A stretch of DNA of 64,000 bases from Deinococcales bacterium (GCA_013298595.1 JAAFIG010000025.1:1-64000); one strand, 5' to 3'. Counted from the stretch's first letter, positions 1-64,000 are shown. Notes: generated by a model not told the origin, from the letters alone. Made by a program: numbers and translations.

Positions 1-1
1 G

Positions 2-109
2 AAGAAAGCTGTTGTGGAGAAGTGGTTACTTGATTTTTCTGGTGATGTTGAACGGGTTAAACGGTTGTGTGGGTGGGATTGGATCAAAGAGAATTTATGT
101 CTTACTTAA
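2..109 (+). CDS. C-terminal end of a CDS entering from the left (…KKAVVEKWLLDFSGDVERVKRLCGWDWIKENLCLT*)
   Basis: Open frame 2 from the window edge to TAA; product not recognised. Confidence 0.5.
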   Translation, partial: KKAVVEKWLLDFSGDVERVKRLCGWDWIKENLCLT

Positions 110-185
110 ATGCCAATTTGGTATTAGATGGCTTCTCAGAATTACCTATGCCTACTGTTTCCAGAAGGTTTAGCCTATCAGCAGT

Positions 186-695
186 TTAAAATTCTTCTGG
201 TGGTTCGCCATATAACTTAACCAGATTTTTAATATCGGACTGATCTTTTTCGCGGTTACTGGCACGTTTATTACGAATTTGATCAAAAGGGTGAAGCACG
301 CCAAACGTCACATCTTTCCAAGTAGCCTGTCGAGCATTCTTAAAAGCACGGTCTGTATCTACTCCATTTATACGCAGCAATATCTCAATTAAATATGGTC
401 TAGTACCAGCTAAACGAAAACCTAACCTTGAGGTATTTAACAGTCCCATCACTTCATCAGGTTCAAATTGAAAACCAATAAATTCATAAGCAGCAGCACC
501 TAGTTGTATTAAATTCTCTTTTGCTGGATAAACCCAAAAGTCTATATCTTCAGTAGCTCGAGGTTGCACATTGAAAGCATACGCGTAGCCTCCAACTAAA
601 ATAAATTTAACTTGGTGTTTGTTGAGTAACCTTATGAAATCTAAGAAATCCTCAGTCATGTCTAATGTTTTGTTGTGAGCGTGGTAATCCAACAA
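186..695 (-). CDS. Nucleotidyltransferase-fold protein (AbiEii/MNT-like)
   Basis: FILVGGYAYAFNVQPRATEDIDFWV matches the GG…(T/R)xDxD nucleotidyltransferase core. Confidence 0.7.
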   Translation of the reverse strand: MLDYHAHNKTLDMTEDFLDFIRLLNKHQVKFILVGGYAYAFNVQPRATEDIDFWVYPAKENLIQLGAAAYEFIGFQFEPDEVMGLLNTSRLGFRLAGTRPYLIEILLRINGVDTDRAFKNARQATWKDVTFGVLHPFDQIRNKRASNREKDQSDIKNLVKLYGEPPEEF

Positions 696-936
696 AAATA
701 CCTTTTGTTTTATCCATTTTATTTGCGTAGGTCACACCAAAAGCATTAGGGAAAGACCATGCAAATTCTTGTACAGCTCGGATTCGCTCCCATTTAATAT
801 CGTCAGGTAACTCGAGCCATATAGGGTCTAGTCCGTCATCATCAGCTTCAATCCATTCGAGTTTAGCTGGGGGTTTTTGGTTTGGTTCTTGGCGCATACA
901 TTTATTATAGTTGTTTTCGGTGCGTTTTGTTTCCAT
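652..936 (-). CDS. Small hypothetical protein, upstream partner of the nucleotidyltransferase
   Basis: 94-aa ORF overlapping the start of the nucleotidyltransferase; true start may be the internal MRQEPNQ. Confidence 0.5.
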   Translation of the reverse strand: METKRTENNYNKCMRQEPNQKPPAKLEWIEADDDGLDPIWLELPDDIKWERIRAVQEFAWSFPNAFGVTYANKMDKTKGIFVGLPRSQQNIRHD

Positions 937-978
937 AACAAGTTACTAAGTCTTGCTTCCCATATGCTATAAAACCTG

Positions 979-1401
979 ATGACGATTCTGGAAACCAAAC
1001 AACTCGAGTATCAGCAGTACCTCGAGCATCCCGAAAGCAACGGTTTGATTTACGGCTCGAGGTTGATGCGAGGCACGATTCGTCTCGAGCACAAATTATG
1101 TTTTTATCTCGAACACGAAACTGAAATCGGTGGCGTGATTTTACCAAAAACAGTTCGAGCCACGGTTTTTGATTTAACAACTGAAGAATGGCAAGCCAGT
1201 TTTGTATTGTTGCAACAAGCCAAGGACTTACTGATGCAGGAGTTACAACCAGATGGTTGGAATGTATTGCCAGCAGGTGGGCAACATGTACCAATTGCCC
1301 ATTTACATATTATTCCGCGTTTTAACGATGAAACTTTTGCTGGGCGTGGCATTCGTTGGTGGCTCAAAAGCCCAGATAACACTCGAGGAGCAAAAATATA
1401 A
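979..1401 (+). CDS. HIT-family protein
   Basis: HVPIAHLHIIPRF resembles the HxHxH histidine triad. Confidence 0.7.
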   Translation: MTILETKQLEYQQYLEHPESNGLIYGSRLMRGTIRLEHKLCFYLEHETEIGGVILPKTVRATVFDLTTEEWQASFVLLQQAKDLLMQELQPDGWNVLPAGGQHVPIAHLHIIPRFNDETFAGRGIRWWLKSPDNTRGAKI

Positions 1402-2072
1402 AACCAGTCGCGGTAATTACAGGTGCAACAGGCGGTATTGGCATGGCGTTAGCCAAGGAATTAGCACATCATCACTTAATTCTGCTAGGACGCGATGCAA
1501 TTAAACTCGAGGCACTTGTCAAAACCCTTCCAGACGCGCAAAGTATTGCGCTCGAGTTACGCCAACCAGATTCCTTTGCGGCTGCTCTCGAGCAAATTCC
1601 TATGATTGATAATCTGGTACATAATGCTGGTGTAGCAAACTTGGGTAGTATCGAACAAACCCCACTGACACTATGGCGTGAAATGCTGGAAACCAATGTA
1701 CTCGCAGTAGTTGAATTAACTCGAGTTTGTTTATTGCGTTTACGAGAAAGTAACGGGCAGGTGTTACTTGTTAATTCGGGTGCGGGTTTGACCGCTAATG
1801 CCAATTGGAGTGCTTACGCTGCCAGTAAATTTGCTTTGCGTGCCTTTGCCGATGCACTCAGTGCCGAAGAACCAAATCTACGAGTACAAAGTGTATACCC
1901 TGGACGGACAGCCACACAAATGCAGCAACATGTTCGTACCCAAGAAAACGCAGCATATCAGCCCGAACAGTACATTCAACCAAGCACATTGGCACAAACC
2001 ATGCGTGCCATGCTTGAATTACCTCGAGATAGTATTTTGCAACAAGTGATTGTCAATTGGCGCAATGCTTAA
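1398..2072 (+). CDS. Short-chain dehydrogenase/reductase; probable AUA start at 1398
   Basis: TGATGGIG Rossmann motif is encoded upstream of the track's ATG at 1443; later NAG and YAASK motifs. In-frame stop at 1377 and no ATG/GTG/TTG before the motif. Confidence 0.75.
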   Translation: MKPVAVITGATGGIGMALAKELAHHHLILLGRDAIKLEALVKTLPDAQSIALELRQPDSFAAALEQIPMIDNLVHNAGVANLGSIEQTPLTLWREMLETNVLAVVELTRVCLLRLRESNGQVLLVNSGAGLTANANWSAYAASKFALRAFADALSAEEPNLRVQSVYPGRTATQMQQHVRTQENAAYQPEQYIQPSTLAQTMRAMLELPRDSILQQVIVNWRNA

Positions 2073-2191
2073 CGCTGTAGCTTGGGAAGTTGAAGGTTGG
2101 CTCGAGACCGTGCAGATTTGGCTTGAGCAGCGTTTCTAAAGGATTTCGCAACTCGAGCACTGGTATACGCAATTACTGGCAACACCAACAA

Positions 2192-3580
2192 TCACATCAT
2201 CAGCATAACAAGCACAAAGATTTGCACAGGAAATAACCAAGTCTGCAAACCAACACTGTACAAAAGTGTACTTGGTAAAACAGCCAGTATTGCCGCGCCA
2301 AAACCACTTTCGACTCGAGACACAGGTAAACGCAGGGTTGCACTGAGTTTCTCGAGAATAAAAAGCGCTAATAATAATCGGGTTGTTGAAATCAGTACTT
2401 GCTCTACAGAAATAATTGGTAAAATAGCACTGAACAATAAACCAAACAGACCAATACTGCTTATCAGCACAGTACCAATCAAAGCTCTGCCCAAAGTGCG
2501 TTCTCGAGTTGGTATTGGTACGGGTAAGCCAAGCATTTCAGGCATTAACAAAGGTGTGGCAAGGCTGCGTAAAGCAATAATTTGCACAATGCCAAGAATA
2601 CTGCTGGCAATAAAATCGGTGTTGACCACAAAGGCAAAAACAAAAGTCAGCAATAACACAAGTTGCTCGAGCCAAGTTTGTCGGTATAAATTCAGGGCAT
2701 TGCGCCAAGCTAAAGCAGCAAATGGCGAGAAAGCTTTTGGAGCAACAATTGAGCGGGATGCTCGAGTTTTTTTGCGATGCAAAGCTTGTTTCCAGCGTCG
2801 CATTTCGCTGGTGTCGGGCAGGCTGCGTAAAACAATGGCATTTTGTTGTAATGCCCGAATTTGACTGAGAATCAGTGAATGGGTGGCAAATAAAGGAGGT
2901 AAATTTTGTTGCCAATTTCTGGCATTGATTACTGTACCCAGAACCAACAAGATAATGGGCAAAACAATACTTTCGAGTGCAGTACCAAAAAACGCACCAC
3001 TAATAACTGGTATCCCAAGTACCTCGAGTGCGATTGCCACAGCTAAAATAGGTAATAACCACCAACGCCAAGCAGCATTGGTGTAGCCAAGCCAACGCCA
3101 CTCGAGCAATGCCAATTGATACAGTGGCACAATTAGAAAAACAAGAAATTGGGGTTGACCAAAGAAAAACCAAGTTGCGGTCAACCAAATAAGAGCCACA
3201 ACCACTGCCCCAAAAAACATTTGCCCTCGAGCTAACCAAAACCCCCATTGCAACACCAATTTCGGCTCGAGTGGGGCAATAGCCAGACGCATCAAATCAC
3301 GACGATTCAGCAGCACAGGTGGCACATTGGTACGAAACGCTGCTAAGCCAAAACCGAGTACAACAATGACACTTATCGCTAAACGCAATTGCTCGAGTGG
3401 GACTGCCAATGGTTGTGGTTTAAGGATTTGCAAACCCGAAACCAAGTACACCACACCCCAAAAGAGTAACCATAAAACGGTTGCCCAACCAATACTCTGC
3501 CCAACCCAACGAAAATATGTGTCAAAAGCACGCTTCATTGTGTTCCAACGCAGTTGTTGAACAGCGGCTGTTGCGGTCAT
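2192..3580 (-). CDS. ABC transporter permease-like membrane protein
   Basis: Multi-TM ORF overlapping the ABC ATPase gene; start placed at MTATAAVQQ. Confidence 0.6.
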   Translation of the reverse strand: MTATAAVQQLRWNTMKRAFDTYFRWVGQSIGWATVLWLLFWGVVYLVSGLQILKPQPLAVPLEQLRLAISVIVVLGFGLAAFRTNVPPVLLNRRDLMRLAIAPLEPKLVLQWGFWLARGQMFFGAVVVALIWLTATWFFFGQPQFLVFLIVPLYQLALLEWRWLGYTNAAWRWWLLPILAVAIALEVLGIPVISGAFFGTALESIVLPIILLVLGTVINARNWQQNLPPLFATHSLILSQIRALQQNAIVLRSLPDTSEMRRWKQALHRKKTRASRSIVAPKAFSPFAALAWRNALNLYRQTWLEQLVLLLTFVFAFVVNTDFIASSILGIVQIIALRSLATPLLMPEMLGLPVPIPTRERTLGRALIGTVLISSIGLFGLLFSAILPIISVEQVLISTTRLLLALFILEKLSATLRLPVSRVESGFGAAILAVLPSTLLYSVGLQTWLFPVQIFVLVMLMM

Positions 3581-4236
3581 GCTGCCTCGACTTCGGAAAG
3601 TTCTCCTGCCTCGAGACGCAAATGTAAAAACCACCGAGCAGTCAGCCAAGTGCCAAGTAATTGTGCTTGATGAGCGCTGAGGAGTACTGTCCCGCCCTGT
3701 TGGACTCGTTCCTCGAGAATTGACAGCAAAACGGTTTGCGCAGCAACATCTAAGCCATTAAATGGCTCATCGAGCAACAACACAGGTGCATCTAAGGATA
3801 ACGCCAAAGCCAAAGATAATTTTTGACGCATCCCTCGAGAATGGGAATTGGGAAATTCAAGTAAATGCGAAGTTAATGAAAAACGCTCGAGTAATGCTAA
3901 ACAACGTGGTAACGCCTCGGGTTGCGAATAAATTCTGGCTTGAAACTCTGCGTGTTCTTGCAAAGTTAAATCCTCGTACAAAGCAGGTTCATCGGGCACA
4001 TACAACAATTTTTGTCGAGCCTCGAGCGAACCAGCCGCAAACCCCTGCACGGTAATCTCGCCCTTAAATGGTAGCAAACCAGTTATGGCACGCAACAACG
4101 TACTCTTACCAGCGCCATTTCCACCCTCGAGCCACAGTAAAACCCCAGCATCCACCAGTAAATTGGTGGTGTCAATAATGCAGCGATCAGCTAGGAATAC
4201 TTGGACATTCAACAGTTGTAAGTTGCTATCAGGCAC
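3577..4236 (-). CDS. ABC transporter ATP-binding protein
   Basis: Walker A GGNGAGKST, Walker B VLLLDEPFNGLD. Confidence 0.9.
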   Translation of the reverse strand: MPDSNLQLLNVQVFLADRCIIDTTNLLVDAGVLLWLEGGNGAGKSTLLRAITGLLPFKGEITVQGFAAGSLEARQKLLYVPDEPALYEDLTLQEHAEFQARIYSQPEALPRCLALLERFSLTSHLLEFPNSHSRGMRQKLSLALALSLDAPVLLLDEPFNGLDVAAQTVLLSILEERVQQGGTVLLSAHQAQLLGTWLTARWFLHLRLEAGELSEVEAA

Positions 4237-4298
4237 ATACGACTATACGCCACGGTAAAAAAGTTTTTGCCCTCGAGTACCATGATAATCTTGAATTC

Positions 4299-4532
4299 GT
4301 GAACCAAACTGATAGTATTGTTGAAATTTCACCACGATTAACCATATTTTTTGGTCGTGAGGGCAAAATGCTGAAACCCACAATCGCTGCCTTACTCGAG
4401 CAATTACCCGCAGATAAACTGGCTACAACCGATGCGATCTATCAAATTCTGATGACCCAATTCTCGGTGCAAGTAGTTTGCCCATACGATACCAAGCAAG
4501 CCCTCAAAGCCCTCGTACCAACCTCGAGTTAG
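4299..4532 (+). CDS. Hypothetical small protein
   Basis: 77-aa ORF in an otherwise uncovered gap, containing CTCGAG sites. Confidence 0.45.
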   Translation: MNQTDSIVEISPRLTIFFGREGKMLKPTIAALLEQLPADKLATTDAIYQILMTQFSVQVVCPYDTKQALKALVPTSS

Positions 4533-4558
4533 TCAGTTCAAACAGTATTTATTTGCGT

Positions 4559-7500
4559 TTAATTTGTCTCGAGTACAGGAAAAGTAAATTGAGCTGCTCC
4601 CGCTACTAAACTTGCAGGATCCTTGCGGTACAACTCGAGCAGAGCGATTTGCTCGGTTGTCCACATGGCATTGTTTTGGTATTCGTTAGAAGCACTGAGC
4701 ACCAAAGCCTCGAGTGCCAGTCGGCGCAGTATGTCGTGAGTATGATTGCGCCATGCCAACTCGAGGGTTTGTAACCCAAGTTGCGCTTGGCTGCGTTGCT
4801 GCTGAGCAATTTGTAACGACTCGAGCGCTGTGTGATAAATACCAGCATGGATTTCGGCAGCTTTTTGTATAAACCATTGTGCTGCGGCTTGCCATTCAAA
4901 GCACATCAGAACAACTTCGGTTTGTAATTGCAAAGTTAAAACATCTGGCTCGAGAGCACGCAAGATGGCACTAGCGCATTGCTGGCTGTGTCGTGGCAAC
5001 AAATATGGGCGCATTTCAATAAAGGAACGAACGGCTTGTTGCAAAATTTTTCGCTGCGGTAACAATTGCCCAAAAACACTTTCAATTAAGCTAGGATCTT
5101 CTGAACCATAAGTGGCAAAAAAAGCTCGAGTGGCTGCAATGGTTTGATCTAAGGTACTCGAGTTCAGCGCAGCCAATAATGGTTGAACTAACTGTTTTTG
5201 TGTGTCTTTGACAGGCAAAGATTGGCAACGATGCAGGGTTTGTAAACGCACATCGGGGTCTGGGTGTTGGAAAAGTTGCGCCAGTAAACCAATCAGTTTC
5301 TGCTGAGCATCCTCGGACAATCTTTCTACGGGAATCCGAATCACACCATCGGCAATGGCAGCATCGGGGTTTTGGGCAGCTTCTTGAAAAATCTGCCAAG
5401 TGATCGTGTTTTCGGGGTAATCCCATAAGCCACGCAGCAATGCCACCCGCACATCGCGGTGCAAATTCTTTGGATACATCTCGAGTAAAAAAGTCAGCGC
5501 GGTTTGGCTGCGAAGCTCACCAACCAAACGCAATACCTCTTTTGCCACAGTGACACGTTCGTACTTCATGGCTTGCAAAAACGCAAATGCTTTGGCTGGC
5601 ATCATTTTTAAGAACAACCGCCGCAGGGCATAAATCGCCACTCGAGCACGATCATCTTCTAAAGCACTCAGTAAAGGCTCGAGTCCGCGTTGCTCATCAA
5701 GCCGACCCAAGGCACGCAAGGCGGCATCTCGGATGGCAAGGCGCGAATTTTTAACATCGGCTAAACGTTCGATTGTGCTGGCAGCCGCGTTGGGAATGCT
5801 GGCAAGTTGCACCAAGACTTGCAAAATTGCGGGAATATCACGATCAGAATCTCGAGCCACTTCGTCCAGTGTTTGTACAAAAGTGCTTTGCTGTTGCGGC
5901 TGCCAACGAAAAAATCCTTGGCTGATTGGTAATACAAAACGTGTTTTTCCAGTACTGAATTTACCTTTGTAAGCTTGTCTGCCCAAAAATGGGGTCAGTA
6001 AATCTTGGCGGTGTAAATGCAAATGCTGATAGACCATCGCCACAACTGCCCAGCTCTGATCTTTTTGCAGTAACTCAGGCACAAGCCGATGAAAACGAGT
6101 GTGGTCGTGTTTTGCCAGCAACCATAAGGCTGTTTGGGCTGTGCCTGCTTGGGCTGTGCGTACCAGATTTTCGGCAAGCTCGAGAAAATCGGGTAGCACC
6201 CGCAAACGCTTACCCAACTGCATAAAAACATTGATGATATGATGATCGCGCTCTCGAGATTGCCATGCTTTGAGAACAGGAAGTAATGCCTTTGCAATAA
6301 CTTGAGCTTGGTTATCCGAAATAATCTGCCCAATGCCATACATGTTGATACTGCCGCGCTCCTTGACCAATGTACCAATCCATTGCGCTGCCCACAGAGC
6401 ATGAAACGGCAACAAACGAATGACGATTCGCTCGGCAGCTGCGGCTGTCGAATGCGATAAATCAGCGGCGTTGATGGCATCTTGTAACACCAACCCCAAA
6501 GACTCGAGCTGCGAAGATTGCCATGCCGCAGGTGGTAAATCGGCAATGGCATTTAACATCACTAAGCACACAGGGTCTTGTTCGTTTTTACGAAAACGCG
6601 CAAACTCGAGTACAGCATCGTATTTTGTTTGATCAAATTGGGCTGTGCGAATTTGATTTGGTACAGCTGCCACTCGGTATTCTGGTTTTGGATATTTCAG
6701 TATTGGCTCGAGCAAAGGCTTGGCTTCATCCCAACCCAACAAACCAGCATACTGAACCCGTTCCAATGGGCGCGTACTGAGGTTTGGATGCTCGAGATGA
6801 CGTTTGGCTTCTTGTTCCCGAATCTCTTGAGGGAGTAACCGCAATGTACTGGCAGCAATAAAACCTTGTGCATCTGCCCACGAACCACGAAAAGCCGCAA
6901 AAATAGGCACTCGAGCCGAAGCTGAAAAACGTTGTAAAAAATCTTCCAGATTTGTCAATGTTTTTGCTTGCTGGGCTTGTAAGCCAAGCACCTGTTGCAA
7001 AGATAAACGATGCGCCACACTAGAATAATCAAGTTGCATGACCTCTTCGGACTCGAGTTGAAAAATTGCTATTTCTTGTGGGCAAATACTAAGCAAAGGT
7101 TGTAAGCGCAAATTTGACAAGGCTGTGCTACGACGAATCGCTCGTAATAATTGTAAAACTCGAGTGGCTGAAAAAAATGCAAGCTGAGGTAATACTTGAT
7201 TCACTTGCCAGACCAAACGTGGATTTAATTCAGATGCTTGATTCGCTTTTTCCTCGAGCCAATCAGCAAACAGACCTGCATGATTCCGAGCCAAACGCGA
7301 CCATTCAAACGAGGCAGCTAACTCCATTAAATCAAGATGTTTTTTAACCACCTCTGCCGAAGCAAAACCGATGATCGCTGTAGCATCTCGAGTATTGCCA
7401 GCTCGCAGCAATTGCTCGAGGTACGCATCAGCAATTGCTGTCACAGTCCCCCGACGTTCAAAGGTGTACAACAAAACCAAACGTAGCTTGGCAGGCAATA

Positions 7501-7795
7501 AATCCAGCACGCCAAGCACATCCTCTGCTGACAACACCACAGGCGCTAAAGAAACCGCTAAACCCCGCACAAATTCAGAAGCATCCTGCAAACCACGCAA
7601 TACCCGTGCCACATTTTTACTCGAGAAACACGAAGCAAGCGCTAAACGCCGCTGATAGACATTGCCAGCATCAAAGGCTAACAATACCGCTTCATCAGGG
7701 TTTTTGCCGTACTCGACCATCAAACGCATACGATCCTGATGACATAACGGCTCGAGTTTTGCTAACAAATTTTGCATTGGTACAGCATAAAGCAA
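4559..7795 (-). CDS. Large HEAT-repeat-like protein (about 1070 aa)
   Basis: Repeated alpha-helical units such as RLAIRDAALRALGRLDEQRGLEPLLSALEDDRARVAIYALRRL. Confidence 0.65.
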   Translation of the reverse strand: MLYAVPMQNLLAKLEPLCHQDRMRLMVEYGKNPDEAVLLAFDAGNVYQRRLALASCFSSKNVARVLRGLQDASEFVRGLAVSLAPVVLSAEDVLGVLDLLPAKLRLVLLYTFERRGTVTAIADAYLEQLLRAGNTRDATAIIGFASAEVVKKHLDLMELAASFEWSRLARNHAGLFADWLEEKANQASELNPRLVWQVNQVLPQLAFFSATRVLQLLRAIRRSTALSNLRLQPLLSICPQEIAIFQLESEEVMQLDYSSVAHRLSLQQVLGLQAQQAKTLTNLEDFLQRFSASARVPIFAAFRGSWADAQGFIAASTLRLLPQEIREQEAKRHLEHPNLSTRPLERVQYAGLLGWDEAKPLLEPILKYPKPEYRVAAVPNQIRTAQFDQTKYDAVLEFARFRKNEQDPVCLVMLNAIADLPPAAWQSSQLESLGLVLQDAINAADLSHSTAAAAERIVIRLLPFHALWAAQWIGTLVKERGSINMYGIGQIISDNQAQVIAKALLPVLKAWQSRERDHHIINVFMQLGKRLRVLPDFLELAENLVRTAQAGTAQTALWLLAKHDHTRFHRLVPELLQKDQSWAVVAMVYQHLHLHRQDLLTPFLGRQAYKGKFSTGKTRFVLPISQGFFRWQPQQQSTFVQTLDEVARDSDRDIPAILQVLVQLASIPNAAASTIERLADVKNSRLAIRDAALRALGRLDEQRGLEPLLSALEDDRARVAIYALRRLFLKMMPAKAFAFLQAMKYERVTVAKEVLRLVGELRSQTALTFLLEMYPKNLHRDVRVALLRGLWDYPENTITWQIFQEAAQNPDAAIADGVIRIPVERLSEDAQQKLIGLLAQLFQHPDPDVRLQTLHRCQSLPVKDTQKQLVQPLLAALNSSTLDQTIAATRAFFATYGSEDPSLIESVFGQLLPQRKILQQAVRSFIEMRPYLLPRHSQQCASAILRALEPDVLTLQLQTEVVLMCFEWQAAAQWFIQKAAEIHAGIYHTALESLQIAQQQRSQAQLGLQTLELAWRNHTHDILRRLALEALVLSASNEYQNNAMWTTEQIALLELYRKDPASLVAGAAQFTFPVLETN

Positions 7796-7810
7796 AAAGA
7801 TTTGTAGTGT

Positions 7811-8176
7811 TTACGTAAGTATCGGTAACTCCTCGAGACTGTAATACACAGGGATACCACGTGCTAATGCAATGCGTACATCATTATCTGCGCCTTTGGA
7901 AACGCTTGGCAAACGCAGCACCGCTTGGCAGTGCTCGAGCAAACGATGCGCTGTTGGATAAACAATTTCCTCGTACAACGAATCACCGACTTTTGTTGAA
8001 CCAGCCACCTCGAGCAATGGCAAGGCAACCCATTCACCAATCATTGGGATATGCCCACGACGAAAAACCTGTAAGGCACTTTCCTCGAGCACCCGCAAAT
8101 TCGCCCGCATTTTGACAGGATCATCGTTGGTGCCAGAACGGTACGCACCTGCTACCAAAATCAACATCGGTTTCAT
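7811..8176 (-). CDS. DUF4406/nucleoside 2-deoxyribosyltransferase-like protein
   Basis: N-terminal LILVAGAYRSG and overall length. Confidence 0.5.
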   Translation of the reverse strand: MKPMLILVAGAYRSGTNDDPVKMRANLRVLEESALQVFRRGHIPMIGEWVALPLLEVAGSTKVGDSLYEEIVYPTAHRLLEHCQAVLRLPSVSKGADNDVRIALARGIPVYYSLEELPILT

Positions 8177-8276
8177 AAAACCTCTTTTCTGCTGTCACCA
8201 GCTCCTCGAGCATACGTGCAAAAACGTGTAATGTCAAGAAAAAACGTGCAACATCATGAAGTAGTACAATCCAACC

Positions 8277-9032
8277 ATGCTCACCTCGCAACGCAAACAA
8301 CTCATCCTCGAGCGCCTGAAAAAACACGGACAAATCATCGCCAAAGACCTCAGCGCCGAACTGGCATTATCCGAAGACACCATCCGCCGCGACCTGCGCG
8401 AACTCGCCGAAACAGGCGCACTGCAACGCGTCCACGGTGGCGCACTCCCAGCCTCACCCGCCACTGCCAACTTTGCCACTCGAGAAAACCTTGCCAGTCA
8501 AGCCAAAATCACCTTAGGGCGACACGCTGCCAAAAGCATCCGCCACGGACAAACCATCCTCGTAGATGGCGGCACCACCAACACCCAACTGGTACGACAC
8601 CTCTCCCCAGACCTCGAGATCACCATCATCACCCACAGCCCAAGTATCGCCATGGAACTGATAAACCACCCAAAAATCGAAGTGATCTTGCTTGGCGGCA
8701 AATTATTCAAACACTCCATCGTCAGTGTCGGTGCAGCCACCATCGAAGCCATCAGCCGCATACGTGCCGACACATTCTTCATGGGTATCACCGCTATTCA
8801 TACCAGCCAAGGCTTAACCACAGGTGATCTCGAGGAAGCCTACGTCAAACGCGCCCTGATGAACAGCGCCGCCGAAACCATCGTCCTTGCCAGCGGCGAA
8901 AAAATAGGTGCAGCCTCGCCCTACCAAATCGCACCACTTGGCAGCATCAGCGCTTTAATCACCGACTCGAGCTTACCAAAAGACCTGAAAAATGCGCTCA
9001 GCAAAGCAGGGGTTAATGTTACGGTGATATAA
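8277..9032 (+). CDS. DeoR/GlpR-family transcriptional regulator
   Basis: ERLKKHGQIIAKDLSAELALSEDTIRRDLRELAETGALQRVHGGA and sensor motif ILVDGGTTN. Confidence 0.92.
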   Translation: MLTSQRKQLILERLKKHGQIIAKDLSAELALSEDTIRRDLRELAETGALQRVHGGALPASPATANFATRENLASQAKITLGRHAAKSIRHGQTILVDGGTTNTQLVRHLSPDLEITIITHSPSIAMELINHPKIEVILLGGKLFKHSIVSVGAATIEAISRIRADTFFMGITAIHTSQGLTTGDLEEAYVKRALMNSAAETIVLASGEKIGAASPYQIAPLGSISALITDSSLPKDLKNALSKAGVNVTVI

Positions 9033-9092
9033 GGGCGAGCCTAAAATCTCGAGTCGTCATTGACAAGAAATATAGCGATACCTTAAAAAGAG

Positions 9093-9122
9093 CAGGGCGA
9101 CCACAAGGGTCGCGCCCTACAA
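9093..9122. repeat. REP-like unit cagggcgaccacaagggtcgcgccctacaa
   Basis: Imperfect palindrome shared with 11649, 13097, 24665. Confidence 0.8.
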
Positions 9123-9143
9123 TGTCAGAACCCTGATTTTAAC

Positions 9144-9170
9144 GTAGGGGAGGGGCTTGCCCCCTCCCTG
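9144..9170. repeat. REP-like unit gtaggggaggggcttgccccctccctg
   Basis: Shared with 11693, 15665 (reverse), 24525, 26388. Confidence 0.8.
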
Positions 9171-9275
9171 TTTTGATGTATTGATCGAATTTTTACAATA
9201 GATTTTGTAGGTACCGTCAACCTGAGATCAGATTAGAAAAAAGAAAAACAATTCAATTGGAATACCTAACACTAC

Positions 9276-10136
9276 CTACGGTTGAACAAAAACCTCGAGT
9301 GCAGCTAAGACTGTGTTGGCATGGGCTTGAATGGTGTTCTCGAGATGCTTGTTGTACCCTCCTGCCATTAAACTCACCACGGGAATACCTTGGTTTTGGC
9401 AAAACTGAAAAACTCGAGTATCCCGAGTTTTTGCTCCGCTTAGCGTTAAGGCAAAACGACCAAATTGGTCTCGCTCGAGAACATCCACACCTGCTAAGTA
9501 AAAAATGATTTGTGGTTGGAATTGCTCGAGTACAGGTAGCACCTGCTCCTCGAGCATCTGCAAATAGGTGGTATCGGTGACACCATCGGGTAAGCCAATA
9601 TCGAGACTCGAGCTTTCCTTATGAAACGGATAATTGCGTTCACCATGCACCGAAATGGTGAACACTCGAGGGTCTTGCTGAAAAATAAAAGCCGTGCCGT
9701 TACCTTGGTGCACATCTAAATCCAGAATCAGTATTCGCGCTAGACCTGTTTGCAATAACTCGAGTGCGGCAATGGCAACATCGTTGAGAACACAAAATCC
9801 TTCGCCGTGATCGGGGTAGGCATGGTGTGTACCACCAGCTAAATTTACCCCTAAGCCAAGGTTCAGGGCATCTCGAGCGGCGGCTAATGTGCCACCCGCT
9901 GCGCGTAACGCTCTTTCGACCAGCATCTCCGACCACGGGAAGCCAAGCAAACGCGTTTCCTTGGTGTTTAACGTGCCAAAACGCAATTTTTTTAAATACT
10001 CGAGATGATGCACCCGTTCGACCAAATGCCAATCGGCTCGAGGGGGTTCTAGTACAGGTAAACCAGTTTGTTCGACCAAAAAACGTACCCCAGCGTATTT
10101 ACTCATTGGGAATTTATGCCCAGCAGGTAAAGGCAT
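9276..10136 (-). CDS. Histone deacetylase-superfamily protein
   Basis: GGTHHAYPDHGEGFCVLNDVAIA and LDLDVHQGNGTA motifs; start at MPLPAGHKFP. Confidence 0.9.
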   Translation of the reverse strand: MPLPAGHKFPMSKYAGVRFLVEQTGLPVLEPPRADWHLVERVHHLEYLKKLRFGTLNTKETRLLGFPWSEMLVERALRAAGGTLAAARDALNLGLGVNLAGGTHHAYPDHGEGFCVLNDVAIAALELLQTGLARILILDLDVHQGNGTAFIFQQDPRVFTISVHGERNYPFHKESSSLDIGLPDGVTDTTYLQMLEEQVLPVLEQFQPQIIFYLAGVDVLERDQFGRFALTLSGAKTRDTRVFQFCQNQGIPVVSLMAGGYNKHLENTIQAHANTVLAALEVFVQP

Positions 10137-10171
10137 GGCATAGCCACTACTCGAGTAGGCACGCAATTGGT

Positions 10172-10345
10172 CTAATCGGTTTTGGCGAGTCCCCACAAAT
10201 ACGCTCCCAATAAATTCAGTAGCACAGCAATACCAAGAATATTCCAATTAAAATTTTTTGATGTTGCCCATTGCGTGCCAATCAAAGCCAGCACCATCAA
10301 ATCCATCAGCAATAACAAAATGCCAATCAGCGCACGAATCCACAT
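10172..10345 (-). CDS. Small predicted membrane protein (57 aa), absent from the supplied track
   Basis: MWIRALIGILLLLMDLMVLALIGTQWATSKNFNWNILGIAVLLNLLGAYLWGLAKTD*; fits between neighbours without overlap. Confidence 0.55.
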   Translation of the reverse strand: MWIRALIGILLLLMDLMVLALIGTQWATSKNFNWNILGIAVLLNLLGAYLWGLAKTD

Positions 10346-10350
10346 GCGAT

Positions 10351-11592
10351 TTAGTTTACATTGTCTTGCTCGAGACGTTTGAAACCAGCGTAAATTGCTA
10401 GATCATAAATAATTTTTAAACTGCCACCAAGCACAAAAGGCAATGCCAGAAAACCCGCGCTGGTCATTAAACCACCAAGTACCGGACCCAAACTTGTGCC
10501 AACCAATTTGCCTTGTTGGGTCATACCACCCGCTAAACTACGTTGCTGCTCGGAAACAACATTCATCACCAAAGCAGTCCGAGCAGGCACATCCATTTGC
10601 GACAAACAAAACCGTGCAATCAGCAAAGCAAACGCCCACTCGAGATTTGGTGCAAACGGAAAAGCAATCAAAAAAACATTGGCAGGAATATGCGTAAAAA
10701 CCATTGTATTCACCAAACCCCAACGCTCCGACAACCAACCTGCTAACGGAGTCGACAAGGCTGCTACGATATTGGTGGCTGCAAAAATCGCCACAAGCGT
10801 ACCCGCCCCAACCGCAAATTTTTTCTCGAGCCACAAAGCAATCAACGATTGCATGACCAAAGCACTGCCCAAGGAATCCAGCGCAAACAAACTCGAGAGT
10901 TGCAAAATAATCCTTCTTGAACGCCCCTCGAGGACAGGTTTGACCACATCTCGAGCACCAAAAGATTGTGTTTCGATACGCGGCGATAACCTCGAGAAAA
11001 CAACCACCAACACCAAACTGATAACTGCGTATGCCAAAAAAACACTTTGCTCGGCTGCGATTTCGGTAATACCAACCCGTTTTTGCGATTCAACCGCCAC
11101 ACCCGCCAGTATCGCACCCACAGCAGCAGCTAAAGAACCAGTCATGCCATACCAACCAAACACCCTTGCTCGCCGCGACGCAGGAATCAACTGACTGACA
11201 CAAGCCTGCTCGAGTGCCTGAAACGGACCAACTTCGTTACCATTGGGCGAAATCGTACCAATAATCGCACAGAGAATTAACCACACCGCATCTCGAGACA
11301 ATGCAAAACCCACACCAGCCACAGCAATCAACGCTGTACTCCAAATCAACAAACGCTTACGCCCAAACGAATCAGCAACACTCGAAACAAACAACGACAA
11401 CCCAGCATCACCCATCAACGCCAATGACAACAACAAACCAATCTCAGCATCAGACAAACCTCGAGCCTGCAAATAACTAGTTAAAACCACAGGCAAAGCA
11501 CCAAAACCCAGCAAACGCACCCCTCGAGAAGAAAATAAGACAAGCAAATCGGTATTGGGGCGCATGGAAAACCATCCTATTCTTTTTTGCAA
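10351..11592 (-). CDS. MFS transporter
   Basis: 12-TM-like ORF with GFGALPVVLTSYLQARGLSDAEIGLLLSLALMGDAG and DSFGRKRLL motif. Confidence 0.85.
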   Translation of the reverse strand: MQKRIGWFSMRPNTDLLVLFSSRGVRLLGFGALPVVLTSYLQARGLSDAEIGLLLSLALMGDAGLSLFVSSVADSFGRKRLLIWSTALIAVAGVGFALSRDAVWLILCAIIGTISPNGNEVGPFQALEQACVSQLIPASRRARVFGWYGMTGSLAAAVGAILAGVAVESQKRVGITEIAAEQSVFLAYAVISLVLVVVFSRLSPRIETQSFGARDVVKPVLEGRSRRIILQLSSLFALDSLGSALVMQSLIALWLEKKFAVGAGTLVAIFAATNIVAALSTPLAGWLSERWGLVNTMVFTHIPANVFLIAFPFAPNLEWAFALLIARFCLSQMDVPARTALVMNVVSEQQRSLAGGMTQQGKLVGTSLGPVLGGLMTSAGFLALPFVLGGSLKIIYDLAIYAGFKRLEQDNVN

Positions 11593-11648
11593 CGGCTCGA
11601 GTTTAGAAAAGAGAACTCAGGCGAGAGTCATTTCATTCCATTTTCGGA

Positions 11649-11678
11649 GCAGGGCGACCACAAGGGTCGCCCCTACAA
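11649..11678. repeat. REP-like unit
   Basis: gcagggcgaccacaagggtcgcccctacaa. Confidence 0.8.
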
Positions 11679-11692
11679 GAACGATGTTTTTT

Positions 11693-11717
11693 GTAGGGGC
11701 GGGGCTTGTCCCCTCCC
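11693..11717. repeat. REP-like unit
   Basis: gtaggggcggggcttgtcccctccc. Confidence 0.8.
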
Positions 11718-11771
11718 GTGCGGAGATTGAACGATGGCAACTTTGCCCGAGGTCTACTATCAAATGACACT

Positions 11772-11798
11772 GTGGTCGAGGCACGCCTCGACCCTACG
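11772..11798. repeat. Divergent REP-like unit
   Basis: gtggtcgaggcacgcctcgaccctac inverted repeat beside two REP units. Confidence 0.55.
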
Positions 11799-11809
11799 GG
11801 TGCTTTATT

Positions 11810-13078
11810 TTATCTCGAGTCAAAAGCTATTTTTCCACGAACAATGGTGCATACTGCCCAGCCGCGCAGCGCTTCGCCTTGCCACGGGCTGTCGAATCTG
11901 GCTTTGGTTTTAAAGGTTTTACTGTCCACGGTTTTGGTGGTGTTCAAATCAAAAATAGCAATATCAGCAACACTACCAATCTCAAGGGTTGGGGCTGTCC
12001 AACCGAGCATATTGGTTGCCCCTGAAGTCATTAACTCGAGAAGTTTACTAAGCTCAAGTTTGCCTGTTTCGACAAATCTGGTGTACAGCAACGGAAAGGT
12101 TATTTCGATATTGGCAATGCCAAAAGGGGCTTCGAGCATATCGCGTTGTTTTTCGGCAGTGGTGTGTGGTGCATGGTCGGTGCCAATACAATCGACCGTA
12201 CCATCACGTAACCCCTCGAGTAAAGCAAGGCAATCGCTTTGGCTGCGAAGCGGTGGGGCAACTTTGAGTACAGGGTCGCAATAAAAACGCTCAGAAGCAA
12301 ATAAGGTATCGGTCAGGGTTAAATGATGCGGAGCCACTTCGCAAGTGACTGGTAAACCTCGAGTTTTGGCTTCGCGCACCAATGCTAAACCTCGAGCAGA
12401 GGAGAGGTGCTGCACATGTAATCTCGAGCCTGTAAGAGCACAAATCTCGAGATCACGGGCAATACGAGCCGCTTCGGCAGCTACGGGGTTGCCGGGTAGT
12501 CCAAGATGCTCGGAAGTATGACCTTCGTTGATGACTCCATCGCCACGCAAACTGGCATCTTCGGCATGGACACTGACCACCAAACCAAGAGCATGCGCGT
12601 ACTCGAGACCGCGACGCAACACGCCTGCATCCTCGTTTGTACCACCATCATCGGTCAGCATGACTGCACCCGCTGCTTTTAAAGCAGCCGCATCGGAAAG
12701 CAATTTACCTTCACGCCCTCGAGTTAAAGCGGCACTTGGAAACAACCGAGCTAAGCCAAGTGCTTCGGCATCACGAATCAGTTTTTGCACCAATTCAGGT
12801 TCATCTACTGCTGGACTCGTATTTGGCATACTGACCACACTGCCATAACCACCCGCCACCGCTGCCATTAAACCCGTCTCGAGGGTTTCTTTTTCCTCTT
12901 GCCCAGGCACCCGAAGATGCGCGTGAGGGTCTATCAAAGCAGGTGTCACCAAATACCTCGAGCCATCAATAGACACATCGGCAGCTCCCGATAAAGCAGC
13001 CACAATCAAACCATTTTCGATCAGCACATCTTGAGACGAACCATCGCTTAGTTTTGCGTTTTTAATTTCAATTTTCAT
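11810..13078 (-). CDS. pyrC: Dihydroorotase
   Basis: DPHAHLRVPGQEEKETLETG, GTDHAPHT; start at MKIEIKNAKL. Confidence 0.95.
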   Translation of the reverse strand: MKIEIKNAKLSDGSSQDVLIENGLIVAALSGAADVSIDGSRYLVTPALIDPHAHLRVPGQEEKETLETGLMAAVAGGYGSVVSMPNTSPAVDEPELVQKLIRDAEALGLARLFPSAALTRGREGKLLSDAAALKAAGAVMLTDDGGTNEDAGVLRRGLEYAHALGLVVSVHAEDASLRGDGVINEGHTSEHLGLPGNPVAAEAARIARDLEICALTGSRLHVQHLSSARGLALVREAKTRGLPVTCEVAPHHLTLTDTLFASERFYCDPVLKVAPPLRSQSDCLALLEGLRDGTVDCIGTDHAPHTTAEKQRDMLEAPFGIANIEITFPLLYTRFVETGKLELSKLLELMTSGATNMLGWTAPTLEIGSVADIAIFDLNTTKTVDSKTFKTKARFDSPWQGEALRGWAVCTIVRGKIAFDSR

Positions 13079-13096
13079 GATTACCCCGTTTTTGGG

Positions 13097-13125
13097 CAGG
13101 GCGACCACAAGGGTCGCCCCTACAA
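13097..13125. repeat. REP-like unit between pyrB and pyrC
   Basis: cagggcgaccacaagggtcgcccctacaa. Confidence 0.8.
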
Positions 13126-13144
13126 TTATTTTTGTGCTTGTTTA

Positions 13145-14056
13145 TCAACTTTTGCCAACCAACAGGTGATACAACACTGCCATTCGTACAGGCACACCGT
13201 TTCTCACTTGCTCGAGAATCACACTTTTGTTGTGATCGGCTAAATCACCTTCGATTTCAAGATCGCGGTTCATGGGTCCGGGGTGCATAATTAGTGCGTT
13301 CTCTCGAGCGTGTTTCATGGTTTTGCTATTGACTTGGTAGGTGGCTCGGTATTCCTCGAGACTGGGTAAGTACCCTGTGTTCATACGCTCGAGTTGTAAA
13401 CGCAATGCCATCACCGCATGAGCACCAGAAACCGCTTCTTTGAGGTTGGTGGTTAGTGTGACACCATCTGCCTCGAGTTCGCGTGGCAGGAGGGTTGCAG
13501 GGGCACACAAGCGCACCTTGGCACCAAGTTTGGGCAGTAACTCGGCATTGCTCCGAGCCACCCTCGAGTGACGCACATCGCCAACAATGGCGATTTCTAA
13601 ACCTTCTAAACTGCCAAAGCGTTGTTGCAGCGTAAACGCATCAAGCAGCGCTTGGGTTGGATGTGCCCGACGACCATCACCAGCATTGACCACTTTGGCT
13701 TTGGTAAATTTATTGACACTGTGAGCCGCACCAGATGCACCATGCCGCACAATAAAACAATCCACGCGCATTTGCTCGAGCGTCGAAATCGTATCTTGTA
13801 AACTCTCGCCTTTGGTGGTGCTCGAGGTGGCACTGGTAAAAGTTAAAACATCGGCACTCATCCGCCGAGCGGCTAATTCAAACGATAACCGCGTGCGAGT
13901 ACTGTTCTCAAAAAACACATTGCAAATCGTAAAACCCTGCAAAGCAGGCACTTTCTTAACTGGACGATCAAGCACATCCGACATCACTTTAGCTGTCTCG
14001 AGCACATTCTCGAGCGAACCTTTAGACCATCCCTGAAAATCCAGCAGATGTTTCAT
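13145..14056 (-). CDS. pyrB: Aspartate carbamoyltransferase catalytic subunit
   Basis: FFENSTRTRLSFELAARRM; HPTQALLDAFTL. Confidence 0.96.
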   Translation of the reverse strand: MKHLLDFQGWSKGSLENVLETAKVMSDVLDRPVKKVPALQGFTICNVFFENSTRTRLSFELAARRMSADVLTFTSATSSTTKGESLQDTISTLEQMRVDCFIVRHGASGAAHSVNKFTKAKVVNAGDGRRAHPTQALLDAFTLQQRFGSLEGLEIAIVGDVRHSRVARSNAELLPKLGAKVRLCAPATLLPRELEADGVTLTTNLKEAVSGAHAVMALRLQLERMNTGYLPSLEEYRATYQVNSKTMKHARENALIMHPGPMNRDLEIEGDLADHNKSVILEQVRNGVPVRMAVLYHLLVGKS

Positions 14057-14157
14057 AAAGTCGCTCCTGCCAAGCCAAGACCATGATTACTTTGGTATAT
14101 ATTCGTTTTGTTTTTCCTCGAGGCGAGTTGTGTATTCACCCCAAAAGAATGGTTTTC

Positions 14158-14186
14158 GTAGGGGCAACCCTTGTGGTTGCCCGCTG
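14158..14186. repeat. REP-like unit between pyrR and pyrB
   Basis: gtaggggcaacccttgtggttgcccgctg. Confidence 0.75.
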
Positions 14187-14198
14187 AAAAACCCGCGT

Positions 14199-14762
14199 TC
14201 ATCCCAATACCTCGCCGCGTAATTCGTACAATTCCACAGCATCTTCACCATCGGTCTCGAGCAGTTTGACTTTGACAATCTCTTGACGGCTGGTGGGAAT
14301 ATTCTTACCAACATAATCGGCTCGGATTGGTAATTCTCGGTGTCCTCGGTCTATCAGTACCGCCAATTGAATACTCGAGGGTCTGCCAAGGTCTATCAGT
14401 GCATCAAGTCCAGCTCGAGCGGTGCGTCCAGTGTAAAAAACATCATCCACCATGACAATACGGCGGCTCGAGATATCAAATGGTACTTCGGTTTGGCGCA
14501 CAATGGGTTGTAAGCCAACTTCCGATAAATCATCGCGGTACAAGGTGATATCAAGTTTGCCATTGGGTACTTGCACACCTTCAAGCTCAACGATTTTCTG
14601 GGCAATACGGGCAGCTAATGGAATGCCACGCGTGTGCACACCGACAATGGCAAGGTTTTGAGCACCTTTGTTGCGTTCAATAATCTCATGGGCAATGCGG
14701 GTCACAGCTCGGCGAATATCATCTGGTTCGAGCAAACGGGCTTTGAATTCAGCGTTTTTCAT
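14199..14762 (-). CDS. pyrR: PyrR regulator/uracil phosphoribosyltransferase
   Basis: [38 protein letters not shown]; start at [11 protein letters not shown]. Confidence 0.95.
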
Positions 14763-14874
14763 GATTCCCCCAATGAGAAAATTCATGAATCCCCCAATGA
14801 GAAGATCCGTGATTCCCCCAATAAGAAAAAACGCCGCGCAGAAAACATGCGTGGCTGCCGATAAAAGTATTCAT
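14749..14874 (-). CDS. pyr leader ORF, 41 aa, overlapping the pyrR start
   Basis: AGGAGG Shine-Dalgarno then [44 protein letters not shown]; out of frame with and overlapping pyrR. Confidence 0.7.
14760..14832 (-). repeat. Three tandem 24-bp repeats covering the pyrR translation start region
   Basis: + strand: catgattcccccaatgagaaaatt / catgaatcccccaatgagaagatc / cgtgattcccccaataagaaaaaa. Confidence 0.85.
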
Positions 14875-14886
14875 TCGTTCCTCCTT

Positions 14887-14928
14887 TTGTGCCTCTCGGG
14901 ACACAACCTTTCGCCTCTCAGGACGAAA
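14887..14928 (-). promoter_or_regulatory. Two tandem PyrR-binding-type RNA hairpins
   Basis: RNA sense: TTTCG-TCCTGAGAGG-CGAAA and TTGTG-TCCCGAGAGG-CACAA, matching the UCCNGAGAGG PyrR loop consensus; the second abuts AGGAGG. Confidence 0.8.
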
Positions 14929-14958
14929 TTCAAGGTCTGCCAAGGCTACACTGTTTTC

Positions 14959-15549
14959 ATGGATTTTCGCAAGTCGCAAAAAGCAATTGCTATCTCTGGT
15001 GCAGTGCTGGCAGGTGGTCGCTCGAGCCGATTTGGCACCGATAAAGCCTTGCATAGTTGGCAAGGCAAAACCTTACTCGAGGCGGCATTGCAAAGTTTTG
15101 ACCAGTACCAAGATGTTTTTATTGTTGGAGGCAAACCCGAGTACGCCCAATTTGCTCGAGTCATCCCAGATACTCAACCATTTGCAGGCGCATTACACGG
15201 CATCGCCACTGCCTTAGAAGTCGCCTTGCATCCCAGAGTTTGCATCACAGCTTGCGACATGCCCAACCTGAGCAGTGCCTACTGGCAATACCTCGAGACA
15301 TTCAACGCCGAAGTGGTCATACCCGAAAATCAACACGGACAACTCGAGCCACTGGCAGCGATCTACAACAAACAACTTTTAGCACACGCCCAAAACGCTA
15401 TTGCTCGAGATAACTTCAAACTCAGCACATGGTTTCAAGGTGCAGAGATCCAAATTGTTTCATGGGCAAACCTCGAGCCACGTTTCTCGAGCCAGATTTT
15501 TTTGAACGCGAATTATCTCGAGGATTTAGTGGTTAATGTTCCAACATGA
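14959..15549 (+). CDS. mobA: Molybdenum cofactor guanylyltransferase
   Basis: ISGAVLAGGRSSRFGTDKAL; start at MDFRKSQK. Confidence 0.9.
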   Translation: MDFRKSQKAIAISGAVLAGGRSSRFGTDKALHSWQGKTLLEAALQSFDQYQDVFIVGGKPEYAQFARVIPDTQPFAGALHGIATALEVALHPRVCITACDMPNLSSAYWQYLETFNAEVVIPENQHGQLEPLAAIYNKQLLAHAQNAIARDNFKLSTWFQGAEIQIVSWANLEPRFSSQIFLNANYLEDLVVNVPT

Positions 15550-15570
15550 TGATTTTGAATTGCCTATCAT

Positions 15571-15597
15571 AGGGCGAATACAAGATTCGCCTCTACA
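15571..15597. repeat. REP-like unit
   Basis: agggcgaatacaagattcgcctctaca. Confidence 0.65.
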
Positions 15598-15664
15598 CTC
15601 GATTTGTATTTTTGTCCTAGCCAGTATGAAGCCTCCGAAAGAATGAAATATTATTGCTATAACT

Positions 15665-15690
15665 GGGAGGGGACAAGCCCCTCCCCTACA
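15665..15690. repeat. REP-like unit (inverse orientation)
   Basis: gggaggggacaagcccctcccctaca. Confidence 0.8.
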
Positions 15691-15705
15691 TAAAAACATC
15701 GTCTT

Positions 15706-15733
15706 GTAGGGGAGACCCTTGTGGTCTCCTTGT
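15706..15733. repeat. REP-like unit
   Basis: gtaggggagacccttgtggtctccttgt. Confidence 0.8.
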
Positions 15734-15783
15734 TTTTCTCTACTAGCTATTCATCTCATGGGCTTGCTGTACACTTATTGTCT

Positions 15784-17448
15784 ATGCCGATTCGTGTTTT
15801 ACCAGAAGCTTTACGACGTGAAATCGCGGCTGGTGAAATCATTACTCGTCCTGCCGATGCGGTGAAGGAATTGCTCGAGAATGCTTTGGATGCAGCAGCA
15901 ACTCGAGTTGATGTGGTCTTGCGTGGAGCGGGTTTAGAGTTAATTCGTGTGACCGATGATGGTGTAGGCATTGTTTTTGATGAAGTGAAATTGGCTTTGG
16001 AACGTTTTGCAACCAGTAAACTCGAGGTGATTGAACGCATTGATTCGCTTGGGTTTCGTGGTGAGGCGTTGTGGAGTATGGCATTTGCAGCCGATGTGAT
16101 GCTGACTTCGCGTCCAAAATCGCAATTAGGCGGAGCGCAATTGCGGGTAACCGATGGTGAAATGGTGCTCGAGAAAGTGTCTTGTGCGGCGGGTACCAGT
16201 GTTGAAGTGCAACATTTGTTTGCCCGTTTTCCGGCGCGTAAAGCAGGTTTAGAATCGGCTTCACTCGAGGTTCGGCGTGTGCTGAATGTGGTGCAGCGGT
16301 ATGCGTTGCATCATCCGCAAGTGGCTTGGCGAGTGCTTGTCGAAGATGATGTGCGTTTTCAACATACGCCCAGTGGTTTTCGGGATGCAGTTGCCAATGT
16401 GTACGGTGCGATGACAGCAAATCGGTTATTGCCTCTCGAGTTTGCTTCGGATTCTGTGCAAGTTTCTGGGGTGATGACCCGTCCTGAATTAGCTCGTCCG
16501 CGCCGAGATCGGATGCACATTGCCATCAATGGTCGCCCAGTCGAACTCGAGGATGGTATGGCAAATGCGGTTTTGCGGGCATTCTCGAGTTTGTTACCAA
16601 AAAATCATGCACCGAGTATGGTTTTGAATGTGCAAGTTAAACCCGAAGCTGTTAATCAAAACGCGCATCCTGGCAAATTACGGGTGGCTTTGCTTGAAGC
16701 TAAACATGTCGAAAGTGTGGTCGAAAATGCGGTTGCACAAGCTTTGGCGTTGCATCCACTGGCACCCAGTGCGCCTGAACCTCGGGTGGTGCAAGCCCCG
16801 CAACCTGTGCGCTCGAGTTTTCCGAGTTTGCGTTTAATTGGAACGTACCGTGATGCGTACTTACTTGCCGAAAGTGGCGATGATGCCGATTTGTGGTTGC
16901 TCGATCAGCACGCGGCGCATGAACGCATTTTATTTGAAGAACTTGAACAAGCCTTTGACCAAGCAAAAATTCTCGAGTTACCTAAACCCGAATTGTTAAC
17001 CTTACCACCCGATTTAGAAGGGCTGCTCGAGTCTCGGCGTGAAGAATTGCAAACATGGGGTTTTACTTTTGAAAATTTCGGTGGTGGTTTGCATCGCCTC
17101 AGCAGCATCCCTGCTGCGCTGATAGCCGTGCGAATCGAAACAGTTATAGACACCTTGGCTCGAGCCTTAAACGCTCCAGATGCGCGTCGAGATTTTCTTG
17201 CCCGCATGGCATGTTTACCTGCCATCAAAGCAGGGCATGTGCTTTCAAAAGCCACTGCCGAAACCCTGCTCGAGGCACTGCGAGCCTGCCAAGTGCCGTG
17301 GGCATGTCCACACGGCAGACCCACGGCTTTACGCCTATCCGAACGCGACTTAGCTCATCAATTTGGTCGTCGCAGCCCTCGAGATGTGGCTCGAGGTGAG
17401 TATAGTGCAGAGAAAAGAGAAAAGAGGCAAGAAAAAGCTGGTAGCTAG
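15784..17448 (+). CDS. mutL: DNA mismatch repair protein MutL
   Basis: VLPEALRREIAAGEIITRPADAVKELLENALDA; endonuclease-type DQHAAHERILFEE motif. Confidence 0.96.
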   Translation: MPIRVLPEALRREIAAGEIITRPADAVKELLENALDAAATRVDVVLRGAGLELIRVTDDGVGIVFDEVKLALERFATSKLEVIERIDSLGFRGEALWSMAFAADVMLTSRPKSQLGGAQLRVTDGEMVLEKVSCAAGTSVEVQHLFARFPARKAGLESASLEVRRVLNVVQRYALHHPQVAWRVLVEDDVRFQHTPSGFRDAVANVYGAMTANRLLPLEFASDSVQVSGVMTRPELARPRRDRMHIAINGRPVELEDGMANAVLRAFSSLLPKNHAPSMVLNVQVKPEAVNQNAHPGKLRVALLEAKHVESVVENAVAQALALHPLAPSAPEPRVVQAPQPVRSSFPSLRLIGTYRDAYLLAESGDDADLWLLDQHAAHERILFEELEQAFDQAKILELPKPELLTLPPDLEGLLESRREELQTWGFTFENFGGGLHRLSSIPAALIAVRIETVIDTLARALNAPDARRDFLARMACLPAIKAGHVLSKATAETLLEALRACQVPWACPHGRPTALRLSERDLAHQFGRRSPRDVARGEYSAEKREKRQEKAGS

Positions 17449-17458
17449 TCGCAACAAC

Positions 17459-19387
17459 TCAAAGCCCTTTTTCTACATACATAGCTCGATCAGCCGCTCG
17501 GTACAAGCCATCGGCGGTGCTGGCATCAGTGGGAAAAATGGCGTAACCCATCGATGCACTGAGTAAAATTGGCATCTCGGGAATGTAAATTGCATGAATA
17601 ACAGCTTTTAATTTCTCGAGTAAAATCGTTGCCATTTCAGGGGTGCGAATATCAGGCGCGATGATGCAGAATTCATCGCCACCTAATCTAGCAACAGTGT
17701 CAGAAGCTCGGACAGTGTTTTCAAAAACCCGAGCAACACTGATCAACACAATGTCACCTGCGGCGTGACCATAGGTATCGTTGATGGTTTTAAAATGATT
17801 TAAATCGATGTGTAGCAAAGCAAAACAAGTTTGGTCACGGTTGGCTCGAGCAATGGCTTGTTCGATACGGTCATTGTACAAGGCTCGGTTTGGTAAACCA
17901 GTCAATTGATCGTGCAAGGCTTGGTACTCGAGCGATAACAGTAATCGTTGACGTTCAATGGCAATCGCTGCAAGGTCGCAACTCGAAGTGATTCTTGGGT
18001 CAAGCGCATCAGAAAGCGGGGTTTTGGAAAATAACACCATACCGCCTCGAACAGCGCCATTGGATAAACGCATTGGCAGTAAAGTGGCATAATTCAGGGC
18101 GGATTGCAGCAAAACTTGGCGTAACTCGGGTGCAAATAAAGTAGTGTCAGTTAAAGGAAACGCAAAAGGTTTACCTTGACGTAAGAATTGGCGCATCTGA
18201 GCAGCACTTTCTTCTAAAACAATTGTCTCGAGGAAAGGTAAGGCAATGTCTGGAATGGCAGCTTGGGCTTTTAAGTGCACAACACCATCGTTGTATGCAG
18301 TGATACCACAAGGAAAACCCATTTGCTGATACAACAAATCAGCAATGGTTGTTAAAATAGTTTCTAATGGCGCACCTTGTGCCATAAACTCGAGGGCTTT
18401 GTTACGGTTTTGCTCGAGTAATTGTTGGTTTTTCATGGTTGTAATATTGGTGATTAAACCTCGCCAATACGAAACATCGTCTATTTTGTCTAAGGTTGCT
18501 TGGACATGAATCCAAAGGAATTTACCATTCAGGCAACGCATTCGGTATTGTTGATTGTAGGGTGTCAGAAATTTTGCCGAGTAACGCAAAGCCTCTAGGA
18601 TACGTGGTTGGTCATCATAATGAACAGTGCTAATAAACCATTTTTCTTCACTAAACCATTGTTCGACTGGGTAGCCAAACATATTTTGAGCACCTTGTGA
18701 AACAAAGGTTAATTGGGGGAAACCATTGCTGATTTCACCCTCAAAAACAATACCATCAAGGTTATTGACCAAATCCACAAAACGGTTTTGGCTGGTACGT
18801 AAAGCTTGCTCGACCACCTCACGGTCTGCAATTTCGCGGCGTAAAGTTTCAATCATGCGGCTTTGTTTAAGCACTGGTATGGCAGCCATCACTAAGTTCA
18901 TGGCTAAGTTTTGATCGGCAAGACTAAAATCTCTTGGGGTATGCGAATCCACGCCAAGGGTGCCAATCACGCTATCGCCACCAATAATGGGTACAATCAT
19001 CATGGATTGAATACCAAACACTTGAGCAGCTCGGTTACTGGCGACCGAGGCACTAGGTGCCGTTAAATCTTGTACCACAATCGGACGGCGTTCCTGAATA
19101 GCTTTGAAGGTCTGAGCATTTTCGGCTAAAGAAATCACCCAACCCAAAGCACTTTTGCCACTTGGATTGTACTCTGCGATAATCTCGAGTGAATGCTGAT
19201 CGGGACTGAGCCGACCAAACCCAGCCGAATCTGCCCCTAACGCTTTGGTGATTTCAGCACATAAGACATCGAGCACATGCGTTGGCTCGAGTGTTGCAGC
19301 CGCACTATTGATTCGGCGCAGAATACGCGCCTCAAGCAATTGCTGCTCGAAAATTGCTGCTGCACTTGGTAATGAATGATCTGACAT
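17459..19387 (-). CDS. GAF-PAS-GGDEF sensor diguanylate cyclase
   Basis: DQLTGLPNRALYNDR; ARLGGDEFCI. Confidence 0.9.
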   Translation of the reverse strand: MSDHSLPSAAAIFEQQLLEARILRRINSAAATLEPTHVLDVLCAEITKALGADSAGFGRLSPDQHSLEIIAEYNPSGKSALGWVISLAENAQTFKAIQERRPIVVQDLTAPSASVASNRAAQVFGIQSMMIVPIIGGDSVIGTLGVDSHTPRDFSLADQNLAMNLVMAAIPVLKQSRMIETLRREIADREVVEQALRTSQNRFVDLVNNLDGIVFEGEISNGFPQLTFVSQGAQNMFGYPVEQWFSEEKWFISTVHYDDQPRILEALRYSAKFLTPYNQQYRMRCLNGKFLWIHVQATLDKIDDVSYWRGLITNITTMKNQQLLEQNRNKALEFMAQGAPLETILTTIADLLYQQMGFPCGITAYNDGVVHLKAQAAIPDIALPFLETIVLEESAAQMRQFLRQGKPFAFPLTDTTLFAPELRQVLLQSALNYATLLPMRLSNGAVRGGMVLFSKTPLSDALDPRITSSCDLAAIAIERQRLLLSLEYQALHDQLTGLPNRALYNDRIEQAIARANRDQTCFALLHIDLNHFKTINDTYGHAAGDIVLISVARVFENTVRASDTVARLGGDEFCIIAPDIRTPEMATILLEKLKAVIHAIYIPEMPILLSASMGYAIFPTDASTADGLYRAADRAMYVEKGL

Positions 19388-19447
19388 GTCGCAATCCCGA
19401 AGGCTATGTTACTCGAGTTGAGATGAGCTTTTGCTACAAAACCTACT

Positions 19448-20593
19448 TTAGGTTGTGTATTCGGCATTAATTTTCACGTACTCCTCGGTTAAATCACAAC
19501 CCCAAGCGGTTCCTGTGCCTGTGCCTTGCCTAAGGTCAATTTCGGCAATCACTTCGGTGGCTTTCATGGCATTGCTGACTAAGGTACGATCAAAATTTTG
19601 TACAGCCGCATCAAATAATGTTATGCCTTGCAGTGTAATACGCACACTGCTGGTTTCAAAATACGCAACCGATTTACCAATTGCCATCATAATGCGACCC
19701 CAATTTGGGTCGTTGCCATACACAGCACTTTTCCAAAGTGGGCTGGCTGCCACAGATAAAGCGGCTTGTCGAGCCTCGAGATCAGTTCGTGCCCCTAGTA
19801 CCTGAACTGTTAAGAGTTTTGTTGCCCCTTCACCATCTCGAGCCAGTTGTCGTGCCAACGATTCACAAACACTCTGCACCGCTGCCCAAAATTCGTTTAA
19901 GTCAACATTGCCAGCTAAACCATTTGCCAATAAAACCGCCATATCGTTGGTGCTGGTATCGGTATCTACAGTCACTTGATTAAAACTGGTATCAACAATA
20001 GCTTGAAAACGTAAACGCAATTCTGCTTGAGGCACAGCTGCATCGGTAAAAATGTATGCCAGCATCGTTGCCATATTTGGCGCAATCATGCCGCTGCCTT
20101 TACAAACACCAACCACACTAACACCACTGGAAAGCGTGACTCGAGCTGTTTTTTCAACCAAATCTGTGGTCAGAATCCCCAAAGCAAAAGGCTCGAGATC
20201 AGTGCCAAGCACAACATTTGGTAAAGCTGCCTCGATTTTTTCCACAGGTAATGGCACACCAATCACACCTGTACTAGCAGTTAAAACACTTGAATCAGTA
20301 ATGCCAAGTTGTGTTCCTGTAACCATTGCCATACGCTGATTACTACTGATACCCACTTCGCCCGTGGCACAATTTGCATTACCAGCATTAACAATAATGG
20401 CTTGTATTGCCCCGTGATCCTCGAGCAAAGCACGATTACGTGTCACGCACGGCGCAGCCGCTCGGTTGGTTGTACCCGAAAATGCCCAAGTACAAGGAAC
20501 TTCACTGACTAACAAAGCCAAATCGGTTTTACCAGAGGGTTTAATACCAGCTTTAATTGCACCTGCACGAAAGCCTCGAGGAAGAGAAGACAT
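19448..20593 (-). CDS. argJ: Glutamate N-acetyltransferase/amino-acid acetyltransferase
   Basis: KGSGMIAPNMATMLAYIFTDA; NAGNANCATG. Confidence 0.95.
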   Translation of the reverse strand: MSSLPRGFRAGAIKAGIKPSGKTDLALLVSEVPCTWAFSGTTNRAAAPCVTRNRALLEDHGAIQAIIVNAGNANCATGEVGISSNQRMAMVTGTQLGITDSSVLTASTGVIGVPLPVEKIEAALPNVVLGTDLEPFALGILTTDLVEKTARVTLSSGVSVVGVCKGSGMIAPNMATMLAYIFTDAAVPQAELRLRFQAIVDTSFNQVTVDTDTSTNDMAVLLANGLAGNVDLNEFWAAVQSVCESLARQLARDGEGATKLLTVQVLGARTDLEARQAALSVAASPLWKSAVYGNDPNWGRIMMAIGKSVAYFETSSVRITLQGITLFDAAVQNFDRTLVSNAMKATEVIAEIDLRQGTGTGTAWGCDLTEEYVKINAEYTT

Positions 20594-20635
20594 AAAACCA
20601 GTTTACTATGTCTGAACAAGTAGTGCTGAAAAACG

Positions 20636-22309
20636 TTATTTTACGGGCAAGTAACTTTGTGTGATAAAGACGTACGCTCCTTGGTATTTCGTACCATCCA
20701 AATGCACATCGCGGAAGAAGGTATAACGCAATTTTAATGTATTGGTAAATTTCAGTTCTATTGAATACGGTAACAGTGTATATGTACCATCCGTGCCATT
20801 ATTACTCGAGCTGGTGACACTATAATCTGTACCTGCAATACTAAAATACGATGCCCCACCAGACCGCGAAGAAATCGAAAATGTGCCATTGCTCGAGAGT
20901 ATTAAAGTATCTTCGCTGTACGAACCAGTGGTACCATTGGTGGAACTGCTGAGGTATTTGAGTTTGGCATTAAATGGTTCTTTTGGATTTGGTGGTACAG
21001 GTTTGTAGTTTTGATCGCCAATTTCTACACTGCCATCTTTATTTTTTTGAAAGCGCTCGGATTCATTACTCATAATGATTGCATTTCCTTTGACCGAATA
21101 GCTTTCGCAAAGTGTAGATGCTAATGGCGTGGTTGCTAATTTAATTGGTACGCGTTGACAATCAAAATTCTCGAACCCCCAACGATACGCGCTTTTACTT
21201 TTTAACCCATCAGTACCAAAATAAGCTGGTCTTCTCGAGCCTTGATACCCTTCGCCTAAGTAAAAACCATTTAAACCACCTGTACCTCGGGGGGTGTTGG
21301 CTTTAACATTTTTGGGTTTTAGATAGGTCTCTGGGTTTTCAGCTTGTGCCATCAGTTGCGTTGGACTAGGGTACTTGGTATTACCCATACGAGTACAATC
21401 GGTTAAATCGTAGGTAAAACCATTATCATCCCACTCGAGAATAATTGTATTTTTTTGCGAATTAAATGAACCCGTTAAGAGTTCGTTTTTATGATGACCA
21501 GCAGTTACAGTAGCGATAAATCTGTAATCGCTGGCAAATCTGCCACTCAGCCAATCCAGTCTGCCATCGCGCATTCGATAAAAACCAAGGTGATCTGGAA
21601 AATCAACTGCATCGGTAAAACTGTACTTTACCCAAAAATCAGGCGGTGTTGAATCAACCGAAACACTGTACTGACCATTGGCAAAGAGATCAAATTGGAA
21701 TGTACGAAAAACCCTTACTTGAGGATTATTGGGATCTTTTGCCCAATTGGTAAATTCAATACTTTTACTTTGGCAAGTATAACGACCTGCTAGTGGTAAC
21801 GGCGAGTTGCCAATATTTAAAGTTGGTTTGCTCGAAGGTACACTGGGTGTTGCACTGGTATCAAGCTCTCGAGCCATTTCAGCCAAGACCAACAGTTCTT
21901 TGACACGCTGAGTTTTGACCATATTTTGCGCTGGTTGTTGCAAATAACTTGATAAATCTGCACAAATTCCCTCGAGTTTATTGCCTAAACGAGCTTCGAT
22001 TTGTTTAATCAAAGCTGCTTTGAATTGCGGCATCAGCGTAGCGATTTGCTGATTTTTAGCAGCGTAAGCCTGTAAGACTCGAGGAAAATCTGCTAAACCA
22101 TTACGAGGAATCCAAGCGTTAAAAGCTTTCAGACTGGCTTCTTTGGTGGCAACATACTTTGCATTGCAAACAGTGGTTAATGCTTCAACTTGACCATAAT
22201 CCTCGAGTAACGTCACCATTGCATCAGCCCGTTCTTGTGATGTAAAAGCCAAAGCCGCCACACTCGAAACTATGCAAAGTAACACCAACCAAGTAAAGTG
22301 TTTCGTCAT
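20636..22309 (-). CDS. Hypothetical secreted protein
   Basis: N-terminal signal-like MTKHFTWLVLLCIVSSVAALAFTS; family not recognised. Confidence 0.6.
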   Translation of the reverse strand: MTKHFTWLVLLCIVSSVAALAFTSQERADAMVTLLEDYGQVEALTTVCNAKYVATKEASLKAFNAWIPRNGLADFPRVLQAYAAKNQQIATLMPQFKAALIKQIEARLGNKLEGICADLSSYLQQPAQNMVKTQRVKELLVLAEMARELDTSATPSVPSSKPTLNIGNSPLPLAGRYTCQSKSIEFTNWAKDPNNPQVRVFRTFQFDLFANGQYSVSVDSTPPDFWVKYSFTDAVDFPDHLGFYRMRDGRLDWLSGRFASDYRFIATVTAGHHKNELLTGSFNSQKNTIILEWDDNGFTYDLTDCTRMGNTKYPSPTQLMAQAENPETYLKPKNVKANTPRGTGGLNGFYLGEGYQGSRRPAYFGTDGLKSKSAYRWGFENFDCQRVPIKLATTPLASTLCESYSVKGNAIIMSNESERFQKNKDGSVEIGDQNYKPVPPNPKEPFNAKLKYLSSSTNGTTGSYSEDTLILSSNGTFSISSRSGGASYFSIAGTDYSVTSSSNNGTDGTYTLLPYSIELKFTNTLKLRYTFFRDVHLDGTKYQGAYVFITQSYLPVK

Positions 22310-22397
22310 AACAGCATTTGACGGTCAACCCATGAGTTAAGCATGAAATTCTAAAGAGGAAACCAAGACCATCCCTCTGGACAGCAAGCCACTCGAG

Positions 22398-22457
22398 ATG
22401 ATACGGTTTACCCAGATGAAACGCATTTGTGCAAATTGGTGGTGGCAACTCGTATAA
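22398..22457 (+). CDS. trpL: trp leader peptide MIRFTQMKRICANWWWQLV* (or from the second Met at 22416)
   Basis: Three consecutive TGG codons (22437-22445) in a short ORF upstream of a terminator and trpE. Confidence 0.75.
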   Translation: MIRFTQMKRICANWWWQLV

Positions 22458-22485
22458 ACGGGCTGCTATTTTTGTTGTATTCACG

Positions 22486-22512
22486 CACCCGAAAATCTTT
22501 TCGGGTGTTTTT
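22486..22512 (+). terminator. trp attenuator terminator
   Basis: CACCCGAAAA-TC-TTTTCGGGTG followed by TTTTTG, 28 nt after the leader stop codon. Confidence 0.8.
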
Positions 22513-22605
22513 GTTTTCAATTGCAAAGGTAAGCAATCCAGTCCAACAGGTGCATCTTTAGGTCAAGAGAGCTTGTCTCAAACAAGAAAGCCAAAAGCAA
22601 AAATT

Positions 22606-22628
22606 GGGGCGACCATAAGGGTCTACAC
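22606..22628. repeat. Degenerate REP-like unit
   Basis: ggggcgaccataagggtctacac, partial match to REP. Confidence 0.45.
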
Positions 22629-22643
22629 AAAATAAGGGGCAAT

Positions 22644-24098
22644 ATGAACATCAATTTAGCAGAATTTCAAAACATGACAACAGGCACTCGAGTACCCGTA
22701 TACCGCGAAATACTAGCCGATCTCGAGACACCCGTATCGGCATACTTAAAAGTTGCCGCAGGACAACAAGTCAGTTTTCTGCTCGAAAGCGTCGAAGGCG
22801 GCGAACGCTGGGCACGATACAGTTTTATTGGCGTTGGAGTGCAAGGCAGCATCAAAGGCTTTGGACGTAACGTCACCCTGACTGGTTCATTTGGCAACAC
22901 AACCCTCGAGACCGACGACCCCTTACGAGTGCTTTACGAAAAAACCACTGCCACAGCTACTCACGACCCAAACCTCCCCGATTTCTTTGGAGGTGCAGTG
23001 GGTTACTCGAGTTACGATCTGGTACGCGTCTACGAAAAGCTACCCAGTAAAAACCCAGACGACCTCGGCATCCCCGATCTGCACTTTATCGCCCCAGAAG
23101 GCATGGTGATTTTCGATCATCTCAAACACCGCATCTTTATGGTCGCTGTTGCCACTGGTGGTGATCTGAATAGTTACACCAAAGCACTCGAGACAGTTGC
23201 AGATCTTGAACGAAAATTACGCGGCGCACTACCCGGTGTTCCTGGTGACCGACCCAGCCGCAAAAGCGAATTTAGCAGCAATTGGACGCAAGAAAAATAC
23301 GAAGCCGCTGTTGAAAAAGCCCTCGAGTACATTCGTGCAGGCGATATCTTCCAAGTGCAAATTAGCCAACGCTTCACCGCTGAACTTCACAGCCACCCAT
23401 TTGCTGTGTACCGCGCTTTACGCAATGTCAACCCAAGCCCACACATGGGTTACCTCGAGTTTGGCAACTGCACCTTTGTTGCTGCTAGCCCAGAAAGCCT
23501 ATGCAAATCCGATGGGAAAACCGTGATTACCCGCCCAATTGCAGGTACACGCAAACGTGGTAGTACACTCGAAGAAGACCTTGCCCTCGAGCAAGAATTA
23601 AAAAATGACCCTAAAGAACGTGCCGAACACATCATGCTTGTAGACTTAGGGCGTAACGACATCGGACGTATTGCCAAATACGGCACAGTTCACATCCACG
23701 ACCTGATGTTCATCGAACGATACAGCCATGTCATGCACTTAGTTTCGGATGTACGCGGCGAACTTGCGACCGGCAAAACACCACTCGATGCACTCGCCAC
23801 TACACTCCCAATGGGCACAGTCACAGGTGCACCCAAAATCCGCAGCATGGAAATCATCGAAGAACTCGAGAACACAAGGCGCGGCTGGTACGGCGGAGCC
23901 TTCGGCTACATCGCCTTCGACGGCAGCATGAACATGGCACTCACCCTACGCACCGCCCTCGTCAAAGACGGCAAAATACACATTCAAAGCGCAGGTGGAG
24001 TGGTCGCCGACAGCACACCAACTTTTGAATACGAAGAAAGCATCTCCAAATCTCGAGCCTTACGCCGAGCCGTGGAGTTGGCAGAAGCAGGACTGTAA
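22644..24098 (+). CDS. trpE: Anthranilate synthase component I
   Basis: IFQVQISQRF; ASPESL; RPIAGTRKRG; DLGRNDIGR. Confidence 0.95.
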   Translation: MNINLAEFQNMTTGTRVPVYREILADLETPVSAYLKVAAGQQVSFLLESVEGGERWARYSFIGVGVQGSIKGFGRNVTLTGSFGNTTLETDDPLRVLYEKTTATATHDPNLPDFFGGAVGYSSYDLVRVYEKLPSKNPDDLGIPDLHFIAPEGMVIFDHLKHRIFMVAVATGGDLNSYTKALETVADLERKLRGALPGVPGDRPSRKSEFSSNWTQEKYEAAVEKALEYIRAGDIFQVQISQRFTAELHSHPFAVYRALRNVNPSPHMGYLEFGNCTFVAASPESLCKSDGKTVITRPIAGTRKRGSTLEEDLALEQELKNDPKERAEHIMLVDLGRNDIGRIAKYGTVHIHDLMFIERYSHVMHLVSDVRGELATGKTPLDALATTLPMGTVTGAPKIRSMEIIEELENTRRGWYGGAFGYIAFDGSMNMALTLRTALVKDGKIHIQSAGGVVADSTPTFEYEESISKSRALRRAVELAEAGL

Positions 24099-24224
24099 AA
24101 ACTCGAGGAATACAAGGCGGACACGGGCATTGGCAAAACAGCTTTCGCAGGACAGACACAGGAGTCTTGACCATGAACACGCACCTGACGGGCATGGTCG
24201 CCTGTCCCTACATTCGAGGGATTC

Positions 24225-24917
24225 ATGTACAACAAACGATTTCAAAACCAACGCAAAAGCACTCGACTCGAGAATTATGATTACTCGATTTCGGGCACGT
24301 ACTTTGTGACTATTTGCACCCAAATAAGGGATACCAATTGGTTCGGACAAATCACTCGAGAAGGAATGCAATTAAACGACATTGGGCAAATGATTCTCGA
24401 GATATGGAACGAACTACCCAACCGATTTGACATTCAATTAGACACCTTTATCAGCATGCCAGACCATATTCACGGCATCATCATTTTGTCCAAATCCCAA
24501 ACCAACACCCCACACCAAAAACCCGTAGGGGAGGGGCTTGTCCCCTCCCTGCCACAGCCTATGCAAAATGCAATTCCGAACGTCACCAATGATAATGCGT
24601 TGCACAGGGAGATAAATGTAGATAATGCGTTGCACAGGCAGATAAATGCAGATAATGTGTTGCACAGGGAGACCACAAGGGTCCCCCCTACGGATGGTGG
24701 GGTTTCGTTATTTGATGTGGTTGGTGCATTTAAGTCATTGACCACCAATGCGTACATTCGTGGGGTGTGTGAATTGGGTTGGTTGCCGTTTGAGAAGCGT
24801 TTTTGGGAGCGTAGTTTTTATGATTCGGTGATTCGTGATGTGGTTCATCTCGAGAAAATTCGTGCGTATATTCTGGGGAATCCTGTGCGTTGGTTTGAGG
24901 CTCGGGGGTTGTTGTGA
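24225..24917 (+). CDS. REP-associated tyrosine transposase (RAYT, Y1/IS200-like)
   Basis: YSISGTYFVTICTQ; MPDHIHGIIIL (HUH); C-terminal RSFYDSVIRDVVHLEKIRAYILGNPVRW. Confidence 0.88.
   Translation: MYNKRFQNQRKSTRLENYDYSISGTYFVTICTQIRDTNWFGQITREGMQLNDIGQMILEIWNELPNRFDIQLDTFISMPDHIHGIIILSKSQTNTPHQKPVGEGLVPSLPQPMQNAIPNVTNDNALHREINVDNALHRQINADNVLHRETTRVPPTDGGVSLFDVVGAFKSLTTNAYIRGVCELGWLPFEKRFWERSFYDSVIRDVVHLEKIRAYILGNPVRWFEARGLL
24525..24551. repeat. REP-like unit inside the RAYT coding sequence
   Basis: gtaggggaggggcttgtcccctccctg; translated VGEGLVPSL. Confidence 0.85.
24591..24670 (+). repeat. 30-bp tandem repeat, about 2.7 copies, in RAYT
   Basis: gataatgcgttgcacagggagataaatgta; protein NALHREINVD/NALHRQINAD/NVLHRE. 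Confidence 0.9.
24665..24691. repeat. Second REP-like unit inside the RAYT coding sequence
   Basis: cagggagaccacaagggtccccccta. Confidence 0.85.
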
Positions 24918-25897
24918 AGCCGCGTGTGTTGACGGGTGTTCGTCCGACTGGGGCGTTGCATCTTGGGCATTTTTTTGGGATGCTCGAGCAGACGGTGTTG
25001 TTGCAGTCGGAGTTTGATGTTTTTTTGATGGTGGCGGATGTGCAGGCTTTGACGGATAATTTTTTTCAGCCTGAGCGGGTGCGTGAGTCTGTTTTGGCGG
25101 TGGCTCGGGATGCGTTGCGTTGTGGGGTTGATCCGAGTGTGACGACGTTGTTTATTCAGTCGTTGATTCCTGAGATTGCTGAGTTGACGGTGTTTTTGGG
25201 TAATTTGGTTTCGGTGGCGCGGCTTGAGTCAAATCCGACGGTGAAGTCTGAGTTGGCGTTGAAACGTGGTGTTTTTGGTGATTCGGTGTCGTTTGGTTTT
25301 CTTGGGTATCCTGTTTCGCAAGCGGCGGATATTACGGTGTTTGATGCGGTGTGTGTGCCTGTGGGTGAGGATCAGTTGCCGATGCTTGAGTTGACGCGGG
25401 ATGTGGTGCGTAAGTTTAATCGTTTGTATGGGGTAACGTTGGTTGAGCCTCAGGCTCGTTTGGTGTCTGGTGCGAGGCTTCGTGGTTTGGATGGTTTGGA
25501 AAAAATGGGTAAGAGTCTTGGTAATGCGATTTTCTTGTCGGATTCGAGTGATGTGGTGGGGTCTAAGGTGTTGGGTGCGGTGACTGATCCGTTAAAACTG
25601 AGGTTGAAGGATGTTGGTCATCCTGAGGTTTGTACGGTTTTTGCGTATCATCAGTTGTTTGTGGATGCTCAGGGTATTGAAGCGGAGTGTCGCTCTGGTT
25701 CTCGGGGTTGTGTGGCGTGCAAGAAAGAATTGGCGGGTACGATCAATCATTTTCTCGAGCCGATGCAAACGGAGTATTCGGATGCTTACTTGTTGCAGGT
25801 GCTGCTTGAGGGGACAAAAAAAGCGCGTGTTGTGGCTCGAGAAACACTGGCTCGGGTGAAACGTGCAATGAAACTTGATTATGTGGAGGCTGCTTGA
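24914..25897 (+). CDS. trpS: Tryptophanyl-tRNA synthetase (GTG start overlapping the RAYT stop)
   Basis: TGVRPTGALHLGHFFGML (HIGH-like), EKMGKSLGNAI (KMSKS-like). Confidence 0.93.
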   Translation: MKPRVLTGVRPTGALHLGHFFGMLEQTVLLQSEFDVFLMVADVQALTDNFFQPERVRESVLAVARDALRCGVDPSVTTLFIQSLIPEIAELTVFLGNLVSVARLESNPTVKSELALKRGVFGDSVSFGFLGYPVSQAADITVFDAVCVPVGEDQLPMLELTRDVVRKFNRLYGVTLVEPQARLVSGARLRGLDGLEKMGKSLGNAIFLSDSSDVVGSKVLGAVTDPLKLRLKDVGHPEVCTVFAYHQLFVDAQGIEAECRSGSRGCVACKKELAGTINHFLEPMQTEYSDAYLLQVLLEGTKKARVVARETLARVKRAMKLDYVEAA

Positions 25898-26391
25898 TGA
25901 TTTCCCATGCACCTGTTGGGTATCACTGTCCGTTTTGTGCTTTGGCTCGGGGTGAGTTTACGGATTCGTTTCCGTTGTCTCGAGCTGAAGATGTGGTGTG
26001 GCAATCAAATCTTGTTACGGCGTTTATTTGTTTGTGGCGTGCGCCGCGTAATGCTGGTCATGTTTTGGTTGTGCCGAATCAGCATTTTGAGAACATTTAT
26101 GAATTGCCGCTCGAGTTTGCTTCTGAAATTGCGAGGGTGTCTCGAGCGGTGGCATTGGCGTTTAAGGCGGTGTATTTGTGTGATGGTGTGTCTACGCGGC
26201 AACATAATGAACCGAGTGGGAATCAGGATGTTTGGCATTTTCATACCCATGTTTTTCCGAGGTACAAAAATGATTGGTTGTATTTAACGTATTTGTTTGG
26301 TCGTAACGCCACGCCCTCTGAACGCGCTGCGGATGCCACACGCCTGCGTGTTTATCTCGAGGCGAATAAATCCGAATTGAATTTATCGTAG
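25894..26391 (+). CDS. HIT-family hydrolase
   Basis: CPFCALARGEF; DVWHFHTHVFPR. Confidence 0.88.
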   Translation: MMISHAPVGYHCPFCALARGEFTDSFPLSRAEDVVWQSNLVTAFICLWRAPRNAGHVLVVPNQHFENIYELPLEFASEIARVSRAVALAFKAVYLCDGVSTRQHNEPSGNQDVWHFHTHVFPRYKNDWLYLTYLFGRNATPSERAADATRLRVYLEANKSELNLS

Positions 26392-26414
26392 GGGCGGGGC
26401 TTGCCTCGCCCTGC
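26388..26414. repeat. REP-like unit overlapping the HIT gene stop codon
   Basis: gtaggggcggggcttgcctcgccctgc. Confidence 0.75.
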
Positions 26415-26469
26415 TTTTCTATTCCCCCGTTCGCCCTGCTGTTCTATTTCCATTCCAAAGGAATTCTTT

Positions 26470-27045
26470 ATGAAAAAAATTTTGGTCATTGATAATTACG
26501 ATTCGTTCACGTATAACCTTGTGCAGTACCTTGGTGAACTTGGCGCTGATCCGATTGTCTGGCGTAACGATCAGTTTAGTCTCGAGGATGTCAAGAAACT
26601 CGAGCCTGATGGAATTTTGGTTTCGCCTGGTCCGTGTACGCCTCTCGAGGCTGGTTTGTCTGTGCCTGTGATTGAGGCTTTTGGCTCGAGTACACCTATT
26701 CTGGGTGTGTGTTTGGGGCATCAGAGTATTGGTCAGGCATTTGGTGCGAAGGTGGTGCGGGCAAAATATCTGATGCACGGGAAAACCTCGAGTATTGCTC
26801 ATGATGGTACAGGGGTTTTTGTGGGTCTCGAGTCGGATTTTACAGCGACTCGGTATCACAGTTTGGTGATTGAGGATTTGCCTGCTTGTCTCGAGGTTAA
26901 TGCGTGGGTGGATGAAGCGCATGGTCGGACAATTATGGGTGTGCGCCACAAGGATTTTCCAATTCATGGGGTGCAGTTTCATCCTGAGTCAGCGTTGACG
27001 GAGTTTGGTCATGCGATGATTAAGAATTTCTTGGAAATGATATGA
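26470..27045 (+). CDS. trpG: Anthranilate synthase component II
   Basis: LVIDNYDSFTYNLVQYL; GVCLGHQSIGQAFGAKV; HPES. Confidence 0.95.
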   Translation: MKKILVIDNYDSFTYNLVQYLGELGADPIVWRNDQFSLEDVKKLEPDGILVSPGPCTPLEAGLSVPVIEAFGSSTPILGVCLGHQSIGQAFGAKVVRAKYLMHGKTSSIAHDGTGVFVGLESDFTATRYHSLVIEDLPACLEVNAWVDEAHGRTIMGVRHKDFPIHGVQFHPESALTEFGHAMIKNFLEMI

Positions 27046-27428
27046 AACGAATCAATTTCTCGAGTGGTGGCAAATGGGAACCGTTGATTGGGTACTCGAG
27101 AGCAGTGCGGGTTGGGCAGTTGGTGTTTGTCTCAGGTTGTACAGCGGCGGATAAAAACGGTGTAGTGTCTGGTGATGCCTATCAGCAGACCATAAAAACG
27201 CTCGAGACGGTGCGGTTAGCACTTGAGGGGGTTGGTGCTGGCTTAGCAGATGTGGTGCGTACCAGAATGTTTTTGAAAAATATTGATGATTGGGAAGCTG
27301 TTGGTCGGGCGCATGGTGAGGTGTTTGGATTGGTTTTGCCTGTGGCGACAATGGTTGAGGTCTCGAGGTTGATTGCTGCCGAGATGCTGGTGGAGATTGA
27401 GGTTGATGCAGTTTGTTTGTTAGACTAG
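27042..27428 (+). CDS. RidA-family protein
   Basis: GYSRAVRVGQLVFVSGCTA and ATMVEVSRL. Confidence 0.85.
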   Translation: MKRINFSSGGKWEPLIGYSRAVRVGQLVFVSGCTAADKNGVVSGDAYQQTIKTLETVRLALEGVGAGLADVVRTRMFLKNIDDWEAVGRAHGEVFGLVLPVATMVEVSRLIAAEMLVEIEVDAVCLLD

Positions 27429-27431
27429 GGT

Positions 27432-28925
27432 ATGACAAGTTTTAGTCGTTCAAGTGGGGTGCTTTTGCATCCGTCTTCGTTGCCTGGGCGTTTTGGGATT
27501 GGTACTTTGGGCATGGCGGCGCTCGAGTGGATTGATTGGTTAGCTGAGGCTGGGCAGAAATTGTGGCAGGTGTTGCCGCTTGGGCATACGGGGTATGGGG
27601 ATTCGCCGTATCAGAGTTTTGGCGCGTTTGCAGGGAATCCCTTGTTGATTGATTTAGAATTGTTGCGAGCCGCTGGTTTGCTATCCGTGGAAGCGCTTCA
27701 ATCTGCTCCTGATTTCCCTCAAGATACCGTGGATTATGGTTGGATTTATATTTGGAAATGGCAGATGCTGCGTCAAGCAGCCGAAAACTGGCAAGCTAAT
27801 GCCTCCAAAGACGAACGTACCATTTTTACTAATTGGCGGGTAGCCAATGCCAGTTGGCTCGAGGATTATGCTTTGTTTATGGCGTGTAAAAATGCTCATG
27901 GTGGTAACCCTTGGAATACTTGGAAACCCGAGTTGGTGTGCCGTGATAGCAAAGCCCTCGAGATTGCCCGAGTTGAGTACGCTGCTGATGTGATGTTGTA
28001 CGCCTTGGCGCAATTTTGGTTTTTTAGTCAATGGGCAATGGTGCAACGTGCAGCGCACGCTAAAAGCATTCGGATTGTTGGGGATATTCCGATTTTTGTG
28101 GCTCATGATTCTTCGGATGTCTGGGCGAATCAGCATTTATTTGCCCTCGAGCCAGATGGTAGCCCGAGTGTGGTGGCGGGTGTGCCACCTGATTATTTTA
28201 GTGCAACAGGGCAACTTTGGGGCAATCCGCATTATCGTTTCGATGTCATGGCGAAGGATGGTTTTGCTTGGTGGTTGCAGCGTTTTGAGGAAACCTTTAA
28301 GACTGTGGATATTGTACGGGTGGATCACTTTAGGGGTTTTGAAGCGTACTGGGAAATTCCTGGTACTGCCGAAACCGCCATTACTGGGCAGTGGGTTAAA
28401 GCGCCTGGCGTTGAGTTATTCAATGCTGTTCGCGCAAAATTTGGTGATTTAGCCATTATTGCCGAAGACTTGGGTGTGATTACTCCAGAAGTCGAAGCGC
28501 TGCGTGATGGTTTTAATTTGCCAGGTATGAAGATTTTGCAATTTGCATTTTATGGTGATCAAAACGACCCGTTCTTACCGCATATGTACACCGAAAATTG
28601 TGTGGTTTACACTGGTACGCACGACAACGATACAACCTTGGGCTGGTGGAATGCCGAACCCGAAACTGTCAGAAGCAAAGCCAAAGCGTATTTGGGTGTG
28701 ACAGGTAAGGATATTGTCTGGGATTTAATTCAGGCGGCTTGGAATAGTAAAGCAGTCATGGCACTCGCGCCGTTGCAGGATTTACTCAAGTTACCCACCG
28801 AACAACGTATGAATTTACCAGGTACATTGGGTGGTACAAACTGGGCGTGGCGTTACTCGAGTCAAGATTTGAGTAAAAAATTAGCTGCCAAATTAAAAGC
28901 TTTAACTGTTTCGAGTAAACGTTAA
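27432..28925 (+). CDS. malQ: 4-alpha-glucanotransferase
   Basis: GVLLHPSSLPGRFGIGTLG; VRVDHFRGFEAYWEIP; GTHDNDTTLGWW. Confidence 0.95.
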   Translation: MTSFSRSSGVLLHPSSLPGRFGIGTLGMAALEWIDWLAEAGQKLWQVLPLGHTGYGDSPYQSFGAFAGNPLLIDLELLRAAGLLSVEALQSAPDFPQDTVDYGWIYIWKWQMLRQAAENWQANASKDERTIFTNWRVANASWLEDYALFMACKNAHGGNPWNTWKPELVCRDSKALEIARVEYAADVMLYALAQFWFFSQWAMVQRAAHAKSIRIVGDIPIFVAHDSSDVWANQHLFALEPDGSPSVVAGVPPDYFSATGQLWGNPHYRFDVMAKDGFAWWLQRFEETFKTVDIVRVDHFRGFEAYWEIPGTAETAITGQWVKAPGVELFNAVRAKFGDLAIIAEDLGVITPEVEALRDGFNLPGMKILQFAFYGDQNDPFLPHMYTENCVVYTGTHDNDTTLGWWNAEPETVRSKAKAYLGVTGKDIVWDLIQAAWNSKAVMALAPLQDLLKLPTEQRMNLPGTLGGTNWAWRYSSQDLSKKLAAKLKALTVSSKR

Positions 28926-28941
28926 TACCCCACCTTTTTGA

Positions 28942-28978
28942 AATCTCGAGATCAGCACACTTGTCTCGAGATTTTTTC
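28942..28978 (+). terminator. Terminator-like inverted repeat whose arms are CTCGAG palindromes
   Basis: AATCTCGAGA…TCTCGAGATT followed by TTTTT directly after malQ. Confidence 0.7.
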
Positions 28979-28991
28979 GTATGCTGCCATA

Positions 28992-30050
28992 ATGAACGCA
29001 GACCTTGACGCTTTGATTGCTCGTATTTCACCACTTGATGCTGGTAGCCAAGTGGCAGCTCGAGAACGTCAGCATATTTTAACCAAACCGCGTGGTGCGT
29101 TGGGGCGGCTCGAGGATATCAGTGTTTGGTTGGCTGGTGTGCAGGGTACGGTTTTACCGCAAATTCGCTTGCCAACAGTCATTATTTGTGCTGCCGATCA
29201 TGGTGTGACTGCCGAAGGTGTTTCGGCTTACCCAAGTGCTGTGACTCCTGCAATGGTGCAAAATTTTCTGGCGGGTGGCGCGGCTATGAATGTTATTGCC
29301 AAAGTGGTGGGTGCTCAAGTGAAAGTTTTGGATGTGGGTGTTGCTACTGACCTTTTGCCTCACCCTGATTTGATTGCGGCTAAAGTTCGTTTTGGTACGC
29401 GTAACATGCGAAACCAAACGGCTATTACTCGAGATGAAACTATAGAAGCCATTCTGGCAGGAGCAAACGCAGCTCAAACTGCCATTGCACAAGGCTCGAA
29501 TCTGTTGGTGGCTGGTGATATGGGTATCGGCAATACCACTGCTGCCAGTGCTTTAACAATGTGGTATGCCAAAACCACTCTCGAGCAAAGTGTTGGACGT
29601 GGTACAGGGATTGATAACCCAACGTTAGACCAGAAACGCTTGGTGGTTCAAGAATCTATTCTCCGAGCTAATCTCAATTCTTTTCGGGATCCACTGACAG
29701 GTTTATCAGAACTAGGTGGACTCGAGATTGCTGCCATGACAGGCATAATGCTGCAAGGTGCAGCCAGCCGCGTTGCGGTGCTGGTAGATGGTTTTATTGC
29801 AGGTGCAGCCGCTTTGGTTGCTTGTGCAATTGCGCCATTAGCCAAAGAATACCTTTGTGCTACGCATGTTTCGGTTGAACCAGGGCATATTGCACAACTC
29901 GAATTTTTGCAGCTCGAGCCATTGTTTAACTTAGGTATGCGGCTTGGTGAAGGCACAGGTGCAGCCCTAGCGATTCCGATGCTTGAGGCAGCAGCTAGAA
30001 CCTTATCGGAAATGGCAACTTTTGAAAGTGCCAGTGTGCCAGACAGGTAA
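28992..30050 (+). CDS. cobT: Nicotinate-nucleotide-dimethylbenzimidazole phosphoribosyltransferase
   Basis: ICAADHGVTAEGVSAYP; GDMGIGNTTAASAL. Confidence 0.93.
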   Translation: MNADLDALIARISPLDAGSQVAARERQHILTKPRGALGRLEDISVWLAGVQGTVLPQIRLPTVIICAADHGVTAEGVSAYPSAVTPAMVQNFLAGGAAMNVIAKVVGAQVKVLDVGVATDLLPHPDLIAAKVRFGTRNMRNQTAITRDETIEAILAGANAAQTAIAQGSNLLVAGDMGIGNTTAASALTMWYAKTTLEQSVGRGTGIDNPTLDQKRLVVQESILRANLNSFRDPLTGLSELGGLEIAAMTGIMLQGAASRVAVLVDGFIAGAAALVACAIAPLAKEYLCATHVSVEPGHIAQLEFLQLEPLFNLGMRLGEGTGAALAIPMLEAAARTLSEMATFESASVPDR

Positions 30051-30116
30051 GCGAAAGTATTGGTCTTTATTTCTCGAGCTGCTATTTGCTTAGCAAATCT
30101 GCTACCATACGCTCTC

Positions 30117-30641
30117 ATGAATTCTTTTTCTGGTTCGGATGCGAATGCGTATAAAGGTTTAGCTCGAAATTGGGCTTCGACAGTCACTATCGTAACTGCT
30201 AAACGAAAAGCTGAATTTATGAAAGAAGGTGTGCCTGAACAAGATGGGTATACTGCTACCGCTTTTTTAACCATTAGTATTGACCCACCGATTATTCTGG
30301 TTTCGCCTACCAATGGGGGTAGTGCTTATTCGATGCTGGCAGAATCAGATTACTTTGCGGTCAGTATTTTAGCCAGTCACCAGCAACCCATTGCCGATGC
30401 GTTTGCTAAACCAGCTGCCGAACGGGTTGCTAATTGGCAAAACTTTGCTTGGCATAGCGATAACACAGGTAGCCCAATACTCGAGGGGAGTCTTGGGGCA
30501 TTTAGTGCAAAAATTAAGCAACTGATTCCAGCAGGTGACCATACCATTGTGCTGGGCGATGTTCTCGAGATTCATCATGGCGAAACGGGCGAGCCATTGC
30601 TATACTTTAATCGAGCGTATGGTAAACCAAGTAGTCTTTAA
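30117..30641 (+). CDS. Flavin reductase-domain protein
   Basis: ASTVTIVTAKR; TATAFLTISIDPPIILVSP. Confidence 0.85.
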   Translation: MNSFSGSDANAYKGLARNWASTVTIVTAKRKAEFMKEGVPEQDGYTATAFLTISIDPPIILVSPTNGGSAYSMLAESDYFAVSILASHQQPIADAFAKPAAERVANWQNFAWHSDNTGSPILEGSLGAFSAKIKQLIPAGDHTIVLGDVLEIHHGETGEPLLYFNRAYGKPSSL

Positions 30642-30737
30642 CTAGTCTTAAAAGATAAAGGTGTTTTAAGTTCTGCTCATTGGCTCACATCTGTTAGTTG
30701 ATAAGGTTAGTTCAGTTCGTTCAAGGAGGAAACGTAT

Positions 30738-32177
30738 ATGAAATTTAAAGCCTTACTTAGTGCCGCATTCGCCCTTCTCTCAGGTGTTGCCTTCGCGCAA
30801 TCTAACCCAGTTGTTTCACCACAAGGCATTGTTGTTAATCCAGCACCAACAGAACTAAAAGTACAAGTTGCTTTGAATAAAGCGGGTGTCAATCCGTTGT
30901 ACAACCAAGGTGAGCGTTTACAAGTTTCGGTTAGTGTCAACCAAGATGCGTTTGTGTATGTGTTTAATGTCACTTCGACTGGCGATGTTGTGGTTTTGTT
31001 ACCAAATGGTTTTCCTGGTGGTCAACAACCATTCTTGCGTGCCAATGAAACCCGCACTTTCCCTGGTCCGAATGACAAGTACACTTTAGATATCGAAGCA
31101 CCGTTTGGTCAAGAAAAAATCTTTGCTTTGGCTTCCAAGACCCAACTCAATATGTCTCAGGTGATTCCACAAATTCAAACTGGTAACTTTGTACAAGCAA
31201 CAGTCCAAGGTGCAACAGGTTTAGCTCGTCCTTTAGCTGTTGTGGTTAATCCGTTACCACCTCAAGATTGGACTTCGGCATATGTGGATTTCCGTACCCA
31301 AGCAAAACCAGTCGCTGCGACTACTGGCACATTACAAGTCACAAGCAATGTCAATGGTGCACAAGTATTTGTAGATAATGTCTTTGTTGGTAATACCCCA
31401 GTTTCAGTGACGGCTAACCCAGGTAATCGCTCGGTGCGGGTAACGGCAAATGGTTACCGCCCAGAAACCCAAACCGTTACGGTTCGTGCTGGTCAAGTGA
31501 CTTCTGTGAATTTCAACTTGGGTGCAGTTGTCCAAAATGGCACTTTAAACATCACAGTTTCCCCAAGTAATGCTGCTGTTTTTGTAGATAATGTCCGAGT
31601 TGGTTTTGGTTCACAAAGTGTCAATGTGACACCTGGTCAACACACCATCCGTGTCACTGCCGATGGTTACCAAGATTTCAACAGCACCGTCAATGTACAA
31701 GCTGGTGGCAACGTGACTGTTCGTGCAAACTTACAACCAATCGTTGTTAATGGCACACTGCAAATCATTGCTCCTGAAGGTGCACAAGTTTCAATTGATA
31801 ACCAATTTGTTGGTAATGGCAGTGGACAAATCACAGTTCCAGCTGGTCAACGTACTGTTCGTGTGACCCAAGCTGGTTTCCAAGATTTTGTGACTACTGT
31901 TAATGTGCAAGCTGGTCAAGTCACCACAGTGCGTGCCAATTTACAACCACTTTCTGGTAGCTTGATTGTGCGTAGCAATGTGGCAAATGCTCGAGTTTTC
32001 ATCAATGGTAATGATGTTGGTACTGTTGGTGCTGATGGTGTGTTGCGTGTTGATAACTTACCAGCGGGTAATCACGAAGTAACCATTGTGGCTCCTGGCT
32101 TCCGTACTCAAGTGCAACAATTCAGCATTCGTGCTGGTAGCGCCACCGAAATTTTTGCAAATCTTGTGCGTTTATAA
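30738..32177 (+). CDS. DUF4384/PEGA-repeat surface protein
   Basis: Signal peptide; four PEGA-like repeats (GAQVFVDNVFVGNTPVSVTANPGNRSVRVTANGY…); AAGGAGG ribosome site. Confidence 0.85.
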   Translation: MKFKALLSAAFALLSGVAFAQSNPVVSPQGIVVNPAPTELKVQVALNKAGVNPLYNQGERLQVSVSVNQDAFVYVFNVTSTGDVVVLLPNGFPGGQQPFLRANETRTFPGPNDKYTLDIEAPFGQEKIFALASKTQLNMSQVIPQIQTGNFVQATVQGATGLARPLAVVVNPLPPQDWTSAYVDFRTQAKPVAATTGTLQVTSNVNGAQVFVDNVFVGNTPVSVTANPGNRSVRVTANGYRPETQTVTVRAGQVTSVNFNLGAVVQNGTLNITVSPSNAAVFVDNVRVGFGSQSVNVTPGQHTIRVTADGYQDFNSTVNVQAGGNVTVRANLQPIVVNGTLQIIAPEGAQVSIDNQFVGNGSGQITVPAGQRTVRVTQAGFQDFVTTVNVQAGQVTTVRANLQPLSGSLIVRSNVANARVFINGNDVGTVGADGVLRVDNLPAGNHEVTIVAPGFRTQVQQFSIRAGSATEIFANLVRL

Positions 32178-32194
32178 ACTGATTGCTGCTCGAG

Positions 32195-32224
32195 AAAACC
32201 TCCTAGGTATCTAGGAGGTTTTTG
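32195..32224 (+). terminator. Rho-independent terminator
   Basis: AAAACCTCCTAG-GTAT-CTAGGAGGTTTTT. Confidence 0.92.
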
Positions 32225-32273
32225 TTACGCACCATACCAGACAAAAATTGTCAACTAAGTTAAACTGCTGTTC

Positions 32274-32714
32274 ATGAGTCTCGAGACCTTAGAAGCCAAA
32301 GTGCAGGATTTTGAAGCCATGGATACGAGTGCCAGAATCCAAGCCCTGATAGGTTTAGCCCAAAATGTGACTGATCTCGAGCCACAACACAACGAAACAT
32401 GGGATTTTACCGAAATTCGTCAGGATCAAGAATGTTTAGACGAAATGGGTTTGTACTTGCGTCACAATAAGGATAGATTGCATTTGGCAGCGGTTGTGGG
32501 TAACGAAGCCACGACCTTAACCAAGGCATTAACGGCAGTACTGGTTGAGCATTTACGTGGTGAAACGCCCACACGGATTCTCGAGCTACGCGATAGTTTT
32601 GTGCCGCGCTTAGTTGGTGAAAGTTTATTGCGGCAACGTCGGAATGCAGCTTATTACCCGTTGCGCCGAGTTCAAGATGCTGTGCGCCATTTACTCGAGC
32701 AACAAGTGGCATAA
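32274..32714 (+). CDS. SufE-like protein
   Basis: ECLDEMGLYLRHNKDRLHLAA…GETPTRILELRDSFVPRLVGESLLRQRRNA resembles SufE around its catalytic Cys. Confidence 0.6.
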   Translation: MSLETLEAKVQDFEAMDTSARIQALIGLAQNVTDLEPQHNETWDFTEIRQDQECLDEMGLYLRHNKDRLHLAAVVGNEATTLTKALTAVLVEHLRGETPTRILELRDSFVPRLVGESLLRQRRNAAYYPLRRVQDAVRHLLEQQVA

Positions 32715-32764
32715 AGTCGCTTGTTGCACAAGAAAAAACGCGGATTGCGGTATACTCTAACCTA

Positions 32765-34411
32765 ATGAAGGTCTTGACTCGAGTTTTACAACTGCTTTTA
32801 TTGGCATTGATTTGTTGTGCTACCAATGGTTTAGCAGCAGCAAAACTCGAGACCATTGGACGTGTCCCACTTGGTGATGTTGGTGCGTTGTATGCAACCA
32901 ATAGTCCCGATTTCCCAAGTGATATTACAGCCATTGATGCGTGGCGCAGTGCTTTAACCCCCGTTAGTCAAGTGAATGTTTCGGGTGGTTCCTATTGGTT
33001 TGTGGTGGATTTTACTAATCAAGTTGGGCATAAAGCATGGGTATTTGAACCATATTCAACACTGATTAACTTTGTTGATGCGCGTTTGTATGGCGCAGAT
33101 GGCAGTGTGCAAAGCCTCACAACAGGGTATCAACGCAAATTACTGTACTCCTTGCATTATGGTCAAAATATTGCGCTCGAACCAAACGGACAGTATCGGT
33201 TGGTGGTGCGTTTCAGTAGCCCGTATTTTGCTGCTCAACCAAAATTTCGTTTAATGCCACAAGCAGAATACCAACAACATGTTCTATGGGACAATATTTT
33301 AACCATTGGTGCATTGGGTGCATTACTTTGTTTAGCTTTATACAACTTATTTGTTTTTACCAGCACTCGAGATAAAAGTTTATTATTTTATGCTTTGTAT
33401 TTAATTGCCACTGCGACTGCTTGGGCTTGGACGTTCCATTTACCAACAGCTTTGTTCAATATTTATGAATTGCGCTGGCATTACATGTGGTTTTTCTTGA
33501 TGCCAATAACAGGTACATTGTTTTACTTATCGTTTTTACAAGTTGCAACGTGGTCGCCGTTACTGACCAGATTAAGTTGGGGCAGCATTGCCTTATCGGT
33601 AGTATTGCTTCCCTCGAGTTTTTTCTTGTTATCACATATGCACCTTTTAGCGACCATTTGTATTACTGTGCAATTGTCGCTGGCACTGATTTGTGGTGTG
33701 CTTTCATGGCGACGTGGTTTTAAAGCAGCACGGTACTTTGTGGTTGCTTTTATGTTTTTGTTACTGCCAAGTCTGGTGATTTTGCCAGCCAATCTTGGTT
33801 TGATTCCAGAATTGCTCGAGAATGTTGAATTACTGGCTTTAATCGGGGCATTATTTGATGGTTTGTTATTGGCTTTTGCGCTTGCCGAAAGGATTCGTTC
33901 TTTACAAGCCGAACGGGATATCTCATTATTTCGGGTTACCCAAGCATTAAACTTAGCCAATACCGATAGTTTAACGGGCATTGGTAATCGCCATGCTTTT
34001 GATTTGGCATTACAACAAGTATTTCAGACATCGGTACAACAATCATATCTACTGATGCTGATTGATTTAGATGGCTTCAAACGCATTAACGATCAATACG
34101 GGCATAACAAAGGCGATGATTTACTCAAACAATTTGCCAAAGCTTTAAAAAATCTGCCATTGCCCCAAGTCTCGAGTTACCGTTTGGGTGGTGATGAATT
34201 TACATTAATTGCTCCTAAACAACTCGAGGCGCAATTAGTGAGTGCCATTCGCGGTATCGAACAGCATTTACGTGAACATGGTTTTGCTGAATTTGGTGCC
34301 AGTATTGGCGTGGCATATGGTGCCGAGCATCAACAAATGAGCGAAATTTTTTCTCAAGCCGATCAACGCATGTACGAAGATAAACGCAAACGGCAATTTC
34401 TGGCGACTTAA
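32765..34411 (+). CDS. 7TMR-DISM diguanylate cyclase (GGDEF)
   Basis: DSLTGIGNRHAF; RLGGDEFTLI; extracellular domain plus 7 TM. Confidence 0.88.
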   Translation: MKVLTRVLQLLLLALICCATNGLAAAKLETIGRVPLGDVGALYATNSPDFPSDITAIDAWRSALTPVSQVNVSGGSYWFVVDFTNQVGHKAWVFEPYSTLINFVDARLYGADGSVQSLTTGYQRKLLYSLHYGQNIALEPNGQYRLVVRFSSPYFAAQPKFRLMPQAEYQQHVLWDNILTIGALGALLCLALYNLFVFTSTRDKSLLFYALYLIATATAWAWTFHLPTALFNIYELRWHYMWFFLMPITGTLFYLSFLQVATWSPLLTRLSWGSIALSVVLLPSSFFLLSHMHLLATICITVQLSLALICGVLSWRRGFKAARYFVVAFMFLLLPSLVILPANLGLIPELLENVELLALIGALFDGLLLAFALAERIRSLQAERDISLFRVTQALNLANTDSLTGIGNRHAFDLALQQVFQTSVQQSYLLMLIDLDGFKRINDQYGHNKGDDLLKQFAKALKNLPLPQVSSYRLGGDEFTLIAPKQLEAQLVSAIRGIEQHLREHGFAEFGASIGVAYGAEHQQMSEIFSQADQRMYEDKRKRQFLAT

Positions 34412-35196
34412 AGCGCTTCAAAGGTTGTATTAACAAACTCGCTGACCGATGGCTCGAGGGTAGCGCGGTGTTGACGAAATAATAAGGCTGCATCTCGAGA
34501 ATGCCATGTGCTGGGTTGAAGCACTCTCGGCAAATCTGGGTCTATAAATAAGAATTTTCGGTATTCGTGCAGCATGTGCACATAGGCTTTGAAAGCATCT
34601 TCTGGGGTTGAAATTTTAGGTAAGGTAATAAAGTGCTCGAGAAAAGAGCTGTATCGTGCGTTTAAATCGGTGATATCCCAAGTGCTTTGAACCAATTCTT
34701 GGGCGCTGCGTGAACCAAATCGTGTTCCAGAAAATGCGTCCACAAATTGCTCGAGTTGATAAATTTTGGCGAGTTGTAGGGCTTCTTGGCAAAGATTATT
34801 TGGGCTGATCCAAACACCTGGTTGCAAAGCACCAAAACCAAGAATCAGTAATTCTTTACGAAATTGATCGCGGGCTTCTCGAGCACTTTCTGGTATTGAA
34901 TACGTTAAAATATGCCAGTTGTTATCCCACTGGCTATCCAGTGGTTGGTATAAACGCCCAACAGCGCGGTGTACTCGCCAACGAACTTCTGGGGTTAAAG
35001 CATAATAAGATTTGCGCCCAATTTTTTGCACCTCGAGCCAACCTGTGCGGGTGCTACGGGAAACAGCCGCCCGTACCGCTGGTTCGGAGAAACCCAGTGC
35101 GTTCATCCAAGTGATAATGGTACCAACCCAGACAATATCCCCACGAGGATGAACAAATTCGCCAAAAATAGTAAATAAACTCGAGCGTGCCCTCAT
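34408..35196 (-). CDS. PaaX-family transcriptional regulator
   Basis: N-terminal ARSSLFTIFGEFVHPRGDIVWVGTIITWMNALGFSEPAVRAAVSR. Confidence 0.85.
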   Translation of the reverse strand: MRARSSLFTIFGEFVHPRGDIVWVGTIITWMNALGFSEPAVRAAVSRSTRTGWLEVQKIGRKSYYALTPEVRWRVHRAVGRLYQPLDSQWDNNWHILTYSIPESAREARDQFRKELLILGFGALQPGVWISPNNLCQEALQLAKIYQLEQFVDAFSGTRFGSRSAQELVQSTWDITDLNARYSSFLEHFITLPKISTPEDAFKAYVHMLHEYRKFLFIDPDLPRVLQPSTWHSRDAALLFRQHRATLEPSVSEFVNTTFEAL

Positions 35197-36353
35197 ACTG
35201 AACCTGTGGGTGCAAGAATTGCTCGAGAGAGCAGTTTCGCTTCGCCTTTATGTAAAGCATTGGGCAAACGAAAACGCTCGAGATCAAATGGATTAGGCTG
35301 CCTAAGTAATTTATCAGCAGCGATTTCGCCAATATACGAAGCGAACTTAAAACCATGCCCGCTGCAAGGGCTGAGCAACAAAATAGTGTTATTTTCTGGG
35401 TGCCAATCAAGAATAAAATCATGACTTGGTGTATTGGTATACAAACAAGTTCTGGATTGAATTAAACGCCATTCTTCGGTGGGTAAATACGTCTCGAGCC
35501 AAGTCTGTGCCTCGCGGATCATACGTTCTGGCACAACTAAACCTCGAGTGTCTGGGTCTACCGTATCACCGCTTTGATGCAAACCAATTTTAACAGCAGG
35601 TAAGCCCTGCACGGGAAAACCATACGCCAAACTGTGATGGTCAATAAAAATTGGGAATTGATCGGGTGTAAAGGCAGCTAAATTCTTTGGCGCAAAATAC
35701 AAACTGCCCTCGAGTGTGACAGTTAATTGTGCTTGTAACATCGGCACCAGTTTTGGTAACCAAGCTCCTGCTGCTATCACAATTTGGTTTGCCTGAAAGC
35801 TACCTAAATTTGTTTGCACAGTATTGCTACTAAGGTTTTGTACCACGCAATGCTCGAGTAAAGTCGCGCCATATTTACAAGCCAATGCCACCATCACTTC
35901 GACGGCTCGAGATGGCATGACAATACCCGCATCGGGGCTGTACAAACTCTGCCAATGAGCCGGAATACGCCATTGTGGAAATTTCTGCATGGTTGCAGCA
36001 GCATCTAAACGCTCGAATTTTGCACCAACAGCGGTCATGGTGGCAGCGGTTCGTTCAAAGCTGCTATTGCCCACAGATCCAAAATCTAAACCACCAAATA
36101 AATGTAGCAAAGACTGCCCAGATTCGGCTTCGATGGCACGCCACGCAGGTAAAGCTTGAATGGCAAGTTTTGCATACTCTGTATCGTCATAAGCAAAACG
36201 AAAAATCCTCGAATGCCCTAAACTCGAGCCGCGTTCGTGTGGTACGGAGAATTGCTCGAGTAATAACACGCTTTTACCCCGTTTTGCCATTGCCAAAGCT
36301 GTACTCGAGCCAGCTGCTCCAGCACCAATCACGATGACATCATAAGTTTGCAT
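35193..36353 (-). CDS. FAD-dependent monomeric sarcosine oxidase/N-methyltryptophan oxidase-like
   Basis: VIVIGAGAAGSSTALAMAKRGKSVLLLEQF; start at MQTYDVIV. Confidence 0.88.
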   Translation of the reverse strand: MQTYDVIVIGAGAAGSSTALAMAKRGKSVLLLEQFSVPHERGSSLGHSRIFRFAYDDTEYAKLAIQALPAWRAIEAESGQSLLHLFGGLDFGSVGNSSFERTAATMTAVGAKFERLDAAATMQKFPQWRIPAHWQSLYSPDAGIVMPSRAVEVMVALACKYGATLLEHCVVQNLSSNTVQTNLGSFQANQIVIAAGAWLPKLVPMLQAQLTVTLEGSLYFAPKNLAAFTPDQFPIFIDHHSLAYGFPVQGLPAVKIGLHQSGDTVDPDTRGLVVPERMIREAQTWLETYLPTEEWRLIQSRTCLYTNTPSHDFILDWHPENNTILLLSPCSGHGFKFASYIGEIAADKLLRQPNPFDLERFRLPNALHKGEAKLLSRAILAPTGSV

Positions 36354-36458
36354 AAGGCATTCTACCGTTGCTTGACTGGTGTGTGCATTTTGCACAGCTA
36401 AGCATTGAAATTGGTGTTACAGTCTTTGTTTGGTGCTTTTGTGCCAGAAAGAAGAATC

Positions 36459-36644
36459 ATGTCCGAAATAACCATTACTTTTCATCAAAACGTAGACCTC
36501 GAGGTACGGCTGATAGCGGGTCAGGCGGTTGAACTTTGCTTAGTCGAAAAAACCCAAGCAAATAAGCATTTACTCGCCACTCGGCAAATTCAGTCCACTG
36601 AAATTAGCAGTATTTGTCAACTAGACAAACTGTTACCTGCATAG
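36459..36644 (+). CDS. Hypothetical small protein
   Basis: MSEITITFHQNVDLEVRLIAGQ…; short ORF in a gap. Confidence 0.45.
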   Translation: MSEITITFHQNVDLEVRLIAGQAVELCLVEKTQANKHLLATRQIQSTEISSICQLDKLLPA

Positions 36645-36669
36645 ATTCAATCATCCGTTAGACTAAGCC

Positions 36670-37545
36670 ATGAAAACAGCATTTCTTGGCTTAGGTTTAA
36701 TGGGTTACCCAATGGCTGGACACTTAGCAAAAGTTTTCCCAACCACTGTTTGGAATCGGAGTCTCGAGAAAGCCGAACGGCACAACCAAGAATTTGGTTC
36801 GAGCTTAGCCAACACCATTGCCCAAACAGCTGGAGCAGATATTCTTTTTACCTGCTTTCCAACCAGCAAAGAAGTCTTAGCGATAGCTCCACAAATTCTC
36901 GAGCATGCCAAACCCGGTTTGATCTGGGTGGATTGCACCAGTGGCGACCCAGCCAGTGCCAGAACCCTTAGCAACATGCTCGAGGCAAAATCTATGCACT
37001 TCCTAGATGCACCTGTCTCAGGAGGCGTTAAAGGTGCAATCAGTGGGCAACTAACCACAATGATCGGCGGTACAGAAACAGCACTTAATGCTGCCCGTCC
37101 TGCTCTCGAGACATTTGCTAGTAAAATTGTGCATGTTGGTGGCGCAGGTGCTGGCATGGCAGTCAAAGCAGCTAATCAAGCCTTACTTGGTGTCAACATC
37201 CTCGCCTTAACCGAAGTTCTTCTGGGCTTAGAAAAACAGGGAGTCTCGAGCCGCGCAGCCCTCGATGTGATCAACGCCTCGAGTGGACGCAGCAATGTCT
37301 CCCAGAATTTATTCCCAGAACGCGTATTGGGAAGGGCTTTCCCGAATACTTTTGCCTTAGCCCTGATGACCAAAGATGTCCGAATCGCCGCCCAGAGTTT
37401 ACGCGAACAAGGCATCCCCGCGCCAATTGTTGGCTTAACCGAGAATTTACTCGAGATTGCCTTACGGCAATTAGGCGATGTAGACCATGTTGCTGCCGCA
37501 CAAATGCTCGAGACTTGGAGTGGGCAAGAGCTGGGCAACGAGTAA
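36670..37545 (+). CDS. NAD(P)-dependent 3-hydroxyisobutyrate dehydrogenase-like oxidoreductase
   Basis: FLGLGLMGYPMAGHL; DAPVSGGVKGA. Confidence 0.9.
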   Translation: MKTAFLGLGLMGYPMAGHLAKVFPTTVWNRSLEKAERHNQEFGSSLANTIAQTAGADILFTCFPTSKEVLAIAPQILEHAKPGLIWVDCTSGDPASARTLSNMLEAKSMHFLDAPVSGGVKGAISGQLTTMIGGTETALNAARPALETFASKIVHVGGAGAGMAVKAANQALLGVNILALTEVLLGLEKQGVSSRAALDVINASSGRSNVSQNLFPERVLGRAFPNTFALALMTKDVRIAAQSLREQGIPAPIVGLTENLLEIALRQLGDVDHVAAAQMLETWSGQELGNE

Positions 37546-37594
37546 GTGGCAAGAAGTAGACCCAGCGCAAGTTGACACCTGCTACCTTTGAACC

Positions 37595-38569
37595 ATGAAC
37601 CTTTTAATTCTTGGTGGTACAGCTTTTCTGGGTCGGCATTTGGTTACTGCTGCCGTTGAGAAAAATCATAATCTAACTTTATTTCATCGGGGTAACCGTA
37701 ACCCTTTTCCTGCCTTAGAAAATATTCTTGGCAACCGCGAAACCGATCTCGAGTTATTGGCTGGTCGAACCTGGGATGCTGTGATTGACACCAGCGCTTA
37801 TATTCCTCGAGTGACTAAAATCAGTGCAGCAGCTTTGCAAGATAAAGTGCAGCGTTATTGTTTTATCAGTACCATCAGTGTTTACAAAGATTTTTTACAA
37901 GCTCACGATGAACTGGCGGCTGTTGCGACGCTTGAGCAAGACACCGAAGAGGTGACAGGTGCAACGTATGGTGCTTTAAAAGCACTTTGCGAAAACGAAA
38001 TTAGTGCGGCTTTTGGGCAGCTTTCCCTCAATCTGCGCCCTGGTTTAATTGTTGGTCAGTTTGACCCATCCGACCGTTTTACGTATTGGGTGGAACGCAT
38101 TGCCAGAGGTGGCGATGTGATTGCGCCAGGGAATCCAACAGCAGGTGTGCAGTTTATTGATGCCTTATCGTTAGCACGGTTTACCATTCATGCACTCGAG
38201 CAAAATTTAAGTGGCACATATAATCTTAATGGACAAAGTATTGCCATGCAGCATGTTCTCGAGACCATTTGTAAAACAACGCAATCGGCTGCTCAGTTAC
38301 ACTGGGTCAGCGATGAATTTTTAGCCGAGCAAAAAGTCAATGCGTGGATGGGTACAGATAGTTTGCCACTCTGGATTCCAAACGCAGATACCACTACCAA
38401 CGGCACAATCATCAAAAAAGCACTCGAGGCAGGTTTAACTTTTCGTCCACTTGAGGAAATTATTCTCGAGGTTCTGGCTTTTGCCCAAACACGCAAGGAT
38501 TATGTTTGGCGCAGTGGCATCACAGCCGAGCGCGAAGCAGCCTTAGTTGCCCTTCACCAATCGCGTTGA
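37595..38569 (+). CDS. NAD-dependent epimerase/reductase
   Basis: [16 protein letters not shown]; extended SDR architecture. Confidence 0.85.
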
Positions 38570-40029
38570 CGATACGAAACAGCTTCGGCAAGGTGCGCTT
38601 CGGCAATTTGTTCCACACCAGCTAAATCGGCAATGGTTCGGGCTACCCGCAAGACTCGGTCGTAGCCACGACCCGATAACCCCAGTTGCTTGGCAGCAGC
38701 TCGAATAAAGTTTTCGGGTGCCACCTCGAGATGCGCGTGTTTACGTAATTTGGCACCATGTAAGAACGCATTTGCCATACTTTGGCGGCTTTGCATGGTG
38801 GCTCGAGCTGCCCAGACACGTTCCCGAACAACACTGGTTTGTTCGGCTTCAGCGGTTCTTGTCAGTTCTTCTGGGCTGAGTTTTTGGACATTGACCACTA
38901 AATCTATGCGGTCAAGCAGTGGTCCAGAAATCTTTGCTAAATACCGACGCTGCGCTGGGTCAGAAGTATCACGCCAATCACCACTTGGGCTTGGATTCAT
39001 AGCAGCAATCAATTGAAACGCTGCTGGAAAAGTCACACTGGCTCGAGCACGTGAAATAGTGATTTCCCGATCCTCGAGTGGTTGCCGTAAAACCTCTAAA
39101 GCATCTCGAGAAAATTCTGGGAATTCATCTAAAAATAAAATACCATGATGGGCTAAACTCACTTCACCAGGGCGTGGAATCGAACCGCCACCAATCAGAC
39201 CAGCATCCGAAATTGTGTGATGTGGTGCTCTGAAAGGAGCCGTCCTCAGCAGTCCTTTTGGCATTCTTCCAGCTGCTGAATGAATACGAGTTACCGACAA
39301 TGCTTCATCATTTGAAAGTGGTGGACACAAACCAATGGCACGGCGTGCCAACATGGTTTTCCCACTGCCAGGCGGACCAATCAACAGTAAATTGTGATGA
39401 CCTGCTACTGCAATCTCGAGAGCACGTTTGGCTTGGGCTTGGGCTTTAATATCGGCTAAATTCAGTAAACTATCAGCATCAATTTCGAGGGGTTGTGCCA
39501 CACTGACCTCGAGTTTATTGACACCCGATAAATGCTGCACAGCCTCAAGCAAGCTACTCGGTGCAAACACTGTTAAACCCTCGAGTACAGCTGCTTCACC
39601 CGCGTTTTGTGGTGGTAGTAACACCATCTCGCGCTTAGCTTGTAAGGCTGCAAGGGCAATGTTAATGGCACTCGAGACTGGGCGAACGGTGCCATCCAAA
39701 GCCAGTTCTCCAGCAATAAATACAGTTTGTAATGCCTCGAGCGGGAAATGTCCCTGGGCTGCTAATAATGCCAAAGCAATGGGTAAATCAAAACTCGAGC
39801 CTTCTTTACGCACATCAGCAGGGGCAAGGTTGACTGTAATTCTCGAGGCAGGAAATTGAAAACCACTGTTTTTAATAGCTGCCCGTACTCGGTCACGGCT
39901 TTCTTGCACAGCTGCATCAGGCAGACCAACCACAGTGAAATTTGGTAAACCCGCAGCGACATCCACTTCAATTTCGATGGTGGTTGGATTGACACCTATT
40001 ACAGCTGCACTAAATGCTTTAGCCAGCAT
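38554..40029 (-). CDS. comM: YifB/ComM Mg-chelatase-like AAA ATPase
   Basis: [47 protein letters not shown]. Confidence 0.93.
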
Positions 40030-40070
40030 GGTTTCCTTGTAACTCGAGTAATACGTTCATCGGTTGACCT

Positions 40071-41633
40071 TTACTTTGCTTTAGCGTTAATGGTTTTAAC
40101 AGGTTTAGAACTCGAGCTTGGTTTGGTATCGTTTTTGGCTTGGAACTCGGCGGCTTTGACAGCAATTTGTTTCTCAACCCGTTGCAGCATCACCCATTGT
40201 TGGAAGCCTCCGATCAAACCACCAATCACCCCGTACATGGTCACACCACTGGGGAACGAAAGGTAAATATAAGCAAAGACAAATTGAAAAATCAGCATTT
40301 GACGGAACATATCTGGGGTTTTACGGGTACTAAGCCATGTGGTCAGCACACCAGAAGCCAAATAAAGGATGGGTAGAATATAAAACGGATCAGGTAATGC
40401 AAGATCGGGTAACCATAAGAAACCTTGGTCAAATTCGTAATTACTAAAAATTTTCCACATCAACAAAAATATGGGCATTTGAATCAAAGCTGGTAAGCAC
40501 CCAGAAACCGGATTGACCCCATTTTGGGTATAAATTTTCATGGTTTCTTCTTGTAATTTTTGCGGATCAGTTTTGTATTTTTCTTTGATTTCGGCTAAAA
40601 ATGGTTGCAAAGCCTGCATTTCGGCACTGGATTTATATTGCTGCATTAATAATGGTGTAATCAGCAAACGAATAAAAATGGTTAACAAAATAATTGCAAT
40701 ACCCCAAATACCCACAATATTTTTGACAGCTTCAAAACCACCAATTAAAACCAAAGACAAACGTCCAAAAATATTGGGGTCAAATAAACCAGGTAAGGTA
40801 TCCCATTTTTCTTGATGCAAACGAACTAATTCGTTAAAACCACCGTATACCTCGAATTTACTGGTGGTATTACCAGCTAAAGTCAGGGCAATACTCGAGA
40901 TTTCCAAATTTTCAACATTGCCATTGACACGACGAGTTGCTTGGCGAGTACCAATTTTGACAGGTACAGGTTGCGCTGGTCGAATAATCAAAGCTTGACC
41001 ATTAGGGTTAATTAAACTATTGCAGCATTGCAAGCTGGTGTATACGGCTTGTTTGACCTCACCAACAGTTATAGGTTGACTCGAGCCTGTTTCTAAGGCT
41101 TTGGTTTGTGCTCTGGCATCGCCACCAAGTCCAAGAAATTCAAGTTGATAATTTGCCACACCATCCACTCGAGTCTCGAGTCGCAAGGTTAAACGCCGCG
41201 AGTTAATGGTGTATTGCTTAGAGACCTTGGCATTTCCTTGGGTATAAGAAAAAGTGGCTGTTAAAATGCCACCACCATCTTTGGTGATTTCGACATTGGT
41301 AACGGGTTTATCCGCTTTGACTGTGCCTGTTAAAGGAATAACACTGCTATGAATACCGTTTTGTAACAAATTTGGTTTGCCTTGGTAGTTACCATTATTG
41401 CTCGAGCCTTTATAAATTTTTTCAAACCAAGCAACAATTTCGCCTTGATCGTTAAATGCAATATCAGCAAGGTTGGTCACAGCAATCACTTCTGCTTTGC
41501 CATCCGCATCAATATCAATGATTTGTGATTGACTATCTCTGGTAACACTCGAGACCCACTCTGGTTTAATACTGGCAAAAGCAGGGGTACTTAGCAGCAA
41601 TGCGGCAAAAGCCGTGAACAATACTTTCTTCAT
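40071..41633 (-). CDS. yidC: Membrane protein insertase YidC/OxaA
   Basis: QQYKSSAEMQALQPFLAEIKEKYKTDPQKLQEETMKIYTQNGVNPVSGCLPALIQMPIF. Confidence 0.95.
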   Translation of the reverse strand: MKKVLFTAFAALLLSTPAFASIKPEWVSSVTRDSQSQIIDIDADGKAEVIAVTNLADIAFNDQGEIVAWFEKIYKGSSNNGNYQGKPNLLQNGIHSSVIPLTGTVKADKPVTNVEITKDGGGILTATFSYTQGNAKVSKQYTINSRRLTLRLETRVDGVANYQLEFLGLGGDARAQTKALETGSSQPITVGEVKQAVYTSLQCCNSLINPNGQALIIRPAQPVPVKIGTRQATRRVNGNVENLEISSIALTLAGNTTSKFEVYGGFNELVRLHQEKWDTLPGLFDPNIFGRLSLVLIGGFEAVKNIVGIWGIAIILLTIFIRLLITPLLMQQYKSSAEMQALQPFLAEIKEKYKTDPQKLQEETMKIYTQNGVNPVSGCLPALIQMPIFLLMWKIFSNYEFDQGFLWLPDLALPDPFYILPILYLASGVLTTWLSTRKTPDMFRQMLIFQFVFAYIYLSFPSGVTMYGVIGGLIGGFQQWVMLQRVEKQIAVKAAEFQAKNDTKPSSSSKPVKTINAKAK

Positions 41634-41683
41634 GTAGAACTCCTTACGCTACTCGAGCCTTAAACGTTGCACAACCCGAGGTT

Positions 41684-41944
41684 TCAATCTGGTACATGGT
41701 CAATCCCACCTGGATGAAACGGTTGGCATTTTAGAATTCTTTTTGTTGCTAACAAAGTACCTTTGACCGCTCCGTGTCGTTCTATCGCTGTCAACGCATA
41801 TTGGGAACACGTGGGGTAAAACCGACAGGTTGCCATACCTTTTAATGGCGATAAAAACCGCCGATACCCTGTCACACTAGCCAGTAACGCTCGAGCCGCA
41901 AGGCTATGGCGTTTGGTATTACGGTTTTGGAAAGGGTCAGTCAT
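41684..41944 (-). CDS. yidD: Membrane protein insertion efficiency factor
   Basis: [23 protein letters not shown]. Confidence 0.95.
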
Positions 41945-41973
41945 AAGGTAAAAGAAATTGAAAAGAGCCTAGG

Positions 41974-42372
41974 CTACTTTACTCCAGCTTTTCGCATTGC
42001 GTTCAGTAATGCTTTAACAACTTCGGGATAACGGGCTTTAGCCGCGTCAGGATTAGCAATAATGGTTGCCTCGAGTGGGGGTAAATCCATGCGGCGCAGT
42101 GCTTCTCGAACTCGTCGTCGAATGCGGTTACGAACAACAGCATTACCAACTTTTTTAGAAACAATAATGCCAACAAAGACACCTTGTTTAGCGGGTAACC
42201 ATTTCAAACCAAAAATATGACTACGTCCAGGTTTACCTTTGTTGCGTAAACGCCGAAAACGCCAATCCTTGGTTAAACCCTCGAGTTTCGCAGCTTTAAA
42301 CGATCCTTGGGAGGTTTTGTTTTCGTTGGAAACGACACGAGCCTCGAGCAGCTTGTCTCGAGGCTCAGTCAT
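41974..42372 (-). CDS. rnpA: Ribonuclease P protein component with N-terminal extension
   Basis: GIIVSKKVGNAVVRNRIRRRVREALRR; synteny yidC-yidD-rnpA-rpmH. Confidence 0.93.
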   Translation of the reverse strand: MTEPRDKLLEARVVSNENKTSQGSFKAAKLEGLTKDWRFRRLRNKGKPGRSHIFGLKWLPAKQGVFVGIIVSKKVGNAVVRNRIRRRVREALRRMDLPPLEATIIANPDAAKARYPEVVKALLNAMRKAGVK

Positions 42373-42382
42373 AATCTATTCC

Positions 42383-42535
42383 TTACTTGAAGCGCGGTGA
42401 TTGAACCGCAATGGTGCTACGACCCTTTGCGCGGCGACGTGACAAGACACGGCGACCGTTGTCTGTTTTCATACGAGCGCGAAAACCGTGGGTTTTAGCG
42501 CGTTTGCGGCGATTTGGTTGCCAAGTACGTTTCAT
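42383..42535 (-). CDS. rpmH: 50S ribosomal protein L34 (absent from the supplied track)
   Basis: [50 protein letters not shown]. Confidence 0.96.
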
Positions 42536-42619
42536 TTTGAACCCCTAAAAGAAAAATCTCGCCCCTTTCGGGGCAGCCTCGAGAATATAGCAAATAAACT
42601 CAGAAGGTGCAAGGGATTT

Positions 42620-43249
42620 TTACCCGCGTAAGAAACCACCCAGTTCACCATCTTCAAGGGCAGGTAAATCCTCGAGGGCAGGTAAACCAAACTCGAGTAA
42701 GAATTTCTCAGTGGTGGCGTATAACATTGGTCTGCCGACCACTTCTTTACGCCCAATGACTTTGACTAATTCGCGTTCTTGTAAGGTGTCTAAAGTGCTA
42801 CCAGCCCCTGCGCCACGCATCAACTCGATTTCGCCACGAGTGATCGGTTGTTTATACGCAACAATCGCCAGTGTTTCAAGAGCAGCATTGGATAAACTTG
42901 GCAGTGGTGGAGGCGAAAGTAACGGCTCGAGAGCAGGTACAACATCTCGTGCCACAATTAAACGGTAACCACCAGCGACAGCTTCGATATCAAACCCCAA
43001 TGCACTTTCACGGAAGCGTTTGCGAAGCATTTCGATCAACCGATGCGAACTTTCAATTGGTAAACCCAATAAATGCCCAATTTCCTTGGGTTTTACAGGT
43101 CTGCCAGCTGCCAGCAACGCCGCCGATAAAACCTCGAGTAGCCGTGATTCAACAGGTTGATGGCTGATTTCAGGCTCGAGGTCGGTTAATTCAGGTATTG
43201 CAAAATTTGGCTCTTCGCCGCTCTCGAGTTGGGTGGTACTCAACGTCAT
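42620..43249 (-). CDS. scpB: Segregation and condensation protein B
   Basis: LEVLSAALLAAGRPVKPKEI…ALETLAIVAYKQPITRGEIELMRG. Confidence 0.92.
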   Translation of the reverse strand: MTLSTTQLESGEEPNFAIPELTDLEPEISHQPVESRLLEVLSAALLAAGRPVKPKEIGHLLGLPIESSHRLIEMLRKRFRESALGFDIEAVAGGYRLIVARDVVPALEPLLSPPPLPSLSNAALETLAIVAYKQPITRGEIELMRGAGAGSTLDTLQERELVKVIGRKEVVGRPMLYATTEKFLLEFGLPALEDLPALEDGELGGFLRG

Positions 43250-43276
43250 ATGTTAATTCTGACATGTTTTGCATAA

Positions 43277-43310
43277 GAAAAATCGGACGTGGGGGATCGT
43301 CCGATTTTTC
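43277..43310 (-). terminator. Rho-independent terminator after hsp20
   Basis: AAAAATCGGACG-atcccccaCGTCCGATTTTTC (RNA sense); A/T tracts on both sides. Confidence 0.9.
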
Positions 43311-43340
43311 CCTAGGAGGGAAAGTTATGAAAAAAGTGGT

Positions 43341-43751
43341 TTAGGATTGAATAGCTTTTACTTCGATACGTTTAGCAGTGGCTTCAACAGCTTTTGGAAT
43401 TCGCACGGTTAAAACACCATGCTCGAGACTTGCTTCGATACCTTCATGCACAATCCGTACAGGAATTTGAATACTGCGTTTTTGCTCACCACTTGGGCGT
43501 TCACGCCACAGCACTTTGGCATCATCGGCTTGGGTATCAGCAGGGGTGGCTGTTAAGGTCAAAACATTGCGCTCAAGTTGCAAACTGATTTGATCCACAG
43601 TAAAACCGGGTAAATTAACTTTGACCAGCACAGCATCGGCTGTTTCGAGAACATCGGTACCTGTTTGGCGTTGCACTGTGTTTTGGCTACGCTCGAGGTC
43701 GGCGAGGACGGCATCCATGATTTTCCAAGGGTTGGTGTTGATTCGCATCAT
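43341..43751 (-). CDS. Hsp20/alpha-crystallin small heat shock protein
   Basis: NLPGFTVDQISLQLERNVLTLTA…LEHGVLTVRIPKA; start at MMRINTNP. Confidence 0.92.
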   Translation of the reverse strand: MMRINTNPWKIMDAVLADLERSQNTVQRQTGTDVLETADAVLVKVNLPGFTVDQISLQLERNVLTLTATPADTQADDAKVLWRERPSGEQKRSIQIPVRIVHEGIEASLEHGVLTVRIPKAVEATAKRIEVKAIQS

Positions 43752-43794
43752 ATGAGTTGCTCCTTTGCTTTCGTAGTGATTTTGTATCACTAAA

Positions 43795-43832
43795 CTTGAG
43801 TGTATTATGCTCAAGTTTTATTACTTTGTCAA
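43795..43832 (-). promoter_or_regulatory. hsp20 promoter with HAIR (HspR) operator
   Basis: Minus strand TTGACA-17 nt-CATAAT; CTTGAGT-N7-GCTCAAG at 43795-43815 is one mismatch from HAIR CTTGAGT-N7-ACTCAAG. Confidence 0.85.
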
Positions 43833-44123
43833 GTAGGTATTTCTAAGTCAAATGGCGCATTTAGTTGGCAATGATAGTATTGCCCGATTCGCTCGAGTGG
43901 TAAATATCCTGTGCGGAACAAGATTTTCTTGAGTAGTCAAGTGATTGGAGCTATTTTACAAAAAACCCGTAAATCAATTTCTTTGTAATAAATCGGTAAT
44001 AACACTAAGAAATTTAAAGAATACAAACCAAAAATTATTAAAAACCTCGAGAAAATATTTTCTATTACAACAAATAAACTCGACTTGACAAGGCAAACTG
44101 CTATGGTTTAACGTAAAAAAGAT

Positions 44124-44582
44124 ATGAATTTAAAAACTGTTGAGCAAATCCTTGCGGAAAATACCTCTTACAAAGATGTCAGCCTCTACAATGCAATTGT
44201 CGTTGCCATTAAAAAAGGTTCATTGGCTGGAAAAGCAATTCCACTTAACCGCAATGACTCTAATGCTAAATTCAAAATAGCCAAAGCCAGCTCCCGTGGT
44301 GGTAAAAGCGCCATGAAAGATGTGCTTAATTATGTGATTATTGATATGGAAGCATTTAATACATGGTTTGATACCGCCAAAGGTGGTATTCGTACAGTCA
44401 AAACAATCAATCGTACCCAAATGACCATGCCCCATCTTGGCGATATTCTCAGTGGCGCATATACTGCCGAACAACTCAACGAATTTGCGGTTCATGTAGC
44501 AGGTCGGCGTTACGGTGCTCAGCGAGCACCCAAGAAAAGTACCACAACAGGCAAACGCGGCAGACCAAGTAAGAAAAAATAA
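44124..44582 (+). CDS. Hypothetical protein with AT-hook-like C-terminus
   Basis: C-terminal TTTGKRGRPSKKK; TTGACA at 44085; terminator downstream. Confidence 0.7.
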   Translation: MNLKTVEQILAENTSYKDVSLYNAIVVAIKKGSLAGKAIPLNRNDSNAKFKIAKASSRGGKSAMKDVLNYVIIDMEAFNTWFDTAKGGIRTVKTINRTQMTMPHLGDILSGAYTAEQLNEFAVHVAGRRYGAQRAPKKSTTTGKRGRPSKKK

Positions 44583-44594
44583 AACAAAACAAGT

Positions 44595-44625
44595 AAACCA
44601 ACCCGACACACAGGGTTGGTTTTTT
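44595..44625 (+). terminator. Rho-independent terminator
   Basis: AACCAACCC-gacacaca-GGGTTGGTTTTTT. Confidence 0.9.
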
Positions 44626-44662
44626 GATGAGGGGCTATAAAACCTCGTCTACATGTGGCAAA

Positions 44663-45469
44663 ATGCCAAACATGAACTTGGCAGCATTTATGGGTGAATT
44701 CAAAGCAGAAGCTTACGAACACCTCGAGAAACTCGATCAAGGTTTATTACAACTCGAGCGTGAGCCAAGCAACCAACAACTGATTCGGCAATTATTTCTC
44801 AGCATCCACACCATCAAAGGTGGTGCCAGTATGCTCGAGTTAAAAGTTTTAAAGAATCTGACCCACGCATTTGAAGATGTCTTAGCGCGTTTGCGTGACC
44901 AAAGTGAAACCTGCGATTCTCACACAATTACATTGATGCTCAGAGCACTCGATTTGGTACGAGAAATTATTGATACCAACCCCAATATGGATGTCATGCC
45001 AGCTAATATTGAAGAAATGACCAGCAAACTCCGACAACGAGCCAGCGGTGTGATTATTATCCTCGAGAACTCAAGTAGTAGTAGTGCTATTCAAATGCCA
45101 CCAACATTGGCAAGTATCGAATCCAAAATAGCCCTCCTTCTTGAACCATCCGCCACAGCACGCCATGTCATGACCACACACCTTGAAACAGCTGGTTGGA
45201 CAGTGCAAAGTTACAGCACTACCGAAGAACTCATTACGGTTGTACAGCTTGCAGGTTTACTGGTTATTCCCCTCGAGCCAAATGGCATTAATGGCTTACA
45301 AATAGCTGAAGATTGGCGCGGCAGTGGTATCCAAACACCTGTACTACTTACCGCGCTCGAGTTCAGCCCTGAACAAAAAATAGCAGCCAATACCTTACGC
45401 GTCCAATGTGTGCCCAAACCAAGTTGGCAAGAAACACACTTAACAGAAACTGCTCGAGGTTTCATGTGA
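44663..45469 (+). CDS. HPt-domain signalling protein with receiver-like C-terminus
   Basis: LFLSIHTIKGGASMLEL HPt motif. Confidence 0.8.
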   Translation: MPNMNLAAFMGEFKAEAYEHLEKLDQGLLQLEREPSNQQLIRQLFLSIHTIKGGASMLELKVLKNLTHAFEDVLARLRDQSETCDSHTITLMLRALDLVREIIDTNPNMDVMPANIEEMTSKLRQRASGVIIILENSSSSSAIQMPPTLASIESKIALLLEPSATARHVMTTHLETAGWTVQSYSTTEELITVVQLAGLLVIPLEPNGINGLQIAEDWRGSGIQTPVLLTALEFSPEQKIAANTLRVQCVPKPSWQETHLTETARGFM

Positions 45470-46446
45470 TTGAACCCCGACGAATCCTGATTATCGAAGA
45501 TAGCATGCTGATGCGAAACCTCTTAACAGGATTGCTCGATAGTGCTGGTTACGGCGATGTTCACACCGCAGCCACCCTCGAGCAAGGTTTTACAGCCCTT
45601 GGTTTACGAGGACAAACAGGCGAACAATATAATTTGATCCTGATGGATAAACTTTTACCCGATGGTGATGGTATCGAAGCTATTCGCCAAATCCGAGAAC
45701 ATGCTCACCTGAGTGAAAAACCAATCATCATGGTCACAGGCTTAGAAGACCGCGAAACCCTACGCCAAGCCTTTGATGCAGGAGCAACCGACTTCATTAA
45801 CAAATCCTTTTCTGAAACAGAATTGCTGGCTCGAGTCCGCAGTGCTTTACGCTTAGATGCCGCCATCGAAGCCAGCAAAGCCCGAGAAGCCGATCTGCGA
45901 CGCTTAACTCGTGAACTCGAGAAACTTTCTTATACCGACGGACTGACCAAAATAACCAACCGACGAGGTTTTGACGCAGCCCTCGAGCGCATCTGGAATG
46001 AGTGCTTAGACGCAAAAATGCCAATTAGCCTAATGATGCTTGATGTAGACCATTTCAAAAAATACAACGATTCACTTGGACATCAACAAGGCGACGAATG
46101 CCTGAAAATAATTGCCAGCACCCTCGAGCAAAGTGTTAACAGCAACAACGAAACCCATATGGTTGCCCGTTACGGCGGAGAAGAATTTGCTGCTATATTC
46201 CGCGCCGATAACCACAAAGCCCAATACATTGCCGAGAAACTACGCTTGAGTATTGAAAAATTAGAATTACCACACCCAACCTCGAGCAGCGGACAACACG
46301 TCAGCATTAGTGTTGGTATTGCCACCATGCAACCAAACACACAAAATAATTCAACACAACTGATTAGCAACGCCGACCATGCACTCTACCAAGCTAAAAA
46401 CACAGGAAGAAACCGTGTGGTGGTCAGCGTACTCGAGATAGTGTAA
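45466..46446 (+). CDS. Response regulator-GGDEF diguanylate cyclase (GTG start, GTGA overlap)
   Basis: RRILIIEDSMLMRNLLTGLL; ARYGGEEFAAI. Confidence 0.9.
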   Translation: MIEPRRILIIEDSMLMRNLLTGLLDSAGYGDVHTAATLEQGFTALGLRGQTGEQYNLILMDKLLPDGDGIEAIRQIREHAHLSEKPIIMVTGLEDRETLRQAFDAGATDFINKSFSETELLARVRSALRLDAAIEASKAREADLRRLTRELEKLSYTDGLTKITNRRGFDAALERIWNECLDAKMPISLMMLDVDHFKKYNDSLGHQQGDECLKIIASTLEQSVNSNNETHMVARYGGEEFAAIFRADNHKAQYIAEKLRLSIEKLELPHPTSSSGQHVSISVGIATMQPNTQNNSTQLISNADHALYQAKNTGRNRVVVSVLEIV

Positions 46447-46717
46447 TCCCCAAGATGCACCACCATAATTAATGAATCAATCACCCTATTTATTCTTCAA
46501 AAATCAATAACGGAAACTCTTAAACTTTTTTATCTAATTTTATGGACTTGAAGTCATATTGTAAGGCTGAAAAGAATAATATCTAAAAGTTTTCATGCAC
46601 AATAAGCTCTCAATAAAACACTTGCTAGAAATCACACATCCAAAATAACGTCTCGAACCGTATATCTCTAGAGAAAACAAAATCATCAGCATTCAAAAAG
46701 AATGCACAAGGAGATGT

Positions 46718-47563
46718 ATGAAAAAACTACTCGCTTCAAGTCTTGCTGTGCTTTGTACCACCTACGTTGGCTTTGCTGCCCAACAAAGCCAAACCCCTCG
46801 AGGACGTGTGCTGTACGCCACTACCCAAGATAATCGTTTAGCCAAATTTGGTTCTGAAAATCCTAACTCGAGTGTGACCACACAGGCTTTTACTGGTTTA
46901 GCTGCTAACGAAATCATGCTTGGTCTGGACTTCGGACCTCGAGATGGCAAGTTATACGGTATAAGCAATCAAAATCAGATTTACACGATTAACCCAAGTT
47001 CAGCAATAGTGACAAAAATAGGCTCGAGTGCATTTAATCCAGCCTTAAGTGGATTTTCGTTTGGTATGGATTTCAATCCAACAGTCAACCGAGTTCGTGT
47101 GCATAGCAACCTTGGCTTTAATGCCCGAATCAACCAAGAAACAGGTTCTATTGTAGATTTTGATGCTGCCACGGCTGGCATTCAAACCGACCTAAACCTT
47201 AATTACTCAAGCACTGACAAAAACGCCAACACAAACCCAAGTATTGTAGCCACGGCGTACACCAACAGCAATGCAACTGCCACAACAACAACCCTTTATG
47301 CCATAGACTCGAGACATGACACATTGGTGAGTGTCAGCCCACCCAACGATGGCAAATTAAGCACCATTGGCGCACTAGGCATAGACACCAGTGCCGCCGC
47401 AGGATTTGATATCAGCGGAGCAAGCGACGGCACAGCCTTGGCAGCTTTAACAACCAATGGCATCTCGAGTTTATACACCATCAATTTAACAACGGGCAAA
47501 GCAACAATCGTCGAAACTATAGGTGAAGAATTAATGATTACTGGGTTAGCCATTGCACCATAA
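46718..47563 (+). CDS. DUF4394-like secreted protein
   Basis: LYATTQDNRLAKFGSENPNSSVTTQAFTGLAANEIMLGLDFGPRDGKLYGISNQNQIY. Confidence 0.75.
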   Translation: MKKLLASSLAVLCTTYVGFAAQQSQTPRGRVLYATTQDNRLAKFGSENPNSSVTTQAFTGLAANEIMLGLDFGPRDGKLYGISNQNQIYTINPSSAIVTKIGSSAFNPALSGFSFGMDFNPTVNRVRVHSNLGFNARINQETGSIVDFDAATAGIQTDLNLNYSSTDKNANTNPSIVATAYTNSNATATTTTLYAIDSRHDTLVSVSPPNDGKLSTIGALGIDTSAAAGFDISGASDGTALAALTTNGISSLYTINLTTGKATIVETIGEELMITGLAIAP

Positions 47564-47623
47564 CCTTGAAACAAAGTGCCAAATAAAAATTCCACGCTCG
47601 AGCCTCGAATTTTAGAGGGAAAA

Positions 47624-50600
47624 CTAGGGCATTAAGACACTGACTTTATTACCAACAATAAACCAGAGTTTGCCATTGCTATCGCTAATAATGTCTGAAA
47701 CACTATTATTACTACTTACTGAAATTATTTGTGGTTGCACATTTGAAGATGTTGTTGTGATGGTACGTCTTCCAAGAGTCGCTCCTGAACTATAATTACC
47801 CACACACCAAAAATAACCATCACTACCAACGGCTAATTGATTGCCACAATTGCCAATAGATGTAATGGTGCCATCAAATGCAATTCGAGTAATACTGCCA
47901 TTACCAATCCAAATAGCATTATCATGAACAAGAATTTTATTACCAGAAATATTGGCTAGTAGTGTAATAGAACCACTGGGTGTAATACGTCCAACGCCAC
48001 CATAGTATTGGGTAAACCAGAAGTTACCATCCGTTGCTAAGACGATGTCACTACTAACAGAGAAGCCTCCAAAGCCAAAATTACCTGCAGGCACAGAAAA
48101 TTCAGTTGCATTTGTGCCATCGGGTTGAATACGTCCAATTTTTGCTGAATCTGTTCGTAAGAACCAAATGTTACCATCTGCTCCAAAGGTTAAAGCAGCA
48201 GGTTGAACACCACTTGGTAAAGCTATTTCAGAGGTTGCATTCGCTGGTGTTACCTTGACAAATTTATTTGAAAAAGAAATCCATACGTTTCCGAAAGCAT
48301 CAAGTGTCATATCTCGAGCACTGTCATACCCAACAAAGTTTGGAATTGCAACTCGAGACGCGGAAGTATTGGCACTGACTTTTACTAAGTTCAAGGCTGG
48401 GGATGAACCCGTGAAATCAGTCTCGAGGAAATACACATCACCATTGTTTCCTTTAAGTAGATTTGTTGGGTTACTGGCATTAAATTCAGTGACACCATAG
48501 TAAGTGTACTTGGTTAATGCTGAAACAACTGATGTACCTCGAGTATTCTGCATTGTTACATCTACTGTGCTAGCAATACTAGCTGGTACAACAACAGTCA
48601 TTGAATTTGAACTGTTTAACGTTTTACTAGTAACTTCGCTGGTTCCGAAAAAGACTCGAGTATTAATATCAAAATTTGAACCATTGATGATGATGTTGTT
48701 GCCACCTGTTGCAACCCCACCTTGTGCTATCAGATCAGTTATAACTGGGCGAAAATCAAGTGTAGTAGATGCAACGGAAGCCCCGTAAAATATATCTGGA
48801 TTAAATTGTATTGCGTAAACTCGGAATTTGTAAGTGCGAGTTGTATCAAGGGCTAGGTCATACCAGTTTTGTGGACTATAGCTAGATGCTCTTTCTTTGA
48901 TAATTACACCTGTTTGAGCATCAATAATTTCTGTGGAATATTCTGTCTGTATTAGTTGACCTGGTGGTGTTACAGGTAAGACATCCCAACTTAGAGAAGC
49001 GTATGCAGTTGACGAGTTACGAGCAATTACATTTTTTACGCTTGCTAATCTCTGGCTTGCATCTATTGCAAAGGTTACACCACCAGTTGTTTTTGTGGCA
49101 CGTCTGACTGTATATGTTCCAGAAACAACAGGTATTTCACTGAGGATGGTTGTTGGATAACCAAACCCATTTTTATATGTGGCAACCAGTGGTTGGTCAT
49201 TGTTCCAACTCGGTGGTCCAACAATTGTGACTTGGAAATCAGTGGATGCCATTCCACTATAAGATAAACGAATGGCAGTGCCCAGCGATTGATCCTCAAG
49301 GTTATATGTACTACCTGAAGCGATTAAACCACCAACATTAATATACATATAATTAGTTATAAAGGTCGCACTTTTGACACTTGCTCTGATTTGTACAGCA
49401 CCTGTTTTTTTAGCGGTTACAACTCCATTAGGGTTTATTTCAAGCACACTTGGATTATCAGAAGACCAGTTAATATCTGATGCTAAAAATTGATAACCAT
49501 CTTCTGCGATAGCTGACAAGGTTGTGGTATCGCCGACCTCGAGTGCCGTATTTGCGCTATTAATTGTCATACTTCCTGTTGGCGTGAAGCGCCAAGTGAC
49601 ATCTGTAGGTGTTGGATCAGTTGAAATGCGGACAGTTGTGCTATTGATAACTTCAAAAAGTACTGTATTCCAACCTTGCTGAAAAGTGGCATCAACAGTT
49701 TGGGTTTGCCCATTACTGGTACATGAGCCTTTCCAAGTACTCGCTTTATCAACATAGATATAATTTACTCGTTTGAAACCAGTTGGTGTCGGTCCAGTAA
49801 AATTATTGTCTAAATTAGAACGATATAGCTGTCCACTCATTTTATCTGTCGCTGTTACAATATCAAAAGTAGCAGATGCACCTTTGGTATCCGCAGGTGT
49901 TAGAACCAAAGTTGTTCCACAAGTGGAAGAAGTAAATATGGGATCCAAATTTGTTAATGCTGGTGGTAATGTTAGATCAAGTTCTCCTGCCTGAGTTAAT
50001 GTTCCTTGAGCAATATTTTGAGCATTGCCATTCACATAAACTTTTCCTTTTAATACTCGAGCACCTCGAGTCCAAGAGTCTAATGTTCCCATAATTTTAT
50101 CAGCAGGTTCTTGAGCCACATTGATAGTCACGGTTTTTGTTGTTTCACCTTGACTATTTATTGCCGTAAGCGTGTATGTTTTAGTTGTAGTTAAGCTGAC
50201 TACTTTATCTGTTCCTGTGACAGTTCCAACGCCTTGGTCTATGCTCAGACTATCTGCGCCTGTTACTTGCCAAGCTAATGTACTCGAGCCACCACCAAAG
50301 GGCAGTGTGGCTGGACCTGCGGTGAATGCTGTAATAGTCGGTTTGGCTTGAGCTACGGTTACAACAACTGTTTTCTGGGTATTGCCAGCGCTGTTCGTTG
50401 CTGTTAGGGTATAGGTGGTGGTGGTATTGGTAGTAATTGTTTTTTGATTTCCTGTAACTACACCAACATTTTGATCAATTGCTAAACTTGTTGCTCCGTC
50501 TACTTGCCATGCAAGTGTTGTTTCTCCACCGCCTATCGGTAATGACGATGGGCTTGCAGTCAATGTATTTATCGTGGGTGGTGTCACCACTGGTGCTGGA

Positions 50601-50656
50601 CATGCCACAAGAATGGCTGCTAATGCTGTCAGAAGATACTGCTGTAGTTTTTTCAT
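47624..50656 (-). CDS. Large lipoprotein with Ig-like/IPT and virginiamycin-B-lyase-like beta-propeller regions
   Basis: Lipobox LLTALAAILVAC; two near-identical N-terminal Ig-like repeats; IRPDGTNATEF/GNFWFTQ repeats. Confidence 0.75.
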   Translation of the reverse strand: MKKLQQYLLTALAAILVACPAPVVTPPTINTLTASPSSLPIGGGETTLAWQVDGATSLAIDQNVGVVTGNQKTITTNTTTTYTLTATNSAGNTQKTVVVTVAQAKPTITAFTAGPATLPFGGGSSTLAWQVTGADSLSIDQGVGTVTGTDKVVSLTTTKTYTLTAINSQGETTKTVTINVAQEPADKIMGTLDSWTRGARVLKGKVYVNGNAQNIAQGTLTQAGELDLTLPPALTNLDPIFTSSTCGTTLVLTPADTKGASATFDIVTATDKMSGQLYRSNLDNNFTGPTPTGFKRVNYIYVDKASTWKGSCTSNGQTQTVDATFQQGWNTVLFEVINSTTVRISTDPTPTDVTWRFTPTGSMTINSANTALEVGDTTTLSAIAEDGYQFLASDINWSSDNPSVLEINPNGVVTAKKTGAVQIRASVKSATFITNYMYINVGGLIASGSTYNLEDQSLGTAIRLSYSGMASTDFQVTIVGPPSWNNDQPLVATYKNGFGYPTTILSEIPVVSGTYTVRRATKTTGGVTFAIDASQRLASVKNVIARNSSTAYASLSWDVLPVTPPGQLIQTEYSTEIIDAQTGVIIKERASSYSPQNWYDLALDTTRTYKFRVYAIQFNPDIFYGASVASTTLDFRPVITDLIAQGGVATGGNNIIINGSNFDINTRVFFGTSEVTSKTLNSSNSMTVVVPASIASTVDVTMQNTRGTSVVSALTKYTYYGVTEFNASNPTNLLKGNNGDVYFLETDFTGSSPALNLVKVSANTSASRVAIPNFVGYDSARDMTLDAFGNVWISFSNKFVKVTPANATSEIALPSGVQPAALTFGADGNIWFLRTDSAKIGRIQPDGTNATEFSVPAGNFGFGGFSVSSDIVLATDGNFWFTQYYGGVGRITPSGSITLLANISGNKILVHDNAIWIGNGSITRIAFDGTITSIGNCGNQLAVGSDGYFWCVGNYSSGATLGRRTITTTSSNVQPQIISVSSNNSVSDIISDSNGKLWFIVGNKVSVLMP

Positions 50657-50784
50657 ACTTTTCCCTGCTCCTAATTTATTGTTCATAGATTTTAAACTAG
50701 CCAAATCGAAACTCGTCCTCTAGGTCAGAAGACGAGTAATTATACGATGGTTATTAGAATTTCGTTCCCTAATTTGACCTAACC

Positions 50785-51825
50785 TTATGCGTAACTCGCC
50801 ATGACTTGCTCGAGACTTTCACGGCTTGGGCGGGTCATGCTTTCTGGCAGTAATGCCAGTGCTGTATCATGAACGTGCTCGGTGTCTATCAGAGTTCTGC
50901 GGCTTTCGTTCAGGTACACCAATCCTGTGATCAGTTCACCGCTGCGTTGCCCATCCGCAAGGAGTTTTAAGGCGCTGAGTTTATCGGTTGGGTTGTGGTC
51001 TTTAGAAAGTTTTTTCAGTTGAATGGTTGGACCTTCGTGGAGTTTGACGCTGAGCACTTCGCCTGGTTCGTAATCTACAGCAATTTCCGAGAATTCTTGA
51101 ACAAAGGTGATGTCGTGGATTGGCACTTCGTGTTCTTTGCCGTAACTGTAACTTTTGGTGCTCTTGTCGTCGTTGTTGAAAGTCACGCATGGTGAAATAA
51201 TGTCGAGTACAGCGATGCCCTTAAAGCTCATGGCAGCTTTTAAGAGTTCGGTGACTTGTTTGGCATCACCAGCGAAACTGCGTGCCACAAAACCTGCACC
51301 TGCAATGATTGCTTCGGCGCATAAATCTAGGGGCGGTTGTTCGTTGGTACCAGCGTATTTGAGGGTTTGCCCTTCGTCGGCTGTGGCGCTGAATTGTCCT
51401 TTGGTTAAGCCGTACACACCGTTGTTCTCGATGATGTACACCATTGGTACATTGCGACGTACTGCGTGCTTGAATTGCCCTAAGCCAATGCTACCGCTGT
51501 CGCCATCGCCTGATACACCAATGGCGGTTTGGTGGCGTTGTGCCAGCATTGCACCAGTAGCAACACTTGGCATACGACCATGCACAGTGTTGATACCGTG
51601 AGCGCCATTAAGGAAGTAAGCTGGGCTTTTGCTCGAGCAGCCAATACCGCTGAGTTTAATCACTTCGTGGGGTTTTAAGCCAACTGAGTAAGCAGCGTCT
51701 ATGATTCGCATTGAGATGCTGTCATGACCACAACCTGGGCATAGGGTGCTGGGTAAACCTTTGTAATCGGCTTTGGTTAAACCAATGCTGTTGGTGCTTG
51801 GAGCTGGTACTGTTGCAGCAGTCAT
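50785..51825 (-). CDS. 2-oxoacid:ferredoxin oxidoreductase beta subunit
   Basis: STLCPGCGHDSI; GDGDSGSIGLGQFKHAVRRN. Confidence 0.93.
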   Translation of the reverse strand: MTAATVPAPSTNSIGLTKADYKGLPSTLCPGCGHDSISMRIIDAAYSVGLKPHEVIKLSGIGCSSKSPAYFLNGAHGINTVHGRMPSVATGAMLAQRHQTAIGVSGDGDSGSIGLGQFKHAVRRNVPMVYIIENNGVYGLTKGQFSATADEGQTLKYAGTNEQPPLDLCAEAIIAGAGFVARSFAGDAKQVTELLKAAMSFKGIAVLDIISPCVTFNNDDKSTKSYSYGKEHEVPIHDITFVQEFSEIAVDYEPGEVLSVKLHEGPTIQLKKLSKDHNPTDKLSALKLLADGQRSGELITGLVYLNESRRTLIDTEHVHDTALALLPESMTRPSRESLEQVMASYA

Positions 51826-51826
51826 G

Positions 51827-53644
51827 TTATTTCACTCCTTTAACTCGAGTTGCCACAAATTCGCCGCTGAGTGGCAAACCATCGCAATGTGCGATGCTGT
51901 GGATGCGGGTAGCAAATTCTGGGTATTCGGTGCGAAGCAAAATTGCTAATTGACCATGTTGGTTCATTTCGACCACAATGACTTTGTCATGAGCTGCAAT
52001 GAAATCGTGGACTTCTTTTCCAAAAGGTAAAGCTCTGACGCGCATATAGTCAGAAGGGACACCATCTTTGGCGAGCATGGCTCGACCTTCGACCATCGCT
52101 GGGTCTACACTGCCCATTGCAATTAAACCAAGGCTTGCACCTGTGCTGTCAATCATTGGTTTTGGCACGATGTCTCTGGCATGGTTGTGCTTGCGATCTA
52201 AACGCGCCAAGTTTTTCTGCCAATCTTCTGGGCGTTCAGAGTATGTGGCAATATCGGTATGACCTGTCCCTCGAGTGAAGTAGGCTGCGCCCATTGCGTC
52301 TGTACCGGGTAATGTGCGTGGTCCTACACCCAAGCCGTCTTCGTCTTTATAACGAGCGAAGGTATGTCCTGCTTTAATCACATCTTCGGCACTGAGCACC
52401 TTGCCGCGATTCATTGGTTCAGTTGGGTATTCAAATGGCTCTGACATCCAGATATTCATGCCAAGGTCAAGGTCGGAGTTAACAAAAACAGGGGTTTGCA
52501 ATTGATCGGACAAATCAAAAGCACGCCAACCGAATTCAAAGCATTCCTTGGGGTCTGATGGTAACAAGACAATGTGCTTGGTATCGCCATGCGAGAGGTA
52601 ATAGGTGCTGAGCAAATCGCCTTGGGACACTCGAGTTGGTAAACCTGTACTTGGACCCATGCGTTGCACATTCCAAATCACCAGTGGCACTTCGGCAAAG
52701 TACGCGTACCCAGCAAACTCAGACATTAAACTGATACCCGGACCCGATGTGCTGGTCATGGCTCGAGCGCCGCCCCAACCCGCTCCGATTAACATACCAA
52801 TGGCAGCTAATTCGTCTTCGGCTTGGACAATGGCAAAGGTGGCTTTACCCGTTTCTTTATCTTGGCGTAATTTTGGCATCCATTCGATCATGCCGTCAGC
52901 AAGGCTGGTGGCTGGTGTAATGGGGTACCATGCAAGCACAGTACAACCACCGTAAATACCACCCAAGGCACCTGCCATATTGCCATCAATTAAAATTTTA
53001 CCTTTGGTGGCATCCATTCGTTCAACACGGTACGGATCAGATTTAACGATATTGGCAGCGCACCAATCAAAAGCAGCTTTGGCGATATTAAAGTTACTTT
53101 CGACCACTTTGGTTTTACCAGCAAAATTCTTGTTCAAGTACGCGTAAATGGTATCCATTTCGATACCAATCACTTGGGCGACCGCACCCACATACACCAA
53201 GTTGACCATGCGATCACGGAACTTCGGGTCTACATTTTGTTCTTTCATGATTGCGTTAGCTGGCAAGGCATAGACAGAAACATCATCTCTCGAGCCAACC
53301 AATTTAATGTTATCGGGGTAGAACATCACACCACCACTGGGCAAGGTGCGGAAATCTTCCTCGATGGTTTTAGCATTAAACGCCACCAGAATTTCAGAAT
53401 TATCCCGACGAGCAGTAAAACCTGCCCCACTGGCACGAATCGAATACCAAGTTGGTAAACCCTTAATGTTACTGGGAAATAAATTCTTAGCATTGACTGG
53501 AATACCCATTTGGAACAAGGCATTGACCAGAGTAGCGTTAGCGGTTTGCGAACCGGAACCGTTGACGGTTGCCACGTTAATCGTAAAATCATTGATCACA
53601 GGGGCACGATTGGTACTGCTAGGGCGTTCAGCGAGTTGCGTCAT
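51827..53644 (-). CDS. 2-oxoacid:acceptor oxidoreductase alpha subunit
   Basis: ALGGIYGGCTVLAWYPITPATSLADG; MTSTSGPGISLMSEF. Confidence 0.93.
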   Translation of the reverse strand: MTQLAERPSSTNRAPVINDFTINVATVNGSGSQTANATLVNALFQMGIPVNAKNLFPSNIKGLPTWYSIRASGAGFTARRDNSEILVAFNAKTIEEDFRTLPSGGVMFYPDNIKLVGSRDDVSVYALPANAIMKEQNVDPKFRDRMVNLVYVGAVAQVIGIEMDTIYAYLNKNFAGKTKVVESNFNIAKAAFDWCAANIVKSDPYRVERMDATKGKILIDGNMAGALGGIYGGCTVLAWYPITPATSLADGMIEWMPKLRQDKETGKATFAIVQAEDELAAIGMLIGAGWGGARAMTSTSGPGISLMSEFAGYAYFAEVPLVIWNVQRMGPSTGLPTRVSQGDLLSTYYLSHGDTKHIVLLPSDPKECFEFGWRAFDLSDQLQTPVFVNSDLDLGMNIWMSEPFEYPTEPMNRGKVLSAEDVIKAGHTFARYKDEDGLGVGPRTLPGTDAMGAAYFTRGTGHTDIATYSERPEDWQKNLARLDRKHNHARDIVPKPMIDSTGASLGLIAMGSVDPAMVEGRAMLAKDGVPSDYMRVRALPFGKEVHDFIAAHDKVIVVEMNQHGQLAILLRTEYPEFATRIHSIAHCDGLPLSGEFVATRVKGVK

Positions 53645-53801
53645 CGAAAAAAACCTCGAGAAATGAGAAAGAAAGAAGTCTACGCTCGAGCCACCGTGAC
53701 CCGAAAACTTATCTATTCTAGCAAACCTCGAGCCAAGACAATGGGCATTTTGCCCACAGAGTTAACGTGCCTTTCTCAGGGACATGATCTATACTGATTT
53801 C

Positions 53802-54383
53802 ATGACAGCTTTACTCGAGCCTTTACAAACTGAAACACAAGTGCTTCAGAGTTTACGTTTCGCTCGAATTACCCTCGAGATGTACGACGCTTTGATTGAA
53901 ACTGGAAAAATTACCTCAGAATCTCGAGTTGAATTACTTGATGGTAAACTTGTGGAGCTAGAACCTATGAATACACCACATATGAACCGAGTTAAAGATA
54001 TGTATGACCGTCTAAATCTACAATTCCAAAGACGTGCTGATGTCTATAACCAAAGCCCTATTGAATTGCCTAGCGATGGCAGACCACAACCCGACTTAGC
54101 CATTATCCATCGGGGTGCTGCTCGAGAAGATTTTGCTCGCCCAGAACAAATTTATTTACTGATCGAGATTGCTGACACTTCGATTTATACCGACCGTGAA
54201 CACAAACAACTGCTCTATGCTCGAGATGGCATTGTTGAATACTGGATTCTCAACCTCAACAAAAACCAACTCGAGGTATACCGCCACCCAGATGGAGAAC
54301 GGTACACCTCGAGTTTTACCTTACAAGCTGGGCAAAAAGCAGCGTGTTTAGCCTTCCCAGATGACCAAATCGATTGGTCTTAA
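53802..54383 (+). CDS. Uma2-family (DUF820) PD-(D/E)XK nuclease-like protein
   Basis: [13 protein letters not shown]…[10 protein letters not shown]…LIEIADTS. Confidence 0.88.
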
Positions 54384-55357
54384 ATCAAACCAAGTTCACG
54401 CACAGCTTTGCGTTCATCTTCGAGTTCAGCAGCGGTCGCATCCATTTTGCTGCGGCTAAAATCATTAATCTCGAGTCCTTGAATAATGCTGTATGCCCCA
54501 TCTTTGCAGGTAACAGGAAAACTATATATTAAGCCTTCTGGGATGCCGTAACTCCCATCTGATGGAATACCCATACTTGCCCAGTTTGAACCTAATGCCC
54601 AATCGCGCATATGGTCAATGGCAGCATTTGCTGCACTGGCAGCACTGCTCAGCCCTCGAGCTTCAATAATCGCAGCGCCACGTTTCGCCACCGTTGGAAT
54701 AAAGGTGCTCTCGAGCCAAACTTGATCGTTGACCAAAGCCGCTGCGTTTTTACCACCAACGGTGGCATGAAAAATATCAGGGTACTGCGTACTCGAGTGA
54801 TTCCCCCAAATGGTTAGTTTTTCGATACTCGAGACAGGTTGATTGGTTTTGGCTGCCAATTGCGACAATGCCCGATTATGATCCAAACGAGTCATAGCAG
54901 TAAATTGCCTAGGGTCGAGTTTAGGCGCGTGCTGCTGAGCAATTAAAGCATTGGTATTAGCAGGATTACCCACCACTAAAACCTTGACATCTCGAGCTGC
55001 CACTTCTGAAAGTGCCTGCCCTTGAGGCTTAAAAATCCCACCATTGGCTGCCAATAAATCGCCACGCTCCATACCTTGCTTACGCGGCATTGCGCCCACC
55101 AGCAAAGCATAATTGACATCCGCAAAGGCTTTCAAAGGATCATCGGAAGCTACCATACCCGCCAGCAACGGAAATGCACAATCCTCGAGTTCCATCATCA
55201 CACCCTGCAACGCTTTTAAAGCAGGCGTAATCTCGAGCAAATGCAAAATAACAGGTTGATCCTTACCCAGCATCTCACCACTGGCAATACGAAACAACAA
55301 ACTATACCCAATTTGACCGGCGGCACCAGTCACTGCAACACGAACGGGAGCTTTCAT
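54380..55357 (-). CDS. mdh: Malate dehydrogenase
   Basis: [50 protein letters not shown]. Confidence 0.96.
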
Positions 55358-55492
55358 AATCCTCCAAAATTAACTCAGGCGCTCGAGTCATCTCGAGTCA
55401 AACCAATAAAATTGCAATGCGTATTGTACCGCTTGATTGCAGGCAAAAGCATAACAAGTGTTTGACTTGCAAATGCCCTCATACAACCAGCA

Positions 55493-55517
55493 AAAAAGGC
55501 GCTTTATGCGCCTTTTT
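55493..55517 (-). terminator. Rho-independent terminator after ilvE
   Basis: AAAAAGGCGC-ataaa-GCGCCTTTTT in RNA sense. Confidence 0.9.
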
Positions 55518-55535
55518 ATTTACAGCGTGTTGTAC

Positions 55536-56489
55536 TTAATCAGTTGCCACAAGTGATTGACTAATTTCAACTCGAGTTAACCAATGAGCAAAAGCAGGGT
55601 TGCGACCACGCACCACATCATCAAATAAAGCACTTAACTTGGTTGTGATCGGACGTGTCACATCACCAACCACACGTTTATCCACTTCACCAACAGGGGC
55701 AATCTGAGCAGCCGTACCAGCCAGAAAAATTTCATCTGCAATATACAACTCGCTACGATCAATCTCGCGTTCCAACACAGGAATCTCGAGGAATTTTGCT
55801 AACTCGAGCACACTGCGCCGTGTGATACCCTCGAGCACATCTGCCGTCACAGGCGCAGTAATCAACACACCATCACGCACCATAAATAAATTCGCAGCAC
55901 TGGCTTCAGCCACTTTGCCACGATCATTCATCATAATCGCATCATCAAAACCATTGATTTGTGCTTCATCCTTAGCAATCGAAGAATTGACATACGCGCC
56001 ACCAATCTTGCCTCGAGCAGGAATCGCACCATCTGCCACACGCCGCCAACTCGAGACCATAACACGCAAAGGTTTAACCTCACCATCACCGAAGTAATTG
56101 CCCAGCGGCAACATATAAATACTAAACGCCCCACCAGGATGCCCAATACTTGGACCTAAACTCAGATCAGACTTATATGCAAACGGACGAAAATAACAAT
56201 CTGAAGTTGGGGCATTACGCTTTGTCAGTTCAATCATGGCGTTTGCCAAATAATCCACGTTACCTGGCAAAGCAATTTTTAGTAAAGACGCACTCCTCGA
56301 GAAACGCAACATATGATCGGGCAACCGAAAAATACTAATCGCACCATCATCGCCACGGTAACCACGCACCCCACCAAAACACGACAAGCCATACTGCAAA
56401 GCTAGTGTTGCTACTGACACATTCGCATGGGCAAACGGAATAATCTTTTCATTAAAAAACGCGTACTCGAGAAATTGATTCGCAGCCAC
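55536..56489 (-). CDS. ilvE: Branched-chain amino acid aminotransferase
   Basis: LSCFGGVRGYRGDDG; GGAYVNSSIAKDEAQINGFDDAIMMN. Confidence 0.93.
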   Translation of the reverse strand: MAANQFLEYAFFNEKIIPFAHANVSVATLALQYGLSCFGGVRGYRGDDGAISIFRLPDHMLRFSRSASLLKIALPGNVDYLANAMIELTKRNAPTSDCYFRPFAYKSDLSLGPSIGHPGGAFSIYMLPLGNYFGDGEVKPLRVMVSSWRRVADGAIPARGKIGGAYVNSSIAKDEAQINGFDDAIMMNDRGKVAEASAANLFMVRDGVLITAPVTADVLEGITRRSVLELAKFLEIPVLEREIDRSELYIADEIFLAGTAAQIAPVGEVDKRVVGDVTRPITTKLSALFDDVVRGRNPAFAHWLTRVEISQSLVATD

Positions 56490-56500
56490 AAAGACCTTTC

Positions 56501-57739
56501 TTACTTCGCTAATTCATCAATCAATGCAAACATCGGTAAGAACATACCAGCTACAATCAAACCGACTATGAAACCTAGGAAAATAATCATAATTGGTTCA
56601 ATGGCTGCAGTTAATTGATCTACAGCTTCATCCACTTCACGCTCATAGTATTGAGCAACCTTATCAAGCATGGTGTCTAAACCACCTGTTTCTTCGCCAA
56701 TAGCAACCATTGAAACAACCATTGGAGGAAATACATCTACAGCTGCTGCCATCGGTTGTGACATTTGCTCGCCTTGCATAACAGCATTTTTGGCGTTAGT
56801 TAAAGCATCTTCAACGATGGCATTATTGGATGTGCCACGAACAATGTCTAAGGACTCAATAATGTTAACACCACTTTTAATTAACAAAGAAAGAGTATTC
56901 GAGAACGATGCAAGTGAAGCTTTTGATATTAAATTACCAATAACTGGAGCCTTCATTTTTAGACGATCAAGCACATGTCGACCATTGTCCGTACGATAAT
57001 AGTACCGAAAGGCAAAAAAAGCAGCGATACCAATAGCCACTATAAGTAATGTTTGATTTTGCAGAAATTGTGAAACAGCATCTAGAAATCGTGTCAGAGG
57101 TGGCAAATCTGCACTTGGATTGATGTCTTTAATCATTTTCGCAAATTGTGGCACGATTGTTGTGAGCAAAAAATATGTAACACCTAGGGCAAATACCAAA
57201 ACAATAGTTGGATAGGTTAATGCGCCTTTTATTTTACCACGCAATGCCAAATCCTTTTCTTTAAAAATAGCGACTCTATCAAGCACTGTGTCAAGCGTAC
57301 CTGATACCTCTCCAGCTCTGACCAAGTTGAGGAATAAGCGATCAAAGACTCGAGGGTATTTATTGAGAGCATCTGAAAATGGAATACCACTTTCGACTGT
57401 TTGACGAATATCGCGAAGAATTTTACGTAAGCCTTTGTGCTCTGTTTGCTTCGCCAAGATTGTTAAAGACTGTACTAATGGCAAACCTGCATCAATCATG
57501 GTTGCCATTTGACGAGCAAAAATGGCAACTGCTTTTAAGCCAGGTAATTGATTTTCTTCGTTTAAAAAACCAGGTAATTGAATATCTTGGTTGATACCCG
57601 TTTTTGGTTCAGTAATCGAAACAATAGTTAAGTTCTTCTCACGGAGTTTATCGCGCACAGCTTTAGAAGTATCAGCTTCCATGGTGGATAAAATAATTTT
57701 GCCAGTGTTATCGCGGACTCGGTACGTGAATGTTGGCAT
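56501..57739 (-). CDS. pilC: Type IV pilus/type II secretion inner-membrane protein PilC/GspF
   Basis: FARQMATMIDAGLPLVQSL; GEVSGTLDTVLDRVA; EPIMIIFLGFIVG. Confidence 0.95.
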   Translation of the reverse strand: MPTFTYRVRDNTGKIILSTMEADTSKAVRDKLREKNLTIVSITEPKTGINQDIQLPGFLNEENQLPGLKAVAIFARQMATMIDAGLPLVQSLTILAKQTEHKGLRKILRDIRQTVESGIPFSDALNKYPRVFDRLFLNLVRAGEVSGTLDTVLDRVAIFKEKDLALRGKIKGALTYPTIVLVFALGVTYFLLTTIVPQFAKMIKDINPSADLPPLTRFLDAVSQFLQNQTLLIVAIGIAAFFAFRYYYRTDNGRHVLDRLKMKAPVIGNLISKASLASFSNTLSLLIKSGVNIIESLDIVRGTSNNAIVEDALTNAKNAVMQGEQMSQPMAAAVDVFPPMVVSMVAIGEETGGLDTMLDKVAQYYEREVDEAVDQLTAAIEPIMIIFLGFIVGLIVAGMFLPMFALIDELAK

Positions 57740-57825
57740 AACAACCTCCGTTGTGACTCGAGGGTTGGCTCGAGTGGGTTTGGAATACTCGAGTATAGCG
57801 CACTTGGCTTGTGGTTTGTGGCATT

Positions 57826-58743
57826 TTAGGTGATAGCGTTGAGTAGTGCGTGATGGACAACATTTTGCACGGCTGCAACAAGGGCAATCAGTGGTGGTGT
57901 AGGTATATCACCGCAACTAAAGACAAAGCTGGTGTCGCCATCGTGAGGTGTGTGGGATGGGCGTGTGCCTCGAGCTAAACCCATTTGTGCGGCTTGGGCA
58001 AGGATGTTGCACTCAAGTTTGCTGAGTTTGGCATCTGTGCCAATGGCGATAAGGGTGGTGTTGGTGTGTTCTAAGAAACGGTTTTGTCCTGCGGTGAGGA
58101 TCTCGAGGCGTTCGGGTTCGGTGAGGCGTGTACCGTCGGGTTTGCGGGTGCCTGCTATCACTTCGCCGTTTGGGTTGACGATGTCGCCTGTTGGGTTGGC
58201 AATGACCATCGCTGCCACTCGAGCTTCACCAACTTGAATCAGGGCATTGCCGAGACCGCCCGGCTCGGCATGGGCAAAACCAAGTAATTTGCCTACCATA
58301 GCTCCTGTTCCTGCGCCGATTAAACCGTTGGGAATGGGTTGGCTCGAGGCATTTTGACAGGCGATGTAGCCTTCGGTGGCACTCGGGCGAATCTTTGGAT
58401 TGCCGTGAGCTAAGTCGAAAATGACGGCGCTTGGCACGATGGGTATGCGTCCACCGGGGGTGAGGACACCTTCGTTTTGTTCCTCGAGGTATTGGGTTAC
58501 GCCTGTTGTAGCAGCAAGTCCGAAAGCACTGCCACCTGTTAGGAGGAGCGCATGGACTTTTTCCACGGCTTTGTCAGGGGCAAGTAATGGAGTTTCTCGA
58601 GTGCCTGGTGCTCCACCTCGTACTTCAGCACTCATGACTGCGCCACCTTTGGGTAAAAGTATGACAGTGCAACCCGTTTTGGCTTCGAGGTGCGTCCAAT
58701 GTCCAACGCGGATATTGGGTAATGCGGTTAAGGTGTGGTTCAC
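57826..58743 (-). CDS. P1/DmpA-family peptidase
   Basis: VRGGAPGTRETPLL; LLTGGSAFGLAATTGV; NTTLIAIGTDAKLSK. Confidence 0.9.
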   Translation of the reverse strand: MNHTLTALPNIRVGHWTHLEAKTGCTVILLPKGGAVMSAEVRGGAPGTRETPLLAPDKAVEKVHALLLTGGSAFGLAATTGVTQYLEEQNEGVLTPGGRIPIVPSAVIFDLAHGNPKIRPSATEGYIACQNASSQPIPNGLIGAGTGAMVGKLLGFAHAEPGGLGNALIQVGEARVAAMVIANPTGDIVNPNGEVIAGTRKPDGTRLTEPERLEILTAGQNRFLEHTNTTLIAIGTDAKLSKLECNILAQAAQMGLARGTRPSHTPHDGDTSFVFSCGDIPTPPLIALVAAVQNVVHHALLNAIT

Positions 58744-59837
58744 GTTTCTAGTGTACTTGAGGCTGGTGGTGTGCGTTTAACTTCGAGGATGCGTTGCTGG
58801 GCAACCAAGGCAAGTAAGGCAATGGTGATGATTGCACTGGCAAGAATGACCATGATGTTGACTCGTTGAATCAGCATCGAAACAATACTTAGGAGCAGCG
58901 TGGCACTCCACAGGGCAATCACGCTACGGCGCTGATCTAAACCTCGGCGCAGCAGTAAGTGATGTAGGTGGTCTTTACCAGGAGTATCTGGGCGAACGCC
59001 ACGCAGAATGCGACGAATCGTCACTTGGGTGGTATCAAGAATGGGAACAAGCAAAACAACCACAGGTGCGAGAATACTGGCTGCCGCTCCAACTTTTAAG
59101 GTGCCAAGCATCGAAACAGCCGCCAAGGTAAAGCCAATAAAGGTTGCCCCTGCATCGCCGAGAATGATTTTTGATGGATTAAAATTGTGCCGCAAAAATC
59201 CTAAGCATGAACCCGCCAAGGCAGCCAGAATTAAGGTAGCAGCTCCTCGAGTCGAGAATTGTGTTGAAAGAGCAAGTAAACTCATGGCGGTAATAAAGCC
59301 AAGTCCGCCGACATTGCCATCGATACCGTCGAGCAAATTGACAGCATTGGTGATACCCACCACCCAAATGATGGTCAGGATGGCATCTGCCCACATCGGC
59401 AACCACGTGATGTCAATGCGAATACCATTGACAATCAGTAGTCCCGCACAAAGTATTTGTACAACAATACGAAACAAACTGGGTAATTCAAATTGATCAT
59501 CTATAAAACCAACCAGCACCATGATCGCGCCACCCAAAGCAATGGAAAGTAATTGGATATTGACGGTGGCAAGCAAGGCTGGTTTGAGCGCAATGGCGAG
59601 TACCATGGCGGCAATCACACCCGCAAAAACCGTTAATCCACCGACATTGGGTAGCAATTCTTTGTTCAAACGGCGTTCATTGGGTTTATCACCTAATCCG
59701 CGTTCGACAGCGTAAGCTCGTACTCGAGGGATAAAAAACCATGTCACTGCCACAGCTGTTAAAAAAATCAGGCTGACTGGTAGCACTCCAATCTCGAGTC
59801 CACCACTGATACCAAAGCTTTTTAAGAATTCGTTCAC
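58740..59837 (-). CDS. MraY/WecA-family undecaprenyl-phosphate sugar-1-P transferase
   Basis: NAVNLLDGIDGNVGGLG; LGDAGATFIGFTLA; PGKDHLHHLLLRRG. Confidence 0.92.
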   Translation of the reverse strand: MNEFLKSFGISGGLEIGVLPVSLIFLTAVAVTWFFIPRVRAYAVERGLGDKPNERRLNKELLPNVGGLTVFAGVIAAMVLAIALKPALLATVNIQLLSIALGGAIMVLVGFIDDQFELPSLFRIVVQILCAGLLIVNGIRIDITWLPMWADAILTIIWVVGITNAVNLLDGIDGNVGGLGFITAMSLLALSTQFSTRGAATLILAALAGSCLGFLRHNFNPSKIILGDAGATFIGFTLAAVSMLGTLKVGAAASILAPVVVLLVPILDTTQVTIRRILRGVRPDTPGKDHLHHLLLRRGLDQRRSVIALWSATLLLSIVSMLIQRVNIMVILASAIITIALLALVAQQRILEVKRTPPASSTLET

Positions 59838-59880
59838 AACGCCTTAGTTTACTCGAGAAATCCGAGAAGCATGAGAGTGC

Positions 59881-60507
59881 TTATTTGGTGCCGTAAATAC
59901 GGTCGCCAGCGTCGCCTAATCCTGGCACAATGTACGCATGGTCGTTGAGGTGCGAATCGAGGGCTGCAACAACAATTTCCACATCTGGGTGCGCTGCTTG
60001 GACTCGAGCCACACCTTCTGGTGCTGCAATAATGTTGAGCAGTTTAATTTGACTAGCGCCAAGTTTTTTGACTTCGGCTATGGCATCCACGGCACTACCA
60101 CCTGTTGCCAGCATTGGGTCGAGGACAAATACGCGGCGGTCTTTGATGTCTTGTGGCAATTTTGCGTAGTAACGCACTGGTAATTTACTTTCAGGATTGC
60201 GGTATGTGCCAATATGTCCGACCTTCGCGGCTGGCACAAGTTTCAAAATCCCATCCACCATAATTAAACCAGCTCGTAGAATAGCCACCAAAGCCAATTT
60301 CTTGCCCGAAAGCACTTTGACTCGAGCTGTTTCCACAGGGGTCTTAACCGTTGTTTCCTCGAGTTCAAGATCACGCATGGCTTCAAATGCCATCAGCATC
60401 GTGACTTCGGTAATCAGTTCACGAAAATCTTTGCTGCCTGTGCGTTCATCGCGGATCAGAGCCAGTTTATGCTGCACCAAGGGATGGTCAATAACAGTTA
60501 AGGACAT
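59881..60507 (-). CDS. upp: Uracil phosphoribosyltransferase
   Basis: [31 protein letters not shown]. Confidence 0.96.
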
Positions 60508-60586
60508 GTCTCGAGGGTATCATATTTGGGCTGAAGCAGAAGGTTGAAAGATGAAGGATAAAGACAAAAGATGAAGGCAAAAGCTC

Positions 60587-61915
60587 CTACACTCCTAGAG
60601 TCGAGGTTTTCCAATGTCCAGTGTTCCAGCGTTGCCAGTAAATAATGGCGAGGAGTGTGAGATAGGCAAATGGTGCTCCCCACAGGGCGAGAAGTCCGCC
60701 GCCGTTTTGCAAAATGATGTAACCACCAAGCACCATGATTGTCCAAGCAAAAATCAGGGTGATAATAGCAGGGAATTGGGTGTCTCCTGTGCCGAGTAGG
60801 GCGCTACGAAAGACAATATTAACAGCATCGAAAAGTTGGTAAAACGCCATTAATCGCAGTAAATCGGTGGTCAGTTGAATCACTGCAGGTTCACTCGAGA
60901 AAATTTTGGCGAGTGGGGTAGCAAGAATCCAAAAGGCGATGCCAATAGCTCCCATCCAAATCATGCCAAGCCTCACCCCTGTAAAGGTGGCAGTGTTGGC
61001 AGTCTCGAGGTCTTTGGCTCCGATGTAACGTCCAACCAGACTGGCAGTGGCGCTACCAAGGGCAAAACCGGGCATAAAGGCAAGGCTCGAGATTTGATTA
61101 CCGATTTGACTAGCAGCGAGGGCTTCGGTACTGATACGAGCGGTCAAGGCGATAAAAGCAGTAAATGCACTAACCTCAAGCATTTCGAGGAAACCCATTG
61201 GCAAGCCAACCCGTAACATCTCGAGCCACTCATTGCGTTTGGGTATGGCAAATCGGACTGGGTAAATCTTGGTTTGTTGCCATGCCAGTACGGACAAAAT
61301 ACTTGCACCAATGGCGACACTAATAATTGTGCCAACAGCAGTACCAACCAAGCCAAGTTTGGGCGCACCAAATTGTCCGTAAACAAAAATCCAATTGAGT
61401 AAGACATTGCCAAGCACAACTCCCCAGTTAACCAGCATTGGAATTCTCGAGTTGCCTATGCCAATAAAAAAACTGATTAACACGGTACTGAGTAAAGCAA
61501 ATGGCACTTCAAAAATTCGGACTTTGGCGTACTCGAGCGCCAGTGTTTGTACTTCTGGTTTGGCACCACTGATGCCAATTAACCATGTTAGCAATGGTAA
61601 AAAAAGGATTAATGCTGGCAGTAGTGCCACTACTAAAACCAAATAATTATTCAGCCAACGTCCAACTCGAGCGTTATCTTTTGCGCCGTAAGCTTGGGAA
61701 ATAAACGGTACGGCACTGCCTACTGTGCCGCGTAGCAACAAAAACAGTGTGAAATACCACATCACGCCTAAACCCACTGCACCAAGAGCAACAGTACCCA
61801 ACTGACCAGCAAAAAAAGTATCGGTCACACCAAGTAATACCCCTGCTAAATTGGATACCAACAAAGGCAAGGCTATTTTAAGCATTTCGGCGTTGAGTTC
61901 TCGAGATAAAACCAT
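60587..61915 (-). CDS. MATE-family efflux transporter
   Basis: ALPLLVSNLAGVLLGVTDTFFAGQLGTVALGAVGL. Confidence 0.93.
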   Translation of the reverse strand: MVLSRELNAEMLKIALPLLVSNLAGVLLGVTDTFFAGQLGTVALGAVGLGVMWYFTLFLLLRGTVGSAVPFISQAYGAKDNARVGRWLNNYLVLVVALLPALILFLPLLTWLIGISGAKPEVQTLALEYAKVRIFEVPFALLSTVLISFFIGIGNSRIPMLVNWGVVLGNVLLNWIFVYGQFGAPKLGLVGTAVGTIISVAIGASILSVLAWQQTKIYPVRFAIPKRNEWLEMLRVGLPMGFLEMLEVSAFTAFIALTARISTEALAASQIGNQISSLAFMPGFALGSATASLVGRYIGAKDLETANTATFTGVRLGMIWMGAIGIAFWILATPLAKIFSSEPAVIQLTTDLLRLMAFYQLFDAVNIVFRSALLGTGDTQFPAIITLIFAWTIMVLGGYIILQNGGGLLALWGAPFAYLTLLAIIYWQRWNTGHWKTSTLGV

Positions 61916-61983
61916 ACCCGCACCGTAACATAACCACCACGTGTATTGCTTGCGCGAAACGGCGTACTCGAGTAGCGTGACGT

Positions 61984-62607
61984 ATGAGCATTGAACGTGA
62001 ATTAAAACTGACAGGTGTGTTACCTAAACTTGATGGTGTCTCGAGTATCGCTGGGGTGAAGTTGCAGTTGCAACGCATTGAAAAACAAATCAATACGTAT
62101 TTTGATACGCCTGATTTGCAACTCAGACGTTCAGGCTCGAGTTTACGCTTGCGGCGTGTGGATACAGGAAACCACGTGTTTACATGGAAAGGACAAAGCC
62201 AAATTGTCAATGGTTGGCACAGCAAAGCAGAAATCGAATTACCTGCTGGCAATGCCCAAAGTATCCTCGAGTTACAACACCCAGAAATTCTCGAGCAGCT
62301 TCACGGTATTGCACTGACAGACCTTGTTTGTATTTGCCGTTTTGATACCACCCGACACGTGTATACCCTCGAGAACATCGGCGAACTCGCCTTAGACGAT
62401 GTTCAAGTTAAGCAAGATGAAACCATTCTCGAGACGTTTTCCGAACTCGAGCTAGAAGCCCTGCCTGATGCCCCCGAAACCACTTTGCAAAATGTGGCAT
62501 TGACCTTAACTGCTATGGGCAGACTCGAGCCAAGTAAGTTAAGTAAATCGGCTCGAGCACTAGCAGCAGTTGAGCGGGAGATTAAGAGGAAAGTGCAAAG
62601 CTCGTAA
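61984..62607 (+). CDS. CYTH-domain protein
   Basis: SIERELKLTG… YFDTPDLQLRRSGSSLRLRR. Confidence 0.88.
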   Translation: MSIERELKLTGVLPKLDGVSSIAGVKLQLQRIEKQINTYFDTPDLQLRRSGSSLRLRRVDTGNHVFTWKGQSQIVNGWHSKAEIELPAGNAQSILELQHPEILEQLHGIALTDLVCICRFDTTRHVYTLENIGELALDDVQVKQDETILETFSELELEALPDAPETTLQNVALTLTAMGRLEPSKLSKSARALAAVEREIKRKVQSS

Positions 62608-62666
62608 GTCACAGCTTTGTGCTCCTTCTTGTTGATAGCTTGACAATTGTTCGGTATGCTTTGTGC

Positions 62667-64000
62667 ATGAAATCTTCACAATTTACGGTTGCAGCGGTTT
62701 TACTTTTTGCCATTGGGGCAGTGGGTATGGGTGTTGCTTTGCGTGGTACACAAGGTGAAACTCGTCCAAGTGCAACACATTCAATGATGATGCGTGCCGA
62801 TAGTAACGGCAGTACTGTGCCGCCTTTGCTCAGTTACATTCCCAATTATTACGAGCATGTCAAACCAATTCTCGAGGCAAGTTGTACGGGATGCCATGTG
62901 GAAAATGGAATTGCTCCGTTTAGTTTAACCAGTTTTGCTGATGCCAAAGCTAACCATCGGCAGATTTACTTGGATGCCAGAGCGCAACGCATGCCACCTT
63001 TTCCACCTAATGGTGAAAGCCCCAAGTTTAAGCACGAAATGCGGCTATCCAAGGATGAAATCGCCATTCTTGCCAATTGGTCTTGGAGTGGTGCGCCCGA
63101 AGGCAGCAGCAAAAAAGCCGTATCGGCTACTTCTCGAGTGGCTCGAGTGAGTGTGCGTTCCGATTTGAAATTATCGATGCCGAAAGTCTTTAAGCCAAAC
63201 GCGCAACTTTCCGATGAGTACCGCTGCTTTTTACTTGACACCAAGCTCGAGGGTGAGCGTTTTATCACGGGGTACGACATTCTGCCCGGCACTGCCAGTG
63301 TGGTGCATCATGTGCTGATGTTTGAACTCGAAGCTGGCTTGGTCGCCGAAGCTAAACGACTCGAGGCTGCCGAAGGTGATAACCGTGACGGCTACACTTG
63401 TTTTGGTGGTCCACGAGTTGCCAATGGTTTGCAACCAATTGGGGCTTGGGCACCGGGTAGCCCCGCTGTTAAATTCCCTGAAGGTACTGGTGCCAAATTA
63501 CGGGCTGGTTCGCAATTACTGATGCAAGTCCATTACAACCTGTCTAATGGTTCTCAACCCGATCAGAGCGCGGTTAAACTTGAGCTGTCACCCGTTGGTA
63601 CTCGCTTAAAAGCCTTACTTAACTTTGCGCCCAGTGCACCCGTCGAATTGCCTTGCCCGGGTGCCTACCCTAGCGATAGCAAAAGCAATTGTCATCGTGA
63701 AGCAGCTTATGAACGCGTACTGGCACTGAATCCATCCAATAGTAACAAAAACCGTCGGGCTGGCAACACCCTGAAAAATTGTGTGCGTAACCTCGAGCAA
63801 TACATCAACGGCTCGGATGCTACCCGTATCGAAACAATCTGCGAATACCCAGTCCCAGCCAACCTATCACTGCATGGCTTAGCTGGACACATGCACTACC
63901 TTGGTAAAACCATTAAACTCGAGATCAACCCAACTCGAGACACCCGTAAAGTGCTGCTGGACATTCCTAATTGGGATTTTCATTGGCAAGGTTTTTACTG
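62667..64000 (+). CDS. Cytochrome-c/copper type II monooxygenase-like secreted protein, truncated by the window end
   Basis: Open frame from ATG to the edge; ILEASCTGCHVENGIAPF heme site; VHHVLMFE and MQVHYN Cu-binding-like motifs. Confidence 0.75.
   Translation, partial: MKSSQFTVAAVLLFAIGAVGMGVALRGTQGETRPSATHSMMMRADSNGSTVPPLLSYIPNYYEHVKPILEASCTGCHVENGIAPFSLTSFADAKANHRQIYLDARAQRMPPFPPNGESPKFKHEMRLSKDEIAILANWSWSGAPEGSSKKAVSATSRVARVSVRSDLKLSMPKVFKPNAQLSDEYRCFLLDTKLEGERFITGYDILPGTASVVHHVLMFELEAGLVAEAKRLEAAEGDNRDGYTCFGGPRVANGLQPIGAWAPGSPAVKFPEGTGAKLRAGSQLLMQVHYNLSNGSQPDQSAVKLELSPVGTRLKALLNFAPSAPVELPCPGAYPSDSKSNCHREAAYERVLALNPSNSNKNRRAGNTLKNCVRNLEQYINGSDATRIETICEYPVPANLSLHGLAGHMHYLGKTIKLEINPTRDTRKVLLDIPNWDFHWQGFY

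Follow-up and report, generated by a model that had tools for sequence, protein, structure and literature searches.

What is the palindrome CTCGAG doing in the stretch of DNA analysed here (64 kb, hereafter the window), where it recurs every few hundred bases or less, and what keeps it there? The original prediction, made from this stretch alone, was that CTCGAG is a genome-wide, actively maintained word, analogous to the highly iterated palindrome (HIP) of cyanobacteria, HIP1 (GCGATCGC), but with another sequence.

Abundance of CTCGAG in the window, its genome and its order

The dispersed excess, predicted at about 30-fold or more, was real: the word count gave 409 copies in 64 kb (Table 1), while the expectation from base composition at the window's 46% GC was 0.21 per kb. 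The density had been put at about 8 per kb over most of the window, which was too high, since the value over the whole window was about 6 per kb. Local readings by eye came close, with 81 copies counted in positions 1–10,000 (about 85 predicted) and 9 in the gene of a CYTH-domain protein (about 10 predicted). For trpE the reading was exact, including the three off-frame contexts: seven of its 10 copies were CTC-GAG, two NCT-CGA-G and one NNC-TCG-AG. The bases flanking the copies in the window were mixed, as had been thought, and the commonest 6-mers after CTCGAG were overlaps of CTCGAG itself.

Table 1. Coordinates of the features considered in the window
Feature	Position	Strand	Remarks
Dispersed CTCGAG copies	557–63939	.	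n = 409; 6.4 per kb, about 31-fold over base composition
trpE	22644–24098	+	Pfam Anth_synt_I_N and Chorismate_bind; 10 CTCGAG sites
CYTH-domain gene	61984–62607	+	9 CTCGAG sites, distributed over the three frames
MutL gene	15721–17448	+	15 CTCGAG sites, 8.7 per kb; third gene example
Low-density stretch	48500–53000	.	2.7 CTCGAG per kb; large protein with Vgb_lyase-like part, 2-oxoacid:ferredoxin oxidoreductase gene pair
Short REP-like elements	9085–9170, 11642–11719, 13089–13125, 15705–15732, 24160–24205, 24524–24551, 24657–24693, 26387–26414		no CTCGAG
Small tandem array, 30-bp units	24591–24680		
Small tandem array, 24-bp units	14758–14829		

The genome of the window (G000, an assembly of 68 contigs) contained 27,159 copies in 4,582,226 bases (4.58 Mb), i.e., 5.9 per kb or about one per 170 bases, versus only 15 copies of the reversed word GAGCTC, so that the word is indeed genome-wide. 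Statistics were computed on samples of 464 kb of G000, 95–227 kb of each relative in its family (f1) and 45 kb of the enriched genome G012, the genes being those called by a simple script rather than taken from curated annotation. A second-order Markov model with the CTCGAG sites masked predicted 40 copies in the 464 kb, against 2,723 observed (ratio 69). The maximal-order model, applied to the window, predicted 350 against 409 observed; this expectation was near the observed value because CTCGAG itself dominates the 5-mers of the window and swamps the model. The observed/expected ratio (O/E) of CTCGAG in the G000 sample was 29.7, and the next palindrome reached only 2.5. Overall, the excess over chance was 30 to 70 times.

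Six of the 111 genomes compared from the order, which is very probably Deinococcales, were enriched in CTCGAG (about 6–8 per kb). They belong to two families: all four genomes of f1, in three genera, had 26,619–28,178 copies each, and two genomes of family f2, both of genus g11, had 14,690 (58% complete) and 21,868. Each of the six contained 2–25 copies of GAGCTC, while each of the remaining 105 genomes had fewer than 3.7 CTCGAG per kb and at least 257 GAGCTC. The density was alike in enriched genomes with GC contents of 45, 50, 54 and 60%. The clade is apparently one of uncultured relatives of Deinococcus and Thermus. In a search of genome contigs for a four-copy CTCGAG pattern, the matches listed came mostly from GC-rich genomes, plus two independent Deinococcales records (L166 and L201) in which the signature was complete: 11.2 kb held 93 sites, an excess of 71-fold relative to the Markov model, with GAGCTC absent and an O/E of 0.22 for other palindromes. 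Dense CTCGAG together with absent GAGCTC thus offers a ready diagnostic for assigning metagenome contigs to the clade.

Two side observations concern other sequences. In G004 (f2, genus g4), the density of CTCGAG was 0.32 per kb, with 90 copies versus 174 expected from codon shuffling, i.e., below the codon prediction and opposite to its relatives. Among the viral contigs searched, none was clearly a virus bearing the signature of the clade; a 110-kb viral contig (IMGVR_UViG_3300018422_000001; L306, L327) carried CTCGAG at about 4.7 per kb and lacked GAGCTC (17 expected), yet its excess over the Markov model was just 4.5-fold.

Codons, proteins and turnover of the sites

Could the word simply follow from a preference for the codons, or the codon pair, CTC-GAG (Leu-Glu), of the kind seen in haloarchaea and GC-rich relatives? 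Frame 0 was the commonest one in the G000 sample (1,395 of the 2,456 coding sites), and it also held most CTCGAG in G008, in the Truepera-like G009 and in L157, the most CTCGAG-rich haloarchaeal stretch. However, synonymous codon shuffling of the 464 kb yielded only 203 ± 10 sites, 12-fold fewer than observed, and frame by frame the expectation was 125/55/23 versus 1,395/595/466, so that the off-frame sites of frames 1 and 2 exceeded it 11- and 20-fold. Moreover, intergenic density equalled coding density in G000 (5.43 versus 5.92 per kb), with corresponding values of 6.65 versus 5.93 in G003 and 10.7 versus 5.97 in G002; the intergenic excess over composition was about 34-, 31- and 38-fold, respectively, in G000, G003 and G002. 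The word therefore lies within genes, in all three frames, and between genes, as originally described, and its excess is irreducible to codon or codon-pair use. An explanation of that kind, rejected by the shuffle and by the off-frame and intergenic excess, retains practically no probability.

The Leu-Glu dipeptide showed O/E values of 2.3–2.5 in three members of family f1, with 0.95–1.06 for Glu-Leu, and lower Leu-Glu values in relatives (1.10 in G004, 1.32 in G009 and 1.61 in G008). Since Leu-Glu is raised, Glu-Leu is not and the relatives are lower, it can be said that CTCGAG alters proteins. The Leu and Glu residues of Leu-Glu pairs were shared with outgroup orthologs slightly less frequently than other Leu and Glu residues (e.g., 0.59 versus 0.70, and 0.42 versus 0.57, in the comparison with G004); the lower sharing was equal where other codons specify the pair, and the numbers are small. 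HIP words can in this way bias protein composition, which bears on studies of codon and protein evolution.

Concerning the fate of individual sites, 55% of the CTCGAG sites were kept between G000 and G001 (71% nucleotide identity) versus 18–20% of other 6-mers. The conservation beyond the synonymous background that the original prediction proposed to look for at orthologous sites was nevertheless superficial, as it vanished with amino acids held constant. Where both species had Leu-Glu, the frequency of CTCGAG in the second species, given its presence/absence in the first, was 0.76/0.72 (G001), 0.67/0.67 (G002) and 0.79/0.81 (G003). Occupancy is thus independent between species, and the apparent conservation is an equilibrium occupancy: at any time about 70–80% of Leu-Glu positions are CTCGAG, whichever ones. 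Position-specific conservation was accordingly rejected. Of the predicted active maintenance, what stands is upkeep rather than drift, as indicated by the constant density in the clade and the near-absence from foreign-looking AT-rich genes; what does not stand is conservation site by site.

The counts of near-matches were informative about the intact word. Words two mismatches away were at background (O/E 0.90–1.04). Among one-mismatch words in family f1, transitions as a class were raised 1.35–2.1-fold (in the largest sample, at each of the three positions), and transversions stayed at 0.81–1.15. The transition excess is a halo of sites decaying through ordinary mutation. No excess of C>T decay occurred at either cytosine, so there is no sign of m5C, i.e., of a deamination-prone methylated cytosine, at the site, and a bias from m5C deamination was unsupported by these counts. 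Spacing between sites was random in intergenic DNA, and in coding DNA there was a deficit of close pairs, best read as protein constraint because the intergenic spacing is random; regular spacing or repulsion between sites, found in coding DNA but absent from intergenic DNA, was discarded. AT-rich genes, presumed recent imports, contained 0.65–1.0 CTCGAG per kb, and a methyltransferase gene with a GC content of 0.32 (L044) contained none. From the few sites in such genes, it seems that sites accumulate at a slower pace than genes are acquired.

Altogether, these results show that a force keeps precisely this 6-mer at a density of about 6–8 per kb, acting on each intact site separately and blind to coding or non-coding location, position, frame, base composition and the presence of neighbouring sites. 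This force balances point mutation and changes proteins, its strength corresponding to a scaled advantage (2Ns) of about 3.6–4.2 per site. The value is the logarithm of site excess divided by neighbour excess (about 36–67) and, as derived from neighbour counts, presumes reversible mutation at equilibrium. That the maintenance is genome-wide, clade-wide, codon-independent and position-blind, the statistical core of the case, can be considered almost certain.

Two other candidates were rejected. In a half-site model (CTC and GAG at other spacings), no other spacing stood out. Interspersed REP-like repeats were found, as potential carriers of the word, to lack CTCGAG. These are intergenic inverted repeats of the GTAGGGG...CCCCTAC type, plus a 37-bp core near 24165, and they recur with about 85–97% identity in G001 and G003.

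Palindrome avoidance and the search for an agent

The other palindromic 6-mers, pooled after masking CTCGAG, were depleted in the enriched genomes (O/E 0.49 in G000, 0.34 in G001, 0.31 in G002, 0.41 in G003 and 0.49 in G012), versus 0.79, 0.83 and 0.98 in G008, G009 and G004, outside the clade; mirror repeats, as a control, gave 0.88–1.12. GAGCTC was the most thoroughly removed palindrome across the sampled family f1 (1/45, 0/12, 1/40 and 0/25). This general avoidance can be interpreted as what heavy restriction would leave, which would make CTCGAG the single exempt palindrome. As a separate observation, GAGCTC, GGCGCC, CCGCGG, TCGCGA and GCGCGC were almost gone from the CTCGAG-rich genomes, and less so from relatives.

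Both m6A and m5C methyltransferases that target CTCGAG are known (PMC12700378), and in cyanobacteria each genome with an alternative HIP has a cognate methyltransferase (PMC4390886). Searches with PF00145, PF01555, PF07669, PF02384 and PF02086, which covered enriched genomes and several others, gave no cluster of clear orthologs spanning all five enriched genomes examined, an absence that is not firm as the enriched genomes are 58–94% complete and unrelated enzymes could share a specificity. The only methyltransferase common to three of them (G000, G001 and G012) was a cytosine-5 enzyme (L009), the best plasmid relative of which adjoins the gene of an HpaII-family endonuclease. This enzyme thus looks HpaII-like (CCGG), in agreement with the depletion of CCGG (O/E 0.09), and was rejected as the CTCGAG enzyme. 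The missing shared methyltransferase would be the main departure of this case from the known HIPs.

The recognition word of the XhoI/PaeR7I restriction-modification systems is identical, CTCGAG, but restriction sites are normally avoided whereas this one has accumulated, and the XhoI endonuclease family was absent from the enriched genomes searched. A methyltransferase family linked to XhoI (query from the G009 locus) was full-length in only one enriched genome, G002. Neither family was found to be shared across the enriched genomes, and both were rejected as the common agent. In the Truepera-like G009, an intact XhoI-linked methyltransferase lies beside an XhoI endonuclease homolog with two stops (L434, G009:C1:1093934-1096226). 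Another locus worth mentioning, in G000, is a type II restriction-modification pair in which a 308-aa endonuclease (PADLOC family PDLC03405) precedes a methyltransferase of Eco57I type (L110, G000:C11:23.4 kb).

Comparison with known systems and possible explanations

By its statistical features, CTCGAG is a highly iterated palindrome of a Deinococcales-related clade, within the loose definition of the HIP class: one palindrome stands far above other words, genome-wide, in coding and non-coding DNA and independently of codons. The literature searched contained no published description of a CTCGAG HIP, in line with the original impression of a system not described before. HIP1 and CTCGAG are alike as short dispersed palindromes in massive excess, clade-wide, in coding and non-coding DNA and with no known function. 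They are nevertheless different words, as the HIP1 core CGATCG was absent from the window and occurred only 9 times in the 464 kb. HIP1 has 8 bases rather than 6, its single-base deviations concentrate at the outer positions whereas the transitions of CTCGAG are raised at all three, and its density is 300–2,700 per Mb (PMC4390886) versus about 5,900 per Mb for CTCGAG, which moreover belongs to another phylum, with no shared cognate methyltransferase found. CTCGAG also resembles the alternative HIPs reported by Elhai in 2015, namely GGCGCC in Calothrix PCC 7103, GCSGC in Cyanothece PCC 7822 and RCCGGY in Oscillatoria PCC 10802 (PMC4390886), which are strict or near-strict palindromes of 5–6 bases in the place of HIP1, with an O/E of similar magnitude (GGCGCC in Calothrix D253 reaches 15.5, versus 20–30 for CTCGAG). 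However, these are fully or mostly GC words of single cyanobacterial strains, each with its cognate methyltransferase, whereas one CTCGAG word is kept by six species in two families for which no common methyltransferase was found.

The case shows that a position-blind force keeps words of this kind and that they coexist with a general avoidance of palindromes. It also permits comparisons that are out of reach in cyanobacteria, since this second HIP is denser, lies in another phylum, spans several GC backgrounds and has relatives of low density within its order. To our knowledge, HIP1 has remained unexplained since 1995, and nearly all the evidence on HIPs comes from one phylum, in which word, methyltransferases and ancestry are confounded.

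Our leading guess, to be taken as tentative, is that upkeep is explained by a methylation-linked self mark. As its reader we envisage a recognition protein resembling those of type II systems, most probably a DNA methyltransferase, or else methyltransferase-guided repair or recombination. Methylated CTCGAG would mark self DNA, new sites arising by mutation or recombination would be preferentially kept, and CTCGAG, being always modified, would be the one palindrome exempt from avoidance in the clade. This model is supported by the constant density in six genomes of two families over GC contents of 45–60%, the intergenic excess, random spacing, codon-shuffle excess and raised Leu-Glu, and also by the species-independent occupancy, the transition-only halo and the few sites in AT-rich genes. 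Palindrome avoidance in the clade, the cognate methyltransferases of cyanobacteria (PMC4390886) and the existence of CTCGAG methyltransferases (PMC12700378) add to it. It is weakened by the want, within the five Pfam families searched, of a methyltransferase common to the five enriched genomes examined, the HpaII-like character of the shared enzyme, the unshared XhoI family and the absence of any sign of m5C. A bolder version, which we consider improbable, would give this non-cyanobacterial lineage a dedicated self-marking system for CTCGAG, inherited vertically and independent of the usual DNA methyltransferase families, that spares the word from the palindrome purge and reshapes the proteome.

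Self-marking has to be weighed against forces of other kinds. Competence machinery or a recombination nuclease might prefer DNA with CTCGAG, such that imported conspecific fragments would spread sites of no local use; this is unlikely, though quite conceivable. Thermus and Deinococcus are naturally competent, which counts for such a drive, and a T2SSF/PilC-type gene is present in the window. Molecular drive has been proposed for the uptake sequences of Haemophilus and Neisseria (PMC1939737). Like CTCGAG, the uptake sequences of Pasteurellaceae and Neisseriaceae are words repeated genome-wide that a position-blind drive can spread, and a drive predicts equal action on coding and intergenic DNA, an effect on proteins and near-absence from presumed imports. 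On the other hand, known uptake words occur at about 1 per kb, and the density of CTCGAG is several times higher. They are also non-palindromic, with 9–12 bases or longer and graded mismatch enrichment (PMC1939737), whereas CTCGAG is a strict palindromic 6-mer with its two-mismatch forms at background and its transversion neighbours about there too.

It is equally conceivable, and just as unlikely, that the site is directly selected because a dimeric protein (of the nucleoid, of repair-end-processing, or a self-mark reader) needs frequent CTCGAG, with a small advantage per site. The intact word exceeds every type of neighbour alike, and the three genera show a similar excess, as under weak selection. 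However, a function served by density should give diminishing returns between close sites, while intergenic spacing is random and the spacing effect of coding DNA is not repeated there; there is no candidate protein to name, and CTCGAG, being its own reverse complement, cannot provide the strand polarity that a Chi site needs. A mutational or short-patch repair bias has very little probability. Very short patch repair shifts word frequencies in E. coli, but a Vsr-like correction of T:G to C:G at CTTGAG should deplete CTTGAG and CTCAAG, both of which were instead up about 2-fold (316 versus 155 expected in G000, 2.04-fold), and such a correction could not affect every type of neighbour equally. 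Vsr-like correction was thus rejected by the neighbour counts.

Outside the order, four Natrialbaceae (haloarchaeal) stretches, L157, L209, L159 and L184, had 3–6 CTCGAG per kb and few GAGCTC, with frame 0 dominant. In L209 and L159, CTCGAG also occurred off frame and outside ORFs, and a weaker HIP is possible in these two.
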